DNA from: Acorus gramineus
Taxonomy: Eukaryota > Streptophyta > Magnoliopsida > Acorales > Acoraceae
Direction of reading: 5' to 3'
DNA: 64,000 bases
NCBI GenBank assembly: GCA_030737835.1
Contig: JAUJYN010000036.1
Span: 1,054,001 to 1,118,000, forward strand
The translations under genes and the position numbers were made by a program. Below are positions 1 to 64,000 of this stretch, piece by piece. Under the pieces are notes generated by a model, which was not told the DNA's origin, searched no databases, and saw only the letters and a list, made by a program, of their open reading frames with translations. Position 1 is the first letter of the stretch; every line of letters begins with the position of its first letter.

Positions 1-112
1 CTGACCGAGTCAACGGGGCTAGTTTTTGCAAATATTTGATGGGCTAAAAGTGGTTTACAAGTGCAAATTACCCAAAATATTTTACTGAGTTTTGGCTATA
101 CACCCACCCTTA

Positions 113-298
113 TCATTGTTGGCTCGATATATTACACAAATAAAGACGATTTTGCCTGGCTTTCTCTGAAGAGGCTGAATCTTCAATGGCGAAACTAGTT
201 ATGCATAATGCTTCTGCTGCTTCGAATATTGGGCCGGAGAAAAGCCAGCTGACTTAATTGGAAAAGTAGCCACAAGAGAAGCAGTTTCAATAGACAAC
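113..298 (-). CDS. Possible 3'-terminal exon of an unrecognised gene
   Basis: On the minus strand a pyrimidine run ending in AG (RC of 299-308) is followed by a frame that stays open for about 61 codons and stops at 113-115. The first residues read SIETASLVATFPIKSAG and a later part reads AIEDSASSEKARQNRL, a composition that looks protein-like. There is no methionine start, so it could only be an internal or last exon. It may belong to the same minus-strand gene as the first-exon candidate at 2520-2682. That exon ends in phase 1 and this one opens in phase 0, so at least one more exon would be needed between them. I do not recognise the protein. It could also be a chance open frame in non-coding DNA. 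Confidence 0.22.
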
Positions 299-2519
299 TA
301 AAAAAAACCAGGTCCCAGATGAATTTGTGTAACTCAGACCATGAAAAGTTTAAATAAAATCCTTTATTCACAAAATTAATACTATAGATGTTTTAGACGA
401 TATATTGAATGCTATTCTTCCTTTCTTTTTGATGATAGTACCAAAGTCCAACCATCCATTTTTAAAACAGTCTTCCAATATATTTGTCATTTATTTTCTA
501 ACTCAAATAAGGGTAAGAGTTTATCCCATTCATTAATCATTATCAAAACTTGTATAATATATTCATAAAGTTAACCATCAAGAAAATAGTTCTCTTCTCC
601 TTTTTTTTCTTGTCAAACAGATTAAAATAGAAAAAAAAAATCAGGTACTCTGATAACTTTCTGCAACTCAAAAAATAAAGCATCTTTTGAATTTCAACTG
701 CACCACAGAAAGTTCAAATCATTTTATGTAAAGTTGTGGCCAAGAAGCCAAACTTTATGGAGGCCATGCATCAAAAGGAAATCACAAAAAATGTTATTCC
801 CTTAACTCGATTGTGAATGCAAACCTCCCCACAATAAGGATTCCATTTTATCGATTTTTAAAGTTAAAAGCAGCATCTGATTCCCTGATGCCAAAGTCAC
901 AACGGCCCATTCAAATCAAATAAATGCACACACACAAATAACATATACTATAAATGAAATGATATAACAAATGAATCACACTTTCTTCATAAACAAGATA
1001 ATAAAGAGTCAAACTGACAATGTTTCATAGATTCCAAACAAGTTTCAAAATTTGAATGGAAACATAATTTTTTAATCTTTCTTTCTAAATTGAAGATGAC
1101 AGAGTTGTATAACCAATGCAACCATGAAATCAGTGTTGGCATTTAATGGTGAGTCAGTAGTTATGGGGGAAGGAAAAATGAAATAGAGAGAGAGAGAGAG
1201 AGAGAGAGAGGAATCAATGGAGCAGATGCCGAAGTTGTTCTTAAGTATGTGGATGCAAGTGGCTCAGCCGAGATGCCAAAACCCATGCCTACACAGGGCC
1301 CTTCATATCCCCAACAACAAGTAGGTGCGTTTCTGTGCATCGCACGTGTAACCTTACATTGCATGTGTTCCACCTTCTGTTTCCCTCTCCCTGTAGTCCT
1401 GTACTGTGTCTGTGTCTAGATGGAGGCGAAGTGGAATTTTTGGAGAAGGAAAGATATGGAACTACATAACACCCATTCACAACATTGACCTCAGATCATG
1501 CATGAGCATACAAACAGTGAGAAGAGGTCGCTCTATCATGTTTTGATGGATGATTAAGACAACCCATATTAATATTACAATAGTTCATTTCACCCATCAT
1601 TGCAAAGATGTACATGATTATATATAATCATGGTTTTACATTGAACTAAATAAACTAACAATAAAAAAGGAATAAACAAAAAAAAGAGTTTTTGTATGCG
1701 TGCTTATAAAATAAGATCAGATCAGAATAAGTGGCTCTTGGTGAAGTTATGGTTACCATATCACAAGCAAATCTAATATATGCGATTTGAGGAATTATTA
1801 TTCAGGAATGTGGATCAATGCCTCCAACAACAAAAGTAAAGATATGGGGGTTCAATTCAGGAGAATCTGCATATATTTAAAATGACTTTCAAAAAATGAT
1901 TTTGCTAAAGAAAACATAAAAAAAAAAAAAATCAATTCACCAAACCATTACTGAATCACTAGAAGCCTGAAAGTTAAACAAAATAAAACTCATAAAGATG
2001 TTGAAGGATCATCTAATACCGTTAGTCCTGAAATGTTTTTAAAAACATGCAACAGAATAGGGAGTACATGAAATATTGAAGGTTCAAACCAGATGTCTAA
2101 AAAACAAACCCTAAGAGAAACGAAAAAAACATGGGAGAGAAAGACCAGGAAAACGAGATAAGCGTGAATAGATGAGATCGAAAAACTCATCATGAAACAA
2201 TAATGAATCCCCAAATAAATATATTTATTTTCTTTTTGACTCTGACAATCCGTTCAGAAAATCATAAACAAAGATAACAAAAAAAAAAAATCCCCAAAAT
2301 ATCAAGCTAAAAAAAATCCCCAAAAAAGGCTACACACACAATAGGGCAATGAGCCAATGATGAACCCTTTTTTTTTTTTTACCCCCACCTTCTACTGGTC
2401 AGAAACCTTCATCATTACACCAATCTGCAAATCCTCTCAGATAATTCAACCCTTCCCAAACCCTAACAACTCTACCTATAACCAACAACAAAAAAAAAAT
2501 TTAAAAAATACAAGATTAC
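299..2519. other. AT-rich stretch without a recognisable gene (intron or spacer)
   Basis: Base composition is AT-rich with many A or T runs. No frame has convincing coding composition. The longest minus-strand frames (1161-1480 and 1990-2214) are short and low in complexity, ending in Ser/Leu runs or Phe-rich stretches. If the two flanking exon candidates are real, most of this is intron. No transposon ends were recognised. Confidence 0.4.
1185..1211. repeat. (AG)n microsatellite
   Basis: An uninterrupted AG dinucleotide run of about 13 units, flanked by ordinary AT-rich sequence. Confidence 0.9.
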
Positions 2520-2682
2520 CTGCAGCTCCACCAATCAGTACCGGTAAGCGATCTTCAATGGGCGGATCAGATTTGGAAGCAGTGATTGGGGGGAATGAAG
2601 CCTGGTCCGACGACACCAGTAAATCATCCTTCAAAAAACAAGAAAAAAACAAAAAAAATACAGAGAGAGACAGAGAGATCAT
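2520..2682 (-). CDS. Possible first coding exon of an unrecognised gene
   Basis: On the minus strand an ATG at 2682 opens a frame whose first 16 residues are Phe/Leu/Ser-rich, like a signal peptide. It continues through a polar stretch including SFPPITASKSDPPIEDRLPV and ends in LIGGAAG, exactly at a good 5' splice site (CTGCAG then GTAATC, GT at 2519-2518). Upstream is a GA-rich leader and a TATA-like box. A short upstream ATG at 2719 opens a 29-residue frame that overlaps this start in another register. The Phe-rich start overlaps a T-rich run, so the true start could lie elsewhere. The family is not recognised. Further exons would lie at lower coordinates, perhaps beyond the window edge. 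Confidence 0.35.
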
Positions 2683-2806
2683 AAGATGATGGTGGTGGTG
2701 GCCTCGAGCCAGACAACATTCCCCTCAAAAGGAAAAGCTTCCCCCCATTCACTTCACAGGCTCTCTCTTCTCTTCCTCCCAAAGAGCCTCCGCTGGATTT
2801 AAATGA
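2683..2806 (-). promoter_or_regulatory. Candidate core promoter and 5' leader for the minus-strand exon
   Basis: Read on the minus strand, an ATTTAAAT box lies at 2797-2804. About 30 bp further comes a purine-rich GA leader (2735-2785), then the candidate start at 2682. This is the usual order of a plant TATA promoter and 5' UTR. It is inferred from motif order only. Confidence 0.3.
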
Positions 2807-3083
2807 TTATTCTCTCTGTGAATAATGATGAAATGATCATCTTCTATTGGAAGAGATCATCAGAGAGAGACAGAGATTGTGAGGGTGAGAGGGGGTTGAT
2901 AAAAATAAGGGGGGCATGGGTGGGAAGAGAGAGAGCGAGAAACGGACGTAACGACAAAATATCGCGGCAGAATCGGACCCTACAGCTGTTCTTCATTCAT
3001 AAAAATGACCACGACCCCATGCACCCCCACACGTGATCTCATCGTGCCCACCTCCCTTCCCCATTTAAATATCTCTACGTATA
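2807..3083. other. Upstream spacer with a G-box
   Basis: No gene is visible. It holds GA/CT-rich patches and a CACGTG G-box core at 3031-3036, about 230 bp upstream of the candidate TATA box at 2797-2804. The spacer ends at base 3083 (A), the presumed left target base of the Helitron. Confidence 0.4.
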
Positions 3084-3995
3084 TCTATACTACCTATAAA
3101 AATATTAATTAATAAAAAACATTCACTTAACATTTTATCCTTCTCAATTTTTCAGAATCCATGCATATCCCAAATGACTATTTATTTTACATATTTACTC
3201 TTTCAGATTCTTGAAAATCTAAAACACTATATTAAAATTATATAATGTACTAAATTTTATATATTTATTAATATATATCCTTTCAAATTATATGTCAATA
3301 CATGGATATCTAAAATATCATAAATAAATTTGCACAGAAAATTTATGTTTAAATTAATATATATATGTATATATATATATCATAATTGATAAAAAATTAA
3401 TATAAGTTATATTTAATGCACATGTCACCAGATTAACCTATATTAAGGCATTATATATAGGTTAATTTTATAGGCATTATGTACACAGTACCCATATTTG
3501 CAAAAACTATTGAGTGATAATTTTACCCCCATCAAATTCTTCAATTCTATATCTATTCTATACTATCTATAAAAGTACTAATCCATGAAAAACATTCACT
3601 CGACATGTTTATCTTTCCCAATTTTTCAAAATCCATTCATATCCCAAATGACCATTTGTTTTACATATTTACCTTTTCAAATTCTTGAAAATCTATAACT
3701 CTATATTAAAATTATATAATTTATTAAATAATTTTATATATTTATTAATATGTCAATACGTGGATATCTAAAATATCATAAATAAATTTGCACATAAAAT
3801 TTATGTTTAAATTAATATATATATATATATATTATAATTGATAAAAATTTAATATAAGTTATATTTAATGCACATGTCACCGGATTAACCTATATTAAGG
3901 CATTATATATTTTACTGGCATTATGTGCACAATACCCATCTTTGCAAAAACTATTGAGTGATAATTTTACCCCCATTAAATTCTTCAATTCCATA
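3084..3995 (+). repeat. Tandem duplication of the Helitron 5' end (about 473-bp period)
   Basis: The segment starting at 3084 is repeated from 3557: both begin TCTATACTA, share the same order of sub-motifs, and end near a CTTCAATTC motif. The second copy lacks about 30 bp in the middle. Only the first copy is preceded by A, so it is taken as the real terminus. Confidence 0.8.
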
Positions 3996-5677
3996 ACCAT
4001 CCCCTGCTAAGATACATATCATCCCTAACATTTTCCACTCCAATGATTCATCTCCCCTACAACGTTTCAATTACTATTATTAATGAATCCATCACTTCAT
4101 TTTCTTAGCCACCCCTTGTTATGCCTGTGTAATTTGAAATCATTTCGGTTAAGCCTTGGTCACATCTGGGTCATTCAGGGCCTTTTTATTTTCCGATCGG
4201 AGTCGCTAAAATTTTTGGCTTTTAGCTACCCGCGGGAGTTAGAGTACTCTGATTGAAAATCTAACTGCATATTATGGGTCCTAGTACTGTTTCATACTAC
4301 CCATAAAAATTTCATCGAATTCTGGTAACGTTTTGAAAAATATGCAGTTCCGAACCATATCCGGGTTTTGAGAGTTCCTGGTTGGTCGAATAGTGTGAGA
4401 TATTTTGAGGATGTGGTGACCTTTGGTAACCTTACCCCCACCTTGCTTAGTGATGAAGAAACCATTGGTCTTTTGGTATGTGAGTGGGTGAGCCTAACCC
4501 TAACCTCACCACCCCCCTTATGGTCACCCCTAGACATTATTTGGGCATGAAAATGACCTTTTTGCCCTTTCTCTCTCTCCCCCTCTCTCCCATTTCGTGG
4601 AACACCTTCTCTCCCTCTCTTGGTCTCTTTTTTTCTCCTCTTTGTGTGTGAAGGAGGAGGAAGAAGCAATTGAAGGAAAAGATGAAGAAGAAGCACAAGA
4701 AAGAGTGAGAAAGGGTGAGTATGTGTTGTTGTTGTTGTTGTTTCTCTTCTCTCTATCCCCTTCTCATGCCCCTTTTGCACTCCTGTTTTCTGCCATGAAG
4801 GGCTTAAGGAGATGCTGATGAGGTAGTTGTAGTGGTGGTGGTGGTTGAGGTGGTCGTGGGTGTGTCGAGAACCCCGCATCTCCCCATTCCCCTCCCCTTG
4901 TTTTGGTAAGGCAGCACTCTGTATTTTAAAGATCTCAGTGAATCTAGTATTTAGAGGCACATTTCTAGGATTATGTCTTCATATGATATGATCATCTATG
5001 TGTCTAGTTGTTATATATGAAATTTGGGGTCATTATGATATCTGTGGTGTAAGTTAGAACCTGTTTTGCATGGCCTATCCAGATTCACGTAGGAATTGAC
5101 CTGCTTCTGGAAATAATTTATTTCGGGCTTGTAGAAGCAAAATTAGGTTCTAATGTCTTCATGGATTATGATCCCAGCATATCAGAGAATGTGCATGTTT
5201 TATTTCATAATGTTTGAAAGTGTATTCGGTGCTGTAGAGATCAATTAGTAGGGCTGGTTGCAGCAGTTTTGGTAGTTTTGCTTGGTTGAGTGTCAAGGAG
5301 TTGTTTGCATGTGTCTTGGATGATAATATGGAAGTATCAGGGGTTAGGGTCTTCATGAAGTAGGCTTATATGTGTGATAGGAGGTTCCATATTTTAATTG
5401 TGGATCATTGGTTGTGTTTTGCAGATCTCGTAGACCGGACGCGCGATGATCCGGGGTATCTGTGAGTGGTTTGATCCAATCCCCCAACTTCGAGATGCGC
5501 TTGACGCGTGTAGTCGTGCGTCGTGCATTGATGGGGCATCCTAGCTATACTACTTGTGTAGATAAGTAGTATGGCCATGTTTAAACTATAATATATTATA
5601 TATTTTTCATGCTAGGCTTATATTGAATGTATTGTATCCATGTATGAATGATTGTATCGCATGCGCCCCTCTAGTAT

Positions 5678-8600
5678 TGTCACGCCCCAGGGCGGCCGTC
5701 CCCGGGACGCGGCAAGTGTATATATAATATCAGAATCTACACAGGAGGTCAATAATATATCATACACAAACAACCAGAATGACACACAGACAACAAAGAG
5801 GCTGACATGATATATACACCAAATGCGGAAGCAAAAGACTGAATCTGTAAATAAACATACTACAGACTCGATACTCAATCATCTGTCCTGTGAGAGCCAA
5901 TATACACAAATACAACTGAATATATACAAACGCGTGCCAAGCACGGAAATAAAATACATACAGCCAAGAAGGGATGCTGATAGCCTCTGGCACTCGCGGA
6001 ACGTAGCGCTGCTCCGCTACTGAAGGAAACCCTCGGAAAGCTCCTCTCGCTGCTCCGACTCCGGCTCAGTGGCAACTGGGGAAAAACATATGCAAGGGGT
6101 GAGCCACACGCTCAGTGAACAGCACAACCCATGCATCACAGACAATATTGACCACAATTCAGATCTTAAAAATCCACAATCTCTTATTAACAACCACAAA
6201 ATGGTAACAAATACTCAAACCAGTGGGTCGCTCAATCACCAACCCGCTACACCCTCACCCTCACCCTCACCCTTCAATGGGTGACTTAGGATTTTGGGAC
6301 TGATATTCATCCAATCACAACACCAATGGGTCGCTCATCGCCAACTCACTACACCCTCACCCTCACCCTACAATGGGTGACATAGGATTTTGGGACTGAC
6401 TAGGCTGTTGGTCACCCTTGGTCCACCGATAGTCTCTCCTCCACTCCGTAGGCCGCTTGGCTTTCACCCACAACTTCAGCACAGTCCGTCACAAATATCA
6501 GGAGGCGCCTACTGATGGGAGCCTTCACCCACAACTTCAGCACAGTCCGTCACAAATATCGGGAGGCACCTATTGATGGGGGAGCCCTCGGAAGGGACGG
6601 CCTTTCTAACGTTGGGGCAGCCTCTACCGGATCCAACGAAGGGGACAGAACAGCCTATCCATACGCATATGATCCACTCAGATCCGCCGACAACGCATCT
6701 CTACAATTCTAATGTCATGAATTCTTCAAAATTCCTCTAGGGCGCATAACCAAGATGCGGGGAAAATTTATAATAATAGCAAGGTTGGAATATCATTGGG
6801 GGAAAGAAACTTGGGAGGGCAGCGTGAGTTCCCGATATAGGACGCCCCGACAACCAAACAATGAACACGGAGTACCCTAGCCCGGGTCTCACCGCTGTCC
6901 TCGCAAGGCCCCTCCTCTATAATATTCACTAAGATGCTAATAATCATACAAGGGGGGTAAATCATTAATTATCAACTAGAGATATAATATTATTGGGACA
7001 AGAACCTTGGAAGGGCAGCATGAGATCCCGATACAGGACATCCCGACAACCAAACAAGGAACACGGAGTACCCTAACCCGGGTCTCAATGTTGACCTCGC
7101 AAGGCCCCTCCCTATAATATTACCTAAGGCATGCAATTAAACATATACTAGCATTTAACTTAATAAATAAACTAGTGGGAAACATGCATAGGCCAAGGCT
7201 TCCTAGCATGAGAACAAGGGGGACATGATGCATGGCTCATACACATATCCTAAGGGTGCAAGTCCCTAACATGCAACGTCTAGGGTAGCATACATTCTAC
7301 GTTTTAAAATCATGCTCGCATGAAATACACTTTACAACAGGTTAATATAAATCCATGGTGCCCCAGGAGAGGTCGGTATACGCCCAAATGCATATAACGC
7401 CTCTCTACTGGGTTGGATTGTCCCACTCACCGAAAATCGGGTCGTCGCGCGACCGCCCGTCAAGATCTGCAAGACAGACATTTATACGGTGAATTAAATA
7501 CACAAATACATCAAAATACTCAAAATACACCGAAAGAACCCAACACTCGGGCAAACGTACATACGACCCGTATGCACGCCAGCCCGAGCACCCCGACACA
7601 CTCCCGAACCCACGGCAACCACCCGCACGGCCACCCGCCCCGTGGACGCGCCGTCACGCCTCAGCCCGCGCACCTAGGCGCACCGCCGGCCCCTTGCCCG
7701 CACGCCTGGACCCGCAGCCGAGCCACCCGGTGCGCCGCGCGCCCACTGCGCCCCGCCGCAGCAGCCCGCGCGCACCCCGTACGCCCCGCGCGCACCACAC
7801 GAGCACACCGCACGCCCCGCGCGCACCACCAGCTCTGTCCCGCGCGCACTCCGCGTGCACCACCAGCCTCTACCCGCGCGCACGCCTGCCTCTGCCCAGC
7901 GCCCTGCGCGCATGCTCCTCTGCAGTGCCCAGCGCCCAGCGCCCCAGCGCCCAGCGCTCAGCACCCTCGCCCAACACCCGGTATCCGCGACCCAGCGCCC
8001 GACGCTCAGCGCCCAGCACCCAGGACCCTCACAAAGCATCCACGCGCACGCCGACGCAACACGCGCACAGCGCGCCTGCCAGCCTGCCCGCGCTGCTGCC
8101 CACGCTGCCTGCCTGCGCGCATCGCCGAGTGGCCCGAGCACCGCTCGCCTGCACGCCTGGGCACTGCCCGCCTGATGCCCGAGCGCCCCCTGCCAGCTGC
8201 CCGAGCATGGCCTGCCCAGCCGGCCCGCCCTGCTCGCACAGCCCGCAGCCATCCTACCCCGCACTAGCCCTACCCAGCGCGCCCAGCACGCCTGCAGCAC
8301 CACCCGAGCGCACGCCGCGCGCACGCACTTGTGCGCCCGGCCACCTGGTGCCCCAGCCTGCTGCGTCCGCTGCCAACCCTCCCGGGACAGCCACCCAACC
8401 TGCCCGGCCTGCAAGCCTCCCTGCCCGAGCTCCTCTACCACCCACCCACCGGCCACCCCAAGGCCTCCGACCACTACCCACGGCCCTCCGACAGCCACCC
8501 ACCGCCGCCGACCGCCTCCCAACCTCAAACCAACCTCCTAACATACATCTATACAAGAAAAGAGAGGAAAAAGAGGCTTACCAAGGGGAGGAAGGGAAGT

Positions 8601-9045
8601 CCGGTTGCTCTCCGCGCACCGAAACCTCTCCCAAAAGGCTTCCAATGCCCGGATCTCTCTCGGCCTTCGAAATGGCCCAAATCAGAGAAGAAAAGAGGGG
8701 GGATGAAGGGGCCAAACTCCTCGGAATCCAGATTTGAAAGCACAGGGGTGTAGATCGGAACCCGATCTACACTTCTTTTATAGACAAATCACTTAAAATA
8801 CCCGGATACACCCCGGAACTGCAAATTTCAGAAACGTTACCGGAATTCGATGAAATTTTTGTGAGAGGCCTAAAATGGCACCAGGACACCAAATATGCAG
8901 TTAGATTTCCAATCGGAGTCCTCTAACTCAGGACGATAGCTAACAGTCCAAAAATTAGCGGTTCCGATCGAAAACCGAAAAAAATGAAAAACTGCCAGAA
9001 CGCTCCAACGGTTACCAGCAGGCTAAAAGTGACACATATATAACA
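5678..9045 (-). repeat. Tek-1 3' LTR
   Basis: In plus coordinates it runs from TGTCACGCCCC to ATATATAACA. On the element strand it carries a leader donor (GT at 8581-8580), a GC-rich tract (about 7561-8530), an acceptor CTTGCAG (ending near 7468), a second donor GTGAGT (7430-7425) and a second acceptor CCCAG (near 6076). Two copies of the recurrent 115-bp module lie at about 6803-6911 and 7005-7113. Compared with the 5' LTR, it has lost about 125 bp near 8774, including the TATA-like box, and gained an extra C-rich repeat copy near 6260-6370. Confidence 0.92.
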
Positions 9046-9061
9046 TTCTTCCCCCCTTAGG
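9046..9061 (-). other. Tek-1 polypurine tract
   Basis: On the minus strand the sequence CCTAAGGGGGGAAGAA directly abuts the 3' LTR. This is the plus-strand primer site expected for LTR retrotransposons, and Tek-2, Tek-3 and Tek-4 have the same type. Confidence 0.85.
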
Positions 9062-9109
9062 AAATTTTGTCCTCAAAATATGCAAAAACATCTAGGAGGG
9101 GAAAAGATG

Positions 9110-9616
9110 CGGATACGCGTCACACCTGGCATCCTTGAGCTCCCAAGTGTCCTCGACACCGGAACGGTGCTGCCATCGCACCTCGACCAACTGGACGGTC
9201 TTGGTGCAGAGCCTCCTCACGCGGCGGTCCATGATTACAATCGACTGCTCCACGAATGACTGTCCGGCTCAGAGACGAGCGGCTCGAACGGGATGACGTG
9301 AGCAGGATCGTGGACACACCTTTACCCAACTGCGAACCCACCCCTCCAAGACGGAAGGGTAAGAATTGGCGCTGAGGTGAGCCTCCGATAAAACTCCAGG
9401 AAGCTCTCCTCGCAAGACGGGGACCACTCGAACCGGACATCCGCGGTTAAGAGGAACAGCTATCTTCGAGAGACCCTCGTCAAGCTTCCTGCAATAACTC
9501 GCCAAACTCGGGAAGCTCCGAATCCTAGCAGGGTTCGACGGTCGACGCCAATTTGACGCGACGAGCGTCTTGCCCGGGTCCACAGATATGCCTTCACCAG
9601 AAATCACTCGGCCCAA
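9110..9616 (-). pseudogene. Tek-1 pol remnants: RT tail and chromodomain end
   Basis: The minus-strand frame at 9616-9269 matches the RT/RNase H connection of Tek-4 ([13 protein letters not shown] and SNWRRPSNP correspond to Tek-4 residues about 194-240). It then runs out of register. The sequence from about 9290 to 9110 corresponds to the end of the Tek-4 frame, up to the chromodomain region. The RT palm, RNase H and the whole integrase core between these parts are deleted. No function remains. Confidence 0.8.
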
Positions 9617-10290
9617 AAGGCCTTAACCCCACCAAAACTCACACCTGATCTTCCATCCATTTGATGCTTCCATGGTATCCCTTGCCTGGGAAAAGAAACC
9701 TCGAGAGGGCACCATGAAATCCCGATATAGGATACCCCGACAACCAAACAAGGAACACGAAGTACCCTAGCCCGGGTTTCAACGCTGACCTCACAAGGCC
9801 CCTTAATCCAGAAAGGAACACTAGAAGAAGACATCATTTAAAGAACACTACTAACCCCTCCGGATCATCTATCTCTAGGTGATCACCCAACGATGTCCTT
9901 CAACATCATTTACAAGACCGAACCCAACATCATCGGGAATGGTCGAATCAACAATTTGGTCACGAGCGACCCGTCTTCGCCTCATCCACACCCTCACTCC
10001 CGAAAGGAGACATTTTGGGACTTTGGGAGAGACTTAGACTGCTCCTCACCCCTGGTCCACCGGTAGCCTCTCCCCGCTCCGTAGCTCGCCTGGTCCTCTG
10101 ACCGGGAGCCTGTCTAACGCCGGGGCTGTACTACGCGGATCCAACGAAGGGGAGAGCGATTCCACGCTCGCGGCACCATTCAATAATCTCCCCCGGGTAG
10201 CCTCTACCTGGCATACTCCCAAATTCAGTACCCCTCCGACTTCATCGGTGGTACCTACTGATGGGAACTCTCTGCCAGGACGGCTACAAC
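9617..10290 (-). other. LTR-derived filler inside the Tek-1 interior
   Basis: This part does not match gag-pol. It contains the recurrent 115-bp module (about 9693-9812) and motifs otherwise found in LTRs, such as the 'gggctcccat', 'taccaggtagaggctacc' and 'ggatccaacgaagg' types (about 10020-10270). The module, with flanking GATGTCTTCTTCTAG and TTTCTTTTCCCA, is also in the interior of Tek-2 (20053-20220), so both elements share a chimeric interior. Confidence 0.7.
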
Positions 10291-10399
10291 CCGGCTTCCT
10301 TAACCCAATCAACCGCTCCTGACACCCGCTCACCAAAATACCACACACACTTGCATAACAGCAACCAAACACACACCCACACATATATCCTATTACTAG

Positions 10400-11776
10400 A
10401 GAGCTGGGAACACAAGATAATACCTCGAACCATGATACCCGAAAGCTGCGCCTCCTCGGCCGTAAGCGCTGCAACTCTACCCTGGACCAACCGCGGCTGA
10501 GGAGCAGGAGCACGCCTCACCGGCTGCTCTGGCTGCCTCCTCTGGTCAACTCGACCACCCTGTGGCTGCTGCTGACGCGGAAGCTGCTGCTGCAAGAACT
10601 GCGGCTGCTGAGGTGGCACGCGGGGTCGGCCAGCATCAGGGCAATGGTATCTGATATGCCCGATGCGCTGACAATGGAAGCAGCGCCGCTTCTCCGGCTG
10701 CCTGGACTGGATGGGCACTGCCGCAATGGGTGCTGAATCCCACACTGGCACCGCATCTGCTGGAGGAGAGGCAGCCGCTGATTGATCGAAGCGGGGCCTC
10801 TTCCTCTTGCGCTGCCCCTGGTCCCGACTCCCGGAAGGACTCTGGTCTGCAGAAGGGGTCGGAACCCCCACGATGATCCCGAGATCTCGCTCGACCGTCT
10901 TCGCTCGAGACACCAAGTCCGAGAACCTCGAGAATGCCTGGGAGGTGACGTGCACCCGGATGGCACTGCTGAGACCGAGCTCGAATCGACGGCACCTCGT
11001 GTCCTCGTCCATCACCAAGGCCGGAGCAAATCTGGAGAGCCTCGTGAAGCGCGTAGAGTAGTCAGCAACCGACATGGAGCCCTGCGTCAACTGCTCGAAC
11101 TCCCGCATCACGATCTGGCGCGTCGAGAAGGGAAATACTCCTCCAAGAAATACCTCCGGAATCCGGCCCAAGAAAGCTGCTCCACTCCCTCTGGGATGTC
11201 CACCACTCGGGTAGCCCACCAGTCGGCGGCGTCACCCTTCAGCATAAAGGTGGCGAGGGGGACTCGCTGGCGATCAGTGCAAAGCATGGCCGCGAAGATC
11301 GTATCCACCTCCCTCAACCAACGCTCTGGCGCAAGAGGATCTGCCGACTGACCATGGAACTCGGGAGGGTGGAGCTTCAAAAAGGCGTTGAGGCCGCTCT
11401 GCTGCACTCGCGCCGCCGCCTCTAGCTCCTCCTCCCTCTGCAGGGGATCCTCAACTCCTACTGCCGGAATCGCCACGGGAACTGGGGGTACATCGGGTAC
11501 CGCAGGCGGATCTGCCACCAAGGGGACCTGCGGAACTGCCTCGCGAGTCGCCCTCAGCTCCTGAATCTCTCTAGCCTGCTCTGCCAATGCTCTGGTCTGG
11601 GCCTCCAGCGCCCTCGTCTGTGTCTCCACCAAATCAGCCAACCGAGCGAAAGCACGCTCCCAAGCAGGAGGCTCCTGTGTCAAGGACTCTCCGGTAGCAT
11701 CCTCGTCTCTGATAGGTCCGGAAACCTCCAAAGACCGAGAGGGACCTCGTCCGCGCCGTCCTCTGCGAGGAGGCAT
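10400..11776 (-). pseudogene. gag: Tek-1 gag with one frameshift
   Basis: The minus-strand ATG at 11776 starts MPPRRGRRGRGPSRSLEV, the same start as Tek-3 and Tek-4 Gag. Residues about 50-75 form a heptad-like stretch rich in ARLADLVETQTRALEAQ, a likely coiled coil. The central Gag motif ADWWATR and the region up to YFLEEYFP follow. A 1-nt deletion near 11131 shifts the frame. The rest is open in the frame of 11219-10284 and carries a CX2CX4HX4C zinc knuckle (CFHCQRIGHIRYHC), a Gln-rich linker and the start of the protease region, but the DSGATH active site is missing. Gag coats genomic RNA and builds the particle; this copy is broken only once before the deletion point. Confidence 0.88.
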
Positions 11777-11878
11777 ATCAGCACCCTAAGAAAACCAGAC
11801 ACTAGGATCAGAATACTCATATAGAAATCCTAGGACTCATCTCTACGAAAGGAAGACTATTGGCTCTGACAGGACCAG

Positions 11879-11890
11879 GCTCTGATACCA
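11879..11890 (-). other. Tek-1 primer-binding site (initiator tRNA-Met)
   Basis: On the minus strand the 12-mer TGGTATCAGAGC lies 5 nt downstream of the 5' LTR end. It is complementary to the 3' end of plant initiator tRNA-Met, the usual Tekay/Del primer. Confidence 0.92.
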
Positions 11891-11895
11891 ACTTT

Positions 11896-14800
11896 TGTCA
11901 CGCCCCAGGGCGGCCGTCCCCGGGACACGACAAGTGTATATAAAATATCAGAATCTACACAGGAGGTCAATAATATATCATACACAAACAACCAGAATGA
12001 CACACAGACAACAAAGAGGCTAACATGATATATACACCAAATGCGGAAGCAAAAGACTGAATCTGTAAATAAACATACTACAGACTTGATACTCAATCAT
12101 CTGTCCTGTGAGAGCCAATATACACACATACAACTGAATATATACAAACGCGTGCCAAGCACGGAAATAAAATACATACAGCCAAGAAGGGATGCTGATA
12201 GCCTCTGGCACTCGCGGAACGTAGCGCTGCTCCGCTACTGAAGGAAACCCTCGGAAAGCTCCTCCCGCTGCTCCGACTCCGGCTCAGTGGCAACTGGGGA
12301 AAAACATATGCGAGGGGTGAGCCACACGCTCAGTGAACAGCACAACCCATGCATCACAGACAATATTGACCACAATTCAGATCTTAATAATCCACAATCT
12401 CTTATTAACAACCACAAAATGGTAACAAATACTCAAACCAGTGGGTCGCTCAATCGCCAACCCACTACACCCTCACCCTCACCCTTCAATGGGTGACATA
12501 GGATTTTGGGACTGACTAGGCTGTTGGTCACCCTTGGTCCACCGATAGTCTCTCCTCCACTTCGTAGGCCGCTTGGCTATCACCCACAACTTCAGCACAG
12601 TCCGTCACAAATATCGGGAGGCACCTACTGATGGGAGCCCTCACCCACAACTTCAGCACAGTCCGTCACAAATATCGGGAGGCACCTATTGATGGGAACC
12701 CTTGGAAGGGACGGCCTTTCTAACGTTGGGGCAGCCTCTACCGGATCCAACGAAGGGGACAGAACAGCCTATCCATACGCATATGATCCACTCGGATCCG
12801 CCGACAATGCATCTCTACAATTCTAATGTCATGAATTCTTCAGAATTCCTCCAGGGCGCATAACCAAGATGTGGGGAAAATGTATAATAATAGCAAGGTT
12901 GGAATATCATTGGGGGAAAGATACTTGGGAGGGCAGCGTGAGTTCCCGATATAGGACGCCCCGACAACCAAACAAGGAACACGGAGTACCTTAGCCCGGG
13001 TATCACCGCTGTCATCGCGAGGCCCCTCCCCTATAATATTCACTAAGATGCTAATAATCATACAAGGGGGGTAAATCATTAATTATCAACTAGAGATATA
13101 ATATTATTGGGACAAGAACCTTGGGAGGGCAGCATGAGGTCCCGATACAGGACATCCCGACAACCAAACAAGGAACACGGAGTACCCTAACCCGGGTCTC
13201 AATGTCGACCTCGCAAGGCCCCTCCCTATAATATTACCTAAGGCATGCAATTAAACATATACTAGCATTTAACTTAATAAATAAACTAGTAGGACACATG
13301 CATAGGCCAAGGCTTCCTAGCATGAGGACAGGGGGGACATGATGCATGGCTCATACACATATCATAAGGGTGCAAGTCCCTAACATGCAAAGTCTAGGGT
13401 AGCATGCATTCTACATTTTAAAATCATGCTCGCATGAAATACACTTTACAACAGGTTAATATAAATCCATGGTGCCCCAGGAGAGGTCGGTATACGCCCA
13501 AATGCGTATAACGCCTCTCTACTGGGTTGGATTGTCCCACTCACCGAAAATCGGGTCGTCGCGCGACCGCCCGTCAAGATCTGCAAGACAGACATTTATA
13601 CGGTGAGTTAAATACACAAATACATCAAAATACTCAAAATACACCAAAAGAACCCAACACTAGGGCAAACGTACATACGACCCGTACGCACGCCAGCCCG
13701 AGCACCCCGACACACTCGCGAACCCACGACAACCACCCGCACGGCCACCCACCCCCCCGACGCGCCGCCGCGCCTCAGCCCGCGCACCTAGGCGCACCGC
13801 TGGGGCCCTGCCCGCACGCCTGGACCCGCAGCCGAGCCACCCGGTGCGCCGCGCGCCCACTGCGCCCCGTCGCAGCAGCCTGCGCGCACCCCGCACGCCC
13901 CGCGCGCACCACCAGCTCCGCCCCGCACGCACTCAGTGCGCACCACCAGCCTCTACCCGCGCGCACGCCTGTGCCTCTGCCCAGGGCCCCGCGCGCATGC
14001 TCCTCTGCAGTGCCCAGCGCTCAGCACCCTCGCCCAGCACCCGGTATCCGCGACCTAGCGCCCGACGCTCAGCGCCCAGCACCCGGGACCCTCACCCAGC
14101 GTCCACGCGCACGCCCGCGCAACACTCGCCCAGCGCGCCTGGCAGCACGCGCCCAGCGTGCCTGCCAGCCTGCCCGCGCTGCCTGCCTGCGCGCATCGCC
14201 GAGTGGCCCGAGCACCGCTCGCCTGCACGCCTGGGCACTGCCCGCCTGATGCCCGAGCGCCCCCTGCCAGCTGCCCGAGCATGGCCTGCCCAGCCGGCCC
14301 GCCCTGCTCGAACAGCCCGCAGCCATCCTACCCCGCACTAGCCCTACCCAGCGCGCCCAGCACGCCTGCAGCACCACCCGAGCGCACGCCGCGAGCACGC
14401 CTGCGCGCAAGCACTTGCGCGCCCGGCCACCTGGTGCCCCAGCCTGCTGCGCCCGCTGCCAACCCTCCCGGGACAGCCACCCAACCTGCCCGGCCTACAA
14501 ACCTCCCTGCCCGAGCTCCTCTACCACCCACCACCGGCCTCCCCAAGGCCTCCGACCACCACCCACAGCCTTCGACGGCCACCCACCGTCGCCGACCGCC
14601 TCCCAACCTCATATCCCACTCCTAACATACATCTATACAAGAAAAAGAGAGGAAAAAGAGGCTTACCAAGGGGAGGAAGGGAAGTCCGGTTGCTCTCCGC
14701 ACACCGAAACCTCTCCCAAAAGGCTTCCAACTCCCGGATCTCTCTCGGACTTCGAAATGGCCCAAATCAGGGAAGAAGAGAGGGGGGATGGAGGGGCCAA

Positions 14801-15252
14801 ACTTCTCGGAATCCGGATTTGAAAGCACCGGGGTGTAGATCGGGACCCGATCTACACTTCTTATGCTTTAGGTTTTTGGGTTTGAGGGGTCTGAGGGGCT
14901 CAAATGGGAGAAAAGGAGAGGGGAGAGAGAGAAAGCTTTGGTAGGGATGATGAATAGTGCCTAATGAAATATTAGATTTCATATATATAGACAAATCACT
15001 TAAAATACCCAGATACGCCCCGGAACTGTGAAATTTCAGAAACGTTATCGGAATTCGATGAAATTTTTGTGAGAGGCCTAAAATGGCACCAGGACACCAA
15101 ATATGCAGTTAGATTTCCAATCGGAGTTCTCTAACTCAGGACGATAGCTAACAGTCCAAAAATTAGCGGTTCCGATCGAAAACCGAAAAAACGAAAAACT
15201 GCCAGAACGCTCCAACGGTTACCAGCAGGCTAAAAGTGACACATATATAACA
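11896..15252 (-). repeat. Tek-1 5' LTR
   Basis: It is the partner of 5678-9045 and has the same ends. It keeps a TATA-like CTATATATAT (minus strand, 14990-14981) followed by CACTATTCATCATC (14959-14946), a likely start-site region also seen in Tek-4 and solo LTR A. The GC-rich tract spans about 13672-14620, with leader donor CTTGGTAAG near 14664 and acceptor CTTGCAG near 13582. Two copies of the 115-bp module lie near 12922-13030 and 13125-13230. Confidence 0.92.
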
Positions 15253-15917
15253 AGTATGGGCATGTATTTTTGGTAATGTGTATGGATGTATAGAATATGG
15301 CATGCCTTAGGTAGTATTATAATACTATTTCCACCATATTAATTGGAATATCCAGCATTATTAAATCTGGGCTAATAACGGGCACCTGCCTAATATTCCC
15401 TTGCGATAAGACTCGAGGGCGTGGTGTAATTGTTGCGCCCATGCTAATGGGGCAAAGCTCTGACCAACTTCATGAGATGATGATCTCTCTCGCCCTCTCC
15501 CTCTGCATGAACTGAGTAAGTAGATGCGATTTCCTACTCGACTCAGGTTCATTTGGAATATTGGCATGCACCTGTTAGTGCGCGAGATCGCGCTTGACCC
15601 TTCCCTTTTAAGTTGGTGATATCCAACGAATGCTTAAATTATGCCTTGTGTGCTTATATGATTAATGGCCATACCTTGTATGCATGTTGTTTATGATGTA
15701 AATCCACGTTAGGGGTTACCCTTATAATCAATTGTTAGATGATCGTGCATATGGTTCATGCACATAGCTATGATAGATTCTCCTGTTATATATACGCACA
15801 TGTTAAAACTAAATAGGCCTATCTAAAATAGGCGTGGGTACGACCCGTCGTTGGGATGTACCTCATTAGTTAGTGTGCGAGTGAAGTAATTGCCCCTGCG
15901 TCCGTGTGATGCACTTG

Positions 15918-18900
15918 TGTTATGCCTGTGTCATTTGGAGTGCTCGGATTGAAAAAAAATAGGCTACAAATTTTTTTCTCCTAGAAGTTATGTATTTCCA
16001 ATTTGGTATTTGGATTTGATTTTGTTAAAATCCAAGATGGAGAGATTTAAATATGATTTTATTATGAGATGCTCAGTTTTGAGTTATCTTTCATACAAAA
16101 GTGGAATTAGGTCAACTGGATTCATGTAGTAAAAGTTATGGGTATTTTTCCAAGTATACCCCGGGGAGAACAATTCTGACAACAGCCCTATTCAATGTTT
16201 AGCTCACAATTGCGGAATAGCTTGAGAGATTATTTGATCTTGGCATAAACATGAAAGTTGTAGATAATCTTCTTGGCTTTCCAGCGGACTTTGAATTGTG
16301 CAATTCGGAGCTATATTGAGGAAGTTATGGCTGTTCTAGTAAAGCATGTACAGAATTTCTAGTCAAGGACGAATAGGTCATTTCTATCCCTCTTTTAGAT
16401 ATTTATTTGCCCAAAATATCTCTCTCTCTCTCTCCCTCCCACTCCCCACGTCAGTTTCTTGGCTCTCTCTTCTCTCTTTCACACACACCCCCCATGTGTT
16501 TGTATTAATTCCCCAAAGAGAAGAGAAGGAGAAGGTGCAAGTGCAAGAAAAGTTTTGTGTAAGTGTTGTTGTAGTTGTTGATCTCCCCTCTCTCAAGCAC
16601 CTTTTCATGAACTCCCCCCCCCCCCCGATTTTCAGCCAAGAAGGAGGCTGAGGAGGCTGAAGAGGTGGTGGTGGTGGTGGTGGTGGTTGAGGTGGTCGTG
16701 GGCGCGTCGAGAGCCCCGCATCTCCCCCTTTCCGTTTCCCTCTTTTGGTAAGTCCTCTTCCCCTTCTTTTTGATTTTTAGGGCTATTGGGATGGTTGGGG
16801 AGGTCATGCATGCTAGGTAGATGAGTTAGAGTGTGTGTGGGGGGTTGGGGAGGGTTAAAAAGAGGTAAAGGTTGTCTGCGCGCGTGCGCGCGCAGGCGCG
16901 CTCGCAGAAGGGCGTTGGCAGGCGCAGGCAGGTGCGCAGACGCGCGCGGGCGCGTGCGTACGAGCCCGCGGGTGCACGCGGGCACTGGAGCGAGCGGGGG
17001 TGCGTGCGGACGCGCGCGGGGCAATGCGCCTGGGCGTGCGTCTGGGCGCGGGGCTGCGGGCCAGTGTGAGCACGCGTGCAGGGGCATGCGCGGGGATGCC
17101 CACGGTCTCGGGTAGGTGCTGGGGCACCCGGGCATGCGTGCGTACGCGCGTGCTCGCATGCGTGCGAGCCTGTATACGTGCATGTCTAAGTCTTCGGTAT
17201 TTCTAATGATTTCTAAGTGTTACCTTGCAGATCTCGTCGGATGGGATGTGCGAGGTCCCGGGTTGTATGGTGAGTGGTTCGATCCAATCCACCCCCCCCC
17301 CCACCCCTCTCAGGATGCACTCGACGCGCGTAGACGCGCGTCGCGGATCGATGGAGCCCCTTAAGCTATAATATATAGATATCTTGCATGCTAGGCTTAT
17401 ATACATGTATTGTATTCATGTATGAATGATTGTGTTGCATGAGCCCTTCTAGTATGGGCATGTATGTTGTAAATGTGTATGGATGTATAGAATATGGCAT
17501 GTCTTAGGTAGTATTGTAATACTACTCCCACCATATTAATGGGAATATACAGTATGATTAAGTCTGGGTTAATAACGGGTACCTGCCTGATATTCCCTTG
17601 CGATAAGACTCGAGGGCGTGGTGTAGCTGTTGCGCCCATGCTAATGGGGCAAAGCTATGACCAGCTTCATGTGATGATGATCTCTCTCGCCCTCCCCCTC
17701 TGAATGAACTGAGTAAGTAGAGGCGATTTCCTACTCGACTCAGGTTCGTTTGGAATATTGGCATGCACCTGTTAGTGCGCAAGATCGCGCTTGACCCTTT
17801 CTTTTAAGTTGGCGATATCCAACGGATATTAGAGTATATTTTGTATGTTTATGTGATTAATGACCATGTATGCATGTTGTATGATTTATTATGATGTAAA
17901 TATATGATTAGGGAGTGTCCCTATGATTAATTGATATGTGATCGTGCATATGGTTCATGCACCCAACTAAGATTAATTTCTCCTCTAAAATATATGCGCA
18001 TGTTAAAACTAATTAGGCCTATCTGAAATAGGCGTGGGTATGACCCGCTGTCGGGTTGTACCTTATTAGTTAGAGCGCTAGCGATGAAATCGCCCGTGCA
18101 TCCGAGCGATGCACTCGTTTGGAATTCAGGAGGATTCGTTATCTTAACGATTTGTTAAGCCGGTAGTTGGGGCGTGTCTGAGCGACGCAACGGTGTGGGA
18201 GTACAGTAGCTATTCGATATCTTGATAAGTGATTATCGAGAGTAGTTGTTTTCCATTGGGTTCGCTTTGCGAATATGGAATGTTTACTCCCAATGTCATT
18301 CGTGTTGAGGGGGCCCGGGTTGTAGCTGTCCTGACAGAGGGCTCCCATCCATAAGTATCACCGATGCATTCGGGAGTGTACTGATCGTGGGAGTATACCA
18401 GGTAGAGGCTACCCGGGAGACGGTTAACGAATGATATTGCAAAGTAGTTGTTTTCCATTGGGATCGCTTTGCGAACATGGAATGTTTACTCCCAATGTCG
18501 TCCGTGTTGAGGGGGCCCGGGTTGTAGCTGTCCTGACAGAGGGCTCCCATCCGTAGGTACCACCGATGCATTCGGGAGCATAATGATCGTGGGAGTATAC
18601 CAGGCAGAGGCTACCCGGGAGAGGGTTAACGAATGATGTTGCGAGCGTGGGATCGTTCTCCCCTTCGTTGGATCCGATGTAGGGACTCCCCGGTGATTAC
18701 AGCTGTCCTGACAGAGGGCTCCCATCCGTAGGTACCACCGACGCGTTCGGAAGCGTACTGATTGTGGGAGTATACCAGGTAGAGGCTACGCGGGGGAAAG
18801 GGCTACCGGTGGACCAAGGGTGTAGAGCAGTCTAAGTCTCTTCCAAAAGTCCTATGTCACCTCTAAGGGGGTGAGGGTGAGGATGAGGTGAAGACACATC

Positions 18901-19647
18901 GCCGTGTGACCCATTCGTTGTTCGTCCATTCCCATAGTTGTTGGGTCCGGTTGTGTATCGATGTTGAAAGACATCGTTGGGCGGTTAACTCGATGTAGAT
19001 GATCCAGTAGTGTTGTGTAGACCAGTAATCCCGGGTCTCCTCGACCAACGGTATGGTCTCTCCCCAAAAGTCCCAAGAGTCTCCCTCCGGGAGTGAGGGT
19101 GAGGGTGAGGTTGGTCGCGCTGCTGCGTGACCCTGTTATCCATGGGTTTCCACCCATGTTTTCCTTGAAAGGAAAGTGCTTATGTATTGAACTGTTGTAT
19201 GGTGATTGGTTTCCAGCCACTCACTGAGCTTGTAGCTCACCCCTCGCATACTGTTTCTTTTTAGGGGCAGTGTTGGGCGTGGAGTTGGAGCTTCCCTGTG
19301 GCGTGGTCTTATGGGCGTGGAGCGTTCTTCCGACGGGTGGCGAGTGCGAGGCTGTTAGTAGTCCTAGAGTCATTGTATGTATTGTAAATCGTGCATGTGG
19401 CACAGGTTGTATTTTCTTTGGTCTAGACTTGGCTCTCACAGGACAATGATTGTGTATTCGAGTCTGTAATAATGTTTTTGATTTACAGACATTGTTTATA
19501 TATTATGCTTCCGCTTTTCAGTCAGTTATCATTATCCTTGCTTTGCCACCTTGTGTATTGTTGTTGGAGTCTTTATTGACCTCAGGTATTGATAGCTGAT
19601 ATTTTATTATTGCCACGTCTCGGGGACGGCCGCCCTGGGGCGTGACA
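15918..19647 (+). repeat. Tek-2 5' LTR
   Basis: Runs from TGTTATGCC to GGGGCGTGACA. Features in order: pyrimidine-rich leader with CT repeats (about 16420-16480), donor TTTTGGTAAGT (GT at 16748), GC-rich tract rich in CGCG (about 16868-17190), acceptor CTTGCAG (ending 17230), second donor GTGAGT (17270), three tandem copies of a 'gggctcccat...taccaggtagagg' unit (about 18300-18800), GGGTGAGG repeats (18868-18882, 19084-19111), second acceptor TTTTTAG (ending 19264), and a 3' hairpin (19460-19490). Confidence 0.92.
18300..18800 (+). repeat. Tandem triplication inside the Tek-2 5' LTR
   Basis: Three diverged units, each holding 'agctgtcctgacagagggct', 'cccatccgtaggtaccaccga' (here or with a small change) and 'accaggtagaggctac', are spaced about 150-210 bp apart. 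The 3' LTR has the same arrangement at about 24870-25320, with small deletions. Confidence 0.8.
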
Positions 19648-19652
19648 AAAGT

Positions 19653-19664
19653 TGGTATCAGAGC
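19653..19664 (+). other. Tek-2 primer-binding site (initiator tRNA-Met)
   Basis: TGGTATCAGAGC lies 5 nt after the 5' LTR end and matches the other Tekay-type elements here. Confidence 0.92.
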
Positions 19665-19760
19665 CTGGTCCTGTCAGAGCCTAAGTCTAGTCGTATAGAT
19701 GATGAGTCGTAGGATTGCCATCCGAGTACTCTTGTTTTAGAAGTTATCTTAGGTTGCTGA

Positions 19761-22310
19761 CATGCCTCCTCGCATCCGTTGACGTGGACGTGACCCCTTG
19801 GACCCACCCTTAAGTTGTCGACTGGGTCGACTGGTTAGGGTCAGTTGTTGGATCCCTTGTTGTGGGATTAAGGCTTGGGTAGGAGATTCCAGCCAGTAAT
19901 ATGATAGTGATGAATTGGTTGCAATTTCTAAGGTATGTATTGCGTCTCGATAATGGAGCTCTTTCCCGTGCATCGGTATTGCTGGTAACCATTGAGTTCG
20001 CGTGCGGCGCCAGTTTCAAGTGTTGAGGATGTGGCGTATTGCTCATTAAGGGGTGATGTCTTCTTCTAGCCTTCCTACTCAGGATTAAGGGGCCTTGCAG
20101 GGTCAGCGTTGAGACCCGGGCTAGGGTACTCCGTGTTCCTTGTTTGGTTGTCGGGATATCCTATATCGGGACCTCATGGTGCCCTCCCAAGGTTTCTTTT
20201 CCCAGTCAAGGAATACCTTTGAAGCATCAAATTGATGGTGGATTTTTCCTCTCACTTGGAAGGTGCTGTAGCGAGTGGTAATGCGTACGATCGGGATTGG
20301 GTGCATCCTATTGCAGCTTGGTGGGCGATTGCTTGTGGACTGGGTTCCATAGTGGCATCTGGAGTCGCTTCAATATATCATTGTGCGTTGTAGCTGCCCG
20401 GTTGAGGCCAGAGCCCTGTGAGGTGCTCCCAGATACTATGCTTGTTGGTGCCCCCATATGGCAGAGATAGTAGGCTTGGGAGGCTACCAGGTAGAGGCCA
20501 CACCGGGAGAGTGCTACTGGATGATGTCGAGAGCGTGGACTCCCTGTGATGAATCTGCCCATGGAGTGCAGGATGCTGGAGTTCCAATGGTTATAGTTGA
20601 GCGACCTATCTCTGGTGGCATGTGAAGCACAGTTATGGATACTGTCGCGTTTTGCCCCACATTGGTCGCAAATAAGGAGACGCGATGCTAGCGTTCGTGA
20701 TGGGACTCAACCGCCCTATCAGATGGATGACATCGCATAGGCATTGTCGAGGTCCGACAACCCCTTATTGCGTGTCTTGTGGATTAAGTGCGGTTGAGCG
20801 GCTTACCAAGTGTGTAAGTGTCATCATGAGCGCCAGCCATGCTCGAGGAGCAGAATTTGGACTTAATTGTTCGAGGTGTTGTTTTGATCTCCCCGTGGAG
20901 GTTGAAGATCAATTACCTTTGCCGCGAATCGATGATCTGTTTGACCAGCTCTGGGAGCTAGTGTCTTCTGTTAGATCGATCTTTGCACCAGGGTACCACA
21001 AGTTGGAGATCCTGGAGTTAGACATCCTGTAGATGGCCTTCCGTGACCGTTTCGGGCACTACGAGTTTTAAGTACTACGGTCGGGGTTGACGAATGCGCC
21101 GGATGCCTTCGTGGATCTCAAAAGTTTATTGGGCTTTCGTGGACTACTTTGGAGTAGTCTTCATTGAGATTGATGTGGTGCGATGAAAAGGGCGATATTG
21201 GTGACCTTGTTTCCCTAGGTTGGCATGCCCTCAGGCAAAGTTCGAGAATCATCATTGAGTAGAAAGCGTCAGTCCATCGAGATTCCTCAGTGGACGTGGG
21301 AGTGGGTTATCAGGGATTGTTGCGGACTCGCTAATGTCACGTTCAGGTCACGACGCCGTCTAGGTGATCAATGACCGACTGACTAAGTCCGCGCTTCCCT
21401 CCCTATCCGACTGATTGAGTCTCTGGACGCCTTGACGTGGGTTTTCACCTTCGCGATTGTTCGTCTTCATGGCACTCCAGTCGGTGCTATTTTTGGTTGA
21501 GACGCGAGGGTTACTTTGAGGTTGTGGCGCAGCCTTGGCAGGCTTTGGCGCGAGCCTCCATTTAAGTATAGTGTTTCATCGCCGATGGACAGCCAGACAA
21601 AGAGGACGATTCAGACCATGGAGGACATGCTAAGTGCCTGCATGCTCGATGATGAGGGCAGTTGGGTGAGGCACCACCCATTTGTTGGGGTATACCTGCA
21701 AGACGACTGCCATTCGAGCACCCAGATGGATCTGTGAAAGGCACTCTACAGGCGCAGTTTTATACCTCCCTTGTGTTGGGACGGTTGAGGAGCGCCAGTT
21801 GGAGGGGCCATAAGTCAGTTGTTTGACATTGCGGTCGCCAGGTTGGTTCGTGTGTGCATCTGCACCTCCCAGAACCGATAGAAGGGCTACGCAGGTCATC
21901 GTCGCCAGGAGCTTACCTTTGGGTTTGGCAATCATATTTACAAGAAGGTGTCCTGGTTTAAGGGCACCCTTTGTTTCGACGTTTGGGGCAAGCTGAGTTG
22001 GCTCTTTAATGGGACCGTTTCTCGTCATTGAGTGGATTGGGGGGGTGGCTTATCATGTAGCCTTTCCCCCACAGCTGGCCCATGCCCACGACGTCGTCCT
22101 TGTCTCGTGGCCGAGGCGTTATGTCGACGATCCTGCTCGTGTCAGTCTGCTCGACCGCCTCATCCTCGAGCTGGATTTTTCGTTCGTGGAGCAATGGATC
22201 GAGGTCAGGGACCAGCATGAGAAGAGGCTCCACGCTAAGACCGCTCCGTTGATTATAGTGTGTTGGTAGCGCCAGTCTGGTGCAAAGACCACTTGGGAGC
22301 AAAAGGTCTA
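19761..22310 (+). pseudogene. Tek-2 interior: gag start, LTR-like filler and eroded pol
   Basis: A gag-like start (ATGCCTCCTCGC at 19761) meets a stop after six codons. The recurrent 115-bp module lies at about 20089-20205, in a context shared with the Tek-1 interior. RT traces follow: [13 protein letters not shown] is readable near 20920-20950, and the GTTGACGAATGCGCCGG segment lies at about 21086. RNase H is absent. Integrase and chromodomain traces fill about 21270-22310 (IEIPQW-like, then D/E-region pieces with many stops and shifts). No working product is possible. It resembles the Tek-1 interior in size and content. Confidence 0.75.
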
Positions 22311-22374
22311 TGCGTGATACTTGCTACATTCGGTCTTCCCTTTTGGATTTCCTTAAATTTCAAGGACTAAATTT

Positions 22375-22390
22375 CCTAAAGGGGGAAGAA
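22375..22390 (+). other. Tek-2 polypurine tract
   Basis: CCTAAAGGGGGAAGAA abuts the 3' LTR, the same type as in the related elements. Confidence 0.88.
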
Positions 22391-25300
22391 TGTTATGCCT
22401 GTGTCATTTGGAGCGCTCTTATTGGAAAAAAAATAGGCTACAATTTTTTTTCTCTTAGAAGTTACGTATTTCCGATTTGGTATTTGGATTTGATTTTGTT
22501 AAAATTCAAGATGGAGAGGTTTAAATATGATTTTATTATGAGATGCTCAGTTTTGAGTTAGCTTTCGTACAAAAGTTGAATTAGGTCAACTGGATTCATG
22601 TAGTAAAAGTTATGGGTATTTTTCCAAGTATACCCCGGGGATGAAAAATTCTGGCAGCAGCCCTGTTCAATGTTTAGCTCACATTTCGGAATAGCTGAAG
22701 AGATTATTTGATCTTGGCATAAACATGAAAGTTGTAGATAATCTTCTTGGCTTTCCAATTGACTTTGAATTGTGCAATTCGGAGCTATATTGAGGAAGTT
22801 ATGGCTGTTCTAGTGAAGCATGTACAGAATTTCTAGTCAAGGACGAATAGGTCATTTCTATCCCTCTTTTAGATATTTATGTGCCCAAAATATCTCTCTC
22901 CCTCTCTCCCTCCCACTCCCCACGTCAGTTTCTTGGCTCTCTCTTCTCTCTTTTCACCCCCTCCCCCCAAGTGTTTGTGTTAATGTCACAAAGAGAAGAG
23001 AAGGAGAAGGTGTAAGTGCAAGAAAAGTTTTGTGTAAGTGTTGTTGTAGTTGTTGATCTCCCCTCTCTCAAGCACCTTTTCATGAACTTCCCCCCCCCCT
23101 GATTTTCAGCCAAGAAGGAGGCTGAGGAGGCTAAAGAGGTGGTGGTGGTTGAGGTGGCCGTGGGCGCGTCGAGAGCCCCGCATCTCCCCCTTTCCGTTTC
23201 CCTCTTTTGGTAAGTCCTCTTCCCCTTCATTTTGATTTTTAGGGATATTGGGATGGTTATGGAGGTCATGCATGCTAGGTAGATGAGTTAGAGTTTGTGT
23301 GAGGGGTTGGGGAGGCTTAAAAAGGAGTAAGGGTTGGCTGGGCGCGCGTTTGGGGTTGTCTCCGCGCGTGCGCGCGCAGGCGCGCCCGTAGAAGGGCGCT
23401 GGCAGGCGCAGGCGAGCACGCAGGCGAGCACGCAGACGCGCGCTGGCGAGTGCGCGCAAGCGGCGGGTGCGCGCGGGCGCTGGCGCGAGCGGGGGTGCGC
23501 GCGAGGAGTGTGCGCGAGTGTGCGCGGGGGGCAGTGCGCCTGGGCGTGCGTCTGGGCGCGGACTGGGGACCAGTGCGCGCGTGCGTGCGCGTGCTGCGGC
23601 ATGCGCGGGGCTACCCAAGGTCTCAGGTAGGTGCTGGGGCACCCGAGCATGCGTGCGTACGCGCGTGCTCGCATGCGTGCGAGCCCGTATGCGTGCATGT
23701 CTAAGTCTTTGGTATTTCTAATGATTTCTAAGTGTTAAATTGTGATGTTACTCACCAAATTTGATGCCCCTACCTTGCAGATCTCGTCGGATGGGATGCG
23801 CGAGGTCTCGGGTTGTATGGTGAGTGGTTTGATCCAATCCCCCCCCCTCGGGATGCGCTCGAAGCGCGTCTACGCGCGTCGCACATCGATGGGGCCCCTT
23901 AAGCTATAATATGTAGATATCTTGCATGCTAGGCTTATATACATGTATTGTATTCATGTATGAATGATTGTGTTGCATGAGCCCCTCTAGTATGGGCATG
24001 TATGTTGTAAATGTGTATGGATGTATAGAATATGGCATGTCTTAGGTAGTATTGTAATACTACTCCCACCATATTAATGGGAATATACAGTATGATTAAG
24101 TCTGGGTTAATAACGGGTACCTGCCTGATATTCCCTTGCGATAAGACTCGAGGGCGTGGTGTAGCTGTTGCGCCCATGCTAATGGGGCAAAGCTATGACC
24201 AGCTTCATGAGATGATGATCTCTCTCGCCCTCCCCCTCTGAACGAACTGAGTAAGTATAGATGATTTCCTACTCGACTCAGGTTCGTTTGGAATATTGGC
24301 ATGCTCCTGTTAGTGCGCGAGATCGCGCTTGACCCTTTCTTTTAAGTTGGAGATATCCAACGGATATTGGAGTATATTTTGTATGTTTATGTGATTAATG
24401 ACCATGCATGCATGTTGTATGATTTATTATGATGTAAATATATGATTAGGGAGTGTCCCTATGATTAATTGATATGTGATCATGCATATGGTTCATGCAC
24501 CCAACTAAGAATAATTTCTCCTCTAAAATATATGCACATGTTAAAACTAATTAGCCCTATCTGAAATAGGCGTGGGTATGACCCGTTGTCGAGTTGTACC
24601 TTATTAGTTAGAGCGCTAGCGATGAAATCGCCCGTGCATCCGAGCGATGCCCTCGTTTGGAATTCAGGAGGATTCATTATCTTAACGATTTGTTAAGTCG
24701 GTAGTTGGGGTGTGCCACCCCCCTTTGTGTCTGAGCGACGCAACGGTGTAGGAGTACAGTAGTATTCTATATCTCGATAAGTGATTATCGAGAGTAGTTG
24801 TTTTCCATTGGGTTCGCTTTGCGAACATGGAATGTTTACTCCCAATGTCATCTGTGTTGAGAGGGCCCAGGTGTAGCTCTCCTGACAGAGGGCTCCCATC
24901 CGTAGGTACCACCGATGCATTCGGGAGCGTACTGATCATGGGAGTATACCAGGTAGAGGCTACCCGAGAGAGGGTTAACGAATGATATTGCAGAGTAGTT
25001 GTTTTCCATTGGGATCGCTTTGAATGTTTACTCCCAATGTCGTCCGTGTTGAGGTTGTAGCTGTCCTGAGAAAGGGCTCCCATCCGTAGGTACCACCGAT
25101 GCATTCGGGAGCGTACTGATTGTGGGAGTACACCAAGTAGAGGCTACCTGGGAGAGGGTTAACGAATGATGTTGCGAGCGTGGGATCGTTCTCCCCTTCG
25201 TTGGATCCGATGTAGGGACTCCCCGACGATTACAGCTGTCCTGACAAAGGGCTCCCATCTGTAGGTACCACCGACGCGTTCGGAAGTGTACTGATTGTGG

Positions 25301-26178
25301 GAGTATACCAGGTAGAGCCTACGCGGGGGAAAGGGCTACCGGTGGACCAAGGGTGTAGAGCAGTCTAAGTCTCTTCCAAAAGTCCTATGTCACCTCCGAG
25401 GGTGAGGGTGAGGATGAGGTGAAGACACATCGCCGCGTGACCCATTCGTTGTTCGTTCGTTCCCATAGTTGTTGGGTCCGGTTGTGTACCGATTTTGAAA
25501 GACATTGTTGGGCAGTTAACTCGTTGTAGATGATCCAATAGTGTTGTGTAGACCAGTAATCCCGGGTCTCCTCGACCAACGGTATGGTCTCTCCCCAAAA
25601 GTCCCAAGAGTCTCCCTCCGGGAGTGAGGGTGAGGGTGAGGTTGGTCGCGCTGCCGCGTGACCCTGTTATCCATGGGTTTCCACCCATGTTTTCCTTGAA
25701 AGGAAAGTGCTTATGTGTTGAACTGTTGTATGGTGATTGGTTTCCAGCCACTCACTGAGCTTGTAGCTCACCCCTCGCATACTGTTTCTTTTCAGGGGCA
25801 GTGTTGGGCGTGGAGTTGGAGCTTCCATGTGGCGTGGTCTTATGGGCGTGGAGCGTTCTTCCGGCGGGTGGTGAGTGCGAGGCTGTTAGTAGTCCTAGAG
25901 TCATTGTATATATTGTAAATCGTGCATGTGGCACAGGTTGTATTTTCTTTGGTCTAGACTTGGCTCTCACAGGACAATGATTGTGTATTCGAGTCTGTAA
26001 TAATGTTTTTGATTTACAGACATTGTTTATATATTATGCTTCCGCTTTTCAGTCAGTTATCATTATCCTTGCTTAGCCACCTTGTGTGTTGTTGTTGGAG
26101 TCTTTATTGACCTCAGGTATTGATAGCTGATATTTTATTATTGCCACGTCTCGGGGACAGCCGCCCTGGGGCGTGACA
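22391..26178 (+). repeat. Tek-2 3' LTR
   Basis: It has the same ends and module order as 15918-19647. The GC-rich tract (about 23337-23700) differs in unit number. An extra stretch of about 40 bp precedes the acceptor CTTGCAG (ending 23780); it contains the TTACTCACC motif that other families have at this place, so the 5' copy has probably lost it. Confidence 0.9.
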
Positions 26179-26416
26179 ACTTGAATGGAATTCAGGAGAA
26201 TTCATTTGTTGTATCGGTTTTGTTAAACTGGTAGCTTGGGCATTAAGTAGGCAATTAACGAGAGTAGTTGTTTTTCCATTGGGTTTGCTTTGCGAACATG
26301 GAGTGTTTCCTCCCAATGTCGTCCGTGTTGAAGCGGGCCGGGTTAAAGCTATCCTGGCAAAGGACTCCCATCCGTAGGTACCACCGATGCATTCGAAAGC
26401 GTACTGATCGTGGGAG

Positions 26417-27110
26417 TGTACCAGGTAGAGGCTACCCGGGAGAGGGCTAATGAATGATATTGCGAGCGTGAAATCGTTCTCCCCTTCGTTGGATCCGATG
26501 TAGGAACTTCCCAGCGTTGAAAAAGCTGTCCTGACAGAGGGCTCCCATCCGTAGGTGCCACCGATGCGTTCGGAAGCGTACTGATCGTTAGAGTATACCA
26601 GGTAGAGGCTACCCGGGGAAAGGGCTACCGGTGGACCAAGGGTGTAGAGCAGTCTAATCTCTTCCAAAAGTCCTATGTCACCTCTAAAGGGTGAGGGTGA
26701 GGATGAGGTGAAGACACATCGCCGCGTGACCCATTCGTTGTTTGTCCGTTAGGGTGTAGAGCGGTATACCAGGTAGAGGCTACCCGGGAGAGGGCTAACG
26801 AATGATATTGCGAGCGTGGAATCGTTCTCCACTTCGTTGGATCCGATGTAGGAACTTCCCGGCGTTGGAAAAGCTGTCCTGACAGAGGGCTCCCATCCGT
26901 AGGTACCACCGATGCGTTCGGAAGCGTACTGATCGTGGGAGTATACCAGGTAGAGGCTACCCGGGGAAAGGGCTACTGGTGGACCAAGGGTGTAGAGCAG
27001 TCTAATCTCTTCCAAAAGTCCTATGTCACCTCTAAAGGGTGAGGGTGAGGATGAGGTGAAGACACATCGCCGCGTGATGCATTCGTTGTTCGTCCGTTCC
27101 CATAGTTGTT
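26417..27110 (+). repeat. Tandem duplication (about 348 bp) in the 3' part of solo LTR B
   Basis: The stretch beginning 'accaggtagaggctacccgg' near 26420 recurs from about 26768, including the following 'aatgatattgcgagcgtg' block, the 'ggatccgatgtaggaacttc' block and the GGGTGAGG repeat. The junction truncates a 'gtccgtt' motif near 26750. Confidence 0.8.
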
Positions 27111-27826
27111 GGGTTCGGTTGTGTAGCGATGTTCAAAAACATCGTTGGGCAGTTATCTCGATGCAGATGATCCAGTAGTGTTGTGTAGACTAGTAATTCC
27201 CCGTCTCTTCGACCGACGGTATGATCTCTCCCCAAAAGTCCCAAAAGTCTTCCTCCAGGAGTGAGGGTGAGGGTGAGGTGGGTAGCGCCGCCGCGTGACT
27301 GTGTTATCCATTGGGTTTCCACCCATGTATTTCCTTGAAAGGAAATTGCCTTATCATTGAACTGTTGTAATTGTGATTGGTTTCCAGCCACTCACTGAGC
27401 TTCTAGCTCAGCCCTCGCATACTGTTTCTTTTTAGGGGCAGTGTTGGGCGTGGAGCTGGAGCTTCCCTGTGGCGTGGTTTTATGGGCGATGGAGCGTTCT
27501 TTCGACGGGTGGCGAGTGCGAGGCTGTCAGCAGTCCTAGAGTCATGTTATGTATTGTAAATCGTGCATGTGGCACAGGTTGTATTTTATTTGGACTAGAC
27601 TTGGCTCTCACAAGACAGTGATTGTGTATTCGAGTCTGTAATAATGTTTTTGGTTTATAGACATTGTTGATATCTTATGCTTCCGCTTTTCAGTCAGTTA
27701 TCATTTATCTTTGCTTTGCCACCTTGTGTGTTGTTGTTGGAGTCTTTGTTGACCTCAGGTATTGATAGCTGATACTATATATATTGCCGCGTCTCTGGGA
27801 CGGCCACCCTGGGGCGTGACAGCCCT

Positions 27827-28442
27827 ACATAAACCGATAAACGTATTCCTCTCAGATTCATCCCCGGCCTCCACATTTACTTCACCGATTGCATTTGGAG
27901 ACCACTCGCCTACTTCCCCCTTGCAACGATTCATCCCAATTTATTCCTACCATTCTGCAGGAACAATGATCGCACGATGCCGAAACATTCCTTTATCACT
28001 ATTATTTGCCACCGTCTCCAGAAGCGACCTCAACCCCTTTGGCCCCAACTTTTACAGCATCCACCGAATACATCTTTAGATTTTTCATTGAAATAATGGT
28101 TTGCAAATTATTTATCATTTTCTGCCATTCATATTATGATTTTGATTTTACTGATTACCTTGTAGTCTAACTCAACTAAAGGAAACTATCTCACATATCT
28201 GCCACCTGCTTTTTAATTTTGTCAATCAGATTTTTCTTTTCTTTTTATGAATTTTATGTGGATGTATGGAGAGCTTACAATTCAAATGTATGAATTTTTA
28301 CATTCTCACATAATGATTTACATATGAACGTGTCGATGATTTTGAAGATGAGGACAATAATAATGAGAATTAATCCAATAACAAGAAAATGAATATATAA
28401 AAATATTAACTCTTATTGTTATTTTTACTTTCAAAGATGTTC
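27827..28442 (+). other. Middle piece of the Helitron
   Basis: Unique AT-rich sequence between solo LTR B and solo LTR D. One 105-codon plus-strand frame (27762-28079) crosses the LTR end and the Helitron piece, so it is not a gene. No Rep or helicase motif was seen. Confidence 0.65.
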
Positions 28443-28665
28443 TGTAAAAACTATGATTTTTCCTAGTCGTTTCTTGATTCTTGTGCATTGGGTCATATTC
28501 CTATAAAGTTTTGGAGGAATTATATATCTCCAATTTCAGAAGTTAAGGTATGGTTAGAATCGTTATTATGTTAGCTTTCCGACGCTTTTTACGTACCGTG
28601 AATCGGATGAGTATCGATCAAGTTATGAGCAAAATTGTGCTGAGAGGTCGGGCAGAGGAAATAGC

Positions 28666-28750
28666 GACGGCTCCAGTGAGATCCGTCTTTATTGTGACGG
28701 ATCCTATAGGATCAGTTTGTTTTTGTGACGGATCCAACAGGAGCCGTCGA
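28666..28750. repeat. GACGG(A/C)TCC inverted-repeat cluster in LTR D
   Basis: Three short imperfect palindromes of the type GACGGCTCC...GGAGCCGTC or GACGGATCC...GGATC follow each other. A second cluster of the same motifs lies at about 30241-30345. Confidence 0.65.
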
Positions 28751-30747
28751 TCTGGAAACGATTTCAAACTTTAATATTTTCAGTTTTAGAAAGTTTTAAT
28801 GTGTATTATTGATTGATATGTTTGGGATACGGTTAGTTTTGATTTCCCCACGTGTATAAGCTTACATATACCCCCTCTCTCTCTCTTTTTCATTGAAAAC
28901 CCTAAAACCCCAAAGTCTTCTTCTTCTTCTTCTTCTTCTCTTGTTTTCGGCACCATTGTTGAGGAGCTCGGGAAGGGGCTCGAATAGAGGGTTCTTGTGA
29001 ATATTTTACTCTGTTTATGAAGGGTTTTGAATGATAATGATCCCCTTTAGGTGTCCTTGTTATATGATTTCGTTTTTAATTTTTTTCCAACAAAAAGATT
29101 GGATTTTCTTCTTGATACTTAAAAGTTTTTATATGATTTTGGGTCCTTATGATATAACAATGAAATCATAATGTTTTGTGAAGTTGAAGTTTTACAAAGT
29201 TTTAGATGATGCTTTTAGATCTCACATATGTACTTTGGATTTCATTGATCTCTTAAGTTTTCTTCTTGAGTTTTTCATAGTTTTGATGGATTTAATATGA
29301 TTTTCGGATCCTTATGATATAGCTATGAAATCATGAAGTTTTCAAAGTATTTTACAAATATTTCATGACAAAAGAAAGGGGATATGTATATATCATGTCT
29401 AGGGTTGTTTATTAAGGGTAGAAAGCATGTTTATAAATGTTTAAAGTCCTGTTTTAACTCTTATATGCATAGATCCGAAATTATACATATTTTTATGATT
29501 ATTTTGAGATTTCATCATAGATCCATGTTAATCGTTTATGCATATAATAGATCTATGGTTTTTGAGGATTTTTGTAATATGGTTTAATTGTTTTTATATA
29601 TGTTTTTTTATGAATCCTTTTAAATCTAGGGTTTTGAATAGAGGGTATCATGCTAGGTTTAATAAAATGTTATCTCTATGGTTTTCAAAGTATTTTTAAA
29701 TGTGTATTCAGATCGTTGGGTGTACCAAGAGTTTTAACGTTTCATTGATATTTTTATCGTTATTCCATAAGCTAGGGTTTCAAATGGATTTTTTTATGTA
29801 CAATTTTTGATCTATCTCCTAAATGTTTTGTATCGTTTACATATTATATATTGATTTTTGATAATATGAGTAGGTCTGAGTTTTTTAGAAGTTGAATAAG
29901 ATTTAATCAATGTTATATATACGTGTTTTGTGAATCCTTATAAAGTAGGGTTTTAATTGAATTTCTTACACACGAATAATCTTTGATATTCCTTACTGAT
30001 TTACATTGTTTTACAGGACTCATATATGTATGTAAATGATAAAAGGTATTTGGTTGTTTTAACAAAAAAATAAATAGAGTTTTTGGATTGGTTTTAATTG
30101 GATTTCTTGTACGCATGATTTGATTTTCGAGATGAGTCCTTTTCTGTTTTACGCAGTTTTAATCGACTCGTGTATGATTTTCCAATGATGGAACGTGTTG
30201 GGATGTTTTAATAAAAATAGGGTTTCATGCTTCTGCCTAAGGACGGCTCCAATGAGAGCCGTTGGGCATGTTTCGGATGGCCCTTTTGGGAGCTGTCGGA
30301 TTGGTTAGAGACAGTCCCTGTGGGAGCCGTCGGTTTTAGTGTGTACAGATTCCATTAGGTTCCGTACTATGCACATATTGTGACTGAGTTGTATTGTTTC
30401 AAGACTGGTTAGGTTGACTTAGACTTCTGGTGATATTCGTTGGACCAAAGGTGAGTGGGTCTAGTCTCTTATGTAGTTTTCAAACTACTTATATGGTATA
30501 TCATTCCGCATCATGGTTACTTTAAAATATACAACTGTTATTCAGGGTATGGTGTATTTGAGCATGTCATCATGATAGACATGAGGTATTTATTTTATAT
30601 ATGTCTCATATGATTTTGGATATTATATTATATAATATTGTATTGTATGGTGGAGCAGTTGGAGTGTGAGTAGTTGATCATGCATGCATATCATTTGTCT
30701 GCGTGACCCCGTCTGCGTGACCTAGTCCAGTGGGAACCAGTCTGCGT

Positions 30748-33597
30748 TGTTATATATGTGTCACTTTTATCCTTCTGGTCACCATTGGAGCATTCTGGCA
30801 GTTTTTTCAGCTTTTTCGTTTTTCGATCGGAACCGCTAAAATTTTGGACTTTTAGCTATCATCCTGAGTTTGAGGACTCCGATTGAAAATCTAACTGCAT
30901 ATTATGTGTCCTGGTGCCATTTCAAGCCACTCACGAAAATTTCATCGAATTCCGGTAACGTTTCAGAATTTCACAGTTCCGAATCGTATCCGGGTTTTGA
31001 CCGAGCGAAAAGTCATTGGGAGACTTGACTTGGTCAATGTGGGCCCATGACTTGGTCAACTCTTTTGTTTTCTAGTGTGGTTGGGTTGACCCAAGTCAAA
31101 GTGCACCTAAACCTAACCTAAACCAAGCCTAAACATAATTAGGGCTAAGTTAAGTGGGTGTGTGTGTGTGTGTGGTGTGTGTGTGTGTGTGCTTTAAGTG
31201 GGCGCCCATGTATAGTTCCCCCTCCCCTATTCATCATCTTCTCCACCAAAACCTCTCTCTCCCTTCTCTTTAAAACCCCCATATGACCTAGTAGAAGGTG
31301 TTGAATCAAGAAACCCTAGAAGGAGAAAAGATAGGTGAGGACCCGATCTACCTTTGTATGGTCTTGGATCTTCATTTCCCTTTGTTTTTCCTCCTCTTAT
31401 GGACCCTCTTGTCCTCTGTTTTCAGCCCCTCTTAGGCTGAGTGGAGACCTTGGTGGTGGTGGTCTTGGAGGTGGTGTTTCGGTACGCGAAGAGTACCCGA
31501 TCTCCTTCCCTTCCCTTCCTCTCCTTTGGGTGAGCTTCCTTTCCTTCCATTCTTGTTTAGATGCATGTTTAGGAGGTGTTTTTGGTTATGCATGGGTGTG
31601 GGGGAGTTGGAGGGGGTTGTTGGGGGCGGTTGAGGGTGTTAGGGTTGGCTCGGGTGCATGCGGTCTCACCGGCGCGCGCAGGCGGGCAGGCTGGCAGGCG
31701 CAGGGCAGTCAGGCAGGCAGGCAGGCTGGCAGGCACTGGGCAGGCGCGCTGTCGGGCGAGCTGGCAGGGGACGCGCGCGTGTGCGCGCGGGCACGCGTGC
31801 AGGTGCTGTGTGCTGGGCGCCGTGCAGGGGCGTGCGCGCGGAGCGCTGCGCAGAGGCGCAGTGCGTGCTGTGCGCGCGGTGAGGCGAGCGGTCGTGCGCA
31901 CGGGGTGCGCGCTGGGTACTGCGGGGGGGCGCAGTGCGTGCGGGTGTGCGCGCGATGTGCTGCGCTGGGGCATAGTGCGCACGCGGTGCACCCGGAGTTG
32001 GACGCGCGGTGCGCGTGGGCTCGCGCGAGCGTGCGCTCGAGCGCGCAGCGTGTCTGGGCTTGCAGGCAGGGGCTCGACAGCGTGTCTGGGCGTGCGGGCA
32101 GGGGGCTCAGCAATGCGTCTGGGCGCGCGGGCTTGGGCGCGGCTGTGCGCCCAGGGCGGGTGGCCGTGCGTACGGCTGCCCGGGGGTTCGGGTGAGTCGG
32201 GGTGCTCGGACTCGCGTGCGTACGGGCCATATGTACGTTTGTCCAAGTGTTGGGTATTTTTAGCGTATTTTTGTATGTATTGTGTATTTTACTCACCGAG
32301 TTGATTACCCTGTCTTGCAGATCTTGACGGACGGTCACGCGACGACCCGGGTATTGGTGAGTGGGACAATCCAACCCAGTAGGGAGGCGTTATATGCACT
32401 TGGGCGTGTACCGTCCTCCCCTGGGGCACCATAGTTTAATATTAACTTCTATAATATGTAATCTATGCAAGCATGATTAGTATGTAGTATGCATGCCACC
32501 CTAGACCTTGTATGTTAGGGACTTGCACCCTTAGGATATGTGTAAGAGCCATGCATCCTGACACCATGTTTTCATGCTAGAAAAACCTCGACCTATGCAT
32601 GTGTCCTATTAGTTTAATTTATTAAATTAAATGCGAACTTATGGTATTTTTGCATGCCTTAGTAAGTATTATAACCTGGTGGTTATAATATATGTTCCCC
32701 GCATCTTGGTTATGCGCCCTGGAGGAATTCTGAAGAATTCATGACATTAGAGTTGTTGAGATGCGTTGCCGACGGATCCAAGTGGATCGTATACGTGTGG
32801 ATAGGCTGTTTCTTTTCCCTTCATTGGATCCGTATAGAGACTGCCCCAGCGTTAGACAAGCCTTCCTGACAGAGGGCTCCCATCAGTAGGCACCTCCTGA
32901 TTTGGGTTCGGACTATGCTGAATTGTGGGAGTAGACCAGGCGGCCTACGGAGTGGAGGAGAGACTATCGGTGGACCAAGGGTGATTAACAGCCTAGTCAG
33001 TCCCAATAGACCATGTCACCTATTTAGAGGGTGAGGGTGAGGGTGTGGTGGGTCAGCGATGTTGTGACCCACTGGATTGTGTAGTTCCTGCCACTTTGAG
33101 GCTTTGAATAATTAATTGTGGTTAATATGAATTGTGATGCATGGGTTGTGCTATTCACTGAGCGTGTGGCTCACCCCTCGCATAATTTTTCTCCAGTTAT
33201 CACTGAGTCGGACTTGAAGGAGGAGCTCCCCGAGGGACTTCATCAGTAGCGGAGCAGCGCCACGTCCCGCGAGTGTTAGAGGCCATCAGCATCCTGTTTT
33301 TTGATCATATGTATTATATTTCCGTGCTTGGGCACCTGTTTGTATTATATTGGATGTCATTGTATATATTGGCTCTCACAGGACAGTTGATTATGTATCG
33401 AGTCTGTAATATGTTTTTGATTTACAGACTCAGTCTTTTAGCTTCCGCTATTGGTGTATATATCATGTCAGCCCTGCTTTTATCTGTGTTGTCATTTTTG
33501 GATGTTGTTTAGAGTATGTTATTGACCTCCTGTATAGACTGTTGATATCATATATACACTTGCTGTGTCTCGGGGACGGCCGCCCTAGGGCGTGACA
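30748..33597 (+). mobile_element. Solo LTR A (Tekay-type) inside solo LTR D
   Basis: 2850 bp, from TGTTATATATGTGTCAC to GGGCGTGACA, with perfect target duplications TGCGT (30743-30747 and 33598-33602). Module order: (TG)n run (31158-31192), CTATTCATCATC start-like motif (about 31228), donor GGGTGAGC (GT at 31530), GC-rich tract (about 31655-32225), acceptor CTTGCAG (ending 32320), donor GTGAGT (32357), GGGTGA repeats (33029-33046), acceptor CTCCAG (ending 33196), hairpin GAGTCTGTAA/TTACAGACTC (33400-33431). No interior exists, so it is a solo LTR. Confidence 0.92.
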
Positions 33598-34283
33598 TGC
33601 GTGACATTGTCTGCGTGACACCGGTCTGCGTGACCAGGCTCTAGATGGACCATCTCTTTGGCTGCATGCCATACGGGCATGCGTGTCCGTTGCATCAGAC
33701 GCATCATGTAGTATAATGCTTGTGAATTTTATGGTTATTCCTCTAAAGAGATGCATTGTTATTTTACAAGTTTATTACGACTTACAGATGTTTTCCTTAT
33801 TATGATATATTATGTTCTGCATGACTCACATTTTATAACTCTGCTATTTTCAAAGTTATTATTAATGGGACGCCATAGGTCCATTCACTGAGCATGTGGT
33901 TGCTCACCCTTCATTTTTCCCATCTTTCAGATTAAAGGCTTAGAGTGGTGGATTTCATATAGCTATGGACGAGATCATGTTTTCTAGAAGGCTAGACATT
34001 GCATAGAAGGTGTTGGTCTTTTCTTTGGCATGTAGATGACCTGAATTTATGATAATATGGTGATATTTAGAGTTCAGTTGTTCCTGATGTATATCCAGTA
34101 TTTGAGAGCTTGTTTTGGATTTTATCTTTGGTAATTGATGAATAAAATATGGTGATATTTTCTTATGTTCTTTGGATAAAAGGAAAAAAAAATAGAACTC
34201 TGAGATTTGAGAAAGAATTAAGGTAACGTAACCGGATTTCACACTTCAAAGCGGAGTCATGGATTAGGGGGCGTTACATGTTC

Positions 34284-34570
34284 ATTTACCGTTTAAATAT
34301 TTGTTGCTACAGTCCATGAGTACCTCAATTGCTTGAGATAATTTTATATGTCTATTTCGTTCTTCTATCACTATTATAAATTATAAATTTTTGATATATT
34401 CTTCTATTTTTGCCGATTGTCTCATATATTAGAAGTTTATATTTACATTTTCTAATATAAAATGAAAATCGTACACATGATATGAATGTTTTCAACTCTT
34501 AATCTAACTAATGCTTTTCTGTTGTATTTAATAAAATAGTTCATGTGCAACGCACATGTATATTAGCTAG
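34284..34570 (+). other. 3' piece of the Helitron with terminal hairpin and CTAG
   Basis: AT-rich sequence ending in the stem-loop CATGTGC-AAC-GCACATG (34542-34558) and CTAG (34567-34570), followed by a host T. This is the hallmark of Helitron 3' ends. Confidence 0.85.
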
Positions 34571-35013
34571 TAAATTAAAAAGTGAGTGAATAATATAATA
34601 AACATAAAAATTTTGGTGATATACCAAGTCAAGCCAACCCAATAATAAGTGATGGCTGCGTTCATATTTTGAAAGAAAAAAAAAAAGAAAGTTATGAATT
34701 CAATGAATGACTTCTGGGAGGGGGTCGGACCCCACGGATGGTATCCCACACTTTTTTTTATGTTTATATTATATTATACTTTCAATATAAAAATGATACA
34801 TCAACATGATTAAAAATCAAAGTGGAGATGAATGATAAAATTAACAACTATTGAAATTTTAAATTCATCAAATAAAATATAGACCAGACATTTTTCATGA
34901 TAAAATCTAAACACACAACTCTAAATAGAGACTCCAAGCCCGTCAGACCCGTTGAGGCCGGGGTATGTATACTCCGTTTCCCAATTACTCGGCGATATTT
35001 TTCTTTTTCTTTT
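34571..35013. other. AT-rich flank without a gene
   Basis: No frame or transposon end was recognised. A GGTCGGACCCCACG motif lies near 34723 and a GC-richer patch (CCCGTCAGACCCGTTGAGG) near 34937; neither could be assigned. Confidence 0.4.
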
Positions 35014-36345
35014 CAATAATGGTTCATAGGCCCTATTTCACAGCCCCATATAAGCCATATGATATGGCATAAGTGTTAATACCTATTTTACCATTTCTGT
35101 CTTTTTTGATAATCACTCTCCATAATCAAGGAGTAGGTTGATGTGGTATTAATTTTTGAATTTTTTTAAAGGATTAAATCCCATGATTTATGGCATCTTC
35201 TCTCTTTTGTTTAATAAGATGTAAAAAATAGAATTTGTATTAAATTTATGGCTTCTTTTTCTTCTCCACTTGCATCTTCTCTTTCCTTGTCCACCTAAAA
35301 CAAAATTTGTATTTAGGTTACATTTCTTGTTTTGCATTTGTTTTTATATTTTTATAATTAAATTTGGTGCTAAATGTTAAATCCATTTTTGGATCCATTT
35401 AATTTGCATTATTTCAAAGATTTATTACTTGTTTGTTGCACAAAAAAACTTTTTGATTGTCCCATGGAAACTTATTTAGTTTAAAAAAGCTTTTGTCATG
35501 GCAAAATATCCCATTTTTTTCCAAAAAAAATTATGAATTCATTTTTTTATATAAGAGTACGGTTTTTTGGAACCGCCATTAAAAAATAAATAAGCAATAT
35601 TTGGTCCAGTCTTTATTACAATTTGTTCTTGGATGTGGCATTTAATCTTAATTATTTTACATTGGTTTGGGTTGTGTAACATTAAAAAATTAGTTACATT
35701 TCAAACTATTATTTTAAACTTATATACATTATTTTTTTCAAAAGTTAGTAACATGTTATTCTAATATAAACATGTATTATATCTGAAAGTCAGTTACATT
35801 TATGTAAATGTAACAGTGTTTATGTAAATATAACAAATAGCTGTAAGGGATGTAAGCATTTAGGAAATGTATTTGCATTGTGTGAGATGCATCCCATTTA
35901 TGTAAATTAAAAAGATGTTTGTCAAATGCTAGAATGTTCAATTAATAACATTGACAAAAAAAAATTATGTATAATACGAATGTAATTTGAAAAAAAAAGT
36001 AGGCCGCCTGAAGGATTTTGATGAAACACAATTTAGGTAAGTTTTTGTGTAATTTATGTAAGTTTTGGTGTAAATGAAATAGAAAATTCAATTACTAGGT
36101 AAGTATTTCAAAATTTAAATTTTGAAATAGGTAAATTTTAGTGTAACCGAAATTCATGTCAAAGATTAATAACTAAATAGAGAAAAAGGGGGATTTTGGT
36201 TAATGGGATATATTTTTAATGAAGGACATATCTGTATTTTGCCATTTTACCATTTTTCAAACGTCTACAAGCCAACCAATAAGATGATGATACCTCACGG
36301 GGCTTGTGAGCGGGGCTTATAACTTGGTGCCTGGGTATCATCACT
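35014..36345. mobile_element. Candidate short Mutator-like element (non-coding)
   Basis: The right end, read on the minus strand from 36345, is CAGTGATGATACCCAGGC. It continues into a 70-bp stretch that resembles the left terminus of the element at 36984. A weaker match (AATGGTTCATAGGCCC...CAGCCCCATATAAGCC) at about 35018-35072 would be the left inverted repeat. The interior is AT-rich and non-coding. No clear 9-bp target duplication was found, so the left border is uncertain. Confidence 0.4.
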
Positions 36346-36983
36346 GAATGGGAAATTGATGAACGATTGCAATATGTAACTTGTGTTAAATATAATAATG
36401 ATGACTTTATCAAACCCTTTATTTGTTTCAAGGATAAGATCACACCCAACTGTTACAATCAAAATGCTTTGGATGTTTTAACTAGATTGAGAATCCAAAT
36501 TCATGATGGTTGCAGCTTAGCTTTATAGATTGATTATAACATGTGGATAAAAGATTTTAGATGTTGAGAAACAAGACATATTTTATTGTAACTATTAAAA
36601 AAAACATTAAATAAGCAACTTGGATGTTTATCACAAGGTGTTGTAAAATAAATTTCTATTATGCAACAGTTAGGGCACGTTTGGATGTAGTAATTATTTG
36701 TATGTGTTTTTATGTACATGCAAATTTTACATTGCACTTGTAGGGAAACTTTTGCACACTGCTTGCACATGCTTGTACGTTTTTATGTTTTGTTATCATT
36801 TACATACATCTTCTTATTAATAGCCGTTTGTTTAAAATATGTGAAACTGTTTATATATATGTCAATTTATTATGTTAAAAGATAATATTAATATTATAAA
36901 TAGATCAAAAAAATTTCAAATGATTATCAAATATGTTATTTTCTTAAAACTGAAAAGATATATGAACAATATATTATATATAT
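36346..36983. other. AT-rich spacer without a gene
   Basis: It lies between two candidate transposons. No coding frame, repeat array or element end was recognised, apart from AT-rich low-complexity sequence at the right edge. Confidence 0.45.
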
Positions 36984-37470
36984 CAGTGCTGCTACCCAGG
37001 CCCCAAAAATTAGGCCCCATTGTTGAGCCCCAATAGGTGGCATAATCCTATTGGTCTAATGTTTGACTTTTTCTAACCACCAAAAGGCCAATTACACAAC
37101 TACCCTTATCATTAATATCCTCATTAAAATAGTAACCGAATCCCACAAATTGGGGCACCATTAATTCCTCTCCCCAAAGTAACCGAATTCCACAAATGGG
37201 GGCACCATTAATTCCTCTCCCCAATAAAATTTGAATGTTAGGGTTCCCAATTGGGCAAAGCCATATGAATGAAAAAAAAAGAAAAAAAATTAGGCGATCA
37301 AGATTTCAATCCATCTGATTCTCTTCCCCAACAAACCGTTAACAATGGCGAATAAAAAAGGATAGATTTCTTCTGCCAATCGAAACTTAAATGTCATTTT
37401 GTATTTGTTTTTTTTTTTTTTTTGACAAAAAAAAAAAAACAGGTCATTTGTATCTGATAAAAAAGTCACA

Positions 37471-37735
37471 TTTTTTTTTTTTGCACTTCTTGCAAATGTG
37501 GAATCCAATCAAGAAACTGTCTCAGTTGTGAAATTTTTCCTTCCGTGCATCTGAATTTCTTCCGTTAATACTGTGTATCTGAAATTCGGCAGTGTATCTA
37601 GATTAATTTTTTGCACTTCTTGCAAATGTGAAATCCAATCAAGAAACTGTCTCAGTTGTTGAATTTTCCCTTCTGTGCATCTGAATTTCTTCTGTTAATA
37701 CTGTGTATCTGAAATTCGACAGTGTATCTTGATTT
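37471..37735. repeat. 131-bp tandem duplication
   Basis: Two adjacent copies (about 37471-37604 and 37605-37735) share TTTTTTGCACTTCTTGCAAA, the 'caatcaagaaactgtctcag' block and 'actgtgtatctgaaattcg', with several single-base differences. Confidence 0.85.
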
Positions 37736-38298
37736 GGGAAATCACAAATGTTTTATGTTTTCCTGTGCACACCATTCATATTCTGCTTCGAATGATGCAA
37801 TTAGCCTGTAATATCAGATACTTGTATCTGAAAATCATTTTAAGATACAGTGCTGTATCTTAAAACCAAACAAAAACCATGTGGATTTTGAATTACCAAA
37901 CATGTTAATTAGCAGTACATATATTTTAAAAAAAGTCCTTCAAGCCTTTATATATATATATATATATATGACAATTAAAAATTAAATATGAATCAGATAA
38001 ACTTTAATCAATTCCATGGAGAAATAAAATGTCAAACTTCAAATTGTGCTTGAAACAGGTTTTAAGATACACATTTCACATTCAGACACACCTCAATAGT
38101 TATTATCTACTATGCTGGAGAAGCAGCCAATTATATTTGATTCATTTTTTGAGTTAAGGTATACCTAATAAAAAGTCTCACATACACATCACAATAGACA
38201 TACATTCCACATACAATTTGACATTGATTTGCATTTCACATAGATGTCTAATACAAATTTCAGATACACCATCAAATTCAGATACATCTATCACTGTA

Positions 38299-38448
38299 TC
38301 AAATACAATGTTATCTCGTCCACATTTTGCTGATCAGCCAAATCAATCACTTCCTTTGGTAAACTGGTTTCCATTTCACATGAATCGTAGATGTCTTCCA
38401 AATAATTTGATTCTTCAAATGTGTCATCCATATAATCCTCCTCACTGC
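38299..38448 (-). pseudogene. Acidic exon-like segment, copy 1 of 3
   Basis: On the minus strand a good 3' splice site (TTTTTCAACAG at 38459-38449) opens a frame beginning SEEDYMDDTFEESNYLEDI. It is rich in Asp and Glu and runs about 50 codons to a TGA near 38299. A second open frame follows after a shift (towards 38230). Truncated copies with the same splice site lie at 38857-38760 and 39266-39168. I do not recognise the protein. An acidic N-terminal part of a Mutator-type transposase or FAR1-like protein is possible, but no zinc-finger or DDE motif is seen. Confidence 0.4.
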
Positions 38449-39498
38449 CTGTTGAAAAATAGAAAAGAAGTCACATGTTATAAAATTAAAATTAAGATAC
38501 AGTGCTGTATCTTAAAACCAATACATACCATATGAATTTTGAATTATCGGACATGTTATTTAGCAGTACATATTTTCAAATAAAGTCCTTCAAACCTTTA
38601 TATGTATATACGTATATGACAATTAGCAATTAAATATTGATCAAGTACACATTAATCAATTCCATAGAAATAAAATGTCAAAAATTCATTTTAAGATACA
38701 GTGCTGTATCTTAAAACCAAACAAAAACCATGTGGATTTTGAATTACCAAACATGTTAATTCCTTTGGTAAACTGGTTTCCATTTCACATGAATCGTAGA
38801 TGTCTTCCAAATAATTTGATTATTCAAATGTGTCATCCATATAATCCTCCTCACTGCCTGTTGAAAAATAGAAAAGAAGTCACATGTTATAAAATTAAAA
38901 TTAAGATACAGTGCTGTATCTTAAAACCAATACAAACCATATGGATTTTGAATTACCGGACATGTTATTTAGCAGTACATATTTTCAAATAAAGTCCTTC
39001 AAACCTTTATATGTATATACGTATATGACAATTAGCAATTAAATATTGATCAAGTACACATTAATCAATTCCATAGAAATAAAATGTCAAAAATTCATTT
39101 TAAGATACAGTGCTGTATCTTAAAACCAAACAAAAACCATGTGGATTTTGAATTACCAAACATGTTAATTCCTTTGGTAAACTGGTTTCCATTTCACATG
39201 AATCGTAGATGTCTTCCAAATAATTTGATTCTTCAAATGTGTCATCCATATAATCCTCCTCACTGCCTGTTGAAAAATAGAAAAGAAGTCACATGTTATA
39301 AAATTAAAATTAAGATACAGTGCTGTATCTTAAAACCAATACAAACCATATGGATTTTGAATTATCGGACATGTTATTTAGCAATACATATTTTCAAATA
39401 AAGTCCTTCAAACCTTTATATGTATATACGTATATGACAATTAGCAATTAAATATTGATCAAGTACACATTAATCAATTCCATAGAAACAAAATGTCA
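38345..39498. repeat. 409-bp tandem array carrying an exon and palindromes
   Basis: Equivalent splice-like boundaries lie at 38448/38449, 38857/38858 and 39266/39267, exactly 409 bp apart. Copies differ at only a few bases, so the array is recent compared with the surrounding decay. Each full unit carries one exon-like segment and two copies of the AAGATACAG-TG-CTGTATCTT palindrome. Confidence 0.92.
38494..38513. repeat. 20-nt palindrome AAGATACAG-TG-CTGTATCTT (one of seven)
   Basis: A 9-bp perfect inverted repeat with a 2-nt spacer. Copies lie at 37842-37861, 38494-38513, 38693-38712, 38903-38922, 39102-39121, 39312-39331 and 39511-39530. Related palindromes sit at about 37816-37831 (CAGATACTTGTATCTG) and 39741-39756 (AGATACACGTGTATCT). 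Confidence 0.92.
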
Positions 39499-40054
39499 AA
39501 AATTCATTTTAAGATACAGTGCTGTATCTTAAAACCAAACAAAAACCATGTGGATTTTGAATTACCAAACAAGTTAATTAGCAATACATATACTTTAAAA
39601 AAAGTCTTTGAAGCCTTTATATATATATATATATATATATATGTATGACAATTAGCAATTAAATATGAATCAGATAAACATTAATCAATTCCATGGAGAA
39701 ATAAAATGTTAAACTTCAAATTATGCTTGAAAATAAAATCAAGATACACGTGTATCTGGAAATGAACCGTGCAATTCAAATAACCTCCACAGATCCAACT
39801 GAAAAAAAAAAATTGATTTCGATGTTTGTTTTCACTTCCACCATTAAATCTAGATCTAAAATAAATGTAAAAACAGTTAAAAAATCAGATCAATGTGAAT
39901 TATTCAGATCTAAAACAGTCTAACATGAATGGATCGCCATTGTTTCCACCACAACCGTGTAAAAATCTTAGTCTCAACCGATCAAAATAAAAAAAAAATT
40001 ACGATGCTTGTTTTTATTTTCACAAATAAAACTGGATCTAAAAAGTCTAAATCG

Positions 40055-40255
40055 TCAATTTTTGGGGGTTCCGATTGACCTAACCTGAATGTTTGCACCA
40101 CAAACAGATCGCACAAAAACAAAGACGAGTTTCCTTTTTGTCTTCTCTTCTCCGCCGATCATATATGAATTTGATGTTTGATTTTTGTTTTCGTTACGAG
40201 AGAACAATCGGAAAAATAAAAAAACTCGTTGTGAGAGAGAAGAAGTGATTTCCAA
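40055..40255 (-). pseudogene. Candidate first exon inside the Mutator-like element
   Basis: A 66-codon frame starts with ATG at 40255, just inside the right inverted repeat, and is rich in Lys, Arg and Phe. TTTTTAG lies after its stop (near 40037). The position fits a transposase or captured-gene 5' exon reading inward, but no family motif is present. Confidence 0.22.
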
Positions 40256-40415
40256 ATCGTAACTAATCCCATAATTATCGGACCGGTTATGGAATCTTCA
40301 TTTATGGAAATCAATGAAGAGCTTGATTGTAGGGGGGGGGGTAATATAGAAAATTCACACTTGCCACCTCATAGGGCTTAGTATGGGGTCTACCAATTGG
40401 GGCCCAAGAATCATT

Positions 40416-40853
40416 ATTGTATATATATATAATAAATATTTAAATATTGCATATAGTAGATTGTTAATCTATATATAAGCCAATGTGGTTAACAAAAAAT
40501 GGTTCTAATATAATAGAATAGAATCATATAGATCAAGATTCGGGTTACCTCTTGATGTGTGCAATGGAAATGGGATCTCTTCCAGATGAATCAATGCTTC
40601 GCAGGTAATTGGAAATCACAAAATATGTTTGAATTTCTCACTTATTTTGACAACTCAAGAAACCCCCTTTTGTTTTCTTCTTGTGTCTTCATATTACAGT
40701 TAAGTTTGATCATCAATTGTGATCAACCCTCTTATAGAAATCAAAAGAAAGAGACAAAGGAGATGCTAATTGAATGGGTGTATCCGTTCCCAAATAACTG
40801 TCAAATCGCATTTCACTTACATAATGGGCCAAGCAGGTCCGCCATCACAAGTG
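40416..40853 (+). other. Spacer with a possible spliced 3' end of a plant gene
   Basis: A frame of about 50 bases (40553-40604) encodes a short piece ending in AMEMGSLPDESMLR and stops exactly at a GTAATT donor (40605). A 95-bp intron-like stretch ends with TTACAG (40699), and joining gives an immediate TAA (40701-40703). This looks like the last coding residues of a host gene, but no upstream exon was identified to the left, where the Mutator-like element lies. The spacer ends in the target site ACAAG (40849-40853) of Tek-3. Confidence 0.25.
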
Positions 40854-42627
40854 TTATATATGTGTCACTTTTAGCCTTCTGGTCACCTTTGGGACATTTC
40901 TTGTAGTTTTTCAACTATTTCTTTTTTTCGATCGGAACCGCTAAAATTTTAAACTTTTAGCTATCATCATGAGCTTGAGAACTCCGATTGAAAATCTAAC
41001 TGCACATTATGTGTCCTGGTGCCATTTCAAACCACTCACGAAAATTTCATCGAATTCCGGTAATGTTTCAGAATTTGGCAGTTCCAAATCGTATCCGGGT
41101 TTTGACCGAGTGGGAATGTCAAAGGGGGGACTTGACCAAGTCAAAGAAGACTTGGACCAAGTCAAATTGACCATTGACTTGGTCAAATGGTTTTGTTTTT
41201 TTGTGTGGTTGGGTTGACTCAAGTCAATCCCCACAAAACCTAATTGTTCCAAGTGTGTGAGTGTGTGTCACTAGTCTTGGGCGTCCACCCTTCTTTCCTC
41301 TTCTCTTCATCTCTCTCTCTCACTCACAAATCCATCACTCCCTCTTCTTATTTGCTTCCATTAGAGCTAGTAGAAGAAGAAGAAGAAGAAAACCCTAGAA
41401 GGGAAAAAGAGAGGTAAGGGTGTGATCTATCTTTGTATGGTTTTTGTTTTGATTTCCCCTTTCTTTACCTCCCTCTCATGGCTTCCCCTCCCCCCTGTTT
41501 CAGCCATTTTTAGGGCTGGAGAGTGGCTGAGGTGGTGGTGGTCTTGGTGGTGGCGGTTGTGGTGGTTTGGTGCGCGAAGGGCACCCGAGCTTTCCCCCTT
41601 GTTCTTCCTCTCCTTGGGTAAGTCTTCCTCCTCCCCTAGCTTGGTTAGATGTTTGATTAGGGGGTTTAAATGGTTATGCATGCTATGCATGGGTGTTAGG
41701 GGGTGTGGGTGGGCTGAGGAGGGGGTGGAAGGGGCTCGGGCGCACGCGCGGAGCCATCCGTGTTTGTGCGCGCGCGTCTGCGCTCGCAGTCGCGCGCCAG
41801 ACGCGAAGTCGGCCGCTGACGCGCGGGCGTGCGCGCGGGGTGCTGCGCTAGCGCGCAGTGCGCGCGGGTCGCACTGGGCTGGACGGGCGGTGCGCGCCGG
41901 CGCGCGCGAGCGTGCGCACGCGCGCGGCAGTGTGTTTGGGAGCGCGGGCAGGGGCGCGGCAGTGCGCCATGGGCGCAGGGGTGCGTGCGGGCGCGTGTGG
42001 GGGGCCATGTGTATGGCTGCCCGAGGGTTCGGGAGGGTGTCGGGGCACTCGGACTCGCGTGCGTACGCACGTGCTCGCATGCGTGCGGGTCCGTATGCAT
42101 GCTTGTCTGAGTATTGGGTATTTCTAGTAAATTTCTTATGTATTTGTGTAGTTTACTCACCATATTGAATGCCCATGTCTTGCAGATCTTGACGGACGGT
42201 CACGCTGTTATATATGTGTCACTTTTTGGCCTGCTGGTAACCATTGGAGCATTTTGGACAGTTTTTGAGTTTTTTCGTTTTTCGATCGAAACCGTAAAAT
42301 TTTGGACTGTTAGCTATCGTCCTGTGTTTGAGGACTCCGATTGAAAATCTAATTGCATATTATGTGTCCTGGTGCCATTCTAAGCCACTCATGAAAATTT
42401 TATCGAATTCCGGTAATGTTTCTGAAATTTCGCAGTTCCGGGGCGTATCCGGGTTTTGACTGAGCGAGAAGTCATTGGGAGAGTTGACTCGGTCAAAGTG
42501 GGCCCATGACTTGGTCAACCCTTTTTGTTTTTTTGTGTGGTTAGGTTGACCCAAGTCAAATCCCACTTAAACCTTCTCTTAGCCCTAATTAATCCTTGTT
42601 TAACCCTAATTTAAGTGAGTGTTGACT

Positions 42628-42636
42628 TATTTAAAG
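42628..42636 (+). promoter_or_regulatory. TATA-like box of the Tek-4 5' LTR
   Basis: TATTTAAAG, repeated at 51578-51586 in the 3' LTR. It lies about 25-35 bp upstream of the conserved CTATTCATCATC motif, the likely transcription start region, since the same motif follows a TATA-like box in Tek-1 (14990-14981). Confidence 0.55.
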
Positions 42637-42669
42637 TGAAAGCTAAAAGGTTCCTCACTATTCATCATC

Positions 42670-43543
42670 GGGCGCGTCTATCCCCACCCATCGTTTTTCT
42701 TACCCCACCAATCAAAAAAAAAAAAATGGTGTTTGGCTGTTCCCACCAATCCAGATCGACCGAAATTGATCGTCATTTCAGATTTTAGACGACCGGACTT
42801 GGTCGCCATTTCAGGTTTTGGGCGACAGTAATTGGTCGCAATTTTAGGCTTTGGGCGACTGTAATTGGTCGAACAGGGTTCAAAATTATATCTACCTATT
42901 TTTTTGTAAACAAATAAATTTTTGGGTTTATCCATCATATTCTACTTCTATTCTTTGATCCAAACAACAGCTAAGGGGCCGAAAAAAATGTAAGTAAGTA
43001 TACTTTCAATTAATTCAAATTTTTATAAAAAAATATCTTATTAGACAAATATATATCATTTTTAAGCTTCGTGTGAATTCGTAGTTAAGAGGATTCTTGG
43101 TTTGAAAACAAAAAAACATATCAGTTGATCCAAACACATTATATATTTGGCTTTTGAAAATTAGTCCGTCACTTATGTAAAAAAAATTGTTCTTATATTC
43201 TACATTTAAGAATAATAACTGATTCTCCTTACATTACAACTCAGACTTGAAGTGGTATGAAGGATTCAAGGAAGATATACGTCATGGGATTATGTTTCCA
43301 AGAAAAATAATTATAAACTTTATTACAAATCCTGTTCGACCAAGTTCGGTCGTCCGAAACCTGAAATGACGACCAAGTCCGGTCGCCCAAAATCTGAAAT
43401 GGCGACCAAGTCCGGTCGTCCAAAACCTGAAGTGGCGACCAAATCTGGTCGACCTGGCCGGATCGGTGGGAAAAGATAAAACACCGATTTTGTTTTTCGA
43501 TTGGTGGGGTAAGAAAAACCCTCGGTGGGGATAGCCGTGCCCT
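42670..43543. mobile_element. Mutator-like MITE with about 200-bp inverted repeats
   Basis: 874 bp, absent from the 3' LTR copy of the same site (51619). Both sides carry the 9-bp duplication TTCATCATC (42661-42669 and 43544-43552), the length typical of Mutator-like elements. Ends are GGGCGCGTCTATCCCC and, on the other strand, GGGCACGGCTATCCCC. The terminal repeats (about 42670-42876 and 43330-43543) contain tandem 33-bp units with GACC(A/G)..TTGGTCG motifs. No transposase is encoded, so it is non-autonomous. Confidence 0.93.
43330..43455. repeat. 33-bp sub-terminal tandem repeats of the MITE
   Basis: About four units, each with CGACCAAGTCCGGTCG or a variant followed by 'aaaacctgaaatgg'-type sequence. 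The matching left inverted repeat has fewer and more diverged units (42757-42870). Confidence 0.85.
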
Positions 43544-46227
43544 TCATCATCTTCTCCCTTGGAATTTCTCTCTCCCCACTCTCTCTTTTTCTTAGTTTTG
43601 AGCCACCTAGGGTGCTTGAAGCTTAAAACCCAAAACATAGAAAGGTTAGATCCGGTCCCGATCTACACCCCGGTGTTTTCGGATTCGAATTCCAAGGTGT
43701 TTAGCCCCTTCTCCCCCTCTCTTTTCTCCCCTGATTTGAGCCATTTCGAAGGCTAGGGAGGAGCTCGGCGGTGTAGGTCTTTGGAGAGGTGTTTCGGTGC
43801 CCGGAGAGCAACTGAACTTCCCTTCCTTCCCTTGGTAAGCACTTTTTCCTTTTTTTTTTTTTTGGCTTAGATGCTTGTTAGGAGGGTGGTTTTGGGGTTG
43901 GGTGGTGGTCGGCGGCTGTGGGTGGCTGTAGGTGGTGGTTGGGAGGTGGTTGGAGGCCATGGGTGGCCGGTGGGTGGTGGAAAGGAGCTCGGGCAGGGAG
44001 GTTGGCTGTCTCGGCCAGTAGGCAGCACAGGCAGGCGCAGCAGGCGTGCAGTGGCAGAGCGCGAGCACGCGGGCGTGCGCTCGGGCGGCGTGCTGGGCGC
44101 TGGGCGTGCTGGGTGTGCTGGGCGAGGGTGCTGGGCGTTGGGCGCTGAACACCGTGCAGGAGCATGCACGCGGGGCGCTGGGCAAGGGCGCAGGCGTGCG
44201 CGCGGTGAGGAGAGCAGTGGGTGCGAGCGGGCGGGTGCGCGTGCGGGGCGCTGCGCTGGGGCACAGTGCGCACGGGTGCACCCGGGGCTTGGCGAGCGGC
44301 TGGTGGAAGGATGATGCGCGTGGTGGTGCGCGCGGAGTGCGCGCGGGGGTAGGCGCGGGGCGCGGGCCGTGCGGGTGTGCGCGCGGGTTGCTGCGCTGGG
44401 GCGCAGCGAGCGCGCGGTGCACCCGGGGTGATCCGGCAGGGAGTCCGGGCGTGCAGGCTGGGCTCGGCAGTGCACCTGGGCGCGCGGGCCGGGGCTCGGC
44501 TGTGCGCCCGGGGCGGGTGGCCGTGCGAGCGGCTGCCCGGGGAGTTCGGGAGTGAGCCGGGGTGCTCGGGCTCGCGTGCGTACGGGCCGTATGCACGTTC
44601 GCCCGAGTGTTGTGTATTTTTAGAGTATTTTTGTTGTATTTGTGGATTTTACTCACTAAGTTGATAACCTGTCTTGCAGATCTTGACGGACGGTCGCGCA
44701 ATGACCCGACTTCAGGTGAGTGAGACAATCCGACCCAGTTGGGAGGCGCTATACGCACTTGGGCGTATACCGTCCTCCCCTAGGGCACCATAGATTAATA
44801 TTAACCTGTTTAATATGTAATCCATGCAGCATGATTGATATGTAGTATGCATGCTACCCTAGACTGAGTATGTTAGGGACTTGCACCCTTAGGTTGTGTA
44901 AGAGCCATGCATCTTGTCACCTTGTTATCATGCTAGGAAAGCCTCGGCCTTTGTATGCTCCTATTAGTTTAATTTGTTAAATTAAATGCAACTGGTAATA
45001 TTATTGCATGCCTTAGGGAATATTAAGGGGCCTTGCGAGGTCAACATTGAGACCCGGGCTAGGGTGCTCCGTGTTCCTTGTTTGGTTGTCGGGACGTCCT
45101 ATATCGGGACCTCATGGTGCCCTCCCAAGGTTTCTTTTCCCGTCTATATTAATGCATGTTCCCCGCATCTTGGTTATGCGCCCTGGAGGAATTCGGATGA
45201 ATTCAAGACACTAGAGTTGTAGAGATGTGTTGTCAGCAGATCCGAGTGGATCATATGCGTGTGGGTAGGCTGTTTCTCTCCCCTTCGTTGGATCCGTGTA
45301 GGGACTCCTCAGCATAGACAGACTATCCTGACAGAGGGCTCCCATCAGTAGGCACCTCCTGATCTTGGACTCGGACTGTGCCGAATGTGGGAGTAGACCA
45401 GGCACTAGCAGGCTATCCTGACAGAGGGCTCCCATCAGTAGGCACCTCCTGATCTTGGACTCGGACTGTGCTGAATGTGGGAGTAGACCAGGTAAGCTAC
45501 GGTGTGGAGGAGAGGCTATCGGTGGACCAAGGACGATTAACAGCCTAGTCAGTCCCAATATTCTTTGTCACCTGTTGAGGGGTGAGGGTGAGGGTGAGGG
45601 TGTATGGATGTGTATGGATGTGTATGGATGATTATAAGTCCCAATATCCTATGTCACCTATTGAGGGGTGAGGGTGAGGGTATGGTGGTTCGGCGATGTA
45701 CGAACCACTGGATTTATGTTGTTATGCCACTTTGAGGCTAGTTGTTATTAATTGTGGTTAATATATCTGTGATGCATGGGTTGTGCTGTTCACTGAGCGT
45801 GTGGCTCACCCCTCGCATAATATTTTTTCCAGTGATTACTGAGGAGGACTTGAAGGAGGAGCTCCCTGAGCGACTGCACCAGTAGCGGAGTAGCGCTACG
45901 TCCCGCGAGTTTCTGAGGCCATCAGCATCCTTCCTTTTCTGTATGTATATATTTCTGTGCTTGGGCACCCAGTTTGGATTATATTTGGATGTATGTGTGT
46001 ATATTGGCTCTCACAGGACATTTGATTTGTATCGAGTCTGTAGTATGTTTTTGGATTACAGACTCAGTCTTTTAGCTTCCGCTTTGTGTATATATTATGT
46101 CAGCCTGCTTTGTATCTGTGTTGTCTTTATAGTGTTGTATGAGTATTGATTGAACTCCTGTTTTTACTGATATCATATATACACTTGCCGCGACCCGGGG
46201 ACGGCCGCCCTGGGGCGTGACAAAAGT

Positions 46228-46239
46228 TGGTATCAGAGC
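46228..46239 (+). other. Tek-4 primer-binding site (initiator tRNA-Met)
   Basis: TGGTATCAGAGC, 5 nt after the 5' LTR. Confidence 0.93.
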
Positions 46240-46342
46240 CTGGTCCTGTCAGAGCCAATTGTCTTCTTTTTCGTAGAGATGAGTCCTAGGATTTCTATAT
46301 GAGTATTCTGATCCTAGTGTCTGGTTTTCTTAGGTTGCTGAT

Positions 46343-47522
46343 ATGGCTCCTCGTGGAGGACGGCGCGGACGAGGTCCCTCTCGACCTTTGGAGGTTTCCG
46401 ACCTGCCAGATGCTATTGGAGAGTCCTCAGCCGTGAGGCCAGGATCGGCAGTGGAGCCTCCTGCCTGGGAGCGCGCGTTTGCGCGGTTAGCAGATTTGGT
46501 GGAGACGCAGACCAGGGCATTGGAGGCCCAGACGAGGATGTTGGCAGAGCAGGCACGGGATATTCAGGAGCTGCGGGCGGCCCGCGAGGCAGTTCCGCAG
46601 GTTCCTCTGGTGGCAGATCCACCTGTGGTACCCGATGTACCCCCAGTCCCTGTGGTTGTTCCAGCGGCGAGAGTTCAGGATCCCCGGAGAGGGAGGTGGG
46701 GCTAGAGGCTGCAGCGCGAGTGCAGCAGAGTGGCCTCGCAGCCTTTCTGAAGCTCCACCCTCCCGAGTTCCACGGTCAGACGGCGGATCCCCTTGTCCCA
46801 GAGCGATGGTTGATGGAGGTGGATGCGATCTTCTCGACCATGCTTTGCACCGACCGCCAGCGAGTCTCCCTGACCACTTTTATGCTGAAGGGTAGCGCCG
46901 CCGACTGGTGGGCTACTAGATCAGTGGACATCCCGGAGGGAGTGGAGCAGCTTACATGGGCGGAGTTCCGGAGGTATTTCTTGGAGGAGTACTTCCCGTT
47001 CTCGACGAGGCAGATCGTGATGCGGGAGTTTGAGCAGCTGACGCAGGGCTCTATGTCCGTCGCTGACTACTCCACGCGCTTCACGAGGCTATCCAGATTT
47101 GCTCCAGCCTTGGTGATGGACGAGGAGACGAGGTGCCGTCGATTCGAGCTTGGCCTCAGCAGCGCCATTCGGGTGCATGTTACCTCCCAGGCATTCACGA
47201 GGTACTCCGACTTGGTGTCTCGAGCGAAGACAGTCGAGCGAGACCTCGGGATCCTCGTGACGGTTCCGACCCCTTCGGCAGATCAGAGGCCACCCAGGAG
47301 CCAGGACCAGGGACAGCGCAGGAAGAAGAGGGCCCGCTTTGATCGGTCAGCGGCTGCCCCTCCTCCAGCAGATGTGGTGCCAGCGCGAGGTCCAGCACCC
47401 ATCGCAGCAGTGCCGGTCCAGGCGAGGCGACCAGAGTTGCGGCGCTGTTATCACTGTCAGCGCATCGGGCATATCTTGTATAATTGCCCTGATGCTGGCC
47501 GACCCAGAGTGATGCCTCCGCA
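46343..47522 (+). pseudogene. gag: Tek-4 gag, two 1-nt deletions
   Basis: Gag is the structural protein that packages the element RNA. ATG at 46343 begins MAPRGGRRGRGPSRPLEV. A heptad-rich ARLADLVETQTRALEAQ stretch suggests a coiled coil. By comparison with Tek-3, one base is missing near 46685, moving the frame to that of 46696, where the Gag core (FLKLHPPEFHG, DWWATR, QLTQGSMSVADYSTRFTRL) and a CX2CX4HX4C zinc knuckle (CYHCQRIGHILYNC, about 47445-47490) are read. A second 1-nt deletion lies between about 47510 and 47523, in the Gln-rich linker. In this family gag and pol normally form one long frame. Confidence 0.92.
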
Positions 47523-48377
47523 ATGCAGCAGCAGCCGTTTCAGCAGCAGCGCCAACAGCAGCCTTAGCGCCAGCCGCAGCAGCAGCCTCAGCGTCAGCAG
47601 CAGCCACGGGGTGGCCATGTTGACCAGAGGAGGCAGCCAGCGCAGCCGGCGAGGCGTGCCCCTGCTCCTCAGCCGCAGTTCGTGCAGGGCCGAGTGGCAG
47701 CGCTTTCAGCAGAGGAGGCTCAGGCATCAGGCAGCGTGGTCAGAGGTACTGTTCAGATCTCCCAGCTTCCTGCTTATGTATTGTTTGATTCCGGAGCCAC
47801 CCACTCGTTCGTGTCTCCCGCTTTCGCGAGACGGACGGGCGTGGCGTCCGCCTCTTTGGATGCTATCTTGGAGATATCATTTCCCGTGGGAGACCGCATT
47901 CTCCTCCGTTCTGTGTACAGAGGGTGTACGGTAGAGGTCGCGGAGCATGAGTTTTCAGTGGAGTTGGTGAAGCTCGAGATGACGGATTTTGATGCCATCC
48001 TGGGAATGGATTGGCTTGCAGCTAGTCATGCCAGCATCGACTGTTTTGCCAAGTCGGTGTCTTTCCACCTTCCGGGTCGGAGGTCCTTCCAGTTCGTGGG
48101 CGATCGCGACGTGGCCCCTTTGGGGTTCATGTCATCCATGCAGGCGTGGAGACTCCTTCAGGGAGGATGCGAGGGCTTTCTAGCATATATTGCTCAGGAG
48201 GATGCACCGCTGCGGGCAGATATCAGTCAGACTCCGGTCGTGGTAGAGTATCCCGAGGTTTTTCCCGATGATCTTCCGGGATTACCGCCGGATCGCGCGA
48301 TCGAGTTTGAGATCAATCTGATTCTGGGGACCGAGCCGGTTTTGAGGCTCCGTACCGGATGGCCCCTGCAGAGCTGA
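47523..48377 (+). pseudogene. pol: Tek-4 protease region, with one stop and a terminal frameshift
   Basis: After the linker shift the frame runs through Gln codons, meets a TAG at 47565-47567 (CAG to TAG fits one C-to-T change), and is open again to 48377. The retropepsin active site [13 protein letters not shown] lies at about 47778-47816 and a conserved ILGMDWL segment follows at about 47997. The protease would cut the Gag-Pol precursor. Near 48345 a third 1-nt deletion, seen against Tek-3, cuts the link to RT, and the frame ends in unrelated residues. Confidence 0.92.
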
Positions 48378-51127
48378 GGGTGCTCAAGGAGCAGTTGGAG
48401 GAGTTGCTGGAGAAGGGCTTCGCACGTCCGAGTGTTTCTCCGTGGGGAGCCCCTGTCCTGTTCGTCCGGAAGAAGGACGGTTCGCTGCGGCTGTGTATTG
48501 ATTACAGGCAGCTGAATAAACGGACAGTGAAGAACAAGTACCCGTTGCCGCGGATCGACGATCTGTTTGACCAGCTCCAGGGAGCGCGTGTCTTTTCCAA
48601 GATCGATCTCCGCTCGGGGTACTATCAGCTGAAGATCCGGGAGTCAGACATTCCGAAGACGGCCTTTCGCACCCGGTATGGGCACTACGAGTTCAGAGTA
48701 CTGCCATTCGGGTTGACGAACGCGCCGGCGGCCTTCATGGATCTGATGAACCGGGTATTTCGGCCCTTCCTCGACTCCTTTGTGGTAGTATTCATCGATG
48801 ACATATTGGTGTACTCGAGGAGTCTTGAGGAGCACGCTCACCATCTTCGCACTGTCTTGGAGACTTTGGCCAGACATCAGTTGTTCGCCAAGTTCAGCAA
48901 GTGCGAGTTCTGGTTGGAGCGTATGGCCTTTCTGGGCCATGTGATTTCCGGTGAGGGCATATCTGTGGACCCGGAGAAGACGCTCGCCGTGTCGAATTGG
49001 CGTCGACCGTCGAACCCCACAGAGATTCGGAGCTTCTTGGGCTTGGCGGGTTATTACAGGAGGTTTGTCGAGGGTTTCTCGAAGATAGCCGTTCCTCTTA
49101 CCCGCCTCACTCGGAAGGATGTTCGGTTCGAGTGGTCCCCTGCTTGCGAGGAGAGCTTCCAGGAGCTGAAGCGAAGGCTCACCTCAGCGCCAGTTCTTAC
49201 CCTTCCGTCTGGGAGTGGTGGGTTCACAGTTTACACAGATGCATCGCAGTTGGGTGTGGGTTGCGTCCTGATGCAGCACGGTAAGGTTGTGGCTTACGCG
49301 TCTCGTCAGTTGAAGCCCCATGAGCAGAATTACCCCACCCACGACCTTGAGTTGGCAGCGATCATCTTTGCGCTGAAGATGTGGAGGCATTACCTCTATG
49401 GAGAGGAGTTCGAGCTCTTTACTGATCATAAGAGCTTGACATATCTGCAGTCCCAGCCGGAGCTCAACATGCGTCAGAGACGTTGGGTTGAGTTCCTGAC
49501 GGACTACGATTGTGACATCGCTTACCATCCGGGTAAGGCGAATGTCGTGGCAGATGCGCTCAGTAGGCAGCCCTTGGGCATGGCCGCCCATATGGCTGTC
49601 CGTCGTTGGAGGCTTCTGGAGGAGGCCGCTTGCTGGATTAGCATTCGAGAGACTCCTGCTGGTGGCTTTTTGGCCAGGCTAGTGGTGCAGCCAGTCCTTC
49701 TCGACGATATCCGCACGGCTCAGGCTCAGGATCCGCATTTTATAGTCCTCTCTGAAGGCGTCGCCCGGGGCGAGCGTCCGGACTACCAGATTCGCGCGGA
49801 CGGGATCCTGCGATTCAGAGGCCGAGTGTGCATTCCCGACGACGCAGAGCTGAAGCGGAAGATTCTGGACGAGGCCCATCGTTCGAGGTACACAGTGCAT
49901 CCTGGTGGCACGAAGATGTACAGGGGCCTTCGTCGCGGCTACTGGTGGCGCGGGATGAAGACGGATATCGCCCGTTTCGTTGCCCGATGCCTAGTATGCC
50001 AGCAGGTGAAGTCGGAGCATCAGCGCCCTGCGGGGAAGCTGCAGTCCATTGAGATCCCTCAGTGGAAGTGGGAGCAGATCACCATGGACTTCGTCTCGGG
50101 TTTGCCGAGGTCACGTTCGGGTCGCGATGCCATCTGGGTGATCGTCGACCGGCTGACGAAGTCTGCTCATTTCCTCCCCATCCGACTCACCGATTCTCTG
50201 GACACCCTGGCGCAGTTATTTGTCTCCGAGATTGTCCGTCTCCATGGCACTCCAGTCAGCATCATTTCCGATCGAGACGCGCGTTTTACTTCGAGGTTCT
50301 GGCGTAGCCTCCAGCACGCCCTTGGTACGAACCTCCATTTCAGTACAGCGTTTCATCCGCAGACGGACGGCCAGTCGGAGAGGACGATCCAGACTCTTGA
50401 GGACATGCTGCGGGCCTGTGTTCTCGATTTTGGGGGCAGTTGGGAGAGGCACCTTCCGTTGGTGGAGTTTGCCTACAACAACAGCTACCACTCGAGCATC
50501 CGGATGGCTCCTTATGAGGCACTTTATGGCCGCAGCTGTAGGTCCCCCCTGTGTTGGGACGAGGTCGAAGAGCGCCAGTTGGAGGGACCAGAGATCGTTC
50601 ACCAAACCTCAGAGATGGTGAAGACGATTCGCGAGCGTATCCGAGTCGCTCAGAGTCGTCAGAAGTGCTACGCCGACCATCGTCGCCGTGAGCTCACCTT
50701 CGAGGTTGGTGACCATGTGTTCTTGAAGGTGTCCCCGATGAAGGGCATCTTCCGATTCGGTGTGCTGGGCAAGTTGAGTCCGCGTTTCATTGGGCCGTTC
50801 CTCATCCTCGAGCGAGTTGGAGAGGTGGCCTATCGCATAGCTCTGCCCCCACAGTTGGCTCAGGCTCATGACGTCTTCCATGTCTCGCAGCTGAGGCGAT
50901 ACGTCCACGATCCTGCTCACGTCATCCCGTTCGAGCCGCTCGTCTTCGAGCCGGACTTGTCTTTCGTTGAGCAGCCGATTGAGATCCTGGACCGCCGCGA
51001 GAAGAGGCTCCGCACCAAGACCGTCCAGCTGGTCAAGGTGCGATGGCAGCACCGTTCCGGTGCCGAGGCCACTTGGGAGCTCGAGGACGCCATGCGTGAC
51101 GCGTATCCGCATCTTTTCCCTTCTTAG
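48359..51127 (+). CDS. pol: Tek-4 reverse transcriptase, RNase H, integrase and chromodomain
   Basis: A 922-codon open frame. [22 protein letters not shown] (44-63), DLRSGYYQ (83-90), catalytic FIDD (145-148). RNase H: TDAS (D294), E331, D356, ADALSRQ (D399). Integrase: HHCC zinc site (H507, H514, C544, C547), catalytic D577, D638 and E674 with the DX35E spacing. Last about 54 residues: a chromodomain with VRWQH and ATWE, which in chromoviruses reads chromatin marks. All catalytic residues checked are intact. The M at residue 1 is an artefact of the upstream 1-nt deletion near 48345; the natural product would be part of a Gag-Pol precursor. The PPT follows 30-50 bp after the stop. Confidence 0.95.
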
Positions 51128-51159
51128 ATGTTCTTGTATTTATTTTGAGGACAAAATTT

Positions 51160-51175
51160 CCTAAGGGGGGGAGAA
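51160..51175 (+). other. Tek-4 polypurine tract
   Basis: CTAAGGGGGGGAGAA abuts the 3' LTR and follows the family motif GGACAAAATTTCC. Confidence 0.88.
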
Positions 51176-54100
51176 TGTTATATATGTGTCACTTTTTGCC
51201 TTCTGGTAACCATTGGAGCATTTTGGCAGTTTTTGAGTTTTTTTCATTTTTTGATCGGAACAGTAAAATTTTGGACTGTTAGCTATCGTCCTGTGTTTGA
51301 GGACTCTGATTGAAAATCTAACTGCATATTATGTGTCCTGGTGCCATTCTAAGCCACTCACAAAAATTTCATCGAATTCCGGTAACGTTTCCGAAATTTC
51401 ACAGTTCCGGGGCGTATCCGGGTTTTGACCGAGCGAGAAGTCATTGGGAGAGTTGACTCGGTCAAAGTGGGCCCATGACTTGGTCAACCCTTTTTGTTTT
51501 TTTGTGTGGTTGGGTTGACCCAAGTCAAATCCCACTTAATTAATCTTGTTTACCCTAATTCAAGTGAGTGTTGACTTATTTAAAGTGAAAGCTAAAAAGG
51601 TTCCTCACTATTCATCATCTTCTCCCTTGGAATTTCTCTCTCCCCCCTCTCTCTTTTTCTTAGTTTTGAGCCACCTAGGATGCTTGAAGCTTAAAACTCA
51701 AAACATAGAAAGGTTAGATCCGGTCCCGATCTACACCCCGGTGTTTTCAGATTCGAATTCCGAGGTGTTTAGCCCCTTCTCCCCCTCTCTTTTCTCCCCT
51801 GATTTGAGCCATTTCAAGGGCTAGGGAGGAGCTCGGCGGTGGAGGTCTTTGGGGAGGTGTTTCGGTGCGCAGAGAGCAACTGAACTTTCCTTCCTTCCCT
51901 TGGTAAGCTCTTTTTCCTTCTTTTTTTTTTTGGCTTAGATGCTTGTTAGGAGGGTGGTTTTGAGGTTGGGTGGTGGTCGGCGGCTGTGGGTGGCTGTAGG
52001 TGGTGGTTGGGGGCGGTCGGAGGCCATGCATGGCCTGTGGTTGGTGGTAGAGGAGCTCGGGCAGGGAGGTTGGTTGTCTCGGGCAGCAGGCAGCACAGGC
52101 GCAGCAAGCAGGCGTGCAGTGGCAGGGCGCGCGCGGGTGTGCACTCAGGCAACGTGCTGGGCGCTGGGCGCTGGGCGTGCTGGGTGCGTTGGGCGTGCTG
52201 GGCGAGGGTGCTGGGCGCTGGGCGCTGAGCACCGTGCAGGAGCATGCGCGCGGGGCGCTGGGCAAGGGCACAGGCGTGCGCGCGGTGAGGAGAGCAGTGG
52301 GTGCGAGCGGGCGGGTGCGTGTGCGGGGCGATGCGCTGGGGCGCGGTGTGCACGGGTGCACCCGGGGCTGGGCGAGCGGCTGGTCGAAGGATGATGCGCG
52401 TGGTGGTCCGCGCGGACCATGCGGGTGTGCGCGCGGGTTGCTGCGCTGGGGTGCAGCGAGCACGCGATGCACCTGGGGTGATCCGGCAGGGAGTCCGGGC
52501 ATGCAGGCTGGGCTCGGCAGTGCGTCGGGGCGCGCAGGCCGGGGCTCGGCTGTGCGCCCGGGGCGGGTGGTCGTGCGAGCAGCTGCCCGGGGAGTTCGGG
52601 AGTGAGCCGGGGTGCTCGGGCTAGCGTGCGTACGGGCCGTATGTACGTTTGCCCGAGTGTTGGGTATTTTTAGAGTAGTTTTGGTATATTTGTGGATTTT
52701 ACTCACCAAGTTGATACCCTGTCTTGGAGATCTTGACGGACGGTCGCGCGACGACCCGATTTCCTGTGAGTGGGACAATCCAACCCAGTTGGGAGGCGCT
52801 ATACGCACTTGGGCGTATACCGTCCTCCCCTGGGGCACCATAGATTAATATTAACCTCTTAAATATGTAATCCATGCAGCATGATTGATATGCAGTATGC
52901 ATGCTACCCTAGGCTGAGTATGTTAGGGACTTGCACCCTTAGGTTGTGTAAGAGCCACGCATCTTGTCACCTTGTTATCATGCTAGGAAAGCCTCGGCCC
53001 TTGTATGCGTCCTATTAGTTTAATTTGTTAAATTAAATGCAACTGGTAATATTATTGCATGCCTTAGGGAATATTAAGGGGCCTTGCGAGGTCAACATTG
53101 AGACCCGGGCTAGGGTGCTCCGTGTTCCTTGTTTGGTTGTCGGGACGTCCTATATCGGGACCTCATGGTGCCCGCCCAAGGTTTCTTTTCCCGTCTATGT
53201 TAATGCATGTTCCCCGCATCTTGGTTATGCGCCCTGGTGGAATTCTGATGAATTCAAGACATTAGAGTTGTAGAGATGTGTTGTCAGCGGATCCGAGTGG
53301 ATCATATGCGTGTGAGTAGGCTGTTTCTCTCCCCTTCGTTGGATCCGTGTAGGGACTCCTCAGCATAGACAGACTATCCTGACAGAGGGCTCCCATCAGT
53401 AGGCACCTCCTCATCTTTGACTCGGACTGTGCTGAATGTGGGAGTAGACCAGGTAAGCTACGGTGTGGAGGAGAGGCTATCGGTGGGCCAAGGGTGATTA
53501 ACAGCCTAGTCAGTCCCAATATCCTATGTCACCTGTTGAGGGTGAGGGTGAGGGTGTATGGATGTGTATGGATGGGTTTGGATGATTATAAGTCCCAATA
53601 TCCTATGTCACCTATTGAGGGGTGAGGGTGAGGGTATGGTGGTTCGGCGATGTAACGAACTACTGGATTTATGTTGTATGCCACTTTGAGGCTAGTTGCT
53701 GATTAATGGTGGTTAATATGATCTGTGATGCATGGGTTGTGCTATTCACTGAGCGTGTGGCTCACCCCTCGCATAATTATTTTTCTCCAGTGATTACTGA
53801 GGAGGACTTGAAGGAGGAACTCCCTGAGCGACTGCACCAGTAGCGGAGTAGCGCTACGTCCCGCGAGTTTCTGAGGCCATCAGCATCCTTCCATTTTATT
53901 GTATGTATATATTTCTGTGCTTGGGCACCCAGTTTGGATTGTATTTGGTTGTATGTGTGTATATTGGCTCTCACAGGATATTTGATTTGTATCGAATCTG
54001 TAGTATGTTTTTGGATTACAGACTCAGTCTTTTAGCTTCCGCTTTTGGTGTATATATTATGTCAGCCCTGCTTTGTAGTCTGTGTTGTCTTTATAGCTGT

Positions 54101-54188
54101 TGTATGAGTATATGATTGAACTCCTATTTTACTGATATCATATATACACTTGTCGCGTCCCGGGGACGGCCGCCCTGGGGTCGTGACA
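51176..54188 (+). repeat. Tek-4 3' LTR
   Basis: 3013 bp with the module order of the 5' LTR but no MITE. Donor CTTGGTAAG (GT at 51903), GC-rich tract (about 52050-52635), first acceptor changed from CAG to GAG (52727-52729), donor GTGAGT (52766), 115-bp module (about 53076-53190), acceptor CTCCAG (ending 53790). It has one fewer 'gggctcccat' unit than the 5' LTR. Confidence 0.92.
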
Positions 54189-55451
54189 CACGCAACGATC
54201 CGGGTTTCTGTGAGTGGGACAATCCAACCCAGTAGGGAGGCGTTCGATGCACGTAGGCGTGCATTGCCCTCCCCTGGGGCACCATAATTGTGTATTAACT
54301 TGTGATAAATGTAAAACTATGCAATGCATGATTAATATGATGTAACCATGCCACATTAGACTTTGTATGCTAGGGATATGCACCCATATATCATGTATAG
54401 AGGCCTATGCATGCCTAGACACCATGTCCCTTGATTGGAAAGCCCCGAACTATGTATGTTCCCATCTAGTTTAATCTAATTAAATCAAAATGAGAGCATA
54501 TTGTTATAAGCATGCCTTAGAGAATATTATAACCTTGTTGTTATAATATATGTTTCCCCGCATCTTAGTTATGCGCCCTGGAGGAATTCTTGAGAATTCA
54601 TGACATTATTAGTGTTACAAATCGTTGTCGACGGATCCAAGAGGATCGTATCCGTGTGAGTAGGCTGTCTTCTCCTTTTGGTTGGATCCGATGTAGGGAC
54701 TCCCCGGCGTTGGAAAGCTGACCTGACAGAGGGCTCCCGTCCGTAGGTACCTCCGATGCGTCGGACAGTACTGATAGTGGGAGTATACCAGGTAGAGGCT
54801 ACGGAGTGTGGGAGAGGCTACCGGGTGGACCAGGGGTGGAGAGCGGTCTAGTATGCCCCAAGAGGCCCATGTCACCCCTTAAAGGGTGAGGGTGAGGGGG
54901 GGGTGGGTTGGCGATGAAACGACCCACTAGATTGTGTAGTTGCTCCCGTTTAGGGACTATAAATTATTTAAGGTTAATATGAATTGTGATGCATAGATTG
55001 TGCCATTCACTGAGCGTGTGGCTCACCCCTCGCATATTCTTTTCCTCCAGTTATATCTGAGTCGGATCTGAAGGAGGAGCTCCCCGAGGCACCACAGCAG
55101 TAGCGGAGCAGCGTCACTTTTGGGTTCTGCGAGTGAGAGGCCATCAGCATCCCCTTCTTGATTGTATGTATTGTTATCCGTGCTTGGGCACACACTTGTA
55201 TTTGGATGTCATTGTGTATATTGGCTCTCACAGGACAGTTGATTATGTATTCGGGTCTGTAATGTCTTTGAATTACAGACTCAGTCGTTTAAGCTTCCGC
55301 TATTTGTATATATTATGTCAGCTACCTTATTGTCTGTGTTGTCATTTTCGATGTTGTTTAGAGTATTTTATTGATCTCCTGTATAGACTGCTGATATTAT
55401 ATATATATTTGCCACGTATCGGGGACGGCCGCCCTGGGGCGTGACAAAAGT

Positions 55452-55463
55452 TGGTATCAGAGC
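55452..55463 (+). other. Tek-3 primer-binding site (initiator tRNA-Met)
   Basis: TGGTATCAGAGC, 5 nt after the 5' LTR end at 55446. Confidence 0.93.
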
Positions 55464-55559
55464 CTGGTCCTGTCAGAGCCAATTGTTTTCTTAGAGATGA
55501 GTCCTAGGATTTCTATATGAGTATTCTGATCCTAGTGTCTGTTTTCTTAGGTTGCTGAT

Positions 55560-56982
55560 ATGCCTCCTCGCAGAGGAATGCGTGGACGTGGTCCCCCTCG
55601 GCCTTTGGAGGTTCCCAGACCTACCAGAGGCGAGGAGTCTACTGGAGAGTCCTCGGCTATGAGGCCAGGACCGGCGCAGGAGCCTCCTGCATGGGAGCGT
55701 GCTTACGCTCGTATCGCAGATCTGGTGGAGACTCAGACTAGGGCACTGGAGGCCCAGACTAGGGCGTTAGCTGATCAGGCACGAGAGATCCAGGAGCTGC
55801 GGGCGGCCCGCGAGGCAGTTCCACAGGTCCCCTTGGTGGCAGATCCACCGGTGGTGCCCGACGTACCCCCTGTCCCCGTGGTGATTCCGGTGGTGGGAGT
55901 TCAGGATCCCCTGGAGAGGGAGGTGGAGCTAGAGGCTGCAGCACGAGTGCATCAGAGCGGCCTCACTGCCTTTCTGAAGCTCCACCCTCCCGAGTTCCAT
56001 GGCCAGACGGCGGACCCCCTTGCCCCTGAGCGTTGGTTGATGGAGGTAGACAAGATCTTCTCGACCATGCACTGCACCGACCGCCAGCGTGTCTCCCTGG
56101 CCACCTTCATGTTGAAGGGTAGCGCCGCCGACTGGTGGGCTACCCGATCGGTGGACATCCCCGAGGGAGTGGAGCGACTTCTATGGGCTGGGTTCCGGAG
56201 GTATTCTGGAGGAGTACTTCCCGTTTTCGACACGCCAGATCGTGATGCGAGAGTTCGAGCAGCTGACGCAGGGCTCCATGTCAGTCGCTGACTACTCCAC
56301 ACGCTTCACGAGGCTTTCCAGGTTCGCCCCCGCCTTGGTGATGGATGAGGAGACGCGATGCCGTCGTTTCGAGATGGGTCTCATTAGCACCATCCGGGTG
56401 CATGTCACCTCTCAGGCGTTCACGAGGTACTCAGACTTGGTGTCTCGTGCGAAGACAGTCGAGCGAGACCTTGGGGTCCCTTTGGGGGTTCCAACCCCTT
56501 CTGCAGACCAGAGGCCCCCAGGAGCCAGGACCAGGGACATCGCAAGAAGAAGTGCCCCCGCTTTGATCAGTCAGCGGCTGCCGCTACTCCAGTCGATGTG
56601 GTGCCAGCGCGAGGTCCAGCACCCATTGCGGCAGTACCAGTCCAGGCCAGGCAACCGGAGAGGCGGCGCTGTTACCATTGTCAGCGCGTCGGGCATATTT
56701 TATATAATTGCCCTGATGCTGGCCGACCCCGTGTGCTGCACCCGCAGCAGCAGCAGCTGCACCAGCAGCAGCCGCACCAGCAGCAGCAGCCACGCCAGCA
56801 GCAGCAGCCACAGCGTCAGCAGCAGCAGCCACAGGGTGGCCGAGTTGACCAGAGGAGGCAGCCAGTGCAGCCTGCGAGGCGTGCCCCTGCTCCTCAGCCG
56901 CAGTTTGTTCAGGGTCGAGTTGCAGCTTTTACAGCCGAGGAGGCGCAGGCTTCGGGTAGCGTGGTCCGAGGTATTGTTTTGA
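55560..56982 (+). pseudogene. gag: Tek-3 gag with two frameshifts
   Basis: Starts MPPRRGMRGRGPPRPLEV and stays open to about 56203, where 2 nt are missing relative to Tek-4 (TATTCTGG against TATTTCTTGG). It continues in the frame of 56242 (FEQLTQGSMSVADYSTRF). A further 1-nt deletion near 56518 moves it to the frame of 56598, which carries the zinc knuckle CYHCQRVGHILYNC and a long Gln-rich linker (CAG/CAC repeats, 56740-56835) leading into the protease. Gag could not be made whole from this copy. Confidence 0.92.
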
Positions 56983-59900
56983 TCTCCCAGCTCCCTGCAT
57001 ATGTGTTATTTGATTCCGGAGCCACGCACTCGTTCGTGTCTCCCTTTTTGCGAGACGGATGGGCGTGGCGTCCGCCCCTCTTGATGTTATGCTGGAGATA
57101 TCATTGCCCGTCGGAGACCGTATTCTCCTCCGTTCTGTTTACCGAGGGTGTACCGTGGTGATTGCGGAGCATGAGTTTCCAGTAGAGTTGGTAGAGCTCG
57201 CCATGACGGACTTCGATGCCATCCTGGGAATGGATTGGCTCTCAGCTAGTCACGCCAGCATCGACTGTTTTGCGAAGTCGGTGTCTTTCCACCTTCCGGG
57301 TCGGAGATCTTTCCAGTTCGTGGGCGATCGTGACATAGCCCCTTTGGGGTTCGTGTCATCTATCCAGGCGTGGAGACTCCTTCAGGGAGGATGTGAGGGC
57401 TTTCTGGCGTATATTGCTGAGGAGGACGCACCACTGCGGGCAGATATCAGTCAGACTCCGATCGTGGCGGAATATCCAGAGGTTTTCCCCGATGATCTTC
57501 CGGGATTACCGCCGGATCGCGCGATCGAGTTTGAGATTAATCTAATTCCGGGGACCGAGCCGATTTCGAGAGCTCCGTACCGGATGGCCCCAGCAGAGCT
57601 GAAGGTGCTCAAGGAGCAGTTGGAGGAGTTGCTTGAGAAGGGCTTCGCACGTCCGAGTGTTTCTCCGTGGGGAGCCCCTGTTTTGTTCGTTCGGAAGAAG
57701 GACGGTTCGCTGCGTCTTTGTATTGATTACAGGCAGCTGAACAAGCGGACCGTGAAGAACAAGTACCCCTTGCCACGGATTGACGATCTGTTTGACCAGC
57801 TCCAGGGAGCGCGTGTCTTTTCTAAGATCGATCTCCGTTCGGGCTACTATCAGCTGAAGATCCGGGAGTCAGATATTCCGAAGACGGCCTTTCGTACCCG
57901 TTATGGGCACTACGAGTTCTGAGTACTGCCGTTTGGGTTGACGAATGCGCCGGCAGCCTTCATGGATCTGATGAACCGGGTGTTTCGGCCCTTCCTCGAC
58001 TCCTTCGTAGTAGTCTTCATCGATGATATTCTGGTGTACTCGAGGAGTCTTGAGGAGCACGCTGACCATCTCCGCACTGTCTTGGAGACTTTGGCCCGAC
58101 ATCAGTTGTTCGCCAAGTTCAGTAAGTGCGAGTTTTGGTTGGAGCGTATGGCCTTTCTAGGCCACGTGATTTCCGGCGAGGGCATATCTGTGGACCCGGA
58201 CAAGACGCTCGCCGTGTCGAATTGGCGTCGACCGTCGAACCCCACAGAGATTCGGAGCTTCCTGGGTTTAGCGGGTTATTATCGGAGGTTTGTCGAGGGT
58301 TTCTCGAAGATAGCTGTTCCTCTGACCCGCCTCACTCGGAAGGATGTCCGGTTCGAGTGGTCCCCAGCTTGCGAGGAGAGCTTCCTGGAGTTGAAGCGAA
58401 GGCTCACCTCAGCGCCAGTTCTTACCATTCCGTCTGGGAGTGGTGGATTCGCAGTCTACTCCGATGCATCGCGGCTGGGTGTGGGTTGCGTCCTGATGCA
58501 GTACGGTAAGGTTGTGGCTTACGCGTCGCGTCAGTTGAAGCCCCATGAGCAGAATTACCCCACCCACGACTTAGAGTTAGCAGCGATCATCTTTGCGCTG
58601 AAGATGTGGAGGCACTACCTCTATGGCGAGGAGTTCGAGCTCTTCACTGATCACAAGAGCTTGACTTACTTGCAGTCCCAGCCGGAGCTCAACATGCGTC
58701 AGAGACGTTGGGTCGAGTTCCTGAAGGACTATGATTGTGACATCGCTTACCATCCGGGTAAGGCGAATGTCGTGGCCGATGCTCTCAGCAGGCAGCCCTT
58801 GGGCATGGCCGCCCACTTGGCTGTACGTCGTTGGAGGCTTCTGGAGGAGGCCGCTTGCTGGATCAGCGTTCGAGAGACACCTGCGGGTGGCTTTTTGGCC
58901 AGGCTAGTGGTGCAGCCCGTTCTTCTCGACGAGATCCGCACGGCTCAGGGGCAGGATCCTCACTTTCTAGTCCTCTCTGAAGGCGTCGCCCGGGGCGAGC
59001 GTCCGGACTACCAGATTCGCGAGGACGGAATCCTGCGGTTCAGAGGTCGAGTATGCATTCCTGACGACGCAGAGCTGAAGCAGAAGATCTTGGACGAGGC
59101 CCATCGTTCGAGGTACACAGTGCATCCTGGTGGCACGAAGATGTACAGGGGCCTTCGTCGTGGCTACTGGTGGCGCGGGATGAAGGCGGATATTGGCCGT
59201 TTCGTTGCCCGTTGCTTAGTATGCCAGCAGGTGAAGTCGGAACATCAGCGTCCTACGGGGAAGCTGCAGTCCATTGAGATTCCTCAGTGGAAATGAGAGC
59301 AGATCACCATGGACTTCATTTCAGGCTTGTCGAGGTCACGTTCGGGTCGCGATGCCATCTGGGTAATCATCGACCGACTGACTAAGTCCGCTCATTTCCT
59401 CCCCATTCGACTCACCGATTCTCTGGACACCCTGGCGCAATTGTTTGTCTCCGAGATTGTTCGTCTCCATGGCACTCCCATCAGCATCATTTCTGATAGA
59501 GACGCGAGATTTACTTCGAGGTTCTGGCGTAGCCTTCAGCACGCCCTTGGTATGAACCTCCACTTCAGTACAGTGTTTCATCCGCAGACGGATGGCCAGT
59601 TGGAGAGGATGATTTAGACCCTGGAGAACATGCTGCGAGCTTGCGTTCTTGACTTTGGGGGCAATTGGGAGAGGCATATTCCGTTGGTGGAGTTTGCCTA
59701 CAACAACAGCTACCACTCGAGTATCCGGATGGCACCATATGAAGCGCTCTATGGCCGCAGCTGCAGGTCCCCCTTGTGTTGGGACGAGGTCGGAGAGCGC
59801 CAGTTGGAGGGACCAGAGATCATCCACCAGACCTCAGAGATGGTCAAGACGATTCATGAGCGTATCCAAGTCGCCCAGAGCCATCAAAAGAGCTACGCCG

Positions 59901-60333
59901 ATCGTCGTCGCCGTGAGCTCGCCTTCGAGGTTGGTGACCATGTTTTCCTGAAGGTGTCCCCGATGAAGGGCATCTTCCATTTCGGTGTGCGGGGCAAGCT
60001 GAGTCCGCGTTTCATTGGGCCGTTTCTCATCCTCGAGCGGGTTGGAGAGGTGGCCTATCGCATAGCCCTGCCCCCACAGTTGGCTCAGGCCCATGACGTC
60101 TTCCATGTCTCGCAGCTGAGGCGTTACGTCCATGATCCTGCTCACGATCCTTCGAGCCGGACTTGTCATTCGTGGAGCAGCCGATCGAGATCCTGGACCG
60201 ACGCGAGAAGAGGCTCCGCACCAAGACCGTCCAGCTGGTTAAGGTGCGATGGCAGCACCGTTCTGGTGCCGAGGCCACTTGGGAGCGCGAGGACACCATG
60301 CGTGGCGCATATCCGCATCTTTTCCCTTCCTAG
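56840..60333 (+). pseudogene. pol: Tek-3 pol, interrupted by shifts and three stops
   Basis: Protease [13 protein letters not shown] (about 57004-57042) is followed at once by a 1-nt deletion (near 57043). The next frame (57059 onward) covers the protease end and RT fingers to a TGA at 57920-57922, where Tek-4 has AGA. Then come the RT palm with FIDD, RNase H (here SDAS instead of TDAS) and the integrase zinc site, to a TGA at 59294-59296 (TGG in Tek-4). The integrase core follows, to a TAG at 59615-59617 (CAG in Tek-4), then the integrase C-terminal part. A 19-nt deletion near 60146 shifts the chromodomain, which is still readable to about 60333. The stops are single-base changes and the rest of each block stays open. 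Confidence 0.92.
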
Positions 60334-60365
60334 ATGTTTTTGTATTTATTTTGTGGACAAAATTT

Positions 60366-60381
60366 CCTAAGGGGGGAAGAA
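60366..60381 (+). other. Tek-3 polypurine tract
   Basis: CCTAAGGGGGGAAGAA abuts the 3' LTR start at 60382. Confidence 0.88.
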
Positions 60382-62762
60382 TGTTATATATGTGTCACTT
60401 TTAGCCTTCTGGTCACCTTTGGGACATTTCTGGCAGTTTTTCAACTTTTTCTTTTTTTCGATCGGAACCGCTAAAATTTTTGACTTTTAGCTATCATCAT
60501 GAGCTTGAGAACTCCGATTGAAAATCTAACTGCACATTATGTGTCCTGGTGCCATTTCAAACCACTCACGAAAATTTCATCGAATTCCGGTAACGTTTCA
60601 GAATTTGGCAGTTCCAAATCGTATCCGGGTTTTGACCGAGTGGGAATGTCAAAGGGGGGACTTGACCAAGTCAAAGAAGACTTGGACCAAGTCAAATTGA
60701 CCATTGACTTGGTCAAATGGTTTTGTTTTTTTGTGTGGTTGGGTTGACTCAAGTCAATCCCCACAAAACCTAATTGTTCCAAGTGTGTGAGTGTGTGTGT
60801 GTGTGTGGGTCACTAGACTTGGGCGTCCACCCCTATTTCCCCTTCTCTTCATCTCTCTCTCTCTCTCACACAATCCATCACTCCCTCTTCTTATTTGCTT
60901 CCATTAGGGGTAGTAGAAGAAGAAGAAGAAGAAAACCCTAGAAGGGAAAAAGAAAGGTAAGGGTGTGATCTATCTTTGTATGGTTTTTGTTTTGATTTCC
61001 CCTTTCTTTACCTCCCTCTCATGGCTTCCCCTCCCCCCCTGTTTCAGCCATTGTTAGGGCTGGAGAGTGGCTGAGGTGGTGGTGGTCTTGGTGGTCGCGG
61101 TTGTGGTGGTTTGGTGCGCGAAGGGCACCCGAGCTTTCCCCCTTGTTCTTCCTCTCCTTGGGTAAGTCTTACTCCTCCCCTAGCTTGGTTAGATGTTTGA
61201 TTAGGAGGTTTAAATGGTTATGCATGCTATGCATGGGTGTTGGGGGGTGTGGGTGGGCTGAGGAGGGGGTGGAAGGGGCTCGGGTGATGGCCAGTCGGGC
61301 GATGGCCCGCGCAGGCGTGTGCGCGCGCGTACGCGCAGACGCGCGGGCGTGCGCCCGGGTACGCGCTGGGCTGGACGTGCGGTGCGCGCGGGCGCGCGCG
61401 GCAGCGCGTCTGGGCAGGGGCGCAGGGGTGCGTGCGTGCGTGCACATTCGTACGTGCGCGTGCAGGGGGCCATGCGTATGGCTGCCCGAGGGTTCGGGAG
61501 GGTGTCGGGGCACTCGGGCTCGCGTGCGTACGCGCGTGCTCACATGCGTGCAAGTCCGTACGCATGCTTGTCCGAGTATTGGGTATTTCTAGTAAATTTC
61601 TTATGTATTTGTGTAGTTTACTCACCATATTGAGTGCCCATGTTTTGCCGATCTTGACGGACGGTCACGCAACGACCCGGGTTTTGGTGTGTGGAACAAT
61701 CCAACCCAGTAGGGAGGCGTTCGATGCACTTAGGCGTGCATTGCCCTCCCATGGGGCACCATAATTGTGTATTAACTATGATAAATGTAAAACTATGGAA
61801 TGCATGATTAATATGATGTAACCATGCCGCATTAGACTTTGTATGCTAGGGATATGCACCCATATATCATGTATAGAGAGGCCTTTGCATGCCTAGACAC
61901 CATGTCCCTTGATTGGAAAGCCTCGAACTATGTATGTTCCCATCTAGTTTAATCTAATTAAATCAAAATGAGAGCATATTGTTATAAGCATGCCTTAGAG
62001 AATATTATAACCTTGTTGTTATAATATATGTTTCCCCGCATCTTAGTTATGCGCCCTGGACTCCCCGGCGTTGGAAAGCTGACCTGACAGAGGGCTCCCG
62101 TCCGTAGGTACCTCCGATGCGTCGGACAGTACTGATAGTGGGAGTATACTAGGTAGAGGCTACGGAGTGTGGGAGAGGCTACCGGGTGGACCAGGGGTGG
62201 AGAGCGGTCTAGTATGCCCCAAGAGGCCCATGTCACCCCCGTAAAGGGTGAGGGTGAGGGGGGGAGGTGGGTTGGCGATGAAACGACCCACTAGAATGTG
62301 TAGTTGCTCCCGTGTTAGGGACTATAAATTATTTAAGGTTAATATGAATTGTGATGCATGGATTGTGCTATTCACTGAGCGTGTGGCTCACCCCTCGCAT
62401 ATTCTTTTCCTCCAGTTATATCTGAGTCGGATCTGAAGGAGGAGCTCCCCGAGGCAGCATAGCAGTAGCGGAGCAGCTTCACGTTTTGGGTTCTACAAGT
62501 GAGAGGCCATCAGCATCCCCTTCTTGATTGTATGTATTGTTATCTGTGCTTGGGCACACACTTGTATTTGGATGTCATTGTGTATATTGGCTCTCACAGG
62601 ACAGTTGATTATGTATTCGGGTCTGTAATGTGTCTTTGAATTACAGACTCAGTCGTTTAAGCTTCCGCTATTTGTATATATTATGTCAGCTACCTTATTG
62701 TCTGTGTTGTCATTTTCGATGTTGTTTAGAGTATTTTATTGATCTCCTGTATAGACTGCTGA
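60382..62762 (+). repeat. Tek-3 3' LTR, truncated in this window by Tek-5
   Basis: 2381 bp are visible; only the last about 50-60 bp lie beyond the Tek-5 insertion. The first 400 bp are almost identical to the 5' LTR. Differences: a (TG)n expansion (60785-60806), a shorter GC-rich tract (about 61280-61560), first acceptor CAG changed to CCG (61648-61650), second donor GTGAGT changed to GTGTGT (61687), and a 117-bp deletion at 62060/62061 (missing bases correspond to 54583-54699). Confidence 0.9.
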
Positions 62763-64000
62763 TGTCACGCCCCAGGGCGGCCGTCCCCGGGACGCGGCAA
62801 GTGTATATATAATATCAGAATCTACACAGGAGGTCAATAATATATATCATACACAAACAACTAGAAAGACACACATGCAACAAAAGGCTGACATGATATA
62901 TACACCAAATGCAGAAGCAAAAGACTGAACCTGTAAATAAACATTCTACAGACTCGATACTCAATCATCTGTCCTGTGAGAGCCAATATACACAAATACC
63001 ACTGAACATATACAAACACGTGCCAAGCACGGAAATCAAATACATACAGTCAAGAAGGGATGCTGATAACCTCTGGCACTCGCGGAACGTGGCGCTGCTC
63101 CGCTACTGAAGGAATCCCTCGGAAAGCTCCAACTGCTGCTCCGGCTCTAGCTCAGGCTCAGTGACCACTGGGGAAAAACATATGCGAGGGGTGAGCCACA
63201 CGCTCAGTGAACAGCACAACCCATGCATCACAGACAATATTTACCACAATTCCATTATTTATCCAGCCTCTAAGACATAACAACATAATCCAGTGGTTCG
63301 TACCTCGCCGAACCACCACACCCTCACCCTCACCCATCAATGGGTGACATAGGCTATTGGGACTGATAATCATCCAACCACAAATCCAGTAGGTCGCTCA
63401 TCGCCAACCCACTACACCCTCACCCTCACCCTACCACGGGTGACATAGGATATTGGGACTGACTAGTTTGTTGGTCACCCTTGATCCACCGATAGTCTCT
63501 CCTCCACTCCGTAGGCCGCTTGGCCTCCACCCACAACTTCAGCACAGTCCGTCACAATCATCGGGAGGCGCCTACTGATGTGGGTCCTCCGAAGGACGGC
63601 CTTTCTAACATTGGGGTAGCCTCTACCGGATCCAACGAAGAGAACAGAACAGCCTATCCATACGCATATGATCCACTCGGATCCGCCGACAACACATCTC
63701 TACAACTCTAATGTCATGAACTCTTCAGAGTTCCTCCAGGGCGCATAACCAAGATGCGGGGAACACGTACAATAAAAGCAAGGTTGTAATATCATTGGGG
63801 GAAAGAACTCGGGAGGGCGGCGTGAGTTCCCGATATAGGATACCCCGACAACCAAACAAGGAACACGGAGTACCCTAACCCGGGTCTCACCGCTGTCCTC
63901 GCAAGGCCCCTCCCCTATAATATTCACTAACATGCTAATAATCATACTAATCATACAACATTACATATAATATTATTGGGACTAGAAACCTTGGGAGGGC
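62763..64000 (-). mobile_element. Tek-5: partial minus-strand Tekay-type LTR or element
   Basis: Starts at TGTCACGCCCCAGGGCGG inside the Tek-3 3' LTR and runs off the window. It is collinear with the left part of the Tek-1 3' LTR (5678 onward): the hairpin region, second acceptor (near 63170), C-rich repeats (63320-63335, 63415-63430), the 'ggatccaacgaag' block, one copy of the 115-bp module (about 63805-63912) and the start of a second (63990). The left target 5-mer is GCTGA (62758-62762). Whether it is a solo LTR or a full element cannot be seen. Confidence 0.9.

Follow-up and report, generated by a model that had tools for sequence, protein, structure and literature searches.

The window analysed here is a 64,000-nt stretch of the Acorus gramineus genome (contig JAUJYN010000036.1, positions 1,054,001 to 1,118,000) carrying the LTR retrotransposons Tek-1 to Tek-4 and the solo LTRs A and B. 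In Pfam searches Tek-4 matched Retrotrans_gag (2e-17), RVT_1 (3e-36), RT_RNaseH (2e-35) and H2C2 (2e-11); the rve match (3e-5, 24.6 bits) fell under the cut-off of 32.6 bits, and the Chromo match (20.1 bits, E 6e-4) under the curated cut-off of 25.1. Gag precedes the RT-RNase H-integrase segment. The primer binding site TGGTATCAGAGC, presumably of the initiator tRNA-Met type, is found in the four window elements and in 14 copies in which the region was read. We refer to the elements as Tekay (Del)-like Ty3/Gypsy chromoviruses, "Tekay" being a working label.

The arrangement of interest is best described in the 5' LTR of Tek-4 (42206 to 46222, plus strand), which has TG..CA ends, is flanked by the 5-bp repeat CACGC and contains a foreign insertion at 42670-43542. 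Intron 1 (43835 to 44679; 845 nt) runs from donor 1, GTAAGC, to acceptor 1, CTTGCAG, and the homologous stretch is precisely missing from the intron-less genomic copies described below. It is followed by a 36-nt exon 2 (44680 to 44715) beginning with ATCTTGACGG and by a candidate intron 2 of 1117 nt (44716 to 45832), proposed from conservation, which would extend from GTGAGTG to acceptor 2, TTTTCCAG. The primer binding site TGGTATCAGAGC lies 5 nt past the LTR (46228 to 46239), and an acceptor-like AG at 46332 to 46333, within CTGAT..TGGTTTTCTTAG, is placed 9 nt ahead of the gag ATG at 46343. This last site was overlooked in the first-pass annotation.

Comparable sites occur in the other LTRs. 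On the plus strand, solo LTR A has an intron 1 of 519 nt (4906 to 5424), an exon 2 of 37 nt (5425 to 5461) and donor 2, GTGAGTGG, at 5462; in solo LTR B, intron 1 (31530 to 32320) and candidate intron 2 (32357 to 33196) follow a donor 1 that reads GTGAGC. Tek-1 is on the minus strand, with intron 1 at 13581 to 14666 (1086 nt) and candidate intron 2 at 12294 to 13544 (1251 nt) in the 5' LTR, and intron 1 at 7467 to 8581 (1115 nt) in the 3' LTR. The remaining copies are on the plus strand. In Tek-2, the 5' LTR holds intron 1 (16748 to 17230; 483 nt) and candidate intron 2 (17270 to 19264; 1995 nt), and the 3' LTR holds intron 1 (23210 to 23780; 571 nt). In the 5' LTR of Tek-3, exon 2 is interrupted by the insertion of Tek-4 at 42206-54188, so that intron 1 (41618 to 42185; 568 nt) and candidate intron 2 (54210 to 55050; 841 nt) stand on either side of it. 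Two 3' LTRs have decayed sites: in Tek-4 intron 1 (51903 to 52729) acceptor 1 now reads TTGGAG, with GAG in place of the CAG, and in Tek-3 a remnant (61162 to 61650) has lost acceptor 1 (CCG) and carries a weakened donor 2 (GTGTGTG). These two exceptions and the deviant donor of LTR B were absent from the first-pass annotation, which had otherwise placed its sites accurately: to within one base, GT or AG was present at 7/7 donor-1, 6/6 acceptor-1, 6/6 donor-2 (LTR D left out) and 7/7 acceptor-2 positions, and the sites land in the same columns of an LTR alignment. The inclusion of LTR D is not supported. The equivalents of donor 2 and acceptor 2 attributed to it (30449 and 33931) are isolated words in a region without useful similarity to these LTRs, a single 25-bp match being all that was found, and LTR D was rejected as a carrier of the layout.

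Copies from elsewhere in the genome were fetched for the best 20 of 39 other places matched by a Tek-4 query and for 8 of 42 matched by a Tek-2 query. Integrase matches were tried as a source of additional LTRs and abandoned, the first eight loci having no match to the window. Four of 22 rows (L012, L015, L016 and L017) were left out of one LTR alignment, and near-identical rows were down-weighted in the conservation profile. The splice-site weights used in scoring were untrained. The test of acceptor enrichment used six family representatives and required a site in at least 5 of the 6 at 6 bits or more.

Among the aligned LTR copies, GT is kept at donor 1 in 54/54 and at donor 2 in 52/53, and AG at acceptor 1 in 50/53 and at acceptor 2 in 54/55, counts that are not independent across copies because the fetched places are a subset of the matches listed for the two queries. 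The splice dinucleotides are thus near-fixed while numerous neighbouring bases vary. At donor 1 the pattern is G/GT-R-AG at about 2 bits, with flanking bases mostly at about 0.5-1.2 bits. At donor 2, GTGAGTGG is conserved, and conservation climbs at the GT, the exon side directly ahead being variable. At acceptor 2 the AG alone is nearly fixed, between variable upstream pyrimidines and a variable downstream exon; a CTCAC word lies about 25-30 nt upstream. Conserved acceptors numbered 4 on the sense strand and 0 on the antisense strand, against a permutation mean of 0.29, and 0/500 permutations reached 4. Donors alone gave a weaker result: the fraction of permutations that reached the observed count ranged from 0.026 to 1.0 with the threshold chosen, and donor conservation by itself was not clearly beyond permutation. 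Donor 2 escapes this test because of alignment gaps.

The sequence between these points had been thought to vary freely. This is true of the composition of intron 1, which is AT-rich in LTR A (GC 0.37, U 0.38) and GC-rich in the others with identical bounding sites; it is not true of the LTRs as a whole, which hold 26 invariant runs of at least 5 columns, many of them outside the splice sites. In nine of the ten window LTRs intron 1 has a GC content of 0.63-0.71 and 0.19-0.24 U, and so lacks the U-richness given for plant introns in the available text of PMC3735527. Such a GC-rich, U-poor intron is unlike the typical plant intron, and this counts against the splicing model.

The main evidence for splicing comes from genomic copies that lack intron 1. 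When the whole genome was searched for an exact junction of exon 1 with exon 2 of the ATCTKGACGG type, 23 places were found, and none with the reversed-pattern control. A second search accepted any word ahead of GACGGACGGTC following one exon-1 type, with 12-42 free bases (a 30-nt leeway) around the join; all 14 hits had the exact join, 3 of them were new, and the reversed control again gave 0. Upstream exon 1 sequence was confirmed at 23 of the 26 distinct intron-less places, and both types of exon end, CTTG and CTTGG, were found joined with no residue of the intron. Three pairs of joins are spaced 5.1 kb apart. One pair (C2) consists of two intron-less LTRs with 97.8% identity and comes with a primer binding site and a 5-bp target-site duplication, ACCAT; three more intron-less LTRs are directly flanked by 5-bp repeats, like solo LTRs. 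In a tree of LTR copies, from which 4 mis-delimited rows out of 60 had been removed beforehand (LF_15922, LF_11334, RF_14551 and L016_153), 15 of the 56 rows are intron-less. They fall into about 12 separate clades amid intron-bearing relatives and in several families; the number is approximate since it stays at 12 at every support threshold, the collapse step having probably been ineffective, and the nodes holding intron-less rows have supports of 67 to 100.

Exact joins, separate branches and an intron-less element with two LTRs and a target-site duplication together indicate that intron 1 is spliced and that the spliced RNA is then reverse transcribed. The genome comparison shows this much, and we hold it as very probable that intron 1 is a real and conserved intron. 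The loss of intron 1 from both LTRs of one element places it within R-U5; an AATAAA-type signal common to all LTRs was not among the signals listed. Intron-less LTRs are rare: none was seen among 21 acceptor 1-donor 2 regions of the window and 60 kb of flanking sequence, and in a 359-kb sequence set the intron-less join is confined to loci chosen for carrying it. Splicing of packaged RNA would therefore be infrequent. A search of the same 359 kb for a Tek-2-type join gave 2 regular-expression matches (up to 3 mismatches), both of them unspliced acceptors. The first-pass annotation had proposed a selected, multi-exon spliced leader. Its first intron is borne out by precise removal in at least 23 confirmed copies from several families, whereas for a second intron, with acceptor 2 as its end, conservation is the only indication.

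The explanation that we consider best overall, and probably correct, is that a spliceosomal intron occupies the transcribed R-U5 leader of Tekay-like LTRs, with an additional role for donor 2. Splicing from donor 1 to acceptor 1 joins exon 1, a pyrimidine-rich leader past the presumed start, to an exon 2 of 36-41 nt. The product retains the primer binding site and so can enter particles and undergo reverse transcription. Since both LTRs of the new element receive their R-U5 from the RNA 5' end, the daughter has two intron-less LTRs. Donor 2 would act as a second, regulated donor whose likeliest productive partner may be the acceptor directly before the gag ATG.

The unspliced leaders are 2-3 kb long and contain 51 (Tek-1), 91 (Tek-2), 53 (Tek-3) and 49 (Tek-4) upstream ATGs, so that the route to gag needs an explanation. 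The acceptor-like site ahead of gag reads TTAG in 14/14 copies in which it was read. When the donor 1-acceptor 1 and donor 2-gag acceptor splices are both applied in silico, the upstream ATGs drop to 0 in Tek-1, 4 in Tek-2, 2 in Tek-3 and 1 in Tek-4, and the primer binding site is removed as well. The second splice would thus take out what remains of U5 together with the primer binding site and almost every upstream ATG, leaving a translation-only gag(-pol) mRNA, and RNA unspliced at donor 2 would serve replication. An exon 2-gag join had 0 matches genome-wide, as expected if the primer binding site is lost; absence of splicing predicts the same. We tentatively favour the acceptor just ahead of the gag ATG, rather than acceptor 2, as the partner of donor 2. 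Equally provisional is the wider proposal of an LTR that works as a splicing switch in two steps, with intron 1 optional in the replicating RNA and donor 2 directed to the gag-start acceptor.

The strongest competitor, which we consider somewhat unlikely, is that both leader introns end within the LTR (donor 1 to acceptor 1, donor 2 to acceptor 2), so that the leader has three exons and still includes the primer binding site. The AG of acceptor 2, kept in 54/55 copies between variable flanks, and the upstream CTCAC word speak for it. However, an RNA doubly spliced in this way would still have its primer binding site and ought to give rise to copies without intron 2, of which none was found in the 359 kb (one mismatch allowed), against 20 intron-1-less matches, duplicates included, in a set that was partly selected via intron 1. 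All 15 distinct intron-1-less copies instead continue past exon 2, 14 with GTGAGTGG and one (L053) with ATGAGTGG, and acceptor 2 was located in 11 of them, 0.9-1.5 kb downstream; moreover, 8-12 upstream ATGs would remain. Somewhat less probable still is that donor 2 and acceptor 2 are not functional in splicing and that the splice-like words are kept for a promoter, a small-RNA target, packaging or RNA structure. Blocks unrelated to splicing, such as GGTGGACCA and CCCTCGCATA, are indeed equally conserved, but this reading sits poorly with conservation that climbs at the donor 2 GT behind a variable exon side and with an acceptor 2 whose AG alone is near-fixed.

Two further alternatives concern intron 1. 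An ancestral intron-less state, with the intron inserted into some LTR lineages, seems very improbable: unordered parsimony alone (9 changes) leaves the direction unfixed and intron 1 of LTR A is strongly unlike the others in composition, but the outgroup rows (Tek-2-type) carry intron 1, and the intron of Tek-2 can be aligned with that of the distant Tek-3 family (65% in 713 columns that include it), which places its origin before the split of the families. Deletion of DNA between short end repeats, with no splicing, can be set aside with slightly greater assurance. In its favour, the ends share a single G that leaves the breakpoint ambiguous by one base; against it stand the exactness of every join despite a free gap, the two exon-end types, the scatter over clades and the element affected in both LTRs within its target-site duplication.

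In HTLV-1, as in foamy viruses, the splice donor is in R, and both have their acceptor in the internal region; here, in contrast, an entire intron plus a second donor are inside the LTR, and spliced RNA is re-integrated. The available text of PMC3694450 describes in foamy viruses a similar LTR donor (R region) past the start site and a leader-spliced mRNA, and adds that U1 binding at the major splice donor also governs poly(A) choice. Among plant elements, barley BARE1 (Ty1/Copia) has, in the excerpted account of PMC3735527, a 104-nt intron, located where the pr domain begins, whose splicing makes Gag only; it resembles the present case in being a GT-AG intron of an LTR retrotransposon whose splicing separates translation and replication RNA pools, and differs in lying in the coding region rather than in the LTR leader of a Gypsy chromovirus. 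Another plant Ty3/Gypsy element with a partially spliced intron is Ogre, of the Tat lineage (PMC6317226 and PMC12786077, in the parts available). EVADE/ATCOPIA93 and the sunflower elements Tyran and Varan also make separate gag RNAs by alternative splicing, but their splicing yields shorter or truncated gag RNAs, and the accessible portions of PMC12786077 and PMC7730604 do not mention a conserved LTR leader intron. RNA of the maize centromeric retrotransposon CRM1 is spliced too, giving, in the available part of PMC7010299, back-spliced circular RNAs as opposed to a linear LTR leader intron. Our search of the open-access literature, subscription papers being outside its scope, found no account of plant Gypsy elements whose LTR leader holds a conserved intron.

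Transcripts of LTR retrotransposons double as messenger and genome. A conserved LTR intron together with natural intron-less descendants offers a direct handle on this question, the intron-less copies being an inbuilt record of packaged RNAs. If the two-step switch is true, the messenger would be nearly free of upstream ATGs and devoid of a primer binding site, and a single conserved donor within the LTR would determine which of the two, translation or copying, a transcript undergoes.

Two smaller points concern the 3' part of the LTR. A coding exon following acceptor 2 (VITEEDLKEELP..) was considered and rejected; it runs into a stop and, judged by eye, is not kept in Tek-2. Additional conserved acceptor-like sites, overlooked in the first-pass annotation, lie close to the LTR 3' end.

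The window, positions 1054001-1118000 of contig C74 in a genome of 399 Mb and 137 contigs, is filled with nested Ty3/Gypsy elements: Tek-1 to Tek-4, which have internal regions, the solo LTRs A and B and, at the right edge, part of one further LTR. The LTRs are 2.4-3.9 kb long and end in TG...CA, with the primer binding site TGGTATCAGAGC 5 nt 3' of the LTR. Pieces of Tek-4 score against families for gag, RT, RNase H and integrase domains and, weakly, a chromodomain; "Tekay" serves here as a working label for these elements.

The first-pass annotation had proposed that these LTRs share a layout of donor 1, acceptor 1, a short conserved piece, donor 2 and acceptor 2; the segments are called here exon 1, intron 1, exon 2 (the short piece, 36-41 nt) and candidate intron 2. 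The sites align column by column and, apart from LTR D, hold GT or AG as claimed to within one base of their assigned coordinates; the donor 2 and acceptor 2 equivalents attributed to the unrelated-looking LTR D are without support. The view that sequence varies freely between the sites stood for the AT-rich intron 1 of LTR A, but not for 26 invariant runs of at least 5, most of which are not splice sites. In a wider alignment (the window with 60 kb of flanking sequence, plus 20 Tek-4-query and 8 Tek-2-query matches), the dinucleotides are nearly fixed and many bases around them vary: GT in 54/54 at donor 1 (GTRAG in 53) and 52/53 at donor 2 (GTRAG in 50), AG in 50/53 at acceptor 1 and 54/55 at acceptor 2. 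Information content at donor 1 is about 2 bits for G/GT.AG (slash, junction) and mostly 0.5-1.2 for neighbours; at donor 2 the preceding bases have 0.15-1.1, followed by the abrupt onset of GTGAGTGG; at acceptor 2, A and G reach 2.0 and 1.95. The heavy weight of a single deviant row makes the weighted profile less sharp at acceptor 1. On sequence grounds, this pattern is that of real splice sites. All four dinucleotides are intact in 18 Tek-4-like copies; for comparison, complete conservation across these LTRs is seen for 100 of the 259 GTs and 79 of the 177 AGs. Column permutation over six family representatives gave a mean of 0.29 conserved acceptors versus the four observed (0/500), and the antisense strand of the same representatives had none. 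The donor test on this set was weak and threshold-dependent (0.026 to 1.0), donor 2 being missing from the permutation test because of alignment gaps. Two additional acceptor-like sites, TTGGCTCTCACAG and a T-rich TTACAG, are conserved downstream of acceptor 2, towards the 3' end of the LTR (e.g. ~46010-46060), with AG in 54/55 and 55/55. At locus L033 (copy RF_27104, minus strand), a small deletion has removed donor 2 from a Tek-3-type LTR that retains acceptor 1 and the beginning of exon 2.

During reverse transcription, R-U5 is copied from the 5' end of the RNA into both LTRs, so that a packaged spliced RNA should yield elements lacking the intron in both. The exon 1-exon 2 join occurs at 23 exact places genome-wide, the reversed pattern at none. 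Exon 1 continues directly into exon 2 in all eight loci returned with the search and, further stretches included, at 15 of 15 distinct places read among the 23. Precision was tested by a whole-genome search in which a word from exon 1 and a word from exon 2 were separated by 12-42 unconstrained bases; it gave 14 matches (reversed control, 0), all with exact CTTG/ATCT or CTTGG/ATCT and no intron remnant; 11 were already among the 23 and 3 were new. Upstream sequence was read at all of the 26 places but C8:17537042, C10:2317244 and C54:729620, and exon 1 was confirmed at all 23. Three intron-less pairs, each with both members on the same strand, have a spacing of 5.1 kb. The pair on contig C2 has a primer binding site, both LTRs without intron 1 (97.8% identical) and ACCAT at both sides; that on C78 shows 98.7% identity over 2162 columns, its far end being badly delimited, and that on C54 was left out of the comparison since the end of one LTR was not found. 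Three other intron-less LTRs are directly flanked by 5-bp repeats (CAGAG, AGTAC, TGCAA). Judged by their structure, the intron-less copies arose by insertion rather than by local deletion. A tree of 56 leader pieces distributes the 15 rows without intron 1 over about 12 separate clades, adjoining intron-bearing Tek-1-like, Tek-3-like and LTR B/Tek-4-like copies. Intron 1 can be aligned between the distant Tek-2 and Tek-3 (65%); it is therefore ancestral to both and was lost many times. Its absence from both LTRs, given the known course of reverse transcription, puts it within R-U5, 3' of the presumed start site. Intron-less LTRs are rare: of 21 acceptor 1-donor 2 regions across the window and flanking sequence, none is of this kind.

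After exon 2, 14 of the 15 intron-less copies read continue with GTGAGTGG and one (locus L053) with ATGAGTGG; acceptor 2 was located 0.9-1.5 kb further on in 11 and not found within the stretch read in 4. Copies without intron 2 number none in 359 kb, a sample selected in part for the absence of intron 1. Another acceptor-like site (gag acceptor) sits 3' of the primer binding site and ahead of the gag ATG. It reads CTGAT..TTTTCTTAG/GTTGCTGATATG in the Tek-1, Tek-3 and Tek-4 types (Tek-1 variant GGTGCTGATATG) and, in Tek-2-type elements, TTATCTTAG/GTTGCTGACATG, with TTAG in 14/14 copies read. Counted from 250 nt 5' of donor 1 to gag, upstream ATGs in Tek-1, -2, -3 and -4 number 51, 91, 53 and 49 in the unspliced leader, 41, 80, 38 and 43 with intron 1 out, 8, 12, 10 and 9 after predicted splicing from donor 2 to acceptor 2, and 0, 4, 2 and 1 after predicted splicing from donor 2 to the gag acceptor. 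The last of these would also take out the primer binding site, leaving an RNA open to translation but not to reverse transcription; we infer that donor 2 may serve, with the gag acceptor, to make such a translation-only RNA. The failure of this RNA to be reverse transcribed would explain why intron-less copies derive from intron 1 and none from donor 2, the exon 2-gag join having 0 matches genome-wide. That same zero would be seen with a donor 2 that is never used. In the families read, the interval from the primer binding site to gag also holds a short upstream reading frame starting ATGAGTC(C/G)TAGGATT (46279-46302 and equivalents), which splicing to the gag acceptor would cut out. Candidate intron 2 of both Tek-4 LTRs contains a very strong donor-like CAGGTAAGC (45491 and 53452), absent from the other window LTRs.

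HTLV-1 has a splice donor inside its LTR. So do foamy viruses (PMC3694450), but here a whole conserved intron lies within the LTR. The plant element Ogre is spliced between its two reading frames (PMC6317226, PMC12786077) and BARE1 (PMC3735527) and EVADE (PMC12786077) within gag-pol, in contrast to the LTR location found here; Bagy2 env and CRR are further spliced examples (PMC12786077, PMC6317226, PMC3735527). No report of a conserved whole LTR intron with recurrent intron-less descendants in plant Gypsy elements was found in the open-access literature searched. Splicing of plant LTR elements and a donor inside the LTR were already known; as far as that literature extends, the conserved whole LTR intron in plant Gypsy elements appears new.

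Of the 10 window LTRs, 9 have an intron 1 that is rich in GC and poor in U. This composition is unusual for a plant intron, and intron 1 may therefore be a weak, regulated one. Its AT-rich counterpart in LTR A (4906-5424; 519 nt, GC 0.37) is bounded by the same sites and appears either to be of other origin than the GC-rich introns or to have drifted far from them. It holds a TGTTATATATG word at 5009, like the start of other LTRs in the window.

The interior of Tek-1 (9046-11895) spans only 2.85 kb, in which there are gag-like frames but no long one for pol; the element is probably non-autonomous. The spacing of the intron-less LTR pairs elsewhere fits a similarly short interior. Tek-4 sits in exon 2 of the Tek-3 5' LTR, with a 5-bp duplication, CACGC, at 42201-42205 and 54189-54193. 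Its own 5' LTR carries an insertion of ~870 bp (42670-43542) with inverted arms (78%) and a 9-bp flanking repeat, TTCATCATC; the insertion resembles a non-autonomous DNA transposon of Mutator type. At 38338-39579 a 409-bp unit is repeated in tandem about three times, with 98.8-98.9% identity between copies.
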